50,492 nucleotides of DNA from an uncultured Helicobacteraceae bacterium (GCA_947311765.1 CAMZLS010000045.1:1-50492); one strand, 5' to 3'. Shown: positions 1 to 50,492, counted from the stretch's first letter. Numbers and translations are program-made. Notes: generated by a model not told the origin, from the letters alone.

Positions 1-287
1 ATAGCTTCATTATAGTTATCCAAAACTAAAATTTCTATTGTATTGTTATGGCAAAAATTCTCAAGAGAGCTGTTGAGTTTATCTATATCTAAGCGTCTAT
101 CTCTGCAATCTATATAGAGATAGCTCTTTTTCTTACATGTAAGGAGATATTGCTTAAGTAAGATTGTTTTTCCAGATTGTGTTACACCGATAAGTTGCAA
201 AGAATTTTCATTAATAATAACTTTTCTAGGAATAAATGAGCTTACATGTAAGCCTTGCAAATAATAATCATTCAATAAACTTTCCAT
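1..287 (-). CDS. P-loop ATPase, N-terminal fragment (cut by window edge)
   Basis: The reading frame is open from an ATG at 287 to the left edge, about 95 codons. AAGAGGG lies a few bases upstream of the ATG as a ribosome binding site. Residues 37-44 read GVTQSGKT, a Walker A motif. The stretch LVLDNYNE near residue 90 fits a Walker B strand. This resembles the ATPases of the AAA_14/DUF4143 kind, which bind ATP and have no settled role; the assignment is inference from the visible N-terminus only. Two copies of TTACATGTAA lie inside the gene, encoding LHV (residues 13-15) and TC in the string LLTCKK just after the Walker A helix. It is divergent from the ribosomal operon. Confidence 0.75.
   Translation of the reverse strand, partial: MESLLNDYYLQGLHVSSFIPRKVIINENSLQLIGVTQSGKTILLKQYLLTCKKKSYLYIDCRDRRLDIDKLNSSLENFCHNNTIEILVLDNYNEA
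133..142. repeat. TTACATGTAA copy 1
   Basis: Exact palindrome with C/G flanks (CTTACATGTAAG), inside the partial ATPase gene, read as L-T-C-K. Confidence 0.95.
242..251. repeat. TTACATGTAA copy 2
   Basis: Second copy in the same ATPase gene, 99 bases after the first, C/G flanked, read as L-H-V near the N-terminus. Confidence 0.95.
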
Positions 288-379
288 AAAAACCCTCTTA
301 TTTTTGTTTAGTATTTTAACACTTCCTTATTAAAAGGAAATAAAATAACTCCAAATTAAGACCAAGCCCCCTAAAACCC

Positions 380-408
380 TTGAATTAAGAGAAATAAGTC
401 GGTATAAT
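380..408 (+). promoter_or_regulatory. Sigma-70 type promoter of the S10 operon
   Basis: TTGAAT (380-385) and TATAAT (403-408) are separated by 17 bases, an unusually complete -35/-10 pair. Transcription would start near 415, giving a leader of about 50 bases before rpsJ. The rest of 288-464 shows AT-rich DNA and no gene. Confidence 0.7.
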
Positions 409-424
409 TCCGCTCCCTTTAATA

Positions 425-442
425 GTTAGGCAGTGACCTAAC
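425..442 (+). promoter_or_regulatory. Leader hairpin before rpsJ
   Basis: GTTAGG (425-430) and CCTAAC (437-442) form a perfect 6-bp stem with the 6-base loop CAGTGA. It lies in the predicted 5' leader of the ribosomal operon, 22 bases before the rpsJ ATG. Feedback control of the S10 operon through its leader is known in E. coli via L4, but this short hairpin does not resemble that structure, so a regulatory role is only suggested. Confidence 0.4.
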
Positions 443-464
443 GAGTTCTTTATAAGGAAAAAAT

Positions 465-776
465 ATGGAAAAAATTCGTTTAAAACTTAGAGCCTATGAT
501 CATCGTGTACTCGATCGTTCAGTAGCATCTATCGTTGAAGCTGTAAAGCGTACGGGTGCGGAAATCCGCGGCCCAATCCCTTTGCCAACTAAGATTCGTA
601 AATATACAGTATTGAAGTCTGTACACGTTAATAAAGATTCACGTGAGCAGTTTGAGATTCGTATGCATGCTCGTTTGATTGATATCGTTTCTGCTACGCC
701 AGATACGGTTGACTCTCTTATGAAACTAGATCTTGCACCAGAAGTGGACGTTGAAGTTCGCTCTATGGATAAGTAA
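465..776 (+). CDS. rpsJ: Ribosomal protein S10
   Basis: First gene of the ribosomal operon. The 103-residue product matches the family length and starts [20 protein letters not shown], with the conserved GPIPLPTK segment in the middle. S10 is part of the small-subunit head and, as NusE, also joins transcription antitermination. An AAGG ribosome binding site lies 7 bases before the ATG. It is preceded by a good promoter and a leader hairpin. Confidence 0.97.
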
Positions 777-786
777 GGAGTAACTG

Positions 787-1362
787 ATGGAATATATTGT
801 TGAAAAAATCGGCATGAGCCGTACAATCACAGTACCAGCTAAACCTGTTACCCTTCTTAAAGTGGTAGAGGTTAAAGTATGTGAAGTAAATGATGGCACT
901 GCTATCGTTGCTTACAGTAATGGTAAAAAAACAAATAAAACAGTTGAAGGTAAACAGAAGAAATATGATATTTCTGCTGACTTCAATCGCTTTGAAACAA
1001 TGGAAGTTGCTAACACAGAGGCAGGTGATTTAGATCTTGCTCCACTGAGTGAAGCTACTGTTGTAAAAACGAGTTTTAATACTAAAGGTCGCGGTTTTAC
1101 TGGTGTTATGAAACGCTGGAATTTCGGTGGTGGACCAGCTGCACACGGTCACCGTTTTCATAGAACGGGTGGTTCAATCGGTAATGCTGAGTGGCCAGGT
1201 CGTGTAATGAAGGGTCGTAAAATGGCAGGACAACACGGTAATACTAAAAATACAGTAAAAAATGAGATTCTTTCATTTGATGCTGAAAATGGAGTATTAG
1301 CTGTTATTGGTTCTGTGTCAGGTCCAAATGGTGGACTAGGTCGTATAAAGGTTGTTAAATAA
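787..1362 (+). CDS. rplC: Ribosomal protein L3
   Basis: 191-residue large-subunit protein, somewhat shorter than the E. coli protein. The conserved loop reaching the peptidyl transferase centre is visible as [13 protein letters not shown] around residues 137-149. Ribosome binding site TAAGGAG, which includes the rpsJ stop codon, sits 6 bases before the ATG. Its last stop base is the first base of the rplD ATG (TAATG), so the two are probably translationally coupled. Confidence 0.97.
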
Positions 1363-1973
1363 TGAGCGCTATTGTACTTAATGAAAATTTTGAAAAAGCA
1401 TCTGAGCTAGCATTACCAGAGAGCTTTGAGGGTATCCACTCTCATAACCTTTATCTGTATGTAAAATCATATCAAGCAGCACTTCGTGCGAATACTGCAA
1501 CGGCCAAAGGTCGTTCAGAAGTTCGTGGTGGTGGTAAAAAACCATGGGCTCAAAAAGGTCGTGGTGGTGCTCGTGCTGGTTCTACTCGTTCTCCTATCTG
1601 GGTAGGTGGTGGTAAGGCTTTTGGGCCGAGCAACAACCGTAACTATATCCAAAAAGTGAACAAAAAACAGAAAAAACTTGCATTGAATTTTGCTCTTGAT
1701 GAGCATTCAAAAGCAGGGTCGTTATATGTTGTTGATAGCATTAACGTAGAGTCTGGTAAAACAAAAGATGCAAAAGCTATCTTTGATAAAATCGGTGCTC
1801 GTGATGTATTGTTTGTAAAAGCAATCCTAGATGAAAAATCATTTTTAGCATTCCGCAATATCGACTCTTCTTATTTGATTGAAGAGCACGAACTTAACGC
1901 CTACCTTGTAGCGACATATCGCGCAATAGTTGTTGAGAAAGCGGTTTGGGAAAACCTGAGTAAAGAGGCATAG
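1362..1973 (+). CDS. rplD: Ribosomal protein L4
   Basis: 203 residues. The basic extended loop that lines the exit tunnel is clear at about residues 47-85, with [19 protein letters not shown] and the following tryptophan. In E. coli L4 represses its own operon; whether this holds here is unknown. The start overlaps the rplC stop by one base and the next gene follows with no spacer. Confidence 0.97.
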
Positions 1974-2255
1974 ATGGCAGATATTACAGATATTAAATCA
2001 ATAATTTATACTGAAAAGACTTTAGCTCTTCAAGAAGATGGTGTTGTAGTAGTACAAACGTCTCCGCGTATGACTAAATCAGGTCTTAAAGAGGTGTTTC
2101 GTGAGTATTTTGGAATTATTCCTACAAAGATCAACTCACTAAACCAAGCGGGAAAAGTAAAACGTTTCCGTGGTGTTACTGGTAAACAAAATAACTTTAA
2201 AAAGTTTTATGTGACTTTACCAGAAGGCGCAGCAATTGAAAGTTTGGCGGTTTAA
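1974..2255 (+). CDS. rplW: Ribosomal protein L23
   Basis: 93 residues, normal length. L23 sits at the tunnel exit and is the docking site for signal recognition particle and trigger factor. The family motif YTEKTLAL appears at residues 12-19 and FREYFGI with KINSLN near residues 42-58. It begins on the base after the rplD stop. Confidence 0.95.
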
Positions 2256-2257
2256 TT

Positions 2258-3103
2258 ATGGCTATTAAAACATACAGACCATTAACACCGAGTCGTCGGT
2301 TTTATACAAACGTTGATAGTAGCGATATTACAGCAAAAGCATCAGTTCGTTCACTTCTTGTAAAACTTCCTGCACATGCTGGACGCAATAACAATGGACG
2401 CATCACTTCTCGTCATAGACAAGCAGGTGCTAAAAAACTTTATCGTATTATCGATTTCAAACGTAACAAGTTAAATATTCCAGCAACAGTAGCTGCAATT
2501 GAGTACGATCCATATCGTAACTGTCGTATTGCACTTCTTAACTATGCAGATGGTGAAAAACGTTATATCATTCAACCAAAAGGTTTGAATGTAGGTGATG
2601 TTATTAGCACAGCAGATGCAGGACTAGATATCAAAACTGGTAACGCAATGAAACTGATGAATATCCCTGTGGGTACATTAGTGCATAATATTGAGCTTAA
2701 ACCTGGTAAAGGCGGACAGATGGTTCGTTCTGCTGGTGGATCTGCTCAAATTATGGGTCGTGATGGTAAATACGTTTCACTACGTCTTCCATCTTCAGAA
2801 ATGCGTCTTGTTTTAGGTGAGTGTATTGCTACTATCGGTTCTGTTGGAAACGAAGAGTTTGCTAATATCGTTATCGCTAAAGCAGGTCGTCAACGTCACT
2901 TAGGGAAACGTCCACAGACTCGTGGTTCTGCAATGAACCCGATTGATCACCCGCACGGTGGTGGTGAAGGTAAAACGAACTCAGGTCGTCACCCAGTTAC
3001 TCCATGGGGTAAACCGACTAAAGGTGCGAAAACACGTCGTAAAAAAGCAAGTGATAAACTTATTATTACACGTCGTAAACCAAATGCGAAAAGGGTAGGT
3101 TAA
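2258..3103 (+). CDS. rplB: Ribosomal protein L2
   Basis: 281 residues. The RNA-binding core is recognisable in [20 protein letters not shown] (residues 45-64), and the C-terminal peptidyl-transferase segment in [15 protein letters not shown] with the histidine HPVTPWG. L2 is among the most conserved large-subunit proteins. It lies two bases after rplW. Confidence 0.97.
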
Positions 3104-3104
3104 G

Positions 3105-3380
3105 ATGGCTCGTTCAATAAAAAAAGGTCCATTTGTTGACGATCACTTAATGAAAAAAGTGCTCGCAGCTAAAGAAGAAAAAAGTAAAAAACCAATCAAA
3201 ACATGGTCACGTCGTTCAACGATTTTACCAGAGATGATCGGTTTAACTTTAAACGTTCATAACGGTCGCCAATTTGTTCCTGTTTATATAACAGAGAACC
3301 ATATTGGTTATAAACTTGGTGAATTTGCACCGACACGTACATTTAAGGGCCATAAGGGCTCTGTTCAGAAGAAGGTGTAG
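3105..3380 (+). CDS. rpsS: Ribosomal protein S19
   Basis: 91 residues beginning [19 protein letters not shown] and ending with the conserved [14 protein letters not shown]. It binds 16S rRNA in the head with S13. One base separates it from rplB. Confidence 0.96.
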
Positions 3381-3382
3381 TC

Positions 3383-3700
3383 GTGGCTAGAGCATTATTA
3401 AAATTCATTCGTGTTTCACCAATCAAATCACGTCTTATTGCGCGTGAAGTTCAAGGTATGAATGCTGAAGAGGCACTAGCTGCTTTAGAATTCACTCCAA
3501 ATAAAGCTGCAAAAATCATCTCTAAAGTTATTGCATCAGCAGTAGCAAATAGTGGTGAAGAAGCAGAAGATTGTATCATTAAATCTTGTCGTGTTGACAA
3601 TGGTCCGGTTTTAAAACGTTTCCGTCCACGTGCTCGTGGAATGGCTTCGGGTATCCGTAAACCAACAGCACATATCTTAGTAGAAGTAGAGGGCAAATAA
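3383..3700 (+). CDS. rplV: Ribosomal protein L22
   Basis: 105 residues, starting at a GTG two bases after the rpsS stop; no upstream ATG fits the frame. The start [18 protein letters not shown] matches the family N-terminus. The long hairpin toward the tunnel is represented by [20 protein letters not shown] near the C-terminus. Confidence 0.95.
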
Positions 3701-3701
3701 T

Positions 3702-4409
3702 ATGGGTCATAAAGTTAATCCTATTGGTCTTCGCCTTGGCATCAACCGTAACTGGGAGAGCCGCTGGTATCCAAATTTTAAATCTGCACCAGCAAGTTTA
3801 GGCGAAGATCACAAAATCCGTACTTTCTTGAAAAAAGAGCTTTACTATGCTGGTGTTTCTAACATCATCATTGAGCGTACGGCAAAACGTCTTCGTGTTA
3901 CTATTGTAGCAGCGCGTCCTGGTATCATTATTGGTAAAAAAGGTGCGGATATTGAGAAGCTAAAAGGGAGCCTTCAAGTGTTGATTGGTAAGCCTATCGC
4001 TGTTAATATCAAAGAAGAGAAAAAAGCACAAGCTTCTGCACAACTCGTAGCAGAAAATGTTGCAACACAACTTGAGCGTCGTGTTGCTTTTAGACGTGCT
4101 ATGAAAAAAGTGATGCAAGGTGCTCAGCGTTCAGGCGCTAAGGGTATCAAAATTGCTGTTGCTGGTCGTCTTGGTGGTGCTGAAATGGCACGTACTGAGT
4201 GGTATCTTGAGGGACGTGTTCCTCTTCATACTCTTCGTGCAAAAATCGATTACGGTTTTGCTGAAGCGAACACTACTTACGGAATCATTGGTATTAAAGT
4301 ATGGATCTTCAAAGGTGAAGTTCTTACAAAAGGTATCCAAGCAGAAGCAAAAGAAGAGAAGCGTGAGCGTCGTCCTAAGCGTGCACCACGTGAAAGAAAG
4401 GCGGACTAA
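3702..4409 (+). CDS. rpsC: Ribosomal protein S3
   Basis: 235 residues. The N-terminal domain begins [17 protein letters not shown] domain with the GxxG loop is visible in [17 protein letters not shown] around residues 73-89. The C-terminal tail is a basic and acidic stretch ([17 protein letters not shown]). S3 lies at the mRNA entry site of the small subunit. Confidence 0.97.
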
Positions 4410-4412
4410 ACC

Positions 4413-4838
4413 ATGTTAATGCCAAAAAGAACAAAATATCGTAAAATGATGAAAGGCCGTAATCGTGGTTATGCGCGTAGCGGTTATACTCTAGCATTTG
4501 GTGATATCGCACTTAAAGCAACAGAGGCAGGTCGTATCACTTCACGTCAAATTGAAGCGGCTCGTATTACTGCGACTCGTCATATTAAACGTCAAGGTAA
4601 AATCTGGATTCGTGTTTTTCCTGCTAAACCATTAACTGCAAAGCCTCTTGAAACTCGTATGGGTAAGGGTAAAGGTCCAGTTGATAAATGGGTAATGAAC
4701 ATTAAACCAGGTCGTATTATCTTTGAAATGGGTGGTATTCCAGAAGATGTTGCTCGCGAAGCATTAACACTTGCTATGCATAAGTTGCCATTTAAAACTA
4801 AGATTGTCACACAGGAGATGAATAATGAAATATTCTGA
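4413..4838 (+). CDS. rplP: Ribosomal protein L16
   Basis: 141 residues, beginning [19 protein letters not shown]. The first ATG is preferred because the family begins ML-x-PKRTK. L16 helps position A-site tRNA. The gene's last 14 bases overlap the start of rpmC, which points to coupled translation. Confidence 0.96.
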
Positions 4839-5010
4839 TTTGACAGAAAAGAGTACAGCAGATCTTCAAGCAATGCTTAAAGAGAAAAAAACTGAGCTTT
4901 TCACTATGAAGATCAAACAAAAAATGATGCAACTATCTAACACGACTGAGCTTCGTGTTGCTAAAAAAGATATTGCACGTATCAATACTGCACTTAGTGC
5001 AGCGAAATAA
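4825..5010 (+). CDS. rpmC: Ribosomal protein L29
   Basis: 61 residues of two helices, starting [20 protein letters not shown], typical for L29 at the tunnel exit beside L23. Its ribosome binding site (CAGGAG) is inside the end of rplP. Confidence 0.93.
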
Positions 5011-5019
5011 GGGGCGTTG

Positions 5020-5268
5020 ATGAGTAAACGTGAAATTCAAGGTAATGTTATTAAAGTTGCCGGTGACAAGACAGTAACAATTCTTACTGAACGCCGTGTA
5101 ATGCACTCTCGTTACCATAAAGTTGTAAAACGTTTCAAAAAGTACCTTGTACATGATGAAAGCAATCAGCTTAAAGTTGGTGATGAAATTGTTGCGGTTG
5201 AGTGCCGTCCAATGTCAAAATCTAAAAACTTTGAGCTTAAAAGTGTTGTTAAAGGAGCGCAGGGATGA
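5020..5268 (+). CDS. rpsQ: Ribosomal protein S17
   Basis: 82 residues of OB fold. The ATG at 5020 is chosen over the TTG at 5017 because AAGGGG ends seven bases before it and because [12 protein letters not shown] matches the family start. Conserved internal segment [20 protein letters not shown]. The stop overlaps the rplN ATG. Confidence 0.94.
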
Positions 5269-5633
5269 TACAGAGTTTTTCTCGTCTTAATGTTGCTGAT
5301 AACACTGGTGCAAAAGAGATCATGTGTATCAAAGTACTTGGTGGATCAAAACGTCGTTACGCATCTGTAGGTGACGTTATAGTTGCTTCAGTAAAAAAAG
5401 CGACACCAACAGGTAAGGTAAAAAAAGGTCAGGTTATTAAAGCTGTTATCGTTCGTACTCGCAAAGAAGTACAACGCGAGAATGGTTCATTAATTCGTTT
5501 TGATGATAATGCAGCGGTAATCCTTGACACAAAACAAGAGCCTATTGGTACTCGTATTTTTGGCCCTGTTGCTCGTGAAGTTCGATATTCAGGTTTTATG
5601 AAAATCGTATCTCTTGCTCCGGAGGTTGTATAG
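5265..5633 (+). CDS. rplN: Ribosomal protein L14
   Basis: 122 residues, exactly the usual length. It starts [19 protein letters not shown] and contains VVRTRKE-like segment [15 protein letters not shown]. The ATGA overlap with rpsQ indicates coupling; rplX follows with no gap. Confidence 0.96.
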
Positions 5634-5864
5634 ATGGCAAAGTTCAATTTTAAAAAGGGTGATACAGTAGAGATTCTTGCTGGTGACGATAAAGGCACTA
5701 AAGCAGAAGTTCTTGAAGTTATGCCTAAGAAAAATAAGGTAATCGTTTCTGGTGTTAAAACTGTGAAAAAAGCGATTAAACCTACTGAAGAGAATCCTCA
5801 AGGTGGCTTTCAAACAAAAGAGATGCCTATTGATGCTTCAAATGTAAAAAAAGTGGAGGCGTAG
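5634..5864 (+). CDS. rplX: Ribosomal protein L24
   Basis: 76 residues, shorter than the ~104 of E. coli. A KOW motif is clear near the N-terminus ([20 protein letters not shown]). L24 is an early assembly protein. No frameshift is visible and the stop is followed after three bases by rplE, so I take the short length as real. Confidence 0.93.
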
Positions 5865-5867
5865 TTT

Positions 5868-6419
5868 ATGGCACGTATGAAAGATAAGTACCTTGCTCTT
5901 AAGCCTCAACTTAAAGAGCAACTTGAAATTAAAAATGAGATGCAGATTCCTAAAGTAGAAAAGATCATGATTACTGTGGGTGCTGGTTTTGCGATGAAAG
6001 ATAACAAGCTTATCCAAAACATTCAAGACACTATCAGCCTTATTGCTGGTCAGCATGCTGCTGTAGTTATGGCTAAGAAATCAGTTGCAGGATTTAAAGT
6101 ACGTGAAGGAATGCCAGTTGGTGTTAAAGTAACTCTTCGTGGTGAAAACATGTACAACTTCCTTGATAAACTTATCTCTATTGCACTGCCTCGTATGAAA
6201 GACTTCCGTGGTGTGCCACGTAATGGTTTTGATGGTCGTGGTAACTACAACTTTGGTTTGACTGAGCAGTTGATTTTCCCAGAAGTTAGCTATGACTCAA
6301 TCATGCAAATTCACGGTATGAATATCACTGTGGTAACAACAGCAGCAAGTGACAAAGAAGGGTTCGCTCTTTTAGAAGCTCTTGGCATGCCATTTAGTAA
6401 AGGGGCAAATAATGGCTAA
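5868..6419 (+). CDS. rplE: Ribosomal protein L5
   Basis: 183 residues. It has the family segments [14 protein letters not shown] and [19 protein letters not shown] followed by DFRGV and [10 protein letters not shown]5 binds 5S rRNA in the central protuberance. Its last 8 bases overlap rpsN. Confidence 0.96.
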
Positions 6420-6597
6420 AAAGTCAATGATTGCAAAGCAAAAACGCACTCCTAAGTTTAAGGTTCGTGCTTATACTCGTTGTCAGATCTGTGGTCGTCC
6501 ACACTCTGTAATTCGTGATTTCGGAATATGCCGTATCTGCTTTAGAAAAATGGCAAATGAAGGTTTAATCCCAGGTGTTAGAAAGTCAAGCTGGTAA
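6412..6597 (+). CDS. rpsN: Ribosomal protein S14, zinc-binding short form
   Basis: 61 residues. The ATG at 6412, inside the end of rplE, is chosen because [20 protein letters not shown] is the family start; an in-frame upstream ATG at 6382 would add an unrelated tail. Four cysteines in CQICGR and CRICFR form the zinc site of the short (C+) S14. An AGGGG ribosome binding site is in rplE. Confidence 0.95.
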
Positions 6598-6654
6598 ACA
6601 GCTCGATACTCCTAGCAATAGCTGTCGAAAGACTAGCAATAATAAGGAAAATAA
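6598..6654 (+). other. 57-base gap between rpsN and rpsH
   Basis: This is the largest gap within the operon. ACAGCT (6598-6603) pairs with AGCTGT (6620-6625), and CTAGCAATA occurs twice (6612-6620 and 6633-6641). An AAGGAA ribosome binding site precedes rpsH. The stem could serve in mRNA processing or control by S8, which represses the spc operon in E. coli, but nothing here matches the known S8 site. Confidence 0.35.
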
Positions 6655-7050
6655 ATGGTTAATGATTTAATATCAGATTCTTTGACACGTATTCGTAATG
6701 CGGGTATGCGTCGTCTTGATGTTACAACACTTTTACACTCTAAATCTGTAGAAGCAGTTGTAGCTATCTTAGTTGATAAGGGCTACATAGAGAGCTTTAA
6801 TGTTATTGAAAATGGCGTAAAAAAATCTATCAATGTAGTTTTAAAGTATGATGAAAATGGTCGTACAGTTATCAATGAAATGAAACGTGTTTCTAAGCCT
6901 GGACGCCGTGTCTATAAAGGTAAAGAAGATATCAAACGTTTCAAAAATGGTTACGGTACTATTATCGTTTCAACTTCAAAAGGTATTCTTGCTAATGATA
7001 AAGCTTATGAGCTTGGTCTTGGTGGCGAAGTCCTTTGTACAGTATGGTAG
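6655..7050 (+). CDS. rpsH: Ribosomal protein S8
   Basis: 131 residues, starting [20 protein letters not shown]. The C-terminal RNA-binding motif is present ([32 protein letters not shown]). S8 binds the central domain of 16S rRNA. Confidence 0.96.
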
Positions 7051-7060
7051 GGGGTAGGTT

Positions 7061-7597
7061 ATGAGTCGTATTGGTAAAAAACCTGTTTCTGTTCCATCTG
7101 AAATAAAAGTTGCAATTAATGGTGATGAGATTACTTTTGAAAAAGGTAAAATCAAAGAAGTTCTTGATACTAAAGGCAATGTAGATTTTTCATTTGAAGA
7201 TAATACATTAACTTTTGCTACAAAATCTGATGATCGTAAAGATCGTGCATTTTGGGGAACATACCGTGCCTTAGCTGCAAATATCGTAACTGGTTTAACA
7301 ACAGGTTACACGAGACAACTTGAGATCAATGGTGTTGGTTACCGTGCTGCCGTTAAAGGTAAGGTACTTAACCTACAACTTGGTCACTCTCACGATATCA
7401 ATTACCCACTTCCAGAGGGTCTTGAAGCAGTAGTAGAGAAGAATGTGATTACACTTAAGAGTCATAACAAACAGACACTTGGTCAAGTGGCATCAGAGAT
7501 TCGTGCATTTCGTCCACCAGAGCCTTACAAAGGTAAAGGTGTTAAATACATGGATGAGCATATCGTGCGTAAAGCCGGTAAAACAGCTAAGAAATAA
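7061..7597 (+). CDS. rplF: Ribosomal protein L6
   Basis: 178 residues of two repeated domains, starting [17 protein letters not shown]. The conserved C-terminal segment is [17 protein letters not shown] near residues 148-164. L6 lies near the GTPase centre of the large subunit. It is ten bases after rpsH, with a GGGG-type ribosome binding site. Confidence 0.96.
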
Positions 7598-7609
7598 GGG
7601 AGGCGTATA

Positions 7610-7966
7610 ATGACAGCTAAAGATTTAAAAGCAAAAGTAGCAAGACGTCTTAAACGTAAGCGTCGTATTCGTGCAAAAATTTCAGGCACATCGGCAATGC
7701 CTCGTGTTTCTGTTTTTCGCTCTAACCGTTATTTGAGTGCACAAGCTATAGATGATACTACATCAACAACATTAGCTCACATTAACTCAAAAACATTGGC
7801 ATTAAAAGCAAACAAAGAAGATGCAGCTAAATTGGGTGAAGCTTTCGCAGCAACACTTAAAGCCGCAGGCATGACTGAAGTTGTTTTCGACCGTAATGGT
7901 TACCAATATCATGGCGTTGTAGCTGCGTTTGGTGACGCACTTCGTGCTAATGAAATCAAGTTTTAA
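7610..7966 (+). CDS. rplR: Ribosomal protein L18
   Basis: 118 residues. A basic N-terminus ([18 protein letters not shown]) is followed by [15 protein letters not shown] and the C-terminal [20 protein letters not shown]. It binds 5S rRNA together with L5. Confidence 0.95.
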
Positions 7967-7975
7967 GGGCTGATG

Positions 7976-8419
7976 ATGAATGATATCAACAGAGAAGATT
8001 TTGAAGAATCGATCGTAAACATCGGTCGTGTAACAAAAGTTGTAAAGGGTGGTCGTCGTTTTCGCTTCACTGCTCTTATCGTTGTTGGCGATAAAAAAGG
8101 CACTGTAGGTTACGGTGTTGGTAAAGCCAAAGAAGTTCCAGATGCTATCAAAAAAGCAGTAGATAATGCGTTTAAAAACCTGACTACTGTAAGCATTAAA
8201 GGGACAACAGTAGCACATGATATTGAGCATAAATATAATGCTTCTCGCGTACTACTTAAGCCAGCGTCTGAGGGTACTGGGGTTATCGCTGGTGGTGCGA
8301 TGCGTCCAGTTCTTGAGCTTGCAGGAATCCAAGATATCTTAACGAAATCTTTAGGTTCAAATAATCCAAATACTGTTGTTCGTGCTACAATTGAAGCACT
8401 TTCACGTCTAAAAGGATAA
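7976..8419 (+). CDS. rpsE: Ribosomal protein S5
   Basis: 147 residues from the second of two adjacent ATG codons. AAGGG at 7965-7969 is 6 bases from 7976 and only 3 from 7973, so the second is preferred; [19 protein letters not shown] also fits. The S5 motif [21 protein letters not shown] is visible near residue 20, and the C-terminal domain has [14 protein letters not shown]5 acts in decoding accuracy. Confidence 0.94.
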
Positions 8420-8422
8420 GGT

Positions 8423-8821
8423 ATGGCATTAGAAAACTTAACGCCTGCAGAGGGTTCGACTCATTCACGTAAGCGTGTAGGTCGTGGGCACTCTACAGGC
8501 TGGGGAAAAACAGCAGCGCGTGGACAAAATGGTCAAAAATCACGTTCAGGTTACAAGCGTAAGCGTAACTTTGAGGGTGGTCAGCAACCTCTTGCAAAGC
8601 GTATGCCAAAAATTGGTTTCTTCTCTCGTAACATTAAACCATATGTGATTAATGTTGAGCGTATTACTGTAGTAGCACAGCTTGAGGAAATTACAGTAGA
8701 ATCAATTCGTGCGGTTCATAAGATTGGTAAATCTGTGACTCGTGTCAAACTTGTTGGAGCATCTGCTGCGCATTTAGCTTCAAAAATTAAAGACGAAAAC
8801 GTTACTACAACTGGCAAATAA
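8423..8821 (+). CDS. rplO: Ribosomal protein L15
   Basis: 132 residues with the glycine- and arginine-rich N-terminus ([19 protein letters not shown]) and [15 protein letters not shown]. It follows rpsE by three bases, leaving no room for rpmD (L30), which many bacteria have here. The last stop base is shared with the secY ATG. Confidence 0.96.
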
Positions 8822-10083
8822 TGAACAAGCAATTAGTAAACAAGATCCTTATAACGATCGGGTTTCTCTTTCTGTACCGTTTACTGGCATATGTGCCAGT
8901 ACCTGGTGTTGACACGGCAGTAATTGCCTCATTTTTTGACTCTCACGCATCTGACTCTCTCGGACTTTTCAATATGTTTAGCGGTAAAGCTATTCAAAGA
9001 CTCTCTATTATTTCTCTTGGTATTATGCCTTATATCACTGCTTCGATTATCATGGAATTGCTCGCTGCAACTTTTCCAAATCTAGGACAGATGAAAAAAG
9101 AGCGTGATGGTATGGTGAAGTATATGCAAATCATCCGTTATGCAACGATTGCTATTACTGTAATTCAAGCAGTTGGCGTTAGCGTTGGTCTGCAAAGTCT
9201 TACAGGGCCTGATGGCAATAGTGCTATCTTGGTTGATCAAAACACATTTATTCTTGTAGCGGTTGTTTCTATGCTTGCGGGTACAATGCTATTGATGTGG
9301 ATTGGTGAACAGATTACACAGAGTGGGATTGGTAATGGTATATCATTAATCATCTTTGCAGGTATCGTCTCTTCAATTCCTGGTGCAATTGCGCACTCTG
9401 TGACTATGATTAATACAGGTGCTATGAGTTTTATTGTCTTAATTGGTATTTTACTCTTAGTTCTTGCGACTGTTTTTGTGATTATATATGTTGAGCTTGG
9501 TGAACGCCGTATTCCGGTAACGTATGCTAAGAAAACAATGATGCAAAATCAGAACAAGCGTGTAATGAATTATATTCCTATCAAGGTAAATTTATCTGGT
9601 GTTATTCCAGTTATCTTTGCGTCGGCTATTTTGATGTTTCCGATGACAGTGCTTTCAACAAGTACCAATCCAGTGATTCAAAGTATTACAGACTATTTGA
9701 ATCCAAATAGTTACTTTTTTAACTTTTTGACCTTTATGTTTGTTGTCTTTTTTGCATATTTTTATGCATCAATTGTCTTCAATGCAAAAGATATTTCAGA
9801 TAATCTTAAAAAGCAAGGTGGATTTATTCCTGGTGTGCGTCCTGGTGTTGCAACGGCAGAGTTTTTAAATGAAACTGCAAGTCGTTTAACATTTAGTGGT
9901 GCTATCTATCTTGGACTTGTGGCAACTTTACCGTTTATGATTATCAAAGGGATGGGCGTGCCTTTCTTCTTTGGTGGTACTGCGGTTTTAATCGTTGTTC
10001 AAGTTGCTCTTGATACCATGCGTAAAATTGAGGCTCAAGTTTATATGAGCAAGTATGAAACTCTTAGCGCGGTAGGTCTATAA
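8821..10083 (+). CDS. secY: Protein translocase subunit SecY
   Basis: 420 residues of about ten hydrophobic segments. Family landmarks include YRLLAYVPVPGVD near residue 20, the cytosolic loop ERRIPVTYAKK around residue 228, and GGFIPGVRPGVATAEFLN near residue 335. SecY forms the membrane channel for secreted and membrane proteins. Its TAATG junction with rplO suggests coupling to ribosomal protein synthesis. Confidence 0.97.
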   Translation: MNKQLVNKILITIGFLFLYRLLAYVPVPGVDTAVIASFFDSHASDSLGLFNMFSGKAIQRLSIISLGIMPYITASIIMELLAATFPNLGQMKKERDGMVKYMQIIRYATIAITVIQAVGVSVGLQSLTGPDGNSAILVDQNTFILVAVVSMLAGTMLLMWIGEQITQSGIGNGISLIIFAGIVSSIPGAIAHSVTMINTGAMSFIVLIGILLLVLATVFVIIYVELGERRIPVTYAKKTMMQNQNKRVMNYIPIKVNLSGVIPVIFASAILMFPMTVLSTSTNPVIQSITDYLNPNSYFFNFLTFMFVVFFAYFYASIVFNAKDISDNLKKQGGFIPGVRPGVATAEFLNETASRLTFSGAIYLGLVATLPFMIIKGMGVPFFFGGTAVLIVVQVALDTMRKIEAQVYMSKYETLSAVGL

Positions 10084-10086
10084 CCC

Positions 10087-10845
10087 ATGGCAATTGCGCT
10101 TCGCAAACCTCAAGAAATCGAAAAACTTCGTGCCGCTAACATCATTGTTAGCGGCGCACTCAAACTCCTTGAAGCAAATACAAAAGTTGGTATGAGCTTA
10201 AAAGAACTAGATAGCATGGCTGAAGATTATGTTCGTTCTCATGGAGCTAAACCCTCATTTAAAGGCCTTTACGGTTTTCCAAGTGCAGTGTGTACCTCAC
10301 TCAACAAAGTTATTATCCACGGGATTCCTAGTGATTATAAACTTCAAGAAGGTGATGTTATCGGTTATGATATTGGTACAGAACTCAATGGGTACTTTGG
10401 TGACGCTGCGGTGACTGTTCCTGTTGGAAAAATTACTGTAGAAGATGAAGCCTTGATAGCCTGCGCTAAAGATACGCTCTATTATGCTATTGAAAATATC
10501 AAAGTAGGGATGCGCTTTAAAGAGCTCTCTTACTTAATGGAGCAATTTATCATAAGCCAAGGCTATGTTCCTTTGCATAATTTTTGTGGTCACGGGATAG
10601 GTAAAAAGCCTCACGAAGAACCAGAAATACCAAACTATCTTGATGGAAAAAATCCTAAAGCAGGACCTAAAATCAAAAACGGAATGGTCTTTTGTTTGGA
10701 ACCGATGATATGCCAAAAAGAGACTGAGGCAGTTGTCTTGGAGAATGGTTGGGACGTAGTCAGTTCAGATGGCCTACGCGGGTCACATTATGAACATACA
10801 GTTGCTGTGATAAACGGCAGAGCTGAAATTCTTTCACAAAGTTAG
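10087..10845 (+). CDS. map: Methionine aminopeptidase, type I
   Basis: 252 residues. The five metal ligands of the family are all found: D95 and D106 (GYDIGTELNGYFGDAAV), H169 (HNFCGHGIGKKPHEEPE), E205 (FCLEPMI) and E236 (HYEHTVAV). The enzyme removes the initiator methionine from new proteins. It lies three bases after secY and before infA, an arrangement common in bacterial spc operons. Confidence 0.97.
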   Translation: MAIALRKPQEIEKLRAANIIVSGALKLLEANTKVGMSLKELDSMAEDYVRSHGAKPSFKGLYGFPSAVCTSLNKVIIHGIPSDYKLQEGDVIGYDIGTELNGYFGDAAVTVPVGKITVEDEALIACAKDTLYYAIENIKVGMRFKELSYLMEQFIISQGYVPLHNFCGHGIGKKPHEEPEIPNYLDGKNPKAGPKIKNGMVFCLEPMICQKETEAVVLENGWDVVSSDGLRGSHYEHTVAVINGRAEILSQS

Positions 10846-10854
10846 GAGAAAACA

Positions 10855-11073
10855 ATGTCAAAAGCTGATGTTATTGAAGTTGATGGTAAAATTGTTGAAG
10901 CCCTGCCGAATGCAACATTTCGCGTAGAGCTTGAGAACGGGCATGTGATATTGTGTCACATTGCTGGTAAGATGCGTATGCACTATATTAAAATCTTACC
11001 AGGAGATAAAGTGAAGTTAGAACTCACTCCCTATAGTCTTGATAAGGGTCGTATCACTTACCGCTATAAATAA
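10855..11073 (+). CDS. infA: Translation initiation factor IF-1
   Basis: 72 residues, the standard length, of one OB fold: [20 protein letters not shown] and [20 protein letters not shown]. Ribosome binding site AGGAG precedes the ATG. It is the last gene of the operon here. The genes that commonly follow (rpmJ, rpsM, rpsK, rpsD, rpoA) are absent, and a convergent gene begins its 3' end 67 bases away. Confidence 0.97.
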
Positions 11074-11103
11074 ACTTCTAGCAGTGGTATGTATAAAATT
11101 TCT

Positions 11104-11125
11104 TTACATGTAAGCTTACATGTAA
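11104..11125. repeat. TTACATGTAA copies 3 and 4, abutting pair
   Basis: Two exact copies (11104-11113 and 11116-11125) are separated by GC. Together they make one perfect 22-bp palindrome that could fold as a hairpin on either strand. It lies between the ends of infA and the convergent small gene at 11141, where a two-way terminator would be expected, but no run of T follows. Confidence 0.95.
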
Positions 11126-11140
11126 GGAGGTACTTAAGAG

Positions 11141-11281
11141 TTATTCCATCTCTTTATTAAAAAAAACTAAAACACCTGCGCCGATAAGCAAGATAGAAAA
11201 TATAACAATCCACACAAATATATCTGCTCCGCCAACACTTTCGATGAGTGCGCTTATGCCTGTTGCGTTGGATTCATTCAT
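11141..11281 (-). CDS. Small single-pass membrane protein, 46 aa
   Basis: An ATG at 11281 opens 46 codons ending TAA at 11141. The product starts MNESNATGISALIESVGGAD and then has one hydrophobic helix of about 19 residues (IFVWIVIFSILLIGAGVLV), ending FFNKEME. AAAAGG lies 8 bases upstream, inside the end of the preceding gene. The start is four bases after that gene's stop, so it is probably the last gene of the CvfB-like operon. I do not recognise the family. Confidence 0.6.
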   Translation of the reverse strand: MNESNATGISALIESVGGADIFVWIVIFSILLIGAGVLVFFNKEME

Positions 11282-11285
11282 ACGC

Positions 11286-11489
11286 TTAGCCTTTTACTAA
11301 TTTCTTAATCTCTTTAGGAAGATGAGCAAAAGGGATGTTTTGTTGCCCTTTTTTTGCATTTTCACCTAGCTCTTTGACATCAACATTCATAGCTGATGGG
11401 TAAAGTCGTATCAGTTTGTACTCTATTTCATTGACCTTACATGTAATGTTTCTTTCTGAGAGTTCTACGCTCTTTTTTTTCTTTGCCAT
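11286..11489 (-). CDS. Conserved hypothetical protein, 67 aa
   Basis: A small, lysine-rich soluble protein starting MAKKKKSVELSERNITCKVN and ending PFAHLPKEIKKLVKG. No family is recognised. Its ATG shares one base with the stop of the CvfB-like gene (TAATG), so the two are coupled. A copy of TTACATGTAA encodes ITCK at residues 15-18. Confidence 0.7.
   Translation of the reverse strand: MAKKKKSVELSERNITCKVNEIEYKLIRLYPSAMNVDVKELGENAKKGQQNIPFAHLPKEIKKLVKG
11437..11446. repeat. TTACATGTAA copy 5
   Basis: Inside the 67-residue hypothetical gene, read as I-T-C-K on the minus strand. Confidence 0.95.
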
Positions 11490-12328
11490 TATTTTTTAAA
11501 TATTCCTTTCTCATTTACCTCAATCTTACCTGCTTCAATGAGACTTGTTAAAGATCTTTTAAATGCTTTACGGCTGAGTCCAAATATATCTTTAATCGTT
11601 TCAGGGTCGCTCTTGTAGTTATAAGGCAGTATCCCTCTCTTTTCTCTAAGAAGTGCCATGATTTTCTCGCTGTCTGTGCTTTTTCTAGCGCCTCCAATTT
11701 TTTGCAAAGAGACATCTATAGAGCCATCTTTGCGTACCATTTTGATATAGCCGTTTACAAAGTCACCGATATTGAGTGTTTGAAAAACTTCATCTTTATA
11801 AAGAAGTCCTTCGTAGAGATTATCTACTATCACTTTAAACCCCAGGGGTGTTTTGGCGATAACTAGAAGTGATACGGGAGTATTTGAGTTTATCATGGGT
11901 GGCTTTTGTAAGTATTGTGAAATTTTCTCTACACCAATGAGTCGCTCAGATCTATCATCTTTGATAACACGCAAGAAGCGTTTTTCTCCTACTTTCATAG
12001 GGGTTCTTTGACGATTTTTTGGCACAAGCAGATCCTTAGGAAGTCCCCAATCTACAAAAGCACCAAAAGAAGCCGTATCGACAACTTCAAAAAAACCAAA
12101 CTCATCACGCATAGCGACTGGCTTATGTGTTGTAGCGACGAGTCTATCTTCAGAATCTGTATAAACAAAAACTTCTAGCTCTTGGTCTAATTCCATTTCA
12201 TCTGTAACATACTGATTTGGAAGAAGTAAATCACTCTCATCTTCAGCCATCAAGAAAAGTCCAGGAACGACAAACCTATCAATGCGTAGGGTGTTTATTT
12301 CCCCGAGTATTATACTTTCATTAATCAT
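11489..12328 (-). CDS. CvfB-like S1-domain RNA-binding protein
   Basis: 279 residues with the order known for the CvfB/YitL family: S1-like OB domains, one near residues 65-115 (FGFFEVVDTASFGAFVDWGL) and another near 145-215 (VIAKTPLGFKVIVDNLYEGL then GDFVNGYIKMVRKDGSIDVS), and a C-terminal winged helix (ETIKDIFGLSRKAFKRSLTS). CvfB of Staphylococcus binds RNA and affects virulence gene expression; here the role is unknown. First gene of a three-gene minus-strand operon. Confidence 0.85.
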   Translation of the reverse strand: MINESIILGEINTLRIDRFVVPGLFLMAEDESDLLLPNQYVTDEMELDQELEVFVYTDSEDRLVATTHKPVAMRDEFGFFEVVDTASFGAFVDWGLPKDLLVPKNRQRTPMKVGEKRFLRVIKDDRSERLIGVEKISQYLQKPPMINSNTPVSLLVIAKTPLGFKVIVDNLYEGLLYKDEVFQTLNIGDFVNGYIKMVRKDGSIDVSLQKIGGARKSTDSEKIMALLREKRGILPYNYKSDPETIKDIFGLSRKAFKRSLTSLIEAGKIEVNEKGIFKK

Positions 12329-12374
12329 CAGTGCTCTTTTATTTTTAGTAGAGTAAGTATAATGTAAAAGGGGT

Positions 12375-12380
12375 TATAAT
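12375..12380 (+). promoter_or_regulatory. -10 box upstream of the yraN short ORF
   Basis: TATAAT at 12375-12380, 20 bases before the ATG of the short ORF; a second TATAAT is at 12358-12363. No good -35 is visible, as is usual in this phylum. Confidence 0.5.
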
Positions 12381-12399
12381 AAGCAAAAAAAGGTGAGAT

Positions 12400-12441
12400 A
12401 TGCACGAGAATTCGCAAGAGATAGAGATTATTAATCAGTGA
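12400..12441 (+). CDS. 13-codon upstream ORF overlapping yraN start
   Basis: ATG at 12400 has a strong ribosome binding site (AAGGTGAG) and encodes MHENSQEIEIINQ before TGA. That TGA overlaps the yraN GTG start by three bases (GTGA). yraN has no clear site of its own, so its translation probably depends on ribosomes ending this ORF. The peptide has no run of one amino acid as in amino-acid attenuators. Confidence 0.4.
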   Translation: MHENSQEIEIINQ

Positions 12442-12767
12442 GTAGAGCAGTTGGTGATAAGGCGGAGGAGCTTACATGTAAATATCTTTTAGAGAGTGGT
12501 TTTGAGATTATTGAGCGTAATTTTTATAGCCGTTTTGGGGAGATAGATATTATCGCAAAGCGTGGAGATGTTTTGCATTTTATTGAGGTTAAGAGTGGTC
12601 TAGATTTTGAACGCGCGGTACAAAATCTTACACCCACAAAGATAGGACGCATCTTGAAAACAAGTGATATATATCTGAAAAAGCATGCTCTAGTATGTAG
12701 CTATCAGATAGATGCGATTATCGTTGTTGGTGAGAGTTGTGAGCATCTCGAATCTATAACATTGTAA
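12438..12767 (+). CDS. YraN family (UPF0102) putative endonuclease
   Basis: 109 residues from a GTG start. The family core is present: GDKAEE at residues 6-11, then FGEIDIIAKRGDVLHFIEVKS at about 34-54, whose E-D-E-K residues match the PD-(D/E)xK nuclease-like fold. The family often lies near translation genes, and its exact function is unsettled. LTCK at residues 12-15 is encoded by a TTACATGTAA copy and lies at the start of a conserved helix. Confidence 0.88.
   Translation: MSRAVGDKAEELTCKYLLESGFEIIERNFYSRFGEIDIIAKRGDVLHFIEVKSGLDFERAVQNLTPTKIGRILKTSDIYLKKHALVCSYQIDAIIVVGESCEHLESITL
12472..12481. repeat. TTACATGTAA copy 6
   Basis: In yraN, read as L-T-C-K at residues 12-15. Confidence 0.95.
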
Positions 12768-12778
12768 AATATTTATGG

Positions 12779-12784
12779 TATAAT
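12779..12784 (+). promoter_or_regulatory. -10 box 6 bases before the YfiR-like ATG
   Basis: TATAAT is followed by TGCCCT and then ATG. A start site about 7 bases after the box would be the A of ATG itself, and no Shine-Dalgarno precedes the gene, so a leaderless mRNA is likely. Confidence 0.55.
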
Positions 12785-12790
12785 TGCCCT

Positions 12791-13303
12791 ATGTTTAAAT
12801 ATATTTTTTCTCTTTTTCTCTTTGTTGCTACACTCTTGCATGCCTATGAGTCTGAAGATAGATTAAAGGTTGTGATTGCAGGGAAGGTGGCAAAATATAT
12901 TGTATCTCAAGAGAAAACATCAGCCAATTTTATTATTACTGTTTATAAAAATCCTTATGGAAAACTCTTTGAAGAGGTTTATAAAGATAAAAAAATCAAA
13001 TCAAAACCTGTGCTTATTAAATATATTGATACTATCAATGATTTGCAAGAAAGTGATATTTTGTATATTCCAAAAGTGGGTGCGAATGAACTTTTAGATA
13101 TTTTACAAAAGGTAAAAAAACGCGATATCTTAACCATTAGTGATACAAGAGGCTTTGCTAAAAAAGGCGGTATCATACAACTTTATTTTGTATCACAAAA
13201 ATTAAAATTAAAAATCAATCCACACAGGGCAAGTCTTCAAAACATGAAAATTAAACCAACTTTATTGCGTATAGCAACAGTAGTAAAGGATAATGAAGTA
13301 TGA
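12791..13303 (+). CDS. YfiR-like periplasmic protein (DUF4154)
   Basis: 170 residues with a signal peptide (MFKYIFSLFLFVATLLHAYE, cleavage after about residue 18). The mature part has the DUF4154 features: YIDTINDLQESDILYIPK, then DILTISDTRGFAKKGGIIQL and a C-terminal INPHRASLQNMKIKPTLLR. In Pseudomonas YfiR is a periplasmic repressor of a membrane signal protein. Here it heads an operon with a TonB-dependent receptor (ATGA overlap) and a histidine kinase, so a role in passing an envelope signal is inferred. Confidence 0.85.
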   Translation: MFKYIFSLFLFVATLLHAYESEDRLKVVIAGKVAKYIVSQEKTSANFIITVYKNPYGKLFEEVYKDKKIKSKPVLIKYIDTINDLQESDILYIPKVGANELLDILQKVKKRDILTISDTRGFAKKGGIIQLYFVSQKLKLKINPHRASLQNMKIKPTLLRIATVVKDNEV

Positions 13304-15603
13304 AGCTACTGCTTTTAGTTACATTTCTCTTGTCAACAAAGGCGCTTTTTGCAAATCAAGATTTGTATGACAAAGATATAGAAGATATCTTATCCGCAAG
13401 TAGTGAGGTAAAAGCTGATGTGGGCTCTCGTAGTGGTTCTCGAAACTATCTTAAGTCAAATACACCTGTCGATATTATTACGAGCGAACAGATTGAGCGT
13501 TCAGGCTTAAGCTCTTTAGTTGATGTGCTTCGTTATTTTGTTGCAGGTTTTAATGCGCCAGAGACTTCTATAGCTGATGGAAGCGATCATGTTCGCGCTT
13601 ATACGCTACGCGGGATGAGTCCAGATCAACTTCTAGTACTGATTAATGGCAAAAGGCTGCATACATCAGCACTCTTACATGTAAACGGTGTTATAGGAAG
13701 AGGTACTAGTCATGTAGATTTAGATACTATTATTCTAAGTGCTATTGAGAGAGTAGAGATTCTAAGGGATGGAGCGGCGGCACAGTATGGCTCAGATGCT
13801 ATTTCAGGAGTAATAAATATTGTTTTAAAAGGTTTAGGTCATAGGCAGAAAATAAGCATCCATGCAGGAAAGAGAAAAGAGGGCGACGGAACTCTCTTAC
13901 AGACAGATACTTTTTTGAGTATGCCACTTGATTATGATGGATATTTTAACCTCGCCCTTGAGGCAAAAAATCAAGAGCAGACGCAAAGAGCTGGCGAAGA
14001 TAACAGACTTACGCCTCCTAGTGTTCAAGCGCATGTAGGAATACCAGATTCACAAAATTTCAAGGCAATGCTTAATGCAGAAGTGGCACAAATAAGTGAT
14101 ACGGTTTTTTATGCTCAAGGACTTTTTAATTATAGAGACAGCAAGGCAAGTGCATTTTTTAGACCCTCGAATGATAAATCCATGCCAAAATATGAAAATG
14201 GTTTTTTACCAATGATTGAAGCTAAGATATACGATTATTCAGCCTGCGTTGGCATAAAAGGAGAATTTTCTAATGGCACAAGCTGGGATTTTAGCAATAC
14301 GCTAGGAAAAAATAATTTTCATTATTATGTTCATGATAGCATGAATTACTCTATGGCGCAAGAGTCTCCAACATCTTTTGATAATGGAAGTTTAAGTTTT
14401 TTGCAAAACACAGCACTCTTTGACTTGAAAAAAAGTTACAAAAACTTTTCCATAGCAGGTGGGGTAGAGTACCGATATGAGAACTACTCAATAAAAGCAG
14501 GTGATAGTGCCTCTTATTTTAAAACAGGCTCTCAGGGATTTGCTGGCTATGCCTTGGAAAACGAGATAGACGAATCTCGTCAAAGTTATGCATTTTATGT
14601 TGATAATCTTTATGATTTTACAGAAGATTTTCAATTTGAAACGGCTCTTCGCTATGAAAATTACTCTGATTTTGGAGATACCACAAACGGCAAGATAGCG
14701 CTAAAGTATTCTTTAAATAAAAATTTAGTGCTACGCTCTTCAGCTAGCACAGGTTTTAGAGCACCTTCTTTGACACAAAAAGGCTATTCACAAACATCAT
14801 CTTTTGTGAATGCACAAGAAAACTTGAGCACACAGGGAACTTTTAGAGCAGATCATGAGATTGCGACTATGATGGGCGCAAAAGATTTAACATCAGAGAA
14901 GTCAAAACATTTTACACTAGGAGGCTTCTATAAGAGCAGTGAAGATATAGCTATATCTTTTGATTATTTTTATATTGATGTGCAAGATAAAATTGTTTTG
15001 ACACCAGAGTTATCCCCAAGAACACAAGAGCAAAAAGATATTTTTAAAAAATATAATGTAAGCGCAGCAAGGTACTTTACAAATGCGCAAAGCACCAATA
15101 CACAAGGAATTGATATTAAAATTGAGCACAAATATCACCTTTTAAATAAGTCGGAATTAGATATGAGTCTTTGGTATAATTACAATATAAATACAGTGAA
15201 TAAAAGTAGCAACAAGGTAGATTCCGCAGAAAAATTAGAGATTATAACGATGTTGGAAGAGGGACAGCCAAGAGATGCGTTGAGGTTTCTGGCTCATTAT
15301 CTTTACGAAAAAATAAGCGTAACATTGAATATAAGTCGATATGGTGAATATATGCAGGCAAGAGATATGAAAAAGTATAAATTTGATGCTGCATGGCTAA
15401 GTGATTTTGATGTGACATATAAGCTAAATAATGCATTGAAAGTATCTATAGGTGCTATAAATATCTTTGATACTCTCCCAAATAAATGGGATGGTCTCTC
15501 GGGTGATTTTTATGGAGAAAATGGGATAAAACCTTATTCAAGATACTCTCCATTTGGATATAGTGGTGCCTATTATTATCTTAGAGCTTCAGTAGAATTT
15601 TAA
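13300..15603 (+). CDS. TonB-dependent outer-membrane receptor
   Basis: 767 residues: signal peptide (MKLLLLVTFLLSTKALFA), plug domain around residues 40-175 with VLINGKRLHTS and ERVEILRDGAAAQYGSDAIS, then the beta-barrel, ending in a beta-strand with terminal phenylalanine (YYYLRASVEF). Such receptors import siderophores, cobalamin or sugars using TonB energy. The substrate cannot be told. The start overlaps the YfiR-like stop by four bases and a sensor kinase follows two bases after the end. A TTACATGTAA copy encodes LHV in the plug (ALLHVNG). Confidence 0.93.
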   Translation: MKLLLLVTFLLSTKALFANQDLYDKDIEDILSASSEVKADVGSRSGSRNYLKSNTPVDIITSEQIERSGLSSLVDVLRYFVAGFNAPETSIADGSDHVRAYTLRGMSPDQLLVLINGKRLHTSALLHVNGVIGRGTSHVDLDTIILSAIERVEILRDGAAAQYGSDAISGVINIVLKGLGHRQKISIHAGKRKEGDGTLLQTDTFLSMPLDYDGYFNLALEAKNQEQTQRAGEDNRLTPPSVQAHVGIPDSQNFKAMLNAEVAQISDTVFYAQGLFNYRDSKASAFFRPSNDKSMPKYENGFLPMIEAKIYDYSACVGIKGEFSNGTSWDFSNTLGKNNFHYYVHDSMNYSMAQESPTSFDNGSLSFLQNTALFDLKKSYKNFSIAGGVEYRYENYSIKAGDSASYFKTGSQGFAGYALENEIDESRQSYAFYVDNLYDFTEDFQFETALRYENYSDFGDTTNGKIALKYSLNKNLVLRSSASTGFRAPSLTQKGYSQTSSFVNAQENLSTQGTFRADHEIATMMGAKDLTSEKSKHFTLGGFYKSSEDIAISFDYFYIDVQDKIVLTPELSPRTQEQKDIFKKYNVSAARYFTNAQSTNTQGIDIKIEHKYHLLNKSELDMSLWYNYNINTVNKSSNKVDSAEKLEIITMLEEGQPRDALRFLAHYLYEKISVTLNISRYGEYMQARDMKKYKFDAAWLSDFDVTYKLNNALKVSIGAINIFDTLPNKWDGLSGDFYGENGIKPYSRYSPFGYSGAYYYLRASVEF
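13675..13684. repeat. TTACATGTAA copy 7
   Basis: In the plug domain of the TonB-dependent receptor, read as L-H-V at residues 126-128. Confidence 0.95.
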
Positions 15604-15605
15604 TA

Positions 15606-17117
15606 ATGAATTTTCTTTCAAAGATAAAAGCTTCTTATGTATTTAATATATTTGCCGTTGCCCTTGTGGGAATGAGTTTTGTCTTGTATTTTTATTTTTC
15701 TGCAACGAAAGAGAAAATTTTTTTAGTAAACCAAAAAACAAATATACAATATGTTGCGAGTATAGCAGATAACTTAGTAGCTGACATTACTAGAATAGTT
15801 GAGGAAGATTTAGCTGAGGCACTTCAAGAAGATGAAATTATAAAATCTTATATTGAATCAGATCTGAAACTTTTTGTTACAACAAAATATCAGTATATAT
15901 ATATTCTTGCTAAAGAGAAAAATATTCATGGTGGATTTGAAATTTTAGTAGATAGTAGTAAAACTTTAGAAGAGAAAAATAGTCTTTATGCCCTATATAA
16001 TGTCTTTAATAAAGAGAACTTCACTCAAGTGTATGATTCCAAAAGCAGTGTATACCTGCAAGATAAAAACAAGAGAGCAAGCTATCTAAAGCCCATTATT
16101 GTCGCAGATAAAGTAGTTGCTATAATTGTTATTGAATTTACCTTAGAAGAGCAAAAAAACATATCATTGGAGTTGCAAAACTTAGAAGATGCGTTTGAGT
16201 TGGTTATTAGCTTTTTTGTTGTTATATTTATCTTTATGCTTTGGTTTTCTAGTGTTGATTCTAGAAGAGAAAAAGAGAAAAAAGCAGTGTTTGAAAAACT
16301 AAAGACATCTAATAAAAAACTTAAAATACAGAGTGAAAAGGTTATTGAATTAAATAATTCTCTTGAAAATAGAGTGAAGCATGAAGTAGAAAAAAATAGA
16401 GAAAAAGATGTACAAATGATACAGCAATCAAGGCTTGCACAGATGGGTGAAATGATATCAATGATTGCACATCAATGGAGGCAGCCTCTCTCAGCTATTA
16501 GTGCAACAAGCTCGGCAATAGTCCTTAAGGCAGAAATTAATACTCTCGAAAAAGAAAACGCAATAGAACTAGCACAAAAAATAACTGAATATTCTCAGCA
16601 TTTAAGCATGACTATTGATGACTTTAGAGAATTTTTTAAATCAAATAAGAAAATAACACAGACAAGCTATACGCAACTCGTTGAGTCAGTTTTAGGGATA
16701 GTTGAAACTTCTTTAGAGACAAAAAATATTAAACTGATTTTACAATTAGAGCTAGAAGATAAATTTGAAACATATTCTAATGAAATAAAACAGGTTATTC
16801 TAAATCTAATTAAAAATGCAGAAGATGTTTTGATGGAAAAAAAGAGTGAAAATCCAACTATAAAAATCAGAAGCTATAAAGAGAATAATGCTTTTATTTT
16901 GCGTATCAGCGATAATGGTGGCGGTATTGCAGAAGATATTATAGACAAAATTTTTGATCCTTATTTTTCCACAAAGATGAAGAAAAATGGAACAGGTTTG
17001 GGATTATATATGTCAAAAACAATTGCGCAAAAACATTGTGGAGGAAAACTTTTAGTACATAATGATAGCGAAGGAGCGGTATTTACAATTGCATTGGATC
17101 GTAAAATTCAGGTCTGA
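15606..17117 (+). CDS. Membrane sensor histidine kinase
   Basis: 503 residues. TM1 is near 12-31, a periplasmic sensor region near 35-195, TM2 near 197-214, then a charged coiled coil (220-270). The H-box has H289 in MIAHQWRQPLSAIS. The ATPase domain has the N-box with N404 (VILNLIKNAEDVL), the G1 box DNGGG at 436-440, FDPYFSTK and GTGLGLYMS. No response regulator is adjacent. Third gene of the YfiR/TonB operon, so it probably reads the state of the receptor or periplasm. The 3' end overlaps nrdG by ten bases, tail to tail. Confidence 0.93.
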   Translation: MNFLSKIKASYVFNIFAVALVGMSFVLYFYFSATKEKIFLVNQKTNIQYVASIADNLVADITRIVEEDLAEALQEDEIIKSYIESDLKLFVTTKYQYIYILAKEKNIHGGFEILVDSSKTLEEKNSLYALYNVFNKENFTQVYDSKSSVYLQDKNKRASYLKPIIVADKVVAIIVIEFTLEEQKNISLELQNLEDAFELVISFFVVIFIFMLWFSSVDSRREKEKKAVFEKLKTSNKKLKIQSEKVIELNNSLENRVKHEVEKNREKDVQMIQQSRLAQMGEMISMIAHQWRQPLSAISATSSAIVLKAEINTLEKENAIELAQKITEYSQHLSMTIDDFREFFKSNKKITQTSYTQLVESVLGIVETSLETKNIKLILQLELEDKFETYSNEIKQVILNLIKNAEDVLMEKKSENPTIKIRSYKENNAFILRISDNGGGIAEDIIDKIFDPYFSTKMKKNGTGLGLYMSKTIAQKHCGGKLLVHNDSEGAVFTIALDRKIQV

Positions 17118-17791
17118 CGCACGCTTACATGTAAGGCTTTTGAGAGTTTGTCAGTAGCGAAACCCATAAGGGGTTTTGGTAGATCGTCAATAGTCTTTAC
17201 CCCAGTTTTAAATTCTTGTATATAATAAGTGCCCGCATACTCTCTTTGTGCAAGATCGTCGATAATTAGATTAATATCATCAACATCTAATAGGTCAGTG
17301 TGAAGGGTTGTTCTTACTTCAAAATCACTATTGCTCGTAAGTAAAAGATCTAGGGTGTTTTGAAAATGCTCAAACTTTCTATTTTTGGTGATTGTGTAAA
17401 ATTTACTGCGAGGTGCTTTATAATCTAAGGCTATAAAATCAACAAGATTTGCTTCGAGCAGATCTTTTATGACTTTGGTATTGATTCCATTGGTGTCAAG
17501 TTTTATTTTGTAGCCAAGGGCTTTAATGGATTTGCAAAATTCTTGAAGCCCATGATATTCTGTCGCTTCGCCACCGCTAAGAACAACACCCTCCAATAAA
17601 CCTTGGCGACATTTTAAAAAATTGAGCGTCTCTTCTATGCTCTTTTTCCCTTTTGAAAAAACTATTTCAGGGTTATAGCAGTATTGGCACTGCATATTGC
17701 ACCCAGCGAACCAGATGATTGCACTAGGATACCGTGGATAATCTAGTAAGCTAAAGGGTGTTATATCATAAACAGGAGAGAGGTTATGCAC
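17108..17791 (-). CDS. nrdG: Anaerobic ribonucleotide reductase activating protein (radical SAM)
   Basis: 227 residues from a GTG start that overlaps the preceding small ORF by 8 bases. The radical SAM cluster is C31-x3-C35-x2-C38 (AGCNMQCQYCYN), followed by the SAM-binding VVLSGGEAT. NrdG-type enzymes make the glycyl radical on class III ribonucleotide reductase. This length and N-terminus (DITPFSLLDYPRYPSAIIWF) fit the NrdG2-like subgroup. TTACATGTAA encodes LHV close to the C-terminus. Confidence 0.92.
   Translation of the reverse strand: MHNLSPVYDITPFSLLDYPRYPSAIIWFAGCNMQCQYCYNPEIVFSKGKKSIEETLNFLKCRQGLLEGVVLSGGEATEYHGLQEFCKSIKALGYKIKLDTNGINTKVIKDLLEANLVDFIALDYKAPRSKFYTITKNRKFEHFQNTLDLLLTSNSDFEVRTTLHTDLLDVDDINLIIDDLAQREYAGTYYIQEFKTGVKTIDDLPKPLMGFATDKLSKALHVSVRQT
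17125..17134. repeat. TTACATGTAA copy 8
   Basis: Read as L-H-V in the C-terminal tail of nrdG (KALHVSVRQT), C/G flanked. Confidence 0.95.
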
Positions 17792-17951
17792 AATTTAGTG
17801 AGCGTTCATAAAAGCTTTTTCGCTCTTTGTGTTCACCTTTTTTCCCTATATTAAAGCTCTCCACGGGACGGTGATAACCCATTACTCGGGTATAGATGAT
17901 GCACTTGCTTCGTCTGTTTTGTAACTTTTTTAGTATTGCTTCATGAGACAT
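17784..17951 (-). CDS. Separate glycyl-radical domain of class III ribonucleotide reductase, 55 aa
   Basis: ATG at 17951, 55 codons. The core IIYTRVMGYHRPVESFNIGK with KGEHKERKSF after it matches the C-terminal glycyl-radical loop that NrdD proteins usually carry on the same chain; the glycine of RVMGY is the expected radical site. GGAAG lies 6 A's upstream of the ATG. The start overlaps the end of nrdD by 11 bases in another frame, and the stop overlaps the nrdG start by 8. Either the enzyme is truly split, or a one-base change in a run of seven A's has divided one gene: deleting one A would join the two frames. Confidence 0.8.
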   Translation of the reverse strand: MSHEAILKKLQNRRSKCIIYTRVMGYHRPVESFNIGKKGEHKERKSFYERSLNCA

Positions 17952-20052
17952 TTTTTTCTTCCTTTAAATGATTTTGTATTAATTCTTCATCACATTTTGG
18001 GCAGTATTCGTGTTCACCGCTTAGGTAGCCATGTTTTTCACATACACTAAAAAGAGGAGTGATGGTTATATATGGAAGTCTAAAATTTGTAATAACATTT
18101 TTTACAAATTTTCGACACGCTTCAGTTGAACTTAGGCGTTCTCGCATGTATAGGTGCAAAACTGTTCCTCCTGTGTATTTACATTGTAGCTCATCTTGAA
18201 GCTCTAGAGCCTCAAAAGGATCATCGGTAAAGCTAACAGGGATTTGTGAGGAGTTGGTGTAGTAGATATTTTCTCCAAAGCCTGCTTGTAAAATTGAAGG
18301 GTAGCGTTTTTTATCTTCTTTTGCAAAACGATAGGTTGTTCCTTCTGCTGGTGTGGCTTCTAGGTTGTAGAGGTTGCCAGTCTCTTTTTGAAATTGCACC
18401 ATGCGCAGACGAATAAATTCTAATATTTGCAATGAGAATTCTCTTCCTTTTTGGGTGCTTATATCATACTCATCAGCATTGAAGTTACGAATCATTTCGT
18501 TAAGCCCATTGACGCCTATGGTGGAAAAATGGTTATTAAAACCTCGAAGATAACGTTTTGTGTATGGAAACAGACCTCTGTCATACATCTCTTGAATAAA
18601 GATACGCTTCTTCTCAAGAGTAGATTTTGCTAATTCTAATAAATGCTCTAAGGCCTTATAGAGATTTTTCTCATTTCCGCTATGAAGGTATCCTAAGCGT
18701 GCCATGTTGATAGTAACAACACCGATACTTCCTGTCATCTCTGCACTTCCAAAAAGACCACCGCCTCGCTTTAAGAGTTCGCGTAAATCAAGTTGCAGAC
18801 GACAACACATACTGCGAACATGCCCAGGTTTGTAGGCTTCAGGATTTTCGATTAGTTTTCCAGTCTCATCATGCATATATTGTGAACCGATAAAATTTTG
18901 AAAATACGAAGAACCAATTTTTGCGCTATTTTCAAAGAGCAAATCGGTGTTTTCTCCGTACCAGTCAAAATCTTCTGTAATATTTACAGTAGGAATAGGA
19001 AAGGTAAAAGGTTGCCCTGTTTTATCACCTTCTGTCATCACTTCATAATAAGCTCGGTTAACAAGGTTCATCTCATGTTGGAAATCTTTATAGCACATGC
19101 TCTGTAAATTTTCAACGCCGCGTTTATTGGCAAGAGAAGAGAGGGTTGCATTATCAATCCCTTTGAAAAGATGCTCTTGGAGGCGGGTAGGGATTTGATC
19201 TTTTAAATCACTTGGCACTGTCCAATCGATAGTTATGTTTGTAAAAGGACTTTGCCCCCAACGCGCAGGAACATTAAGGTTGTAGATAAAACTACGCACT
19301 GCTTTTTTTATCTCTTTGAAAGAGAGTTGATCCTTAAAAACATAAGGAGCAAGGTAGGTATCAAAAGAGCTAAATGCCTGTGCTCCAGCCCATTCACTCT
19401 GTAAAATACCTAGAAAATTTGCCATCTGTCCTAAGGCTTCACGGAAGTGATTAGGTGCGCTAGACTCAACACGCCCACGAACTCCATTAAAACCCTCGTC
19501 TAGTAAAACCCTAAGACTCCATCCTGCGCAGTATCCTGTTAAGCAGTCTAAATCATGGATATGATAATCTCCATTGCGGTGAGCATATCCTTCCTCTTTA
19601 GAGTATATTTTATCTAGCCAGTAGTTAGCGATTATCTTTCCTGCGCTGTTATTGACAAGTCCTGCATTAGAGTAGCCAGTGTTCGAGTTGGCTTTGATAC
19701 GCCAGTCCTCTCCGTTTATGTACTCTTCTATTGTTTGTGCAGCATTGATATAGGTTGTGTCATCATTGAGCCCTAAAAGATGTTCTCTTTGCATTTTGTG
19801 CATATGACGATAGAGCATAAAAGATTTCATAACATCAAAATAGCGTGCTTTATAGAGTTCTTTTTCGATAATATCTTGAATATCCTCTACAGCAACAACG
19901 CGTCGGAAAGAGATTTTTTCAATAACGCTATCACAGACACTGCTGTCAAAAATGACACCTTCGCTTGCAAAAGCTTTCTTGATAGCGTCTCTGATTTTAA
20001 AACCGTGAAAACCTTCAGATTTACCATTGCGTTTTAATATTTCAGTAACCAT
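17941..20052 (-). CDS. nrdD: Class III (anaerobic) ribonucleotide reductase, catalytic subunit without its glycyl loop
   Basis: 703 residues. An ATP-cone allosteric domain occupies about 1-95 (EILKRNGKSEGFHGFKIRDA). The catalytic barrel follows, with FTNITIDWTVPSD and RSMCCRLQLDLRELLKRGGG, and then a zinc-site region near the end (SVCEKHGYLSGEHEYCPKCD). The usual C-terminal RVxGY glycyl segment is absent from this frame and is encoded by the next ORF. The protein makes deoxynucleotides without oxygen. Ribosome binding site GGAG is before the ATG; a TATACT lies at 20073-20078. Confidence 0.94.
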   Translation of the reverse strand: MVTEILKRNGKSEGFHGFKIRDAIKKAFASEGVIFDSSVCDSVIEKISFRRVVAVEDIQDIIEKELYKARYFDVMKSFMLYRHMHKMQREHLLGLNDDTTYINAAQTIEEYINGEDWRIKANSNTGYSNAGLVNNSAGKIIANYWLDKIYSKEEGYAHRNGDYHIHDLDCLTGYCAGWSLRVLLDEGFNGVRGRVESSAPNHFREALGQMANFLGILQSEWAGAQAFSSFDTYLAPYVFKDQLSFKEIKKAVRSFIYNLNVPARWGQSPFTNITIDWTVPSDLKDQIPTRLQEHLFKGIDNATLSSLANKRGVENLQSMCYKDFQHEMNLVNRAYYEVMTEGDKTGQPFTFPIPTVNITEDFDWYGENTDLLFENSAKIGSSYFQNFIGSQYMHDETGKLIENPEAYKPGHVRSMCCRLQLDLRELLKRGGGLFGSAEMTGSIGVVTINMARLGYLHSGNEKNLYKALEHLLELAKSTLEKKRIFIQEMYDRGLFPYTKRYLRGFNNHFSTIGVNGLNEMIRNFNADEYDISTQKGREFSLQILEFIRLRMVQFQKETGNLYNLEATPAEGTTYRFAKEDKKRYPSILQAGFGENIYYTNSSQIPVSFTDDPFEALELQDELQCKYTGGTVLHLYMRERLSSTEACRKFVKNVITNFRLPYITITPLFSVCEKHGYLSGEHEYCPKCDEELIQNHLKEEKNVS

Positions 20053-20072
20053 AAAACTCCTTCGTTAAAAGA

Positions 20073-20078
20073 AGTATA
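20073..20078 (-). promoter_or_regulatory. -10 box upstream of nrdD
   Basis: TATACT on the minus strand, 20 bases before the nrdD start codon, between the GAPDH-like stop and nrdD. No clear -35 is seen. Confidence 0.4.
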
Positions 20079-20096
20079 ATAAAAGAGATTGTCACA

Positions 20097-21119
20097 TTAT
20101 GTCAAAGAGATATGTTTATTGACGATATCGACAACTTTTGAGGCATAGCCCCATTCGTTGTCGTACCAGATGCTAAGTTTTATCATCTTATCCATTTTTA
20201 CATCTGTAAATCTATGGTCGATGATGGTAGTAAAGGCTTGCGCTTTAAAGTCGCTTGAGACTAAGGCTTGTCTGTTGTTGAGTAAGATTTTTTCTGTCTG
20301 ATTTTTTTCATAATCATATAAAAGTTGCTCTAATGCCTCTTTGGTGCATGTTTTTTTTACAAGTAAAATCACTTCTATAACCCCTACCGTCTCTGTTGGC
20401 ACACGAAAAGAGCTTGAGCCGATAATCGTAGAATTTATATGAGGTAAAATGTATGAGCATGCTTCTATGGTTGTGGTTTGACTTGGGATAATATTTTGCG
20501 TGGCAGAGCGTCCAAATTCAAAGTTACATGTAACATCTCTATCTTTTGAGCCAATACAGCCACCATCAAGCAGTTTTTGATGGTTAAGCCAAGGATGAAT
20601 AGTTGTAATTTCTCCACACTCAATAATAAATTTTTTATCTATTACATGTAAGGCAGGGAGCAAAGCAGTAGCGTTGCAAGAACTCGTAGAGATGATACGG
20701 TGCTGTGAGCTTTGAAGCTGGTTTTCATTGACACCTAGGATGATGTTTATGTCTGCATCAGCATTAGGGTGGGTTAAAAAGAGCGCCTTTACATGTAAAG
20801 TTTTAAGTTTTTGCGTATCATACTTCACGCCACTCGCATCAATGATGATATCAATATTGTGCTTTTTATAATCAATATCAAAAAGTGATTCCTCGTTCAA
20901 TATTTTTATCCTAGAAGTGGAATTTTTTATACTCTCATCCTCTACCATAAAAGGCTCACTTAGCCTCCCATATGTGGAGTCATAGTTTATTGTATAAGCA
21001 ATATTTTCAAGATTAGAATTGAGCTCATTAATAGCAACAATAGTAAAATTGCTATTTTCTAAAGAGATGCGAAGTATATTTTTTCCAACTCTTCCAAGAC
21101 CATTTAGTAAAACTCTCAT
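20097..21119 (-). CDS. Divergent glyceraldehyde-3-phosphate dehydrogenase-like protein
   Basis: 340 residues with the GAPDH layout: NAD-binding NGLGRVGKNILR at 6-17, catalytic Cys148, His175 and the C-terminal YDNEWGYASKVVD at 319-331. The active-site string is SSCNAT where the family has SCTTN, and the following histidine segment reads HPWLNHQ instead of HAYTADQ. It may be a second GAPDH or an erythrose-4-phosphate or other aldehyde dehydrogenase. Three TTACATGTAA copies lie inside it, the densest gene in the window. It may follow its own AT-rich promoter at 21120-21250. Confidence 0.8.
   Translation of the reverse strand: MRVLLNGLGRVGKNILRISLENSNFTIVAINELNSNLENIAYTINYDSTYGRLSEPFMVEDESIKNSTSRIKILNEESLFDIDYKKHNIDIIIDASGVKYDTQKLKTLHVKALFLTHPNADADINIILGVNENQLQSSQHRIISTSSCNATALLPALHVIDKKFIIECGEITTIHPWLNHQKLLDGGCIGSKDRDVTCNFEFGRSATQNIIPSQTTTIEACSYILPHINSTIIGSSSFRVPTETVGVIEVILLVKKTCTKEALEQLLYDYEKNQTEKILLNNRQALVSSDFKAQAFTTIIDHRFTDVKMDKMIKLSIWYDNEWGYASKVVDIVNKHISLT
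20524..20533. repeat. TTACATGTAA copy 9
   Basis: In the GAPDH-like gene, read as V-T-C-N at residues 197-200. Confidence 0.95.
20642..20651. repeat. TTACATGTAA copy 10
   Basis: In the GAPDH-like gene, read as L-H-V at residues 157-159, ten residues after the catalytic cysteine. Confidence 0.95.
20789..20798. repeat. TTACATGTAA copy 11
   Basis: In the GAPDH-like gene, read as L-H-V at residues 108-110. Confidence 0.95.
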
Positions 21120-21251
21120 ATATTTCCTTGTAGTGCATTTATAACTAAATTTATATAAAACTTAAAAATATTTCTTAAAATAAAACTTTTTTGCAATATA
21201 TTTTTAAATAAGATAAAATTTCTCTGATTTAAAATCGTAATATTATCAGTC

Positions 21252-21277
21252 CTAGTAAAGACTAGCAAAGGTATAAT
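21252..21277 (+). promoter_or_regulatory. trxA promoter with a CTAGT palindrome
   Basis: TATAAT at 21272-21277 lies 30 bases before trxA. Just upstream CTAGT (21252-21256) and ACTAG (21261-21265) form an inverted repeat around AAAG, a plausible operator. The 188-base gap 21120-21307 is otherwise AT-rich and divergent. Confidence 0.5.
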
Positions 21278-21307
21278 TACGCTACTAAAACTTATAAAGG
21301 AAAAAAC

Positions 21308-21628
21308 ATGGCAAAATACGTAGAATTAACAGATGACAATTTTGAGGCTTCAATAGCTGAGGGTGTATCTTTGGTGGACTTTTGGGCTCCATGGTGTGGA
21401 CCGTGTCGTATGATCGCTCCAATTATTGAAGAGTTGGCAGAGGACTTTGAAGGCAAGGCAACTATCGCAAAGGTAAATACTGATGAAGAGCAAGATATAG
21501 CTACTAAATACGGAATTCGTTCAATTCCTACACTTCTTATCTTTAAAGATGGTGAAATGGTTGACCAAATGGTTGGTGCTGCTTCTAAACAAGCGTACGC
21601 TGACAAAATTAACTCATTTCTTGCATAG
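21308..21628 (+). CDS. trxA: Thioredoxin
   Basis: 106 residues with the active site WCGPC (C30, C33) and the cis-proline loop IRSIPTLLIFKDG. It reduces protein disulfides using electrons from TrxB, encoded two genes downstream. Ribosome binding site AAAGGA before the ATG. Confidence 0.97.
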   Translation: MAKYVELTDDNFEASIAEGVSLVDFWAPWCGPCRMIAPIIEELAEDFEGKATIAKVNTDEEQDIATKYGIRSIPTLLIFKDGEMVDQMVGAASKQAYADKINSFLA

Positions 21629-21642
21629 GTTGAGTTAAAAAG

Positions 21643-22122
21643 ATGGCAAGACGAGGCAAAAGTCTCTTCTCGCTATCAACACTACTTGCTTCTTTTTTTG
21701 GCGCTGCAATGATAGCCGCCGCTTTTGCATACTTTAATTACAAATTCTCAGAGTTCAAATTTATTGACTTTAAAGAGTGGGTTTTTTATCAAAAAACAGA
21801 TATTTTTACTCCTAAGGCAGAAAAATATATTGTTATATTTTATAGCTCAAATAAGCCAGGCGCAACAAAAACCATACAAGAAGCAAAAAGTAAATACCCT
21901 ATTGTAGCCGTTGATTACTACCAAGAGAGCGTAGTTTCAACGAAAAAAATAATTTTTGTAAAAAGTGGAACAAATACCTTATTAAAGTTTATTCAACGTT
22001 TTAATATCTATAATGTTCCCACTGTTTTTATTATCAAAAAAGTCAAAGAGAGTCTTTATAAACAAGATAGTATGATACGAAAATTAGATACGAATAAAAA
22101 ACTGAATTTAGAGGATTTATAG
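21643..22122 (+). CDS. Membrane-anchored thioredoxin-like protein
   Basis: 159 residues. One N-terminal membrane helix (about 11-30) is followed by a soluble domain containing YIVIFYSSNKPGATKTIQE and, near residue 125, FNIYNVPTVFIIKK, which resembles the cis-proline loop of thioredoxin folds. There is no CxxC motif, so a redox role of its own is not supported. It lies between trxA and trxB, directly abutting trxB, which suggests a link to that system. Confidence 0.7.
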   Translation: MARRGKSLFSLSTLLASFFGAAMIAAAFAYFNYKFSEFKFIDFKEWVFYQKTDIFTPKAEKYIVIFYSSNKPGATKTIQEAKSKYPIVAVDYYQESVVSTKKIIFVKSGTNTLLKFIQRFNIYNVPTVFIIKKVKESLYKQDSMIRKLDTNKKLNLEDL

Positions 22123-23070
22123 ATGATACTTGATTGTGCAGTTATAGGCGGAGGACCTGCTGGTCTTACTGCTGGATTATATACCACTCGTGGCGGTTTA
22201 GAAAATGTTGTCATGTTTGAAAAAGGCATGCCAGGCGGTCAAATTATGAATAGCTCGGAGATAGAAAACTATCCTGGGGTCACAGGTGAAATTACAGGTA
22301 TGGATTTGATGACGCCATGGCCTGAGCAGTGTCAAAAGTTCGGTCTGATTCATGAGATGATAGAAGTGACTCGTGTCAGTAAAAATGATGCAGGAAATTT
22401 CACTATCTATAAGGGTGACGGCACAAGCGTTGAAGCGCACTCTGTTATCGTTGGAACAGGCTCAACACCTCGCCGTGTTGGCTTCAAAGGTGAAAATGAG
22501 CTTTTTGGAAAAGGGGTCAGTACATGTGCAACTTGTGATGGTTTTTTCTATAAAGGCAAAGAGGTTGCTGTTATTGGTGGTGGTGATACTGCTCTTGAAG
22601 AGGCTCTGTATCTTGCAAAAATCTGTGCGAAGGTTTATTTGGTTCACCGCCGTGATGAGTTTCGTTCTGCACCAAATACAATAGAACGCATCAAAAAAAC
22701 TGAAAATATCGAACTTGTTTTAAATGCTTCTCCTGAGGAAGTATATGGTGACGCTATGGGAGTTACGGGTTTGCGTGTTGTGTTTAAAGATGGCACAAGT
22801 CGTGATATTGAAGTGCCAGGTGTATTTACTTTTGTAGGTAATGATGTTAATAATGAAGTTTTAAAACAAGAAGATGGATCTTTTATTTGCGATATGAATG
22901 AGCATGGTGAAGTTTTAGTAGATATCTCTATGCGAACAAGTACTTCAGGTCTGTTTGCGGTAGGGGATATGCGTGTTGATGCACCAAAACAAGTTGTCTC
23001 AGCAGCAGGAGATGGCGCAGTAGCAGCCTTGCAGGCAATCGCCTATGTAGATGAAAAAGTGAGTGAGTAA
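22123..23070 (+). CDS. trxB: Thioredoxin reductase
   Basis: 315 residues: FAD-binding GGGPAG at 9-14, redox pair C135-A-T-C138 ([14 protein letters not shown]), NADPH-binding GGGDTA at about 152-157, and the C-terminal FAD motif FAVGDMR. It transfers electrons from NADPH to thioredoxin. Confidence 0.97.
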
Positions 23071-23073
23071 ATT

Positions 23074-23844
23074 ATGATTAAAGTCGGTTTATTTGGAGCA
23101 ACTGGGCGCGTAGGTCAGTTGATAATTGAGGATCTGTTACAAGAAAAAGAGTTGTCGCTCTCGGCAGTACATGTATATGGAGAATTAACCTTTTCTCTGG
23201 CTCCTGAAGTCTTGGCGACAGAAGATATAGCAACACTTTTAAATGCAAGTGATATTGTGATTGATTTTTCCACACCTGAGGCAACACAATCACTTTTAGA
23301 AGCTGCTTTAAAACATCCAACGCCACTTGTTATTGGTACAACAGGTTTAAATACCCATCAGACAAATCTTTTACAACAAGCTAGCGAAGCCATGCCTATT
23401 TTGTATGCAACAAATATGTCTTTAGGCGTTGCACTCTTAAGTAAACTTGTAAATATTGCAGCGCAGCGACTCAAAGACTTTGATATTGAGATAGTTGAGC
23501 AGCATCATCGCCATAAAATTGATGCACCAAGTGGAACTGCCTTGACGCTTGCTGAATCTGCCGCAAAAGGTCGTGGTTTAGATTTGGATAAGGTGCGCGT
23601 AAGTGGTCGTAACGGAAATATTGGAAAACGCACCCAAGAAGAGATAGCAGTTATGGCGCTTCGTGGTGGCGATATTGTAGGACGCCATACCGTTGGTTTT
23701 TATAATGATGGTGAATTTATTGAGCTTAATCATACCGCAACAAGTCGTAATACTTTTTCAAAAGGTGCAATACGCGCAGGAGAGTGGTTAAGCAAGCAAG
23801 AAGCGGGTCTCTACTCTATTGCAGACTCATTAGAACTTGAATAG
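23074..23844 (+). CDS. dapB: 4-hydroxy-tetrahydrodipicolinate reductase
   Basis: 256 residues. NAD(P)-binding GATGRVG at 8-14, and the substrate-binding signature [16 protein letters not shown] near 142-157 with the catalytic histidine and lysine. It acts in lysine and diaminopimelate synthesis. Three bases after trxB. Confidence 0.96.
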
Positions 23845-23853
23845 GAAGTGTAT

Positions 23854-25215
23854 ATGCAAAGAGAGCTAAACGAAGAGTGCGCAGTTGTTGGAATATTTGG
23901 TCACGAAGAGGCATCAAAGTTAGCTTTCTTTTCGCTTCATTCACTCCAGCATCGTGGTCAAGAAGCGGCAGGAATTAGTTCAAGTGATGGCGTGAAACTC
24001 CGTACCATTAAAGACCGTGGTTTAGTGACTCGTGTTTTTAATGAGCAAAAACTTGAGACCTTGACGGGAACAAGTGCTATTGGGCATACCCGTTACTCAA
24101 CTGCAGGGGATGACTCTATCCTTGATGCCCAGCCTGTTTTTGCGCGTTATGACCTAGGTGAAATGGCAATTGTTCACAATGGAAATCTTACTAATGCTCA
24201 GGAAGTTCGTAAAGATCTTATCAGTAAAGGAGCTATTTTTCAGACCTTTATGGATACGGAAAACCTTATTCACCTTATCGCTAAAAGTGATGAGACAAAA
24301 CTTCTTGCTCGTATTATAGATGGGATTAAAAAGATTGAGGGCGCTTACTCTTTAGTCTTTTTAAGTAGAACGAAAATGTTTGCTATGCGTGATCCGCATG
24401 GATTTAGACCACTAAGCTTAGGCCGTGTTGGTGATGGTTATGTTGTGGCTTCTGAGACCTGTGCTTTTGATCTGATAGGTGCAAAGTTTATTCGTGATAT
24501 AGAGCCAGGGGAACTTCTGATTTTTGAAAAAGATAAGGCACCTCGTTCTATTCAACTTTTCGAGCCGACTCCGAAGCACTGTATCTTTGAATATGTCTAT
24601 TTTGCGCGTCCTGATTCCAATGTTTTTGGAAAAAATGTTTATCAAATGCGTAAAAATATGGGCAAAGAGTTAGCCAAAGAGCAACCCGTAGAAGCAGATA
24701 TGATTATCCCTGTCCCTGATGGAGGTGTACCTGCCGCACTTGGGTATGCTCAAGAGAGTGGTATCCCTTTTGAGATGGGAATTATGAGAAATCACTACAT
24801 TGGACGGACTTTTATTGAGCCCACTCAAGAGATGCGAGAGATGAAAGTGAAGATGAAACTCTCTCCTATTGAGGAGCTTATCAAAGGCAAGCGTGTTATT
24901 GTTATTGATGACTCTATCGTGCGTGGGACTACAAGTCGTCGTATTATCCGTATGCTCAAAGAAGCAGGGGCGAAGGAGGTGCATATGCGTATCTCTTCAC
25001 CACCAACGACTGATCCATGCTATTATGGTGTAGATACTCCTGATAAGAGTAAACTTATTGCGGCAAATATGTCCGCAGATGAGATTGCACACTATATTGA
25101 AGCCGATTCTCTTGCTTATTTGAGCAATGATGGTCTTTTACGAAGTGTAGAGGGTGAAGAAGCTAGCTATTGTACTGCCTGTTTTACAGGCGAGTATGTT
25201 ATTAACCCAGAGTAG
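23854..25215 (+). CDS. purF: Amidophosphoribosyltransferase
   Basis: 453 residues. The ATG at 23854 is chosen over a GTG at 23848 because AGGAAG ends five bases before it. The propeptide MQRELNEE would be removed to expose the nucleophile C9 (CAVVGIFGHEEA). The PRPP-binding motif VIVIDDSIVRGTTS is near residue 350. It performs the first step of purine synthesis. It follows dapB by nine bases. Confidence 0.97.
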   Translation: MQRELNEECAVVGIFGHEEASKLAFFSLHSLQHRGQEAAGISSSDGVKLRTIKDRGLVTRVFNEQKLETLTGTSAIGHTRYSTAGDDSILDAQPVFARYDLGEMAIVHNGNLTNAQEVRKDLISKGAIFQTFMDTENLIHLIAKSDETKLLARIIDGIKKIEGAYSLVFLSRTKMFAMRDPHGFRPLSLGRVGDGYVVASETCAFDLIGAKFIRDIEPGELLIFEKDKAPRSIQLFEPTPKHCIFEYVYFARPDSNVFGKNVYQMRKNMGKELAKEQPVEADMIIPVPDGGVPAALGYAQESGIPFEMGIMRNHYIGRTFIEPTQEMREMKVKMKLSPIEELIKGKRVIVIDDSIVRGTTSRRIIRMLKEAGAKEVHMRISSPPTTDPCYYGVDTPDKSKLIAANMSADEIAHYIEADSLAYLSNDGLLRSVEGEEASYCTACFTGEYVINPE

Positions 25216-25220
25216 GTGAT

Positions 25221-26180
25221 TTGAAACAAGTTTATACATTTGGTACTTATTTAAAAGAGAAGTTCGGAACTAGAGTTTACAAAGCTCCCGTCTCTATTTT
25301 AGGATTTACCTGTCCTAATATCGATGGTAATGTTGCAAAAGGGGGTTGCACTTTTTGCGAAAATGACTCTTTTAGTCCTAGCTTAGATAGCGTGAAGCCT
25401 CTTAAAGGTTTTTTTCTAAATATGGACTCAAAAGAGAACCCTCACTTAGAAAAACAGTTACTCCAGCTTGAAAAACAGTTTGAGCTTATCAGTGAAAAGC
25501 AGAAGCGCGAATACGGAGCAGAAAAATTTCTCGTCTATTTTCAATCTTTTACAAATACCTATGCCCCTTTTGAAACACTCAAAGCCCTTTATGATAAGGC
25601 ACTTAGTTTTGATAATGTTGTGGGTTTGAGCATAGGCACACGCTCTGATAGTGTTAGCGAAGAGGTTTTAGAGTACCTCCAAGAGCTTTCACGCAAGAAA
25701 GAGATATGGATAGAATTTGGCATCCAATCTGTCTATGATGAAACGCTAGAGCGTATCAACCGTGGTCATGACAGCGCTAATGTGAAAGAGTGGATATTGA
25801 AGTCTAAGGCGTACGGCTTAAATGTTTGTGGGCATCTTATCTTTGGGCTTCCAGGTGAAGATCGTGAGATGATGATGCAGACTGCGAGAGAGGCTTACTC
25901 TTGGGGCATCGACTCAGTGAAATACCATCCGCTCTATGTGGTAAAACGCACCGCGCTTGCTAATGAATTTGTGCGTGGCGAATTTACGCCAATTAGCGAA
26001 GAAGAGTATCTTGATGTTTTAGTAGAAGCCTTGCAGTTAAAACCAGCAGATATACATGTTCAAAGAGTTACGGCAGGGATTGATGATGACTCTTTGATAG
26101 CACCTTTGTGGTGCCGTAATCGCAATGAACAAGTCCGCAATATTAACAAAGCTCTCAAGAGAGTTGGTTTGAAATATTAG
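25221..26180 (+). CDS. Radical SAM protein, YhcC/TIGR01212 type
   Basis: 319 residues from a TTG start five bases after purF, with AGGTG upstream. The cluster cysteines are C31, C43 and C46 (CPN..., GGCTFC), spacing typical of the YhcC/TIGR01212 group rather than the classic CxxxCxxC. Other landmarks are FQSFTNTYAP and GHLIFGLPGE. Substrate not established from sequence. The 3' end overlaps the convergent gene by four bases. Confidence 0.88.
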   Translation: MKQVYTFGTYLKEKFGTRVYKAPVSILGFTCPNIDGNVAKGGCTFCENDSFSPSLDSVKPLKGFFLNMDSKENPHLEKQLLQLEKQFELISEKQKREYGAEKFLVYFQSFTNTYAPFETLKALYDKALSFDNVVGLSIGTRSDSVSEEVLEYLQELSRKKEIWIEFGIQSVYDETLERINRGHDSANVKEWILKSKAYGLNVCGHLIFGLPGEDREMMMQTAREAYSWGIDSVKYHPLYVVKRTALANEFVRGEFTPISEEEYLDVLVEALQLKPADIHVQRVTAGIDDDSLIAPLWCRNRNEQVRNINKALKRVGLKY

Positions 26181-26728
26181 TGTGCAAAAACTCTTGTATA
26201 ATCAGCCGTACTTGTGAAGTAGGGCGGATAAGGCATGCGAACGCTAAAGTATTTTGCTTTTCCAGGCTTTAAATTTTTTGCAACGACAAAGGTGCGGATA
26301 ATAGTTTGTGGTTTGTTTTTGCGTTTGGCTGTATCGCCTCCACCAATAAAGTCCATAAACCCACTCGGTTTATAGAAGTTTCCTCCTTTGACATTGCCTG
26401 TAGCATGCCCTTTATTGACAAGTTTTATCTCTAGTTCAACCTTGCCTATAGTGTATTTTCCTGCATTATAGGCATAGCCACTATAGACAATCTGCTCATT
26501 CATAAGAAGTCTTGTATTTTTTAGACCTCTAATCTTTGCTATTTTTGTATATTTGTCTAGTGCCATCATAAGAAATCCTGCAAGTAAAACCATAACTCCA
26601 AAAGATGAGAGTATCATGGATGTGCGAGTTTTTGGATTTTTTTCGCGAAGAGAGAGGATAACAGTCAAAAGAAAAAGGAGTACAATAACGGCTAAAACGA
26701 GGTAATGTACGATAGTTAAGTGTGTCAT
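26177..26728 (-). CDS. DUF2393-family membrane protein
   Basis: 183 residues. Two N-terminal membrane helices (about 8-28 and 38-58) are followed by a soluble domain with YSGYAYNAGKYTIGKVELEI and an FVVAKNLKPGKAKYFSV strand. It looks like a diverged duplicate of the upstream gene, with which it overlaps by four bases (ATGA). Function unknown. Confidence 0.75.
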   Translation of the reverse strand: MTHLTIVHYLVLAVIVLLFLLTVILSLREKNPKTRTSMILSSFGVMVLLAGFLMMALDKYTKIAKIRGLKNTRLLMNEQIVYSGYAYNAGKYTIGKVELEIKLVNKGHATGNVKGGNFYKPSGFMDFIGGGDTAKRKNKPQTIIRTFVVAKNLKPGKAKYFSVRMPYPPYFTSTADYTRVFAH

Positions 26729-27240
26729 CTACAGTCTGCTCCTGTACTTAAATTGTACTCTTTTGAGTAATGAAATGGCTCTAAAAAGAGTTTAAATTTT
26801 TTGCTTTGTTTAGGTTTTATCATTGTATCTAATTTTAAAGAAGCTTTCTTAAATGGTTTAAAGGGATATATTATATCTTTTATTCTGTTTCCTGAGACTT
26901 TATAGGCAGCTACTTTTATATTACATGTAAGAAAATCCATTTTAGAGTTGTTCTTTAAAGTACCCTCTATAAGTAAGGCATCCGTAAACTCTAGTTTTTG
27001 AGCCTTCGTTATATTTACCTCATTTTTATAGAGAAATTGGTGCATCTTTATATAGCCAAGTGTAGGGCCTAGTATCAAAATGAGAAAAGCTATCAGTACG
27101 CTTAAAACCGAAAGAGCTGTTTTATGACGAAGCAAGATAGCTAAAATTAAGAAGAGTATAAAGAGTACGCTAACCGCTCCAAAAAGAATATAGTCATAAA
27201 GAACAAGAGTATCAATAAAGGCAATGAGCTTCTGTTTCAT
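26725..27240 (-). CDS. DUF2393-family membrane protein
   Basis: 171 residues with two membrane helices (about 14-37 and 42-62) and a soluble domain containing LEFTDALLIEGTLKNNSKMD, an extracytoplasmic beta domain by its pattern. It is two bases from the stop of hisIE and shares layout with the next gene. TTACATGTAA encodes LTCN in DFLTCNIKVA. Function unknown. Confidence 0.75.
   Translation of the reverse strand: MKQKLIAFIDTLVLYDYILFGAVSVLFILFLILAILLRHKTALSVLSVLIAFLILILGPTLGYIKMHQFLYKNEVNITKAQKLEFTDALLIEGTLKNNSKMDFLTCNIKVAAYKVSGNRIKDIIYPFKPFKKASLKLDTMIKPKQSKKFKLFLEPFHYSKEYNLSTGADCR
26921..26930. repeat. TTACATGTAA copy 12
   Basis: In the first DUF2393 gene, read as L-T-C-N. Confidence 0.95.
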
Positions 27241-27242
27241 AA

Positions 27243-27917
27243 TTAGCGTGAATTTTTCTCTGCAATACCACTTTGATTAAAACGGTGAGCTAGTTCTTGT
27301 TTGATACGATCAGGTGAGATATTTTTATGACCTAGCGCCACAAGCACATGGTAGGTTAAATCAGCACATTCATGGATAATTTCATCCTCGTTGCCATCTT
27401 TAATAGCAAAGCTAAATTCACCTGCCTCTTCAATAACTTTTTTCAAAATGGCATTATCGCCACCAGATAAAAGCTTTGCAGTCCAAGATGATTGAGGGTC
27501 GGCATTTTTACGCTCTAAGATAGTGTGATAGAGCTCATCTACAACACCATACATCGCAGCAGTATCAACCTCTACTTCCGAAATGGCATCACCACTCTCT
27601 AACTCGGTAAAAAAGCATGAACGTCTTCCCGTATGGCAAGCAACCCCATCTTGGATGATTTTGATAAGCAGTGTATCATTGTCACAATCTATAAAAAATG
27701 ACTGAATATGCTGGAGATGATTGCTGCTTTCACCCTTTTTCCATAAACGCTTGCGTGAGCGTGAGTAGTAGTGAGCAAGTCTTGTCTCTAGTGAGAGTTG
27801 TAGAGCCTCTTTGTTCATATATGCTACCATAAGCACTTCATTGTTTGTCGCATCTTGTACGATTACGGGTAAAAGTTCGGATTTTTCCCAATCGACACGG
27901 TTTAAAATTTCTTGCAT
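27243..27917 (-). CDS. hisIE: Bifunctional phosphoribosyl-AMP cyclohydrolase / phosphoribosyl-ATP pyrophosphatase
   Basis: 224 residues. The N-terminal cyclohydrolase domain has LMVAYMNKEAL and the metal-binding WKKGESSNHLQ and GVACHTGRRSCFF (about residues 15-105). The C-terminal pyrophosphatase domain has KVIEEAGEFSFAIKDGNEDEIIHECADL. These are two consecutive steps of histidine synthesis. No other his genes are nearby. Confidence 0.95.
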   Translation of the reverse strand: MQEILNRVDWEKSELLPVIVQDATNNEVLMVAYMNKEALQLSLETRLAHYYSRSRKRLWKKGESSNHLQHIQSFFIDCDNDTLLIKIIQDGVACHTGRRSCFFTELESGDAISEVEVDTAAMYGVVDELYHTILERKNADPQSSWTAKLLSGGDNAILKKVIEEAGEFSFAIKDGNEDEIIHECADLTYHVLVALGHKNISPDRIKQELAHRFNQSGIAEKNSR

Positions 27918-27986
27918 AAGTAAAAGTCCTGAATAAATTGATAATAGTAAGCAAAAGATGTACCACTAAGGAGCGAATCCTTAGTC

Positions 27987-27996
27987 TTACATGTAA
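27987..27996. repeat. TTACATGTAA copy 13
   Basis: Intergenic, C/G flanked, 10 bases after the stop of the SPFH gene in the 88-base gap before hisIE. Confidence 0.95.
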
Positions 27997-28005
27997 GGGT
28001 TGTTC

Positions 28006-29082
28006 TTATTGCGCGCTAACGCGTTTTTGAGCATCTTTTGTATCTACCCAGATATTTGGAGTTGATCCGCCAGGTGTTAAGAATATTTTTGCATCTTTAT
28101 TGACACGAAGAGCGTCATTAAACATACCTTGCATCTGAATCTGTTTCAATTCAAGAAGTTGAGGTGTAAGCGATTCGCTGATAATAATATTGGCTTTGGC
28201 TTGTGCATCTGCTTCGATAGTGATAGCATTTGCCTTTCCTTGCGCTTGAATTTTTACCGCATCTGCTTGACCTTGTGCCTGTGCTGCACGCTTGAAGGCT
28301 TCTTGTTTAGCACGAGCAACTTGCTGTTCTGCTCTTTGGACTTCTTGTTTAGCTACCTGAACAGCTTCGATTTGATCTTTTACTTTTTGAGGTAAAACAA
28401 TCTCACGCATCTGTACTGACTCTAAAACAGCAGGAGAGTTTTTCTGCTCGTTTACATTTGCAGCAATTCTCTGATCTATAAGTTTTGCGATGACATTTCT
28501 CTGAGTAGGGAGAGATTCTGCCTCATATTGTCCAACAACATTACGAACCACATCACGAACTACAGGATTGATGATTTTCTCTTCCCAAGAAAATCCCCAG
28601 TTAGAGATAGTCTGTGCGGCATATTGTGCATTAAGACGGTACTGAACCGTTAGCTCAATAGATACAGGAAGACCACGCTTATCTAAAACAGTGATAGCGG
28701 GCTTAACAGTAATGCCATCGCCTAAGCCAGAACGCTCTATCTTATCCGCGTAGTTAATGATACGAACTTTCGTATCAACAATATAAACTTTTTGAATCAC
28801 AGGAATGATAAAATGCAGCCCTGGAAGTAGTGTTTGTTGTTCATACTTTCCATTTGTTGCTAAAATACCACGCTGTCCCTCTTCGATAATCTCAAAAGGT
28901 TTGGCAACCACCAAGAAAAATAAAATGGCTACGATAAAAACAATAAGTGCTTGCTTCCCTCCGCTCATATTAAACTCTATTTTTGGGGGTTTAGGCATTT
29001 TTGGACCGCCACCACCGCCACCACTTGTGCTTTTGTTTTCACTTTTCTTTTTATTGAAATAGTCATTCATATCTGATGCCAT
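28006..29082 (-). CDS. SPFH/Band 7 (prohibitin-like) membrane protein
   Basis: 358 residues. A glycine- and proline-rich cytosolic start (SGGGGGGPKMPKPPK) precedes one membrane helix (about 47-63). The Band 7 domain begins EGQRGILATNGKYEQQ and a long alanine/glutamine coiled coil follows (about 235-300). Such proteins form membrane rings that scaffold proteases and lipids. The ATG overlaps the ilvE stop by one base. Confidence 0.88.
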   Translation of the reverse strand: MASDMNDYFNKKKSENKSTSGGGGGGPKMPKPPKIEFNMSGGKQALIVFIVAILFFLVVAKPFEIIEEGQRGILATNGKYEQQTLLPGLHFIIPVIQKVYIVDTKVRIINYADKIERSGLGDGITVKPAITVLDKRGLPVSIELTVQYRLNAQYAAQTISNWGFSWEEKIINPVVRDVVRNVVGQYEAESLPTQRNVIAKLIDQRIAANVNEQKNSPAVLESVQMREIVLPQKVKDQIEAVQVAKQEVQRAEQQVARAKQEAFKRAAQAQGQADAVKIQAQGKANAITIEADAQAKANIIISESLTPQLLELKQIQMQGMFNDALRVNKDAKIFLTPGGSTPNIWVDTKDAQKRVSAQ

Positions 29083-30014
29083 TAGTTCTCCTCTATGTAA
29101 GTTAAATAGTGTTCATACTCTGGATTTCGTCCAAAAACGATATCAAAATAACTGCTTTGAATTTTTTCTGTTATAGGACCGCGAGTGCCCTTACCAATAA
29201 TGCGTGCATCCACATCTCTAATAGGAGTAATCTCTGCTGCTGTTCCTGTTAAAAATGCTTCATCTGCCACATAAACCTCTTCACGAGTTACACGGCGACG
29301 GACAACTTCAAGACCCATTTTCCCTGCCATCTCAATAACAGTTTTTTGAGTGATAGAGGCTAAAGAGTTGTCGTTTGGTGGTGAGATAAGCACGCCATCT
29401 TTGACCATAAAGAAACAAGCACCGCTCGCTTCTGCCACATAACCTTGATCATCTAAAAGAAGTGCTTCATCATAACCACACTCAATAGCTTCAAATTTTG
29501 CCATTTGAGAGTTGAGATAATTAGCACTTGCTTTTGCTTTGCCCATATTTGAGGTATTTGCAGGGCGAGTCATAGATACGATTTTAAGACGAATACCTTT
29601 GCGCATACCCTCTTCGCCAAGATATGCACCCCATTCCCAAGCAGCCATAACAGTCTCAACAGGAGCATCTTTGTGATACACGCCCATAACACCATAACCT
29701 AAAAAGGCAAAAGGGCGGATATAGACATTGTCACCATCAAACTCATTTCTTTTTATAAGCTCAATCTGTGCCTTGTTCATCTCTTCTATAGTGTAAGGTA
29801 TATCAATAAGTGTCATTTTTGCCGACTCTTTTAAGCGAGTGGTATGATCATTAAGGCGAAAAATCGCATAACCTTTGGCGGTTTTATACGCCTTTGTTCC
29901 TTCAATAACACCATTTCCATAGTGAAGTGTATGTGAAAGAACATGAGTCTTAGCATCTTTCCATGCCACATACTCGCCATTCATCCAAATATATTTGGCT
30001 GCATCCATTTCCAT
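29082..30014 (-). CDS. ilvE: Branched-chain amino acid aminotransferase
   Basis: 310 residues of the class IV PLP fold. The PLP lysine is in NMGKAKASANYLNS, with EASGACFFMVKDG and FLTGTAAEITPI downstream. It makes valine, leucine and isoleucine from their keto acids. The ATG at 30014 has GGAG five bases upstream. Coupled with the SPFH gene. Confidence 0.95.
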   Translation of the reverse strand: MEMDAAKYIWMNGEYVAWKDAKTHVLSHTLHYGNGVIEGTKAYKTAKGYAIFRLNDHTTRLKESAKMTLIDIPYTIEEMNKAQIELIKRNEFDGDNVYIRPFAFLGYGVMGVYHKDAPVETVMAAWEWGAYLGEEGMRKGIRLKIVSMTRPANTSNMGKAKASANYLNSQMAKFEAIECGYDEALLLDDQGYVAEASGACFFMVKDGVLISPPNDNSLASITQKTVIEMAGKMGLEVVRRRVTREEVYVADEAFLTGTAAEITPIRDVDARIIGKGTRGPITEKIQSSYFDIVFGRNPEYEHYLTYIEEN

Positions 30015-30131
30015 TAAAACTCCATGATATTTTCTTAGAGGTATTCTCTATTTAATGCACGTATTTTAGCAGAGAATCTATTTAATATTGATTTCTTGAT
30101 ATTGATTAATAAATGATTACGATAGTTTGCG

Positions 30132-30137
30132 TATAAT
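30132..30137 (+). promoter_or_regulatory. -10 box 6 bases before the CopD-like ATG
   Basis: TATAAT, then TGGTCT, then ATG. There is no ribosome binding site, so a leaderless mRNA is predicted. The spacing matches the box at 12779. Confidence 0.55.
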
Positions 30138-30143
30138 TGGTCT

Positions 30144-30590
30144 ATGCAAATTGTACTTTATATTCATATCTTATCAGCAACTGCGTGGATTGGTGGCTCA
30201 CTTCTTCTCTTCGCTTTAGGCATATTCCTTCGTGATAAACAGGCACAAGCAAATGTTTACGAGCACCTAGGGCCACTGTATGGCTATCTTGAAAGTGTTT
30301 GGCTAGTCTCTCTTTTGACTACGGGGATTATTCTTTTTATGCATCATGGCTTTATGGATGTTTTTGATTATGCGATAGATTCAGATTTAGCACAAACTAT
30401 GATTCGTAAGCTTTTTATGGTTGCTTTTTTGACATTTATAACCATTATTCATATGATTATCGCTTTTAAGACACACACAAAATCAAGAACCATATTACAA
30501 AATATCATCTCCAGAGGCAGTTCACTTCTGATTTTCTTTCTTAACTTCATCATTCTTTGGCATGCAACGCAACTAAGAAGTATGCTTTGA
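30144..30590 (+). CDS. CopD-like four-helix membrane protein
   Basis: 148 residues with four predicted membrane helices (about 2-25, 50-68, 88-108, 122-142). The start MQIVLYIHILSATAWIGGSL has the His and Trp pattern of CopD-type domains, possibly involved in copper or haem. Function is not established. It follows its -10 box closely and lacks a Shine-Dalgarno. Confidence 0.65.
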   Translation: MQIVLYIHILSATAWIGGSLLLFALGIFLRDKQAQANVYEHLGPLYGYLESVWLVSLLTTGIILFMHHGFMDVFDYAIDSDLAQTMIRKLFMVAFLTFITIIHMIIAFKTHTKSRTILQNIISRGSSLLIFFLNFIILWHATQLRSML

Positions 30591-30620
30591 TACATATCAA
30601 GAAAATCACAAAGGAAAGAA

Positions 30621-30839
30621 ATGCTTGAGAAAGTTGTGAGTATAAATGTGCTTATAAAAACAAAATCGGTTTCATTAAGTTTGTTTTTTGTCTTGCTAGG
30701 AACACTAGTTCTTGTTATGGAAAATATCTTTTACGGATATATTGACCAGAACGGATTTTTACAGGAAAGTTATTTTCTGCCTATGGGTAGTGCAAGCTTT
30801 TTATTGGGCGTAATGGGTTTAGTTGTTAGCATTATTTGA
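30621..30839 (+). CDS. Small two-helix membrane protein, DUF3955-like
   Basis: 72 residues. One helix near 18-36 and one near 55-72 flank the string ENIFYGYIDQNGFLQESYF, which resembles DUF3955 proteins. AAAGGAA precedes the ATG. Function unknown. The following 141 bases to the aldehyde dehydrogenase hold a short palindrome (CCTAG-CT-CTAGG at 30864-30875) and no gene. Confidence 0.6.
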   Translation: MLEKVVSINVLIKTKSVSLSLFFVLLGTLVLVMENIFYGYIDQNGFLQESYFLPMGSASFLLGVMGLVVSII

Positions 30840-30980
30840 TTCTATTTAAAAAGGTTAAATAAGCCTAGCTCTAGGATATAGAAAAATACTAAGTCCTTTT
30901 AACATAAATTATATAGCTATGATTGTAATTATATTTGTTTGTCAAATAAAATTTTAAATTCAATTCATAAAGGAGTCTTG

Positions 30981-32396
30981 ATGGATGCAAAAATATTTTT
31001 TGGTTCAAGCGAAAATGTAACAAAGTCATGGAGCGAACGCAAAAGCCCATTTGATGATAAGCTTGTTTCTCGCGCACCGATATGTAGCAGTGAAGATGCT
31101 CTAAAAGCTTTGGAGATTGCACAAAAAGCAAAGCTTACATGTAAGGCTTCTACGCTTTCACAGCGTTGTGATTGGCTTCTTGATGTTGCAAGAATTTTAC
31201 AAGAAAATCGTGAAGATATGGCGCAAACTATAACAGATGAAGTGGGCAAACCTATCGCCTTTGCTCGCGTTGAAGTTGATAGATGTATCGAAACTGTAAA
31301 ACTCTCAGCAGAGACGATGCGAACGATGCATGGAGAGACGATAAACACGGATGCAATGGCTAGTGGTAAGAAAACGCTCTCCTTTTATCGTCGTGAGCCT
31401 GCTGGTGTTGTGGTTGCTATCACACCTTTTAATTTTCCCCTAAATCTTGTAGCACATAAACTCGCACCTGCTTTGGTAGCAGGCAATGCAGTCGTCTTAA
31501 AACCAACCCCTGAAGCACCACTGACGGCTTATAAATTTGCCAAGATGTTTATTGAGAGTAAGTATGCTATAAAAGATGCTTTGAGTCTTGTGTATGGTGA
31601 CGCAGAAGTAGGGAGTGCCTTAATTACTAGCGATATCCCCCGTGTGATAAGTTTTACAGGTTCTGTACCAGTAGGCAATATCATTGCAAAGAGTGCTGGC
31701 ATCAAAAAAGTTAGTTTAGAACTTGGTGGCAATGCGGCAACTTTTATAGATAAGAGCGCTGATTTAGCCTACGCTGCTTCTCGTTGTGCCTTAGGTGCCT
31801 TTGTCAATTCAGGGCAGGTCTGTATCTCCTTACAGCGTATCTATGTGGATGCAGATATTTATGATGCCTTTGCTGATTTGATGGCAAAAGAGACACAAAA
31901 ACTCGTTGTTGGCTCACCTTATGAGGAGGCTACTTTTATGGGGCCACTTATAGATGATGAAGCAGCACAGCGTGCTATGAACTGGGTGCAAAGTGCTATC
32001 GAAGAGGGTGCTCGCGCACTTATGGAGCCTCAAAGAGAGGGACGAATGTTTCATCCTTGTGTGATGGCAGATGTGCGTGATGATATGGCTATCGTCTGTG
32101 AAGAGGTTTTTGCTCCGATAGTTAGTCTTGTAAAAGTGGATGGTTTTGATGATGCTTGCCCTCGTATGAATAATTCTCCTTATGGCTTGCAATTTTCAGT
32201 TTTTACGAATGATTTGAAGCTTACACAGCGCGCTATTGATAAGTTAGACGCTGGCGGTATCGTGATTAATGATATGCCAACTTTACGCTTTGATATCCAG
32301 CCTTATGGTGGAGTGAAGCTTAGTGGTGTAGGACGCGAAGGGCCTCATTTTGCCATAGAAGAGATGAGTGAGATTAAATCCATTGTCATCGCCTAA
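30981..32396 (+). CDS. NAD(P)-dependent aldehyde dehydrogenase
   Basis: 471 residues. The ATG at 30981 has AAGGAG five bases upstream and is preferred to an in-frame TTG at 30939. Catalytic residues are N151 (TPFNFPLN), K174 (VVLKPTPEAP), E247 (SLELGGNA) and C281 (NSGQVCIS). The C-terminal MPTLRFDIQPYGGVKLSG is like lactaldehyde or non-phosphorylating glyceraldehyde-3-phosphate dehydrogenases; the substrate is uncertain. TTACATGTAA encodes LTCK at 52-55. Confidence 0.92.
   Translation: MDAKIFFGSSENVTKSWSERKSPFDDKLVSRAPICSSEDALKALEIAQKAKLTCKASTLSQRCDWLLDVARILQENREDMAQTITDEVGKPIAFARVEVDRCIETVKLSAETMRTMHGETINTDAMASGKKTLSFYRREPAGVVVAITPFNFPLNLVAHKLAPALVAGNAVVLKPTPEAPLTAYKFAKMFIESKYAIKDALSLVYGDAEVGSALITSDIPRVISFTGSVPVGNIIAKSAGIKKVSLELGGNAATFIDKSADLAYAASRCALGAFVNSGQVCISLQRIYVDADIYDAFADLMAKETQKLVVGSPYEEATFMGPLIDDEAAQRAMNWVQSAIEEGARALMEPQREGRMFHPCVMADVRDDMAIVCEEVFAPIVSLVKVDGFDDACPRMNNSPYGLQFSVFTNDLKLTQRAIDKLDAGGIVINDMPTLRFDIQPYGGVKLSGVGREGPHFAIEEMSEIKSIVIA
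31135..31144. repeat. TTACATGTAA copy 14
   Basis: In the aldehyde dehydrogenase gene, read as L-T-C-K at residues 52-55, C/G flanked. Confidence 0.95.
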
Positions 32397-32823
32397 AAAA
32401 GTAATCATATCAGCCTGTCTTTTGGGCGAAGCATGTCGTTATGATGGTAAGTCAAAACCAGCCTACCATGTAAGCGAAGCCTATAAAGAGTATGAGATTA
32501 TTCCTTTCTGCCCTGAAGCACCTATCTTAGGGACTCCTAGAGAGCGTATCTCTGTTATTGAGATGGCAAACAAAGCCTTACATGTAAGGGGTGATGAAAG
32601 CGGTCGAGACCTTAGCAAGCATCTTAAATTTGAGGTTTTATCTTTTTTAAAAGAGCATCATGATGTCACGCTAGCCGTTTTAAAATCAAAGTCACCCTCA
32701 TGTGGTTTTGGCACTACTCCGATATTCAACATTCAAAGAGAACAGATAGCTCTAGGCAATGGAATCGCCGCACAGATTTTTCACGATAGAGGCTTGCATG
32801 TAAAGAGTGAACTCGGTATGTAA
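32368..32823 (+). CDS. DUF523 family protein
   Basis: About 151 residues from GTG at 32368, or 146 from TTG at 32383; both overlap the dehydrogenase gene and neither has a clear ribosome site. Family landmarks: ISACLLGEACRYDGKSK, FCPEAPILGTPRE and LKSKSPSCGFGT, with several conserved cysteines. Function unknown. It holds one exact TTACATGTAA (ALHVRG) and two near copies (32465, 32795), one of which also reads LHV. Confidence 0.85.
   Translation: MRLNPLSSPKKVIISACLLGEACRYDGKSKPAYHVSEAYKEYEIIPFCPEAPILGTPRERISVIEMANKALHVRGDESGRDLSKHLKFEVLSFLKEHHDVTLAVLKSKSPSCGFGTTPIFNIQREQIALGNGIAAQIFHDRGLHVKSELGM
32578..32587. repeat. TTACATGTAA copy 15
   Basis: In the DUF523 gene, read as L-H-V, C/G flanked. 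Confidence 0.95.
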
Positions 32824-32834
32824 GTGCTTTATGT

Positions 32835-32840
32835 TATAAT
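32835..32840 (+). promoter_or_regulatory. -10 box before the PAS gene
   Basis: TATAAT 25 bases before the ATG, with AGAGGA as a ribosome site in between. Confidence 0.45.
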
Positions 32841-32865
32841 CACAAACTATAACAAAGAGGACAGC

Positions 32866-33414
32866 ATGGAACGAAAAAGTTTATCTAAGAGTGATGCTCC
32901 AAAAAATATCACTCAGAATGAAAAAAGGCTCACAGATGATGACTTTATTGTCTCTAAAACAGACACTAAGGGCAAAATTATTTATTGTAATGAAATATTT
33001 GCAAGGATGGCTGGTTATCCTCCGGCTGATTTGATTGGTGCAAATCATAATCTTATACGCCACCCTGATATGCCCCGTCTTGCTTTTAAATATGCTTGGG
33101 ATCTGATTCAAGATAAAAAAGAGTTTTTTGGCTTTGTAAAAAATCTCTGCTCTGATGGTGGTTTTTATTGGGTTCTTGCTTATATTACTGCTGATGTAGA
33201 TGCTAATGGAAAAATTATCAGTTACACATCGGTACGAAGAAAGCCACCTCACAGTGCTATTGAAAAAATCATTCCTTTATATAAAAGCCTTTGTGAGGCT
33301 GAAAGAAATGGTGGCATAAGTGCATCAGAAAAACTTCTTCATGATTTTTTAGATGAAAATAAAGTTGGCTATAATGAATTTATTATTGATCTTCAAAAAG
33401 ACATAAGAGTATAA
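32866..33414 (+). CDS. Cytosolic PAS-domain protein (Aer/CetB-like)
   Basis: 182 residues. The ATG at 32866 has AGAGGA upstream and is preferred to an upstream TTG. A PAS domain spans about 22-130: FIVSKTDTKGKIIYCNEIFA, YPPADLIGANHNLIRHPDMP and GGFYWVLAYITAD. This is the form found in Aer and in Campylobacter CetB, where it carries FAD and senses redox. It is ten bases upstream of a chemoreceptor without a periplasmic domain, the arrangement of two-part energy-taxis sensors. Confidence 0.85.
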   Translation: MERKSLSKSDAPKNITQNEKRLTDDDFIVSKTDTKGKIIYCNEIFARMAGYPPADLIGANHNLIRHPDMPRLAFKYAWDLIQDKKEFFGFVKNLCSDGGFYWVLAYITADVDANGKIISYTSVRRKPPHSAIEKIIPLYKSLCEAERNGGISASEKLLHDFLDENKVGYNEFIIDLQKDIRV

Positions 33415-33423
33415 GGGGTGAGT

Positions 33424-34878
33424 ATGAATAATATTAAAAATCCAAGTGTTATCGCTCTTTTCGTCTTAGTAATTGTAAGTGTAGTTTTTTTAGTGATGCA
33501 GTCGCAAATGATAGTTGCAGGAATTATAGCGCTCTTAGCCTTAGCTTCACTTTTCATTCCATTCTCTCCTGCTCGTTCGGATGATGCTTTTTTGATGAAA
33601 AAAATTGCAGATACACTCCACAATACAAAAAATGGTATTTTAGCTTCACGAGTGATATTGTATAAAAACGAGAGTTCTCTTGAAAATATCGCATGGGATA
33701 TAAATAACGCACTCGATCAGATGGAAGTAATATTGAGAGAAACGCGTTATACAATTAGAGCTGTAAGCCAAGGGCAGATGTATAGAACTATGTATCCATC
33801 TGGTTTACATGGAGAGTTTAAAAAGACTGCCGATGCCATACAAAAGGCAGTAGCGTCAATGAAAGCCAATGAGCGTTATAAGCTTATGGGCGAACTTTCA
33901 ACTAATTTTAGTCAATTTAATGGCGGTATGAAAGGCAATCTAGATTTAATTGCATCAGATATCAATAAGACAAAAGATGCTTTTGTTGCTGTGGCAAAGC
34001 TTACATCAGATGCTGCAGATTTAACAAAAGAGACATACGCTATTGTAGAAAATACAACAACTGAAATAGTAAGTTTGAGTGAATTAGTGAGTGATACAGT
34101 AAGCAGTATTGAGCAGATGGATTCCAATGTGAACGATATTACTATGGTTGTTAATCTCATCAAAGATATTGCTGATCAAACAAATCTCTTGGCACTTAAC
34201 GCTGCTATTGAGGCAGCTAGAGCAGGGGAGCATGGTCGTGGTTTCGCTGTCGTTGCTGATGAGGTGCGAAAACTTGCCGAGCGTACAACAAAAGCAACAG
34301 GAGAGATAAGTATTACGATTCAAAATCTTCAACAACAGTCAAGTGGTATCTCTGAAAATGCAATAAATATGAGCGAAATTGCCAATGAATCAAGTAACAA
34401 GATGAATGATTTTTTAGATACAATGTCCGACCTTTCAAGCGATATGGAAACAATTACCCAGCAGTCAAATCAGAGTAGCTTGGGTCTTTTTTTGTCAAAT
34501 TATAAAATCCAGAATATAGTTTTTAAATCAAGTGCCTATGCTGCAGTTGTTAATGGCGCAGTGAGCGAAGAGTTGAAAAAAAGTCATAAAGAGTGTGGTT
34601 TTGGATCTTGGTATTATGGTGTTGGAACAAAAATTTTAGGCACAAACAGTACGTTTAAGCAGATAGAACATCATCATGTAAGGTTTCATGCTTTGATTAA
34701 TAAAAACATAGAATGTATTATCTCTGGCGGGAGTATGGCTAAAAATAAATCTAAACAAGGCATTATGGATGGTTTTCAAGAAGCTGAAAAGCATTCAAAT
34801 GCTCTTTTTTCACTGATGGATACACTCTCGGGTGAAGTAGGATTAGAGATTGACATGAGCCATATTGCAGGAGAGTAA
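33424..34878 (+). CDS. Methyl-accepting chemotaxis protein with CZB domain
   Basis: 484 residues from ATG at 33424, with AAGGGG five bases upstream (preferred to GTG at 33418). Two membrane helices (about 9-27 and 29-46) have almost no periplasmic loop. A signalling domain carries the conserved tip [20 protein letters not shown]. The C-terminus has a zinc-binding CZB domain with [12 protein letters not shown] and [13 protein letters not shown] receptors respond to pH, oxidants or hypochlorite in other bacteria. Probable partner: the PAS protein upstream. Confidence 0.9.
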
Positions 34879-34908
34879 TTTTTTTAAGCTCAGATAAAAA
34901 GGAAGAAA

Positions 34909-35376
34909 ATGTTAGAAATAGAGACAAAGGCACCAGATTTTTGCCTACCAAACCAAGATGATGTAGAGATATGTCTTCGTGATGTGAAAGGCAAATGGGT
35001 AGTTTTATATTTTTATCCTAGAGATAACACACCAGGATGTACCACTGAAGCGTGCGAATTTACAGAGGCTTTGCCTGTTTTTGAAGATATGAATGCAGTT
35101 ATCTTAGGAGTTAGCGCAGATTCTACACAAAAACATCGTAATTTTATCGCGAAAAAAGAGCTTGATATTACACTTTTGAGTGATGAGAGCACTGAAATGA
35201 TGCAAACATACGGTGTCTGGCAGTTAAAGAAAAATTATGGCAAGGAGTATATGGGGATTGTGCGTTCAACATATATCATTAACCCTGAGGGCATAATAAA
35301 AGCTGTCTGGACAAAGGTTCGTGTAAAAGAGCATGTGGCGAAGGTTAAAGAAGAGTTGCAAAAGTTGCAAGCTTAG
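34909..35376 (+). CDS. bcp: Thioredoxin-dependent peroxiredoxin (Bcp/PrxQ)
   Basis: 155 residues. Peroxidatic C44 and resolving C49 are in TPGCTTEACEF, the PrxQ pattern. YFYPRDNTPG precedes. It reduces peroxides using thioredoxin. Ribosome site GGAAG before the ATG. Confidence 0.94.
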   Translation: MLEIETKAPDFCLPNQDDVEICLRDVKGKWVVLYFYPRDNTPGCTTEACEFTEALPVFEDMNAVILGVSADSTQKHRNFIAKKELDITLLSDESTEMMQTYGVWQLKKNYGKEYMGIVRSTYIINPEGIIKAVWTKVRVKEHVAKVKEELQKLQA

Positions 35377-35450
35377 TCTGTGAATTGCTACGTCGTTTCA
35401 CTCTTTGTCTAGTCGGCGTAACATGAAGCTAGTCTTAAGTGATTTTTTTG

Positions 35451-35456
35451 TAAAAT
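35451..35456 (+). promoter_or_regulatory. Probable -10 box of rpsB-tsf
   Basis: TAAAAT, preceded by TTTTTTTG. A start near 35462 would place the first leader helix at the very 5' end of the mRNA. The 224-base gap 35377-35600 holds no gene. Confidence 0.4.
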
Positions 35457-35459
35457 TTC

Positions 35460-35563
35460 ACGCTTTTATCTCTCGATATATGAAGATAAACAGTAAACAG
35501 GTATCAGCTACTCAAAAACTGGTGCGCTTAGGGTGAAATAATATCCAAAAGCGTTGAGAGATA
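35460..35563 (+). promoter_or_regulatory. Structured rpsB leader with two competing helices
   Basis: ACGCTTTT (35460-35467) is complementary to AAAAGCGT (35547-35554), and the adjoining ATCTCTC (35468-35474) to GAGAGAT (35556-35562). The order of the halves is that of a pseudoknot, but the connectors of 0 and 1 base make it hard for both to form, so they may be alternatives. S2 represses rpsB-tsf through its leader in E. coli; a similar control here is inference. Confidence 0.5.
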
Positions 35564-35600
35564 CTGACGCGAACCAGGATTTTTACTTAAAGGAGTTACT

Positions 35601-36395
35601 ATGGTAACTATGAAAGACTTATTAGAATGTGGTGTACACTTTGGACACCAAACACGCCGTTGGAATCCGAAAATGAAAAAGTATATTTTTGGTGTTCGTA
35701 AAAATATCTATATTATCGATCTTCAAAAAACACTTCGTTATTTCCGTAACACATATCAAATCGTTCTTGACGCAGCAGCTGAAGGAAAGGTTATTCTTTT
35801 TGTTGGTACAAAAAAACAAGCTCGTATAGCAGTGCGTGCGGCAGCTGAATCTTGTGGTATGCCATATGTTGATAACCGCTGGTTAGGTGGAATGTTAACC
35901 AACTATAACACGATTCAAAAATCTATCCGTAAACTTGAAATTATTGAGCAAATGGAAGAAAAAGGTCAAACAGATCTTCTTACAAAAAAAGAAGCTTTGA
36001 TGATGAGTCGTCAAAAAAGTAAACTCAATGCATATCTTGGTGGTATCCGTAATATGAAAACACTTCCAGACATGCTTTTCGTAATTGATGCTGTTAAAGA
36101 ACATATTGCTGTTAATGAAGCGCGTTGTTTAGGTATCCCAGTTGTTGCTCCACTTGATACAAACTGTGATCCAGATGTCATTGATTATCCAATTCCAGGA
36201 AACGATGATGCAATTCGTTCAATTCAACTTTTCTGTAAAGAGATGGCAGAAGCTATCAATGAAGGAAAAGCATTAGGCGCTGCTGAAGAAGTTCCAGAGC
36301 AAGAAGAAGCACCTGCAGAAGCTGAAGCGACTGAAGAAGTTATAGCTGAAGAAGTAGCTCCAGCAGAAGCTGAAATAAAAACAGAGGAAGCATAG
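35601..36395 (+). CDS. rpsB: Ribosomal protein S2
   Basis: 264 residues, starting [20 protein letters not shown] with [11 protein letters not shown]. The C-terminal 35 residues are an acidic alanine/glutamate tail ([19 protein letters not shown]). AAAGGAG lies before the ATG. It forms an operon with tsf one base downstream. Confidence 0.97.
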
Positions 36396-36396
36396 T

Positions 36397-37461
36397 ATGG
36401 CAGTTACAGCAGCAATGGTTAAAGAGCTCCGTCAAGCAACAGACGCTCCTATGATGGATTGTAAAAAAGCTTTAGTTGAAAATGATGGCGACATGGAAAA
36501 AGCGACAGAGTGGCTTAAAGAGCGTGGTGTTGCAAAATCTGCTAAAAAAGCAGATCGCGTAGCAGCTGAAGGCTCTATCGGTTTTAAAGTTTCTGAAGAC
36601 TTTAAGATAGCTTCTTTAGTAGAAGTAAACTCTGAAACAGATTTTGTTGCACAAAATGATGGCTTTAAAGACTTAGTTTCTAAAACAGTTACACAGGTTT
36701 TCAATACGCAATGTGATGACGCAGTAGCGCTAAGAGAGACGGAGCTTGATGGTTCAACTTTCTCTGCATACTTTGACGAAACAGTTGCAAAAATCGGTGA
36801 AAAAATAGAAATTCGCCGTCTTAACACACTTACTGCTGATGCAAATTCTGTAGTAAATGGTTATGTGCACTCAAATACTCGTATCGGTGTTATCGTGGCT
36901 ATCGAGTGTGACTCACCTGCTACAGCGGCTGCTTTAGCTCCACTAGCAAAACAAGTTGCAATGCACGCATCTGCAATGAAGCCAACAACACTTTCATACA
37001 AAGATTTTGATACTGAGTATGTAGCCTCTGAGACTAAGGGTCGTATCGAAGCTATCAAAACTGAAAATGAAGAGCGTGCTCGTATGAAAAAACCTCTTTT
37101 AAATGTGCCTCAATATATCTCAATGAGTCAGTTAACTGATGAAGTTATGGCACAAGCAGAGGCAGATATCAAAGCAACACTCAAAGAGCAAAATAAACCA
37201 GAAAAAATCTGGGATAAAATTGTTCCTGGTCAGTTAGCTCGTTTTATCCAAGATAATACGACTTTAGACAAAGAGCAAGCGCTCCTAGATCAAAACTATG
37301 TTCTTGATGACAAAATGACTGTAGCTGAGGCAGTTACAGCAGCGGCAAAAGCTGCTGGTGGAACAGCAGAAGTTTCTGCGTTTATCCGTCTTGAAGTAGG
37401 TGAAGGTATCGAGAAAAAAGTTGATGACTTTGCAGCTGAAGTAGCAGCACAAATGGCATAA
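36397..37461 (+). CDS. tsf: Elongation factor Ts
   Basis: 354 residues. The N-terminal UBA-like domain reads [20 protein letters not shown]. The EF-Tu contact [10 protein letters not shown] (about 80-89) is conserved. It recycles EF-Tu from GDP to GTP. The stop codon lies inside the terminator stem. Confidence 0.97.
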
Positions 37462-37484
37462 GGGTTTCTCCTTGGCCATTTTTT
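37451..37484 (+). terminator. Rho-independent terminator of rpsB-tsf
   Basis: AAATGGC (37451-37457) pairs with GCCATTT (37475-37481), with an inner AAGG/CCTT, and a run of six T's at 37479-37484. It overlaps the last codons of tsf. Confidence 0.8.
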
Positions 37485-37516
37485 AAATCTCTTCTCTCTT
37501 TTTAAGAAAATCTCTT

Positions 37517-37522
37517 TATAAT
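37517..37522 (+). promoter_or_regulatory. -10 box 5 bases before the LolD-like ATG
   Basis: TATAAT, then ACCTT, then ATG. No ribosome site is seen; leaderless start candidate. Confidence 0.55.
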
Positions 37523-37527
37523 ACCTT

Positions 37528-38172
37528 ATGACTTTACTCCAAGCAAAAAATCTTTCACACAAATTTGATTATCCTCTTTTTAATGATATAAACTTAAGCC
37601 TTTGCTCAGGGGAATCTATCGCTATTATAGGCGTGAGTGGTAGTGGAAAATCTACCCTTCTTCATATACTTTCAACACTTTTAACTCCTAATGAAGGAGA
37701 AGTGCTAGTGCTTGACAAAGATATGAGTTCTCTCAAAGCCAAAGATTTGGTGGCAATGCGCCGTCATGACTTAGGAATGATTTTTCAATCGCACTATCTT
37801 TTTAAGGGTTTTAGTGCTTATGAAAACTTAGAAGTTGCTTCTATCTTGAGTAATGAAAAGATTGATGACGAACTCATCTCACGTCTTAAGATAGAAAAAG
37901 TCATTTCTCAAAAAGTTACCGAACTCTCAGGAGGACAACAACAGCGTGTCTCTATAGCGAGAGTCTTAACTAAAAATCCACGCATTATTTTTGCTGATGA
38001 GCCAACAGGAAATCTTGACAAAGAGACGGCTATGGAAGTGATGACACTCTTTAATGAGTATATTGAAGCTAATAGCGCAGGCATGATATTGGTAACTCAT
38101 GATGAACAGTTGGCTTTTAGTTGTCATAGTGTGTATCACTTAGAAAACGAACAATTAGTTAAGAGAAAGTAA
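37528..38172 (+). CDS. ABC transporter ATPase, LolD/FtsE-like
   Basis: 214 residues. Walker A GVSGSGKST (35-43), signature LSGGQQQR (133-140) and Walker B IIFADEPTG (153-161). The size and sequence fit the LolD/MacB/FtsE class; LolD releases lipoproteins from the inner membrane. No permease is adjacent, so the partner is elsewhere. fliR begins four bases downstream. Confidence 0.9.
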   Translation: MTLLQAKNLSHKFDYPLFNDINLSLCSGESIAIIGVSGSGKSTLLHILSTLLTPNEGEVLVLDKDMSSLKAKDLVAMRRHDLGMIFQSHYLFKGFSAYENLEVASILSNEKIDDELISRLKIEKVISQKVTELSGGQQQRVSIARVLTKNPRIIFADEPTGNLDKETAMEVMTLFNEYIEANSAGMILVTHDEQLAFSCHSVYHLENEQLVKRK

Positions 38173-38176
38173 AGCA

Positions 38177-38941
38177 GTGGAGTGGGCGCAACTTTTTCAA
38201 GATGAAAATGTTGTCGCTTTTATTTTACTTTTTATCCGATTTGGTGCTCTTTTTATGGCGGTTCCTATCTTTGCACATACAAGCATTCCTGTTACTTTGA
38301 AGGCTGCAATGGCATTTTTCTTTAGTGTCGTTTTTTATAACTCTATGCCTGAACTCACTATTGCTATTACTGTGCCTTCTTTAATTGTTGCTATATTGGG
38401 AGAGCTGTTGTTTGGTTTGGTTATTGGTCTCGTACTTCTTCTTGCATATCACACCATAACTTTTGCGGGAGGACAGATCTCTTTTGCTATGGGTTTTTCT
38501 ATGGCATCTGCAATTGATCCTCAATCTGGTATCTCTATGCCAATAATCAGTCAATTTTTATCACTGATAGCGCTTATGGTTCTTTTTTCATTAGATATGC
38601 ATCATTGGATACTGCTCTATGTGGATGCCTCTCTTTCAAAGATACCCTTAGGGGGTTTTTTAATGACACCTCATATTTTTGATTATGTTATTGCCTCTGC
38701 TTCGCGTATGTTTATGGTGGGATTTGTGATTGCTTTTCCTATTGTTGCTTTATCGTGGTTAGCAGATGTGATTTTTGGAATGCTTATGAAGACAATGCCA
38801 CAGTTTAATCTTCTAGTTATAGGATTTCCTATTAAGATTGCTATCTCTTTTGTTGTTTTAATTGCAACACTTGCGAGCATGGTTTTGATTCTAAAAGGGG
38901 AGATGCAAGGGGCATTTAATGCCCTAGAAATGCTTTTTTAG
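38177..38941 (+). CDS. fliR: Flagellar export protein FliR
   Basis: 254 residues of about six membrane helices from a GTG start. Landmarks: LLFIRFGALFMAVPIF, GGQISFAMGFSMASAIDPQSG and LSWLADVIFGMLMKTMPQFN. FliR with FliP and FliQ forms the core of the flagellar type III export gate. No other flagellar export genes are near. Confidence 0.95.
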   Translation: MEWAQLFQDENVVAFILLFIRFGALFMAVPIFAHTSIPVTLKAAMAFFFSVVFYNSMPELTIAITVPSLIVAILGELLFGLVIGLVLLLAYHTITFAGGQISFAMGFSMASAIDPQSGISMPIISQFLSLIALMVLFSLDMHHWILLYVDASLSKIPLGGFLMTPHIFDYVIASASRMFMVGFVIAFPIVALSWLADVIFGMLMKTMPQFNLLVIGFPIKIAISFVVLIATLASMVLILKGEMQGAFNALEMLF

Positions 38942-39438
38942 TTCTCTAGGTAAGCTTTAGAGCGTTTCATAAGTATTGTGAGAGTATGATCTGTTTTATC
39001 TATAAACTCTTTATCATCCTTACATGTAAAGATATCAATATTATGTTTCATCTGTGCTGTTTCAAGAGCAGTTGAGAGCTTACATATAATTTTATTGTCA
39101 ATGATAATGAGCGTTATTGCAATTTTTCCATCTAAGAGGGGACTCTGTATAGGTTTTAAAAGATATGTTTTAATATTCTTGTAGAGTTCTAGTTGTTTTT
39201 TTTCATCATTATGTGCAGAGATGAGCTTAATATGTACCCCTCGTTTGGCTGCCTTAATAAGACTCTTTTTTATCTTGTAGTGATTAAAATTATCTGTTAA
39301 AATAAAGATAGATTTTTCTGCGTTATTTATCTTTTTAGTAAGATGATGGATGGTATCGTCATACTCATCAGGTAAAAAATAACTATCTTGAGAGAAGAGT
39401 GAGAGAATAAAAAGAGATATTGCGAGTAAGAGTTTCAT
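38938..39438 (-). CDS. Phospholipase D-like secreted protein, motif degenerate
   Basis: 166 residues with a signal peptide (MKLLLAISLFILSLFS). A PLD-like fold is suggested by NNAEKSIFILTDNFNHYKIKK and IKAAKRGVHIKLISAHND. The HxK(x4)D motif is not intact: the position reads KIICKLSTALETAQ. It may be an inactive relative. TTACATGTAA encodes FTCK in DIFTCKDDKE. The 3' end overlaps fliR by four bases. Confidence 0.7.
   Translation of the reverse strand: MKLLLAISLFILSLFSQDSYFLPDEYDDTIHHLTKKINNAEKSIFILTDNFNHYKIKKSLIKAAKRGVHIKLISAHNDEKKQLELYKNIKTYLLKPIQSPLLDGKIAITLIIIDNKIICKLSTALETAQMKHNIDIFTCKDDKEFIDKTDHTLTILMKRSKAYLEN
39020..39029. repeat. TTACATGTAA copy 16
   Basis: In the PLD-like gene, read as F-T-C-K on the minus strand. 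Confidence 0.95.
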
Positions 39439-39504
39439 GATTTAACAACTTTTTAGTTACAATAATAGCAATTTATGCGCGTATGTGCAAGGGGAGATTC
39501 TATA

Positions 39505-40647
39505 ATGAGAGTCCTACTTTTTAATGACAATCCTGTTGTGACAAAACTTGTTACACTAAGTGCCCAAAAGACGGGAGATGAGCTTGAGATTTGTTCTGAT
39601 ATTGAATCAATAAAAAGTAATGAAGTTGATTTATTAATTGTTGATGACGGACTCTATAATGATGAGAGTGCTCTTGGTCTAGGCATTTCAATTACTGCCT
39701 CACAACATCTTTTTATGGCAAATAGAGGTAACGAAAAGCCTAAAGGCTTTGAACATATAATCAATAAGCCATTTTTACCTACAGATCTTGTTGAGTTTTT
39801 TACAGTTATTTCTAACTCTTTAGGGAGCGTATCTAGTGAAAACGGTGATGATGAATTCACGCTTGATACAGAAGATATGGAGAATGATCTTGATTTAGGC
39901 ACTTTAGATCTTGATGAGATGGAGCCTGATAGTGATATGCTTATGGATATTGATGATGTTTTGGAAATTGATGCAAGTGAAGAAGAATCTCTAAAAGAGG
40001 AAGTTCAAGAAAGCGTTTTAGATAAAGATGATTTAGCTGAAGTTCAAGGTTTATTAGAAGATGCGGATGAATCTCTTGAGGATAATATTTCTATAGGGGG
40101 TCTTGATGATTTAGGATTAGATATGGACGATGATTTGCTTGAAGATATTGAAGAATCTGATGATATTTTACAAGAGCCAAGCTTTGAAGATGACGAACTC
40201 TTAGATACAGAACATAAACAAGAGAATTCTGATGAACTTGAGGATTTTACTGAAGATCTTGATGAAAATACCTTAGAGAGTCTTGAGGATGAGATTGAAA
40301 GCGCTGTTTCAGAGCTCTCTGATGAGGAACTCGAAGAGAGTGTTGAAGAAGATATTCTTTTAGATATAGCAAATAATAATGAATCTCTAGCGACATTTAG
40401 TGGATTAGATGATCTTGATGAGCAGAGTCTCAAAATAGCCGTTGGTGAAGCTGAAGCTTCAGATGTTCTTGAAAGTGCTTTTGAAGACGATCTAATTCCT
40501 CAAAAGAGTAACTCGAATAAGAGCACAAAGGTTGAAGGAGTAGAGGCCTTGAAAACACTATTAAAAGCTCTTGATAATGATGATGTTGTAAACTCTCTTA
40601 AGGGCATGAGTATAAATATTAATATTTCATTTGGAGGCGACGAATGA
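39505..40647 (+). CDS. Receiver-like protein with a long acidic region
   Basis: 380 residues; the ATG at 39505 has AAGGGGAG upstream and is preferred to an ATG at 39475. Residues 1-112 look like a degenerate response-regulator receiver: MRVLLFNDNPVV, EVDLLIVDDGLYND (possible phospho-Asp) and HIINKPFLPTDLVEFF with the conserved Lys-Pro. Residues 113-335 are extremely rich in Asp, Glu, Leu and Ser, with repeated LDDL/EDDL-type strings. The end reads GMSININISFGGDE. Function unknown. The stop overlaps gmk by four bases. Confidence 0.7.
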   Translation: MRVLLFNDNPVVTKLVTLSAQKTGDELEICSDIESIKSNEVDLLIVDDGLYNDESALGLGISITASQHLFMANRGNEKPKGFEHIINKPFLPTDLVEFFTVISNSLGSVSSENGDDEFTLDTEDMENDLDLGTLDLDEMEPDSDMLMDIDDVLEIDASEEESLKEEVQESVLDKDDLAEVQGLLEDADESLEDNISIGGLDDLGLDMDDDLLEDIEESDDILQEPSFEDDELLDTEHKQENSDELEDFTEDLDENTLESLEDEIESAVSELSDEELEESVEEDILLDIANNNESLATFSGLDDLDEQSLKIAVGEAEASDVLESAFEDDLIPQKSNSNKSTKVEGVEALKTLLKALDNDDVVNSLKGMSININISFGGDE

Positions 40648-41282
40648 ATTTTGACACAGGAGCTGTTTTAGTTCTATCAGGACCTAGTGGAGCAGGTAAA
40701 AGCTCACTAATTAAAAAAATTGAAGATAAGATCGGTGCATATTATTTTTCAATCTCTACAACAACAAGACCGATTCGCAAAGGCGAAACAGAAGGATTTG
40801 AATACCATTTTGTGAGTCAAGAAGAGTTTAAAAAAGATATTGAGGATGAGCATTTTTTAGAGTATGCTAAGGTACATGGAAATTATTACGGAACCTCCAT
40901 AAAGCCCGTCAAAAAAGCCTTGCAAGAACGAAAATTAGTTATATTTGATATAGATGTTCAGGGGCATACCTCAATTCAGAGTCGCTTGGGTGACATAACA
41001 ACATCAGTATTTATTACAACGCCTACTTTGTGCGAGCTAGAAAAGCGGCTTTACTCTCGTGCTACTGATGAAAAAGAGATTATAGAAAATCGTATAAAAA
41101 TGGCAAAACGAGAGATTCAGCGTGTCAGTGAATTTGATTATTTACTGATAAATGATGACTTAGATCGCGCTGCAAAACATCTTATTCGTATAGCCAAAGC
41201 TGCGCGTATGAAGATTCCCACTCAAGTCATTAATGATTTTGTGAGAAAATGGGAAGAAGATAGCATTAGCATTAGCTGTTAA
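40644..41282 (+). CDS. gmk: Guanylate kinase
   Basis: 212 residues. P-loop GPSGAGKS at 13-20, then STTTRPIRKGETEGFEYHFV and LEYAKVHGNYYGTS, the GMP-binding segments. It converts GMP to GDP. The start overlaps the acidic protein gene by four bases. Confidence 0.96.
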   Translation: MNFDTGAVLVLSGPSGAGKSSLIKKIEDKIGAYYFSISTTTRPIRKGETEGFEYHFVSQEEFKKDIEDEHFLEYAKVHGNYYGTSIKPVKKALQERKLVIFDIDVQGHTSIQSRLGDITTSVFITTPTLCELEKRLYSRATDEKEIIENRIKMAKREIQRVSEFDYLLINDDLDRAAKHLIRIAKAARMKIPTQVINDFVRKWEEDSISISC

Positions 41283-41317
41283 ATACATGCATAAGCACAT
41301 TAAAAGCAAAGCATAGA

Positions 41318-41323
41318 TATACT
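41318..41323 (+). promoter_or_regulatory. -10 box before tatA
   Basis: TATACT, 30 bases before the tatA ATG; AGGAAG ribosome site follows. Confidence 0.4.
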
Positions 41324-41353
41324 TTGCGACAAAATTAAATATTAGGAAGAACT

Positions 41354-41593
41354 ATGGGCATGCCTGGTGGAACAGAACTATTAATCATCTTAGGAATTGT
41401 GGTACTACTTTTTGGTGGTAAAAAAATTCCGGAATTAGCAAAAGGCTTAGGACAAGGAATTAAAAATTTCAAGAAATCTGTTAAAGATGATGAACCTGAA
41501 GAGATTGTTGCAACTGATGCACCAAAAAAAGTTGATGCTGCACCTGCTGAAAGCGTAACTGAAGCACCTGCTGAAACTACAAAACAAGCGTAG
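41354..41593 (+). CDS. tatA: Twin-arginine translocase subunit TatA
   Basis: 79 residues: an N-terminal membrane helix ([20 protein letters not shown]), the amphipathic helix [18 protein letters not shown] and an acidic, alanine-rich tail. It forms the pore of the Tat export system for folded proteins. argS follows in two bases. Confidence 0.92.
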
Positions 41594-41595
41594 CA

Positions 41596-43176
41596 TTGAA
41601 ACAAAAAGTATCCGCGCTTTTGCGCGAACGCTTTGAGCGTGATGTTGTTTTAGAAAAACCAAAAGATCGTTCTTTTGGTCACTTTTCAACCCCAATAGCC
41701 TTCTCTCTAGCGAAAAAGTTTCGTAAATCTCCTATGATTATTGCACAAGAGCTTGCCTCTTCTTTTGGAGAAGCAGAGATTTTTTCAGCTGTTGAATCTG
41801 TCAAGGGTTATATCAATTTTAGACTCTCTGAATCTTTTTTAAATGAGTACGCTCAATGGGCACTAGACAATGAAGAAGAGTTTGGATGTGAAAAGAAAAA
41901 TAAAAAAATTCTTTTAGAGTTTGTGAGTGCCAATCCTACGGGACCTCTGCATATTGGACATGCTAGAGGCGCGGTATATGGTGATACTCTTTTGCGTTTA
42001 GGTCGTCATCTTGGTTATGAGATGACAGCTGAATATTATGTCAATGATGCAGGAAACCAGATTGATTTGCTTGGACTTTCGATTCAACTAGAGGGGCGAA
42101 GTTCTCTTTTGAATGAAGAAGTGCAGTGGCCGGAGAGTTTTTACCGTGGTGAGTATATGAGTGATTTGGCAAAAGAGGCAGTTGAAGAATTTGGTGAGAA
42201 TATCCTTAGTGATGAGAGTCGTCAACGAGAGCTCGCACTCTGGGCAAAAGATAAGGTTATGAAAATCATTACTGATGATTTAGCCGATGCAAATATTCAT
42301 TTTGATACCTTTGTGAGTGAAGCTTCACTCTATAATGATTGGGGATGTACTTTAAAGAAAATGAGTACAGGTGTTTATGAGCAAGATGGTAAGACATGGA
42401 TTCGTTCTTCTGAGAAGACAGATGAAAAAGACCGTGTTGTTGTTCGTGAAGATGGTCGTCCTACTTATTTAGCAGGTGATATCGTCTATCATAACCAAAA
42501 GTTTGAGCGTGGCTACGATCACTATATCAATATCTGGGGCGCAGATCATCACGGCTATATTCCTCGTGTAAAAGCGGCCATTGACTTTTTAGGGTATGAT
42601 TCTGAAAAGTTGGAAGTACTTTTATCTCAAATGGTAAGCTTACTCAAAGATGGCGAACCATTTAAAATGAGTAAACGCGCAGGCAATGTTATCTTAATGA
42701 GTGATATTGTTGAAGAGATAGGCGCAGACGCACTTCGTTTTATCTTTGCAAGCAAAAAGTCTGATACAGCCTTAGAGTTTGATGTTAATGAACTCAAAGC
42801 CGAAGATAGCTCAAACCCTGTTTTTTACATCAACTATGCACATGCACGCATTCAGACGATACTCTCAAAAAGTGATATGAGCATAGAAGCTATCAATGAA
42901 GCAAGGCTTACAGGACTCAACGAAGATGCAGACGCACTACTCTTTGAAGCTCTTTTGCTACCTGAAGTTATTGATGATGCCTTCCATTCAAGACAAGTAC
43001 AAAAATTACCAGAATACCTAAAATCTCTTGCAGCCCGCCTGCATAAGTTTTACTATGATTATCGTATCATAGGCGAAGAAGATGAAGCGAAATTGCTAAA
43101 GTTATTTATGGTAGTTGCCCTCTCGCTACGAGTAGGACTCTCATTGATGGGAATTAAAGCTAAGTCTTCTATGTAA
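41596..43176 (+). CDS. argS: Arginyl-tRNA synthetase
   Basis: 526 residues from TTG. Class I signatures GPLHIGHARG (near 117) and FKMSKRAGN (near 356). The C-terminal anticodon-binding domain includes INYAHARIQTIL and AARLHKFYYDYRI. The stop is inside a hairpin shared with the flagellin gene. Confidence 0.96.
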   Translation: MKQKVSALLRERFERDVVLEKPKDRSFGHFSTPIAFSLAKKFRKSPMIIAQELASSFGEAEIFSAVESVKGYINFRLSESFLNEYAQWALDNEEEFGCEKKNKKILLEFVSANPTGPLHIGHARGAVYGDTLLRLGRHLGYEMTAEYYVNDAGNQIDLLGLSIQLEGRSSLLNEEVQWPESFYRGEYMSDLAKEAVEEFGENILSDESRQRELALWAKDKVMKIITDDLADANIHFDTFVSEASLYNDWGCTLKKMSTGVYEQDGKTWIRSSEKTDEKDRVVVREDGRPTYLAGDIVYHNQKFERGYDHYINIWGADHHGYIPRVKAAIDFLGYDSEKLEVLLSQMVSLLKDGEPFKMSKRAGNVILMSDIVEEIGADALRFIFASKKSDTALEFDVNELKAEDSSNPVFYINYAHARIQTILSKSDMSIEAINEARLTGLNEDADALLFEALLLPEVIDDAFHSRQVQKLPEYLKSLAARLHKFYYDYRIIGEEDEAKLLKLFMVVALSLRVGLSLMGIKAKSSM

Positions 43177-43184
43177 GACTTAGC
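43159..43184. terminator. Shared hairpin between argS and the flagellin gene
   Basis: GCTAAGTCTT (43159-43168) and AAGACTTAGC (43175-43184) form a perfect 10-bp stem with a 6-base loop. Both stop codons lie in it. On the minus strand it is followed by TTTAATT, a weak U-tract, so it probably ends the flagellin transcript. Confidence 0.65.
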
Positions 43185-43893
43185 CTAGTAAGCGACCCAT
43201 CTGCTCTTGTAAGCTTTGCGTTTTGTGTACTTGTGCCAAAGTAGAAACTTCTACTTTTAAGTTCGCTTGTTGAAACTGATTTACCGCGTCAGCGATATCT
43301 GTATCATTAAGCTGACTTTGCGCTGCGCTTGTACTTAAGAGTGCTTGCTGGAGGGAATTAATACTGCTTGTCATGGCAATAGTACTGCTTCCAATATCGC
43401 TTTGAATTGTTGAAAGTTGGTCTTGAAAATTTTGAATACTCTCTTGTGAAGTGATATCAAGTGAGCTAGTATCTATGCTTCCTAACTCACTACTTGAGCT
43501 AAAAAGCTGTATGCCATTATAAGAAGCTGACTCTATGCTCTGTTGCATACTATCAGAAATGGCACTGAATTCACTCTGCAAGGCTGCTTTATCTGCACTA
43601 TTTAAAGCGGCACTATTGTAACGAACACTCATAGCATTGAGTTTTGAAGCATTTTCACTCAGTCCAGAACTCACTCCATCAGCAATCTGCATCATAGAAA
43701 TCCCATCATTGAGATTCATCAAACTCTGACCCATACCAGAAATCTCTGACTGCATCATAGTGGCAATATTCGCAGAAGCAACATCATCTAATCGACTCTG
43801 ATGAGTCGAAGCAATCATGCCTAAAATTTTATCAGCACTATTTTGATTTTGAGTCATATATTGTGTGTTGACTAAAGAATTATTAATATTCAT
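43180..43893 (-). CDS. Short flagellin-like protein
   Basis: 237 residues. The N-terminal part (MNINNSLVNTQYMTQNQ, then GISMMQIADGVSSGLSENAS) and the C-terminal part (NQFQQANLKVEVSTLAQVHK, ending MGRLLG) are the D0/D1 flagellin helices. It lacks the variable D2/D3 region of major flagellins, so it may be a minor filament protein. A TATACT -10 (43921-43926) and a TTACATGTAA just upstream of it precede the gene, with AAGGA as ribosome site. Confidence 0.85.
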   Translation of the reverse strand: MNINNSLVNTQYMTQNQNSADKILGMIASTHQSRLDDVASANIATMMQSEISGMGQSLMNLNDGISMMQIADGVSSGLSENASKLNAMSVRYNSAALNSADKAALQSEFSAISDSMQQSIESASYNGIQLFSSSSELGSIDTSSLDITSQESIQNFQDQLSTIQSDIGSSTIAMTSSINSLQQALLSTSAAQSQLNDTDIADAVNQFQQANLKVEVSTLAQVHKTQSLQEQMGRLLG

Positions 43894-43920
43894 AACATAT
43901 CCTTTTTTCTCTTTTTGTGT

Positions 43921-43926
43921 AGTATA
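43921..43926 (-). promoter_or_regulatory. -10 box of the flagellin-like gene
   Basis: TATACT on the minus strand. The palindrome at 43932-43941 begins five bases upstream, where an activator or repressor could reach the polymerase. Confidence 0.4.
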
Positions 43927-43931
43927 GTGTA

Positions 43932-43941
43932 TTACATGTAA
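43932..43941. repeat. TTACATGTAA copy 17
   Basis: Intergenic, between the flagellin-like gene and the tRNA gene, next to the putative flagellin -10 box. Confidence 0.95.
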
Positions 43942-43975
43942 GAAAATAATTAGAAAAATAGATTAGGCACTTAAG

Positions 43976-44052
43976 TGGTATCAGCAACGGGATTCGAACC
44001 CATGGCCTGTAAATTAGGAATTTACTGCTCTATCCATCTGAGCTATGCCGAT
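43976..44052 (-). tRNA. tRNA-Arg (anticodon CCT)
   Basis: 77 bases on the minus strand. Acceptor ATCGGCA pairs with TGCTGAT, followed by A and an encoded CCA. The anticodon stem GTAAA/TTTAC holds the loop TTCCTAA, so the anticodon is CCT, reading AGG. The T-arm ATGGG-TTCGAAT-CCCGT is normal. Confidence 0.95.
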
Positions 44053-44120
44053 ATTGAAACGTAATTCTATCAAAATTTTGCTAGTTTGAAAGATAAATTT
44101 TCAATTAGAGAAATTATTGA

Positions 44121-44126
44121 TATACT
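44121..44126 (+). promoter_or_regulatory. -10 box before the small secreted protein
   Basis: TATACT 24 bases before the ATG at 44150, with AAGGGCGG as ribosome site between. Confidence 0.4.
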
Positions 44127-44149
44127 TAGAGTAACAAAAAGGGCGGAAA

Positions 44150-44353
44150 ATGAAAAAAATAATATTGGCTTTAGTGGTGATGTTTGGGTTGTCTAGTATT
44201 GCAATAGCTACTACTTGCAATAAGATGATAAATAAGCAGTATGAAGAGAATTTGAAAATAACTGATATTTACATTACTATAGAAAATGCTCATATATTAG
44301 GGTTCGTTGTTGGTGTTCAGGTAGAAACCCAGTTGGAGTGTTTTTTTTGCTAA
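44150..44353 (+). CDS. Small secreted hypothetical protein, 67 aa
   Basis: A signal peptide (MKKIILALVVMFGLSSIAIA) precedes about 47 residues with three cysteines (TTCNKMINKQ... ECFFC). No family is recognised. It has its own -10 box and ribosome site. The end overlaps the start of the amidase gene in a run of eight T's; it may be a truncated remnant. Confidence 0.5.
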   Translation: MKKIILALVVMFGLSSIAIATTCNKMINKQYEENLKITDIYITIENAHILGFVVGVQVETQLECFFC

Positions 44354-45189
44354 CAGTAGCAGCCATTCAGATGAAAATGAATGAAGATCAAATGTTCAAT
44401 CGTTCTCGTGCTAAAAATTTGGTACGAGAAGCAGCAAAAAATGGTGCCAATATTATTTTATTGCCAGAACTGTTTGAAAGTCTCTACTTTTGTAAAGATA
44501 AGGATGAGAAATATTTTTCCTTGGCAGTAGAGCGTTCTCAAAGTAGCTTAATTCAAGAATTTTCCGAGCTCGCAAAAACCTTACATGTAGTCTTGCCTCT
44601 AAGTTATTTTGAAAAAGAAAATGGTGATTACTTTAACTCTCTTGTTGTTATAGATGCTGATGGTAGCGTGATGCAAAATTATCGCAAAACACATATTCCA
44701 GATGGTCCTGGATATGAGGAAAAATTTTACTTTACTCCTGGCGATACAGGTTTTCAAGTCTATGATACTGCTTTTGGATGCATTGGTGTGGGTATCTGCT
44801 GGGATCAATGGTTTAGCGAAACCGCGAGAATCTTGGCTCTTAAGAGAGCAGAGCTTATCTTTTTTCCTACAGCAATAGGTAGTGAGCCTGAGATTAAGAT
44901 TGATTCAAAAGAGCATTGGCAGAGAGTTCAGATGGGTCATGCTGCTGCCAATACTGTACCAATCATAGTGGCAAATCGCGTAGGAATCGAGAAGGGTGCA
45001 AGTTGCGAACTTACTTTTTATGGCTCCTCTTTTATAACTGATTGGAGTGGTGCTAAGCTCATAGAGGCTTCTCGTGATGAAGAGGCAATTATTTATGCGC
45101 CTTTTGATCTAAAAGAAAATAGAGCTAAACGAGAGTATTGGGGACTTTTACGAGATCGTAGAGTGGAGTGTTACAAAGATATCTGCTAA
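44347..45189 (+). CDS. aguB: Carbon-nitrogen hydrolase, N-carbamoylputrescine amidase type
   Basis: 280 residues from TTG at 44347, with GGAG 8 bases before; a GTG at 44338 would overlap that site. The nitrilase triad is visible: Glu in LLPELFESLYF, Lys in YRKTHIPDGPGYEEKFYF and Cys in GVGICWDQWFSE. The segments match AguB, which makes putrescine in polyamine synthesis. No aguA is near. Confidence 0.9.
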   Translation: MLTVAAIQMKMNEDQMFNRSRAKNLVREAAKNGANIILLPELFESLYFCKDKDEKYFSLAVERSQSSLIQEFSELAKTLHVVLPLSYFEKENGDYFNSLVVIDADGSVMQNYRKTHIPDGPGYEEKFYFTPGDTGFQVYDTAFGCIGVGICWDQWFSETARILALKRAELIFFPTAIGSEPEIKIDSKEHWQRVQMGHAAANTVPIIVANRVGIEKGASCELTFYGSSFITDWSGAKLIEASRDEEAIIYAPFDLKENRAKREYWGLLRDRRVECYKDIC

Positions 45190-45221
45190 TTGGTACCTTT
45201 TTTGCTTATGCTTACATGTAA

Positions 45222-45231
45222 ACTAAGTGTG
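45222..45231. repeat. TTACATGTAA copy 18
   Basis: Intergenic, 32 bases after the amidase stop and 10 before the DnaJ-domain gene. Confidence 0.95.
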
Positions 45232-45241
45232 AGAGGATGCC

Positions 45242-46048
45242 ATGGAAGTTATATTGCGAAATAATTTAATACTTATCCGTACAGGTTTTGATACTTTAAA
45301 ATCCCTATGGATGGCAAATTTCTTAAATGCTCACACGCAAGATATGCTTTTTCTACCCAAGGCAGTTTTGGTTTTTAATAATAGCGCTTTGAGAGAGAAA
45401 AAAGAGGCTTTTTTAAAAGTTTTAAGTGAAAAATACTCCCAAACACAAGATTTTTCTTCCAAATTTTATCTACGCTCTATGATGCGTTATGCTGATAAGC
45501 CTATCAAAATTGAGTTGGTTTCACATGAGGAGCCACAGCCTGTTAGCGTAGAGCTTTTTGCCCATGATGATGATACTGTGGTGATCTCCTTGTATGCTCC
45601 AAATTTGTGGGTGATTAGCTATTTGCGCTCTCAACTTGATCTTTACATTACTGAGGTCTCATCAACCTCACTTGTGATTGATGTATCGCAGATGATGGCT
45701 AAGGCTAGACTTGAGCGCTCTTTAAATAAGCGTCATATTTTACATTATCAGCTTCAGTACCGTTATAACTCAGAGTTTATGCAACGCCTTTATGGAAATT
45801 ATGCTCAATTTTCATTTGATGCGCAAGAAGATGAGGATGAACAATTTGAATCTATACTACACTACTATACAGTTTTAGAGTGCCCTGTTGGCTCTTCTCA
45901 AGATGCACTGAAAAAGAGTTATAAAAAACTGGTAAAAGTCTATCATCCTGACCGAGTACATCAAGAAAATTTAGATGTTGTGCATCATTATACGCAAAAA
46001 TTTCAGTTACTGCAAGAAGCTTATACGGCCTTACGGATTGTCTCTTAG
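45242..46048 (+). CDS. Protein with C-terminal DnaJ domain
   Basis: 268 residues. A J-domain occupies about 205-268: YYTVLECPVGSSQDALKKSY, then the HPD motif in KVYHPDRVHQEN and LLQEAYTAL. J-domains stimulate Hsp70 (DnaK). The N-terminal 200 residues are not recognised and contain no membrane helix or zinc finger. The 3' end overlaps the next, convergent gene by 18 bases. Confidence 0.85.
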   Translation: MEVILRNNLILIRTGFDTLKSLWMANFLNAHTQDMLFLPKAVLVFNNSALREKKEAFLKVLSEKYSQTQDFSSKFYLRSMMRYADKPIKIELVSHEEPQPVSVELFAHDDDTVVISLYAPNLWVISYLRSQLDLYITEVSSTSLVIDVSQMMAKARLERSLNKRHILHYQLQYRYNSEFMQRLYGNYAQFSFDAQEDEDEQFESILHYYTVLECPVGSSQDALKKSYKKLVKVYHPDRVHQENLDVVHHYTQKFQLLQEAYTALRIVS

Positions 46049-46927
46049 CAAGACTTTAAAATCTTCAGCACTATAAAGTTTAAGTGTATCACTTGCTATT
46101 GAGAGTAACTCATTTGAAAATCCGCGTTTTGAAAAAAGCACAATTAAATCAGGACTTAAGACTAATTTTTGGCACTTCTCTTCTAGTTTATGGAGCTCTT
46201 TTTTATTTATCTTGTGATTACGCCACTTGCACTCTCCAGCGATTATTTTCTCTTTCTCATCTAAGGCTAGAATATCTATCTCTACATTACGATCCCAGTA
46301 GCTTCCTGAGCTTATTATGATGGATTTATGGGTATATTTGAGTAAAAGATTAGAGAGTTCTTCAAAAATATAGCCACTAAAAGCTTGATGATGTTGTCTA
46401 TACGACTCAAGAACAGTATCAAAATTACCCCTCTCTATCTGCTTGTGATGCGGCGCAATAAAGTAAAACCAAAAACGCAAAAAAGGAGAGCTAAAGCGTA
46501 ATTTATGTGAAATGCGATGACGCGCTACTTCGCGTTTGAGTTGCTGTTTTGGGTAGAGTTTTTCTGGAGGCTTTTCGCGTGAGCGTTCGAGTTCGATAAT
46601 GTTGTTTTCACGTAAAAAACTAAGAGCCACGCTCCCTCTATTAGGAGATAAACGAGCTCTCTTAAAAGCAGAATGAATGCGTCTATCTCCAATGGCAATA
46701 GCGCTTAGTAACTTACGAATATCATCATCATCTTGAATATCAAAGGCTATATCATTATAGAGTTCACCGTAATTATCAAGAATATGAGTAGCAATAAGAG
46801 TCTCTATAGGAATATCAAGATCTATGCTTTTTTTGAAGCCACCAAAAATTGCGAATGCGTCAATACATTGCTCCATATCATTGGGGTAGTTTCGGGTGTA
46901 AAAGGAGCGAAAGACCTCTAAGAGCAT
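46031..46927 (-). CDS. DUF234-containing protein (PD-(D/E)xK-like C-terminus)
   Basis: 298 residues. It resembles the C-terminal half of DEXX-box ATPases with DUF234: a winged-helix region (about 85-135) and a nuclease-like core RNVEIDILALDEKEKIIAGE followed by CKWR, giving the E-D-E-K pattern. There is no P-loop, so the ATPase half is missing or was never present. The putative ATG overlaps the last base of a TTACATGTAA copy, and no ribosome site is visible upstream. Confidence 0.75.
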   Translation of the reverse strand: MLLEVFRSFYTRNYPNDMEQCIDAFAIFGGFKKSIDLDIPIETLIATHILDNYGELYNDIAFDIQDDDDIRKLLSAIAIGDRRIHSAFKRARLSPNRGSVALSFLRENNIIELERSREKPPEKLYPKQQLKREVARHRISHKLRFSSPFLRFWFYFIAPHHKQIERGNFDTVLESYRQHHQAFSGYIFEELSNLLLKYTHKSIIISSGSYWDRNVEIDILALDEKEKIIAGECKWRNHKINKKELHKLEEKCQKLVLSPDLIVLFSKRGFSNELLSIASDTLKLYSAEDFKVLLRDNP

Positions 46928-46952
46928 TACATGTAACCGTAGTTACATGTAA
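46927..46952. repeat. TTACATGTAA copies 19 and 20, hairpin pair
   Basis: Two copies (46927-46936 and 46943-46952) with CCGTAG between. Adding the flanking C and G gives an 11-bp inverted repeat with a 4-base loop CGTA. The pair fills most of the 30-base gap after the lipase-like gene and touches the start codon of the DUF234 gene. Confidence 0.95.
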
Positions 46953-46957
46953 GGGTT

Positions 46958-49021
46958 TTACTGTTTAATGATGTCAGGGTAAGTCACTTTTATCATTGTA
47001 GTTAGTGATTGCACATAAGAAGCAGTTTGTGTTTGCATTTCTACAGTTGCTTTGAATGATGCCGCTGGGCTTAAGATTGAGCCGTGGTCACCTTCTGTGT
47101 ATTGAACCATAGTGTTGCCTGTGAGTGCTACTATGCTATCTGTTGCAGATGAGATATTTATATCACTCATGCCAAGCATATTTAAAAGAGGATTAGTTCC
47201 ACTTAATGGAGAAGTAGTAACAGAGTTTGGAATAACCCTATCGCCTATCACTTTGATAGAGTATATCTTATTTGGATGTTTTGCTTTTACTGCAGCTGCA
47301 TAGTTGATAGAGTCTCCATCATCTATAAGTGTTTGCGTTGCTATCATAAAAGATGCATAAGTTGGTGTCCCGCTTATAATGCCTTTTGAAGCAAGACCAT
47401 CTTTGATAATAGGGCCAAATGTTTCAGAGTTATTGAGTAGCTGAGCAATACCACCACCTGGCATTGCCAAAGAGACACTTTCTAAATCATCATTGTTAGC
47501 AAGAAAACCAAAAGAGGCGATAGTCCCTAAAGAGTGCCCAACAAAAGCGACTTTACTTGCATCAAAATCGATACCAGAAGCAGTTGCTAAAGCATTTTTA
47601 AGTGCTATTAAATCAGAAGTACTTTGACGCAAGTTATCACGAGAGACTAAAGGACTTGCTAGGTTGATATAGTGTGTTCCAGAATCATCTATAATGCCAT
47701 CGGGTCCTGGTACGCCCGTTTTATTATCTACTAAGTCAAGACCAAAGGTGCGTTCTCCTTGGAGTGTCGGATTTAAGGCTGATGGCTTAGTTAATCCATG
47801 AAGCGGTAAATCGATAGATACAGTGGCATATCCTATGCTAGCAAAAGCTTCTGAGACAGGAAGTAGCATCGTTCTATCTTTTGTGATACCGTGTTGGAAA
47901 ATCACTACAGGCCAACCAGCTGCTGGTTTAGCGATATGATTTGGGACACTCACTAAAAGAGGAATATTTTGTCGTGATTGCTCTTTTGGCATATCTGTTC
48001 CATCTTGCTTAACAAAGTATTTCGTTAAAGGATCAGTTGAGTGGTTATTATCAGCGCTAGAGAGATAGTATGGTATATTCATCAGTTGTCCAACATAAAG
48101 GTCTGCGATACCTGCCATAGAAGCATTAACATCATAGCCTGCTGCTAAAAGTACATCTTTTGTTGTCATTCCTGTTGCTTGAGCAACAATATTACCAGAA
48201 ATATCTGCGTTCGCAAAAGCTTTTGCAACTTTTCCAATAGTCTGCGTTTTAAAGCTCCAAAGCATAGTGATATCATCACAAGAGACGCTCTTGCCGTCAG
48301 TTGTACATTTTTCACCATTTTTATGAAGCGCTAAAAGCATTGCTTGGTTTAGTTTTCGAAGACCTTCTAGCTTCATTGCAGTAGCACTGTTTATAGCACT
48401 ATCTGGGTCAAGATAGACTGTAGCTTCTCCAGTTGCAGGATCTACAAGAGGATGGGTACCATTAAGCATATCTGACACTGGATCAGACTCTAGGGATTGT
48501 CCTGCTTTATTGACAATGTCTCTATCTAAAGTTATCATATAATTTGCATTAGATGCTAGAGGTTTAAGTGGCAAGATAACAATTCTACCACCACTTAGTG
48601 TGGCGTAATAATCAACTCCAAAAGTTAATTTGTTTTCTATCGCTGTAACTGCTGGAATGCCACCAGTAAGCGCACTCGCAGTAGCATCTACCTTATAGAG
48701 ACTTAAGCCTTTTGCCAAAGAGAGAGGATCTATCTCGCCATCTATGCTTACGCTAATTGGAGCAGTTGTCGAAAATCCATCAAGCGTATTGAGTGACTCT
48801 TTTATAATCGCATCAGCGGCGCTTGGGTCATAAGGAATATTTAATGTTCCATCATCTGAACCTGCAAAAAGAAGGTTGTTAGGATAAGGAATATTTCCTG
48901 CTTTTGTGTCAAATACTGTATATCCAGCAGGTAAAGCGCTAGCATCTGGTGAACTGATATCGTCACCACATCCACTAAAGAGAGCTAGGGTAATTGTTGA
49001 AGCAAGTAATGTTTTATACAT
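46958..49021 (-). CDS. Lipase-like lipoprotein (alpha/beta hydrolase)
   Basis: 687 residues. A lipoprotein signal ends LFSGC with Cys18. An N-terminal beta-rich domain (about 30-260) of the kind found in bacterial virulence-factor lipases is followed by an alpha/beta hydrolase: oxyanion strand VVIFQHGITKD (373-383), nucleophile elbow GHSLG (495-499, Ser497) and a candidate catalytic histidine in EGDHGSI. It is probably an outer-membrane or periplasmic esterase. Substrate unknown. Confidence 0.88.
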   Translation of the reverse strand: MYKTLLASTITLALFSGCGDDISSPDASALPAGYTVFDTKAGNIPYPNNLLFAGSDDGTLNIPYDPSAADAIIKESLNTLDGFSTTAPISVSIDGEIDPLSLAKGLSLYKVDATASALTGGIPAVTAIENKLTFGVDYYATLSGGRIVILPLKPLASNANYMITLDRDIVNKAGQSLESDPVSDMLNGTHPLVDPATGEATVYLDPDSAINSATAMKLEGLRKLNQAMLLALHKNGEKCTTDGKSVSCDDITMLWSFKTQTIGKVAKAFANADISGNIVAQATGMTTKDVLLAAGYDVNASMAGIADLYVGQLMNIPYYLSSADNNHSTDPLTKYFVKQDGTDMPKEQSRQNIPLLVSVPNHIAKPAAGWPVVIFQHGITKDRTMLLPVSEAFASIGYATVSIDLPLHGLTKPSALNPTLQGERTFGLDLVDNKTGVPGPDGIIDDSGTHYINLASPLVSRDNLRQSTSDLIALKNALATASGIDFDASKVAFVGHSLGTIASFGFLANNDDLESVSLAMPGGGIAQLLNNSETFGPIIKDGLASKGIISGTPTYASFMIATQTLIDDGDSINYAAAVKAKHPNKIYSIKVIGDRVIPNSVTTSPLSGTNPLLNMLGMSDINISSATDSIVALTGNTMVQYTEGDHGSILSPAASFKATVEMQTQTASYVQSLTTMIKVTYPDIIKQ

Positions 49022-49033
49022 GAGTTATACTCC

Positions 49034-49043
49034 TTACATGTAA
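49034..49043. repeat. TTACATGTAA copy 21
   Basis: In the lipase-like leader: it lies 10-19 bases beyond the -10 box and its end merges into the AAGGAG ribosome site. Confidence 0.95.
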
Positions 49044-49053
49044 ATAATCCTTG

Positions 49054-49059
49054 ATTATA
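49054..49059 (-). promoter_or_regulatory. -10 box of the lipase-like gene
   Basis: TATAAT on the minus strand, about 32 bases before the ATG. The predicted start of transcription is near 49047, just before the palindrome. Confidence 0.5.
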
Positions 49060-49091
49060 CCCTTAGCTCTTTTAGAGTTTCGTAAAATGTT

Positions 49092-50372
49092 CTATTTTTT
49101 TGAAAGTTCACCGGCAAATCGTACAATATCAAGCCCATAGAGATCTCGTAAATCTTTAATGACTTTAGAGAGTTTATGCTGAGATAAATCACTATCAAAA
49201 TCTATAAGAGAGAGTTCTCTATGGGAGTTACATGTAAAGTGCGAACAGCTTAGTGAGAGGCGAATAATCTTAAGATTTTTATAGCTATCAGCCTTATAAA
49301 AAAGTGATAAGCAAAGTTCGCGAAACCAGAACTCATTAAAGAGGCGATGTGCGGTAATATTGGCTGAGGAGTGTTGCGATAATTCATACGAGATACCCAC
49401 ATGATAAGTCGTTGGTAGCGCGCCTAGACGCATAACAGCGTGGGAAAGATGGCGTGAGAGTATGATGATGCGACGACGCAGTTCTCCTCTATCAATGATG
49501 CTATCAAAGGTGCGAGAAATACCTATAGATTTTCTTACATGTAAGGGTTTTATCTCTTGGGTGTCTTCGCCATTAACTTGTTTGTAAAGTGAGCGAGAAT
49601 AGGGACTCCAAGACTCTACAATACCACGAGATTTTAAAAGTTTTCCAAGGGTATCTATCTGAAAGGAGTGAAGCTTTTTTTGCATAGATTTTCCAATGCC
49701 AGGGAAATCTTCAATGGGAATATTTGTAACAAATTCTAAATGCTCATGGGGCATAACAGTCTTAGAGCCAAAAGGTTTCGCCCAAGAGGTTGCCAATTTA
49801 GCGATAGGCTTTGTTGTCGCTGCCCCGATAGAGACAGGCAGATTCAAATCACGCCAAATCTCATGACGAAGCATATCTATAAAAAATGGCACCTCCTCTT
49901 CATCAATCCACCCTTTCAAATCTCCATAAAACTCATCTATGCTGGCTTGTTCTATAAGTGGAATACGCTTTGAGAGATACTCATGAAGTGCATGTGAAAG
50001 CTCTTTATACAGTGCCATATTGGGAGCTTTAATAATAAGCTCAGGACACAAAGAGAGTGCCTCGCGAATAGTCATTCCCGTTTTAATCCCAAACTTACGC
50101 GCCTCATAGCTAGAGGTCGTCAAAATCCCTCGAATACGACCATCAGGGTCTTTAAATTTGTCTATATCTTTTTGACTTGGGTCATATTTTTGAAAAAAAG
50201 CCCCCAAAAAAGCCCCACTATTGTCAAGATTTATACTCTGTTGCCCACTCTTTTGCGCAAAGATATAAGTATCCCCACGCCCACCAATAGCCACAGGCTT
50301 ATGAGAAAGAGAGCTATCACGGGTACGCTCAGCAGAGACAAAAAAGCAGTCAAGGTCGATATGTATTTTCAT
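49092..50372 (-). CDS. dinB: Y-family DNA polymerase, DinB (Pol IV) type
   Basis: 426 residues. Catalytic acidic residues are in HIDLDCFFVSAE (D6, D8) and QASIDEFYGDL. The fingers motif SSYEARKFGIKTGM follows an insertion of roughly 45 residues (after VAIGGRGD, about residues 35-78) that E. coli Pol IV lacks. The DNA-binding HhH region reads FPGIGKSMQKKL, and the little finger contains RKSIGISRTFD. It copies damaged DNA. Two TTACATGTAA copies are inside (LHV and TC). Confidence 0.92.
   Translation of the reverse strand: MKIHIDLDCFFVSAERTRDSSLSHKPVAIGGRGDTYIFAQKSGQQSINLDNSGAFLGAFFQKYDPSQKDIDKFKDPDGRIRGILTTSSYEARKFGIKTGMTIREALSLCPELIIKAPNMALYKELSHALHEYLSKRIPLIEQASIDEFYGDLKGWIDEEEVPFFIDMLRHEIWRDLNLPVSIGAATTKPIAKLATSWAKPFGSKTVMPHEHLEFVTNIPIEDFPGIGKSMQKKLHSFQIDTLGKLLKSRGIVESWSPYSRSLYKQVNGEDTQEIKPLHVRKSIGISRTFDSIIDRGELRRRIIILSRHLSHAVMRLGALPTTYHVGISYELSQHSSANITAHRLFNEFWFRELCLSLFYKADSYKNLKIIRLSLSCSHFTCNSHRELSLIDFDSDLSQHKLSKVIKDLRDLYGLDIVRFAGELSKK
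49228..49237. repeat. TTACATGTAA copy 22
   Basis: In dinB, read as F-T-C-N near the C-terminus. Confidence 0.95.
49535..49544. repeat. TTACATGTAA copy 23
   Basis: In dinB, read as L-H-V (KPLHVRKS), just before the little finger; C/G flanked. Confidence 0.95.
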
Positions 50373-50378
50373 GTGTGG

Positions 50379-50384
50379 ATTGTA
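50379..50384 (-). promoter_or_regulatory. -10 box 6 bases before the dinB ATG
   Basis: TACAAT on the minus strand, then CCACAC, then ATG; no ribosome site. A second possible promoter (TTGACA and TATACT, 19 bases apart) lies further upstream. The rest of 50385-50492 shows no certain gene. Confidence 0.4.
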
Positions 50385-50492
50385 GCAAGAATTAAAAGTA
50401 TAGGCTTGTTTTATTGCAATTTGTCAAGAAAAAAGTTTTTGATTAAGACTTGAGTTTTCTATTGCCTAATTTGGCTTGAAGATTGCCACGTC

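Follow-up and report, generated by a model that had tools for sequence, protein, structure and literature searches.

To our knowledge, the highly iterated palindrome HIP1 of cyanobacteria has gone without an agreed function for decades. HIP1 (GCGATCGC) and the alternate HIPs are palindromes spread over whole genomes, in coding and non-coding DNA and patchily among relatives, and they are accompanied by orphan methyltransferases and deviate mainly at their outer positions (PMC4390886). Other words serve in DNA uptake. In Campylobacter jejuni, the solitary adenine methyltransferase CtsM (Cj0208) marks RAATTY and only DNA marked in this way is taken up (PMC8468864); this motif is short and very common (~28,000 per genome), and the enzyme is annotated as FokIM_2 in C. 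coli (PMC4687069). The DUS of Neisseriaceae and the USS of Pasteurellaceae are words of 9-12 bp found about once per 1-2 kb, in tolerant protein positions and in intergenic hairpin pairs, restricted to families and with dialects in their flanks. Their behaviour is drive-like, and the described DUES are not palindromes (PMC1939737).

Here, we describe the word TTACATGTAA, which recurs throughout a stretch of 50,492 nucleotides (hereafter the window) and the genome it comes from, and which behaves as a highly iterated palindrome and partly as an uptake sequence. It is a different word from HIP1, AT-rich and 10 bp long, residing in another phylum (its hosts are Campylobacterales) and associated with one clade of D12 adenine methyltransferases, whereas HIP1 has GATC plus CGATCG enzymes. 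HIP1 proper is ruled out, as TTACATGTAA differs from GCGATCGC and the host is not cyanobacterial. With the CtsM system it shares the order and a solitary adenine methyltransferase, but it is a rarer, enriched 10-mer. It resembles DUS and USS in its density, placement, hairpin pairs, family restriction and dialects, and differs from them in being a palindrome, in its only modest enrichment of one-mismatch sites, in having no known receptor and in the implication of a methyltransferase. A preliminary description of the window had likened the word to HIP1 or to an uptake sequence; the association with an orphan methyltransferase fits such systems, although the word is not HIP1 and lacks the non-palindromic core of DUS. 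That description knew of no role for the word in Campylobacterota, and our literature search, which covered open-access papers and not subscription journals or REBASE, likewise returned no earlier description in bacteria and only unrelated uses. The word represents a highly iterated palindrome in another phylum, apparently independent of HIP1, and its culturable hosts (Sulfurospirillum), natural losses and clean deletions of the candidate enzyme make the question of how a palindrome is kept up at a thousand sites a testable one.

Abundance and placement of the word

The window contains 23 exact copies of TTACATGTAA, a perfect 10-bp palindrome (Table 1). Dinucleotide-preserving shuffles average 0.13 copies and never exceed 2, and Markov orders 1-3 predict ~0.06-0.11 sites. 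All 23 copies counted in the preliminary description are thus present and far above chance, for which it had estimated ~0.2; 22 of its 23 start positions are correct, and the copy listed at 45222 really starts at 45212. The copies carry no strand assignment, as the word reads identically on both strands. Our recount also agrees with its eight complete copies of the extended form CTTACATGTAAG (8/23), and the preference it saw for C before and G after the word returns in a 281-kb sample of the host genome, with C at 63% and T at 23% of preceding positions and the complement after.

Table 1. Copies of TTACATGTAA and the word-free operon in the window.
Feature	Position	Strand	Context
TTACATGTAA copy	133..142	.	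Upstream of ribosomal S10 operon
TTACATGTAA copy, complete CTTACATGTAAG form	242..251	.	Upstream of S10 operon
Ribosomal protein operon (S10 ... L2 ... SecY, map)	465..10845	+	Zero TTACATGTAA
TTACATGTAA copy	11104..11113	.	Intergenic; close pair with 11116
TTACATGTAA copy	11116..11125	.	Intergenic; close pair with 11104, 12-bp step
TTACATGTAA copy	11437..11446	.	Intergenic
TTACATGTAA copy	12472..12481	.	Same place in G004 and G021 despite diverged flanks
TTACATGTAA copy	13675..13684	.	Within TonB-dependent receptor gene
TTACATGTAA copy	17125..17134	.	End of radical-SAM gene
TTACATGTAA copy	20524..20533	.	Within GAPDH gene; conserved in G001
TTACATGTAA copy	20642..20651	.	Within GAPDH gene
TTACATGTAA copy	20789..20798	.	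Within GAPDH gene
TTACATGTAA copy	26921..26930	.	Within DUF2393 gene; G001 counterpart with 1 mismatch
TTACATGTAA copy	27987..27996	.	Intergenic; conserved in G001 and G016
TTACATGTAA copy	31135..31144	.	Within aldehyde dehydrogenase gene; conserved in G005
TTACATGTAA copy	32578..32587	.	Within 2-thiouracil desulfurase-like gene
TTACATGTAA copy	39020..39029	.	Within PLD-like gene
TTACATGTAA copy	43932..43941	.	Intergenic, divergent genes either side
TTACATGTAA copy	45212..45221	.	Intergenic (45222 in preliminary description)
TTACATGTAA copy	46927..46936	.	Between two genes; close pair with 46943
TTACATGTAA copy	46943..46952	.	Close pair with 46927, 16-bp step
TTACATGTAA copy	49034..49043	.	Intergenic
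TTACATGTAA copy	49228..49237	.	Within IMS (Y-family) DNA polymerase gene
TTACATGTAA copy	49535..49544	.	Within IMS (Y-family) DNA polymerase gene

The host genome (G000; 1,980,870 bases in 148 contigs) holds 872 copies where a handful would be expected, and none of the reversed word that served as a control. This count is far above the Markov expectation, as the preliminary reading of the word as a genuine signal implies, and the 281-kb sample gives a similar picture, with 137 exact copies against ~0.5 expected. Chance or base composition as the source of the abundance is ruled out by the shuffles, the Markov counts and the genome count. Counting of one-base variants, which the same description had proposed, revealed only a modest enrichment (41 one-mismatch sites against ~16 expected in the sample), with the mismatch mostly at positions 1 and 3. 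In the word-rich genome G055, 30 of 48 one-mismatch sites deviate at position 1, a bias that is weaker in the host genome. Both the genome-wide overrepresentation and the concentration of deviations at the ends of the word are thus found here as in HIPs. Around the constant core, flanks form dialects, with C before and G after in the host genome and T before and A after in Sulfurospirillum.

A simple ORF call places ~80% of the sites in ORFs, yet they are ~3 times denser between genes. Nearly all genic copies are read in one of two frames, as Leu-His-Val or as x-Thr-Cys-x; the remaining frame contains a stop codon. The ribosomal protein operon is free of the word, against ~5 copies expected at the sample density (p ~0.006), and on this case the word seems to be kept out of highly expressed genes. 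A prophage as the identity of this word-free stretch is ruled out, since the stretch is the operon itself. Even spacing was sought and not found, the intervals between copies being Poisson-like. A polar chromosome signal such as Chi or KOPS, which would be asymmetric and strand-biased, is ruled out by the symmetry of the word.

Close pairs of copies 12-40 bp apart recur and are capable of forming hairpins. Those 12-18 bp apart (loci L154, L165 and L166, and 11104-11125 and 46927-46952 in the window) make perfect hairpins, like the terminator pairs of DUS and USS, and one hairpin pair of G016 (12692/12706) is retained in the word-poor G029.

Distribution among genomes

A survey of 400 genomes from the order found high counts in only two families, both of sulfur bacteria, namely that of the window (f1) and one other (f20), while ~20 other families have 0-11 copies. 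Equal density in unrelated genomes, which would speak against the signal proposed in the preliminary description, is therefore not what we see. Counts range from 1,496 to 49 within the genus Sulfurospirillum and from 1,062 to 0 within f1. When named genomes were scanned for close pairs, the word-rich organisms proved to be Sulfurospirillum, Sulfurospirillaceae, a Sulfurimonas MAG and further MAGs of Campylobacterales, from which f20 is very probably Sulfurospirillaceae and f1 very probably Sulfurimonadaceae. Close pairs occur, for instance, in the cultured strains S. diekertiae JPD-1 and S. cavolei UCH003. Abundance of TTACATGTAA is not general to Campylobacterota but limited to two families and patchy inside each. 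Paired copies also turned up as isolated matches in Prevotellaceae, Dysgonamonadaceae, Clostridium and others (L006, L052 and other single loci); these are probably repeats of local extent or regulatory sites, with no connection to the signal seen genome-wide.

Conservation and decay of copies

Copies are gained and lost by point substitution. Conservation across orthologues, another check that the preliminary description had put forward, gave opposite results for a word-rich and a word-poor relative. Between the Sulfurospirillum genomes G055 and G284, which are 91% identical and have ~1,230 copies each, 134 of 139 aligned words are unchanged, compared with 46% of control 10-mers in the same alignments (binomial p ~1e-38), and divergence is 0.6% inside the word against ~9% in the flanks on either side. 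The word-poor G110 (49 copies), nested in the same clade, has kept 0 of 112 words against 12% of control 10-mers, and differs at 33% of word positions against 21-24% in the flanks. At the protein level, amino-acid identity at the word codons is 96% to G284 and 53% to G110, and that of neighbouring codons (3-12 residues away) is 76%, which shows that it is the DNA word that is conserved and not the protein. In other words, a DNA word dictates amino acids, and conservation of its codons lasts no longer than that of the word. In genomes with the system, TTACATGTAA is itself under constraint and located in otherwise variable protein positions; without the system, its decay is at least as fast as neutral change, with the reservation that word positions are unusually tolerant. 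No obvious substitute word was found in G110.

Recently acquired islands are depleted in the word: 49 kb of strain-unique DNA in G284 holds 3 copies, and the 351 kb of shared DNA holds 142 (p ~3e-6).

Association with an orphan methyltransferase

The family PF02086 (D12 adenine methyltransferases) discriminates word-rich from word-poor genomes. The enzymes are 325-340 aa long, and the copy of the host genome (G000:C148:22661-23644) matches the profile with E = 2e-42. The enzyme tree separates one clade, group B, from its group A relatives plus some deep lineages; group B is a separate, faster-evolving clade relative to group A. It contains the enzymes of G000, G001, G022, G004, G021 and of the Sulfurospirillum genomes with 1,057-1,496 words, and the tree thereby unites members of both word-rich families; the word-rich G055, G085, G097, G199 and G005 were placed in group B by length and score only, outside the tree. 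Within Sulfurospirillum, genomes with the group B gene have 376-534 words per Mb and those without it 19-481 (Mann-Whitney p = 3e-4, and p = 4e-5 for genomes at least 90% complete, kinship being ignored in both comparisons).

No restriction gene was recognisable beside the group B gene at the loci examined. The gene overlaps the end of a recO-like gene in the host genome (L360), comes directly after the gene for the exonuclease VII large subunit in G004 and G021 (L353 and L358; another genus of the family) and sits between CheY-like and transglutaminase-like genes in Sulfurospirillum. Two of these neighbours, recO and exonuclease VII, are recombination genes. In the genus of the window and a neighbouring genus, the methyltransferase gene itself holds 2-3 copies of TTACATGTAA (L360 in G000:C148, L357 in G001 and L362 in G022). 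The Sulfurospirillum genome G055 has an extra group A methyltransferase on a second contig (G055:C2; L342), a short way upstream of a gene resembling a transposase (HTH, by eye IS21-like).

With the locus of G239 as probe, six genomes (G146, G110, G179, G308, G267 and G361) retain both flanks around a locus reduced by roughly one gene length. On a rooted tree built on a separate 5-kb locus, both G146, whose sister is G239 (1,127 words), and G110 fall within the group B clade (support 0.83-0.99), and their lack of the gene hence represents two independent deletions. After these clean deletions, 238 words are left in G146 and 49 in G110, in comparison with >1,000 in relatives. The other four genomes, together with G210, branch earlier, and their empty site may be ancestral. 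Since ancient word positions are shared by genomes without group B, the word is older than the presence of that gene at the locus in Sulfurospirillum.

The association has exceptions. G210 (934 words) and G122 (570) are without a detected member of the methyltransferase family, and G156 is also exceptional. Group A relatives are widespread in the order, including many wordless genomes of other families and nearly all genomes of one largely wordless genus, probably Helicobacter. Genomes with group A have 2 to 605 words, and intermediate counts (278-663) accompany group A or deep-branching enzymes. High counts thus go with the group B clade only and not with the whole methyltransferase family, and presence of a methyltransferase is neither strictly necessary nor sufficient for them. 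The link is a correlation with two clean natural deletions, from which cause is inferred, and deletion of the gene could also follow the loss of the word system rather than cause it. We consider it somewhat probable that the group B enzyme takes part mechanistically in maintaining the word. A methyltransferase target was among the candidates in the preliminary description, and word density does follow an orphan D12 enzyme, with a target inside the word as a plausible further step.

Group A presumably includes CATG-specific enzymes of the HpyIM/NlaIII type that are conserved in Helicobacter. The M.NlaIII/HpyIM-type methyltransferases probably belong to the same protein family, with strong profile matches in Helicobacter-like genomes, and CATG is the centre of TTACATGTAA; group B differs in forming its own faster-evolving clade and in that a restriction partner was not found at the loci examined. 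Given this core and the probable specificity of group A, one would first suspect methylation of an adenine within CATG. Mentions of HpyIM occur in PMC2749054 and PMC4687069. Campylobacter genomes encode a distant homologue of ~372 aa, which is probably CtsM.

Other trans-acting candidates were less informative. The N6_N4_Mtase family (PF01555) does not correlate with the word, and a comparison of gene content in the first 400 kb of G055 and G284 with that of G110 gave no convincing candidate. ComEC is present in every one of 65 genomes, whether rich or poor in the word, and intact in nearly all, so it does not discriminate; its loss as the cause of word loss was looked for and not seen, the gene being intact in G110 and G146.

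Possible functions

Loss of the word in lineages that deleted one solitary DNA-marking enzyme hints that the chromosome carries a chemical "self" tag. In the explanation that we favour, TTACATGTAA would be a genome-wide self-mark, kept by selection or drive only as long as a trans-acting system is present, and the orphan D12-class N6-adenine methyltransferase of group B would be one component of that system. The enzyme would methylate the CATG-containing core, and the methylated word would be the signal by which DNA of the own kind is recognised during uptake. Such a model merges the logic of CtsM, in which uptake depends on methylation, with that of DUS and USS, in which uptake drives the accumulation of a long word. 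Four links of this chain are inferred, namely maintenance caused by the enzyme, a target of the enzyme inside the word, competence of the hosts and a function in uptake. The presence of ComEC makes DNA uptake possible in these hosts, and the depletion of the word in recent acquisitions is likewise a trait of uptake sequences. On the other side, ComEC is intact in the word-poor G110 and G146, where loss of competence is not seen with loss of the word, spacing is Poisson rather than even, and known uptake sequences are non-palindromic (PMC1939737) while TTACATGTAA is a palindrome. The whole chain, from self-mark through methyltransferase to methylated uptake signal, is accordingly offered as a tentative proposal, with a real chance of being right but short of an even one. 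That the word would be the first palindromic, methylation-dependent signal of DNA self-recognition, with an enzyme clade of two families carrying the very word it marks and DNA exchange fixing that word chromosome-wide at the expense of protein sequence, is a bolder statement that we regard as rather doubtful.

The main rival places the word entirely inside the cell. In a HIP1-like manner, the orphan methyltransferase and the word could form an intracellular system, for methyl-directed repair or for control of replication or transcription, with no role in uptake. The parallel is close, comprising a palindrome, an orphan methyltransferase that would act on an inner core, replacement or loss of the word along with the enzyme, and deviations at outer positions (PMC4390886). 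However, the only detailed model, in which methyl-dependent mismatch repair creates words (PMC4390886), requires a MutH/MutL-like pathway, and MutL gave no match above the cut-off in the 34 genomes tested (0/34), compared with 11 of 14 controls; nor is word gain visibly faster than retention of existing words. We rate a purely internal role as unlikely, though deserving serious attention.

An exact 10-bp palindrome would also suit a dimer, and the word might be bound by a nucleoid protein or a chromosome organiser that acts as a dimer (Noc-, SlmA- or BldD-like), with the methyltransferase as bystander or modulator. Its recurrence at ~1 per 2 kb over the chromosome, the strong site-by-site conservation and the absence from newly acquired DNA agree with this, and random spacing and absence from the ribosomal operon carry no weight either way. 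Such a protein alone leaves unexplained why two nested word-poor lineages have both lost the group B gene, and we find this account improbable.

More improbable still is a classical uptake sequence that a surface receptor would read in unmethylated form, as for DUS and USS, and for which the association with the methyltransferase would be coincidental. In its favour are a density similar to that of DUS and USS, sites in tolerant positions and in intergenic pairs, a highly expressed operon free of the word, depleted islands and flank dialects that differ between families, but every described uptake word is non-palindromic (PMC1939737), and the enzyme is associated with word density through two nested deletions.

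An origin by insertion, as a mobile element or its footprint, has the high copy number in its favour and almost no likelihood otherwise, being contradicted by orthologue alignments in which counterparts in relatives differ by substitution, most aligned sites lying in ungapped alignments with no 10-12 bp insertion, and by copies that share no flanking sequence past a few bases, in line with the preliminary view that the word is unlike a mobile repeat.

Apart from TTACATGTAA, several short palindromes are strongly under-represented in the host genome sample (the window and L151-L170), with observed/expected ratios of 0.18 for CCGG, 0.39 for GATC, 0.35 for ACGT, 0.33 for GGCC and 0.07 for CTCGAG, a depletion that is as expected under several restriction systems.
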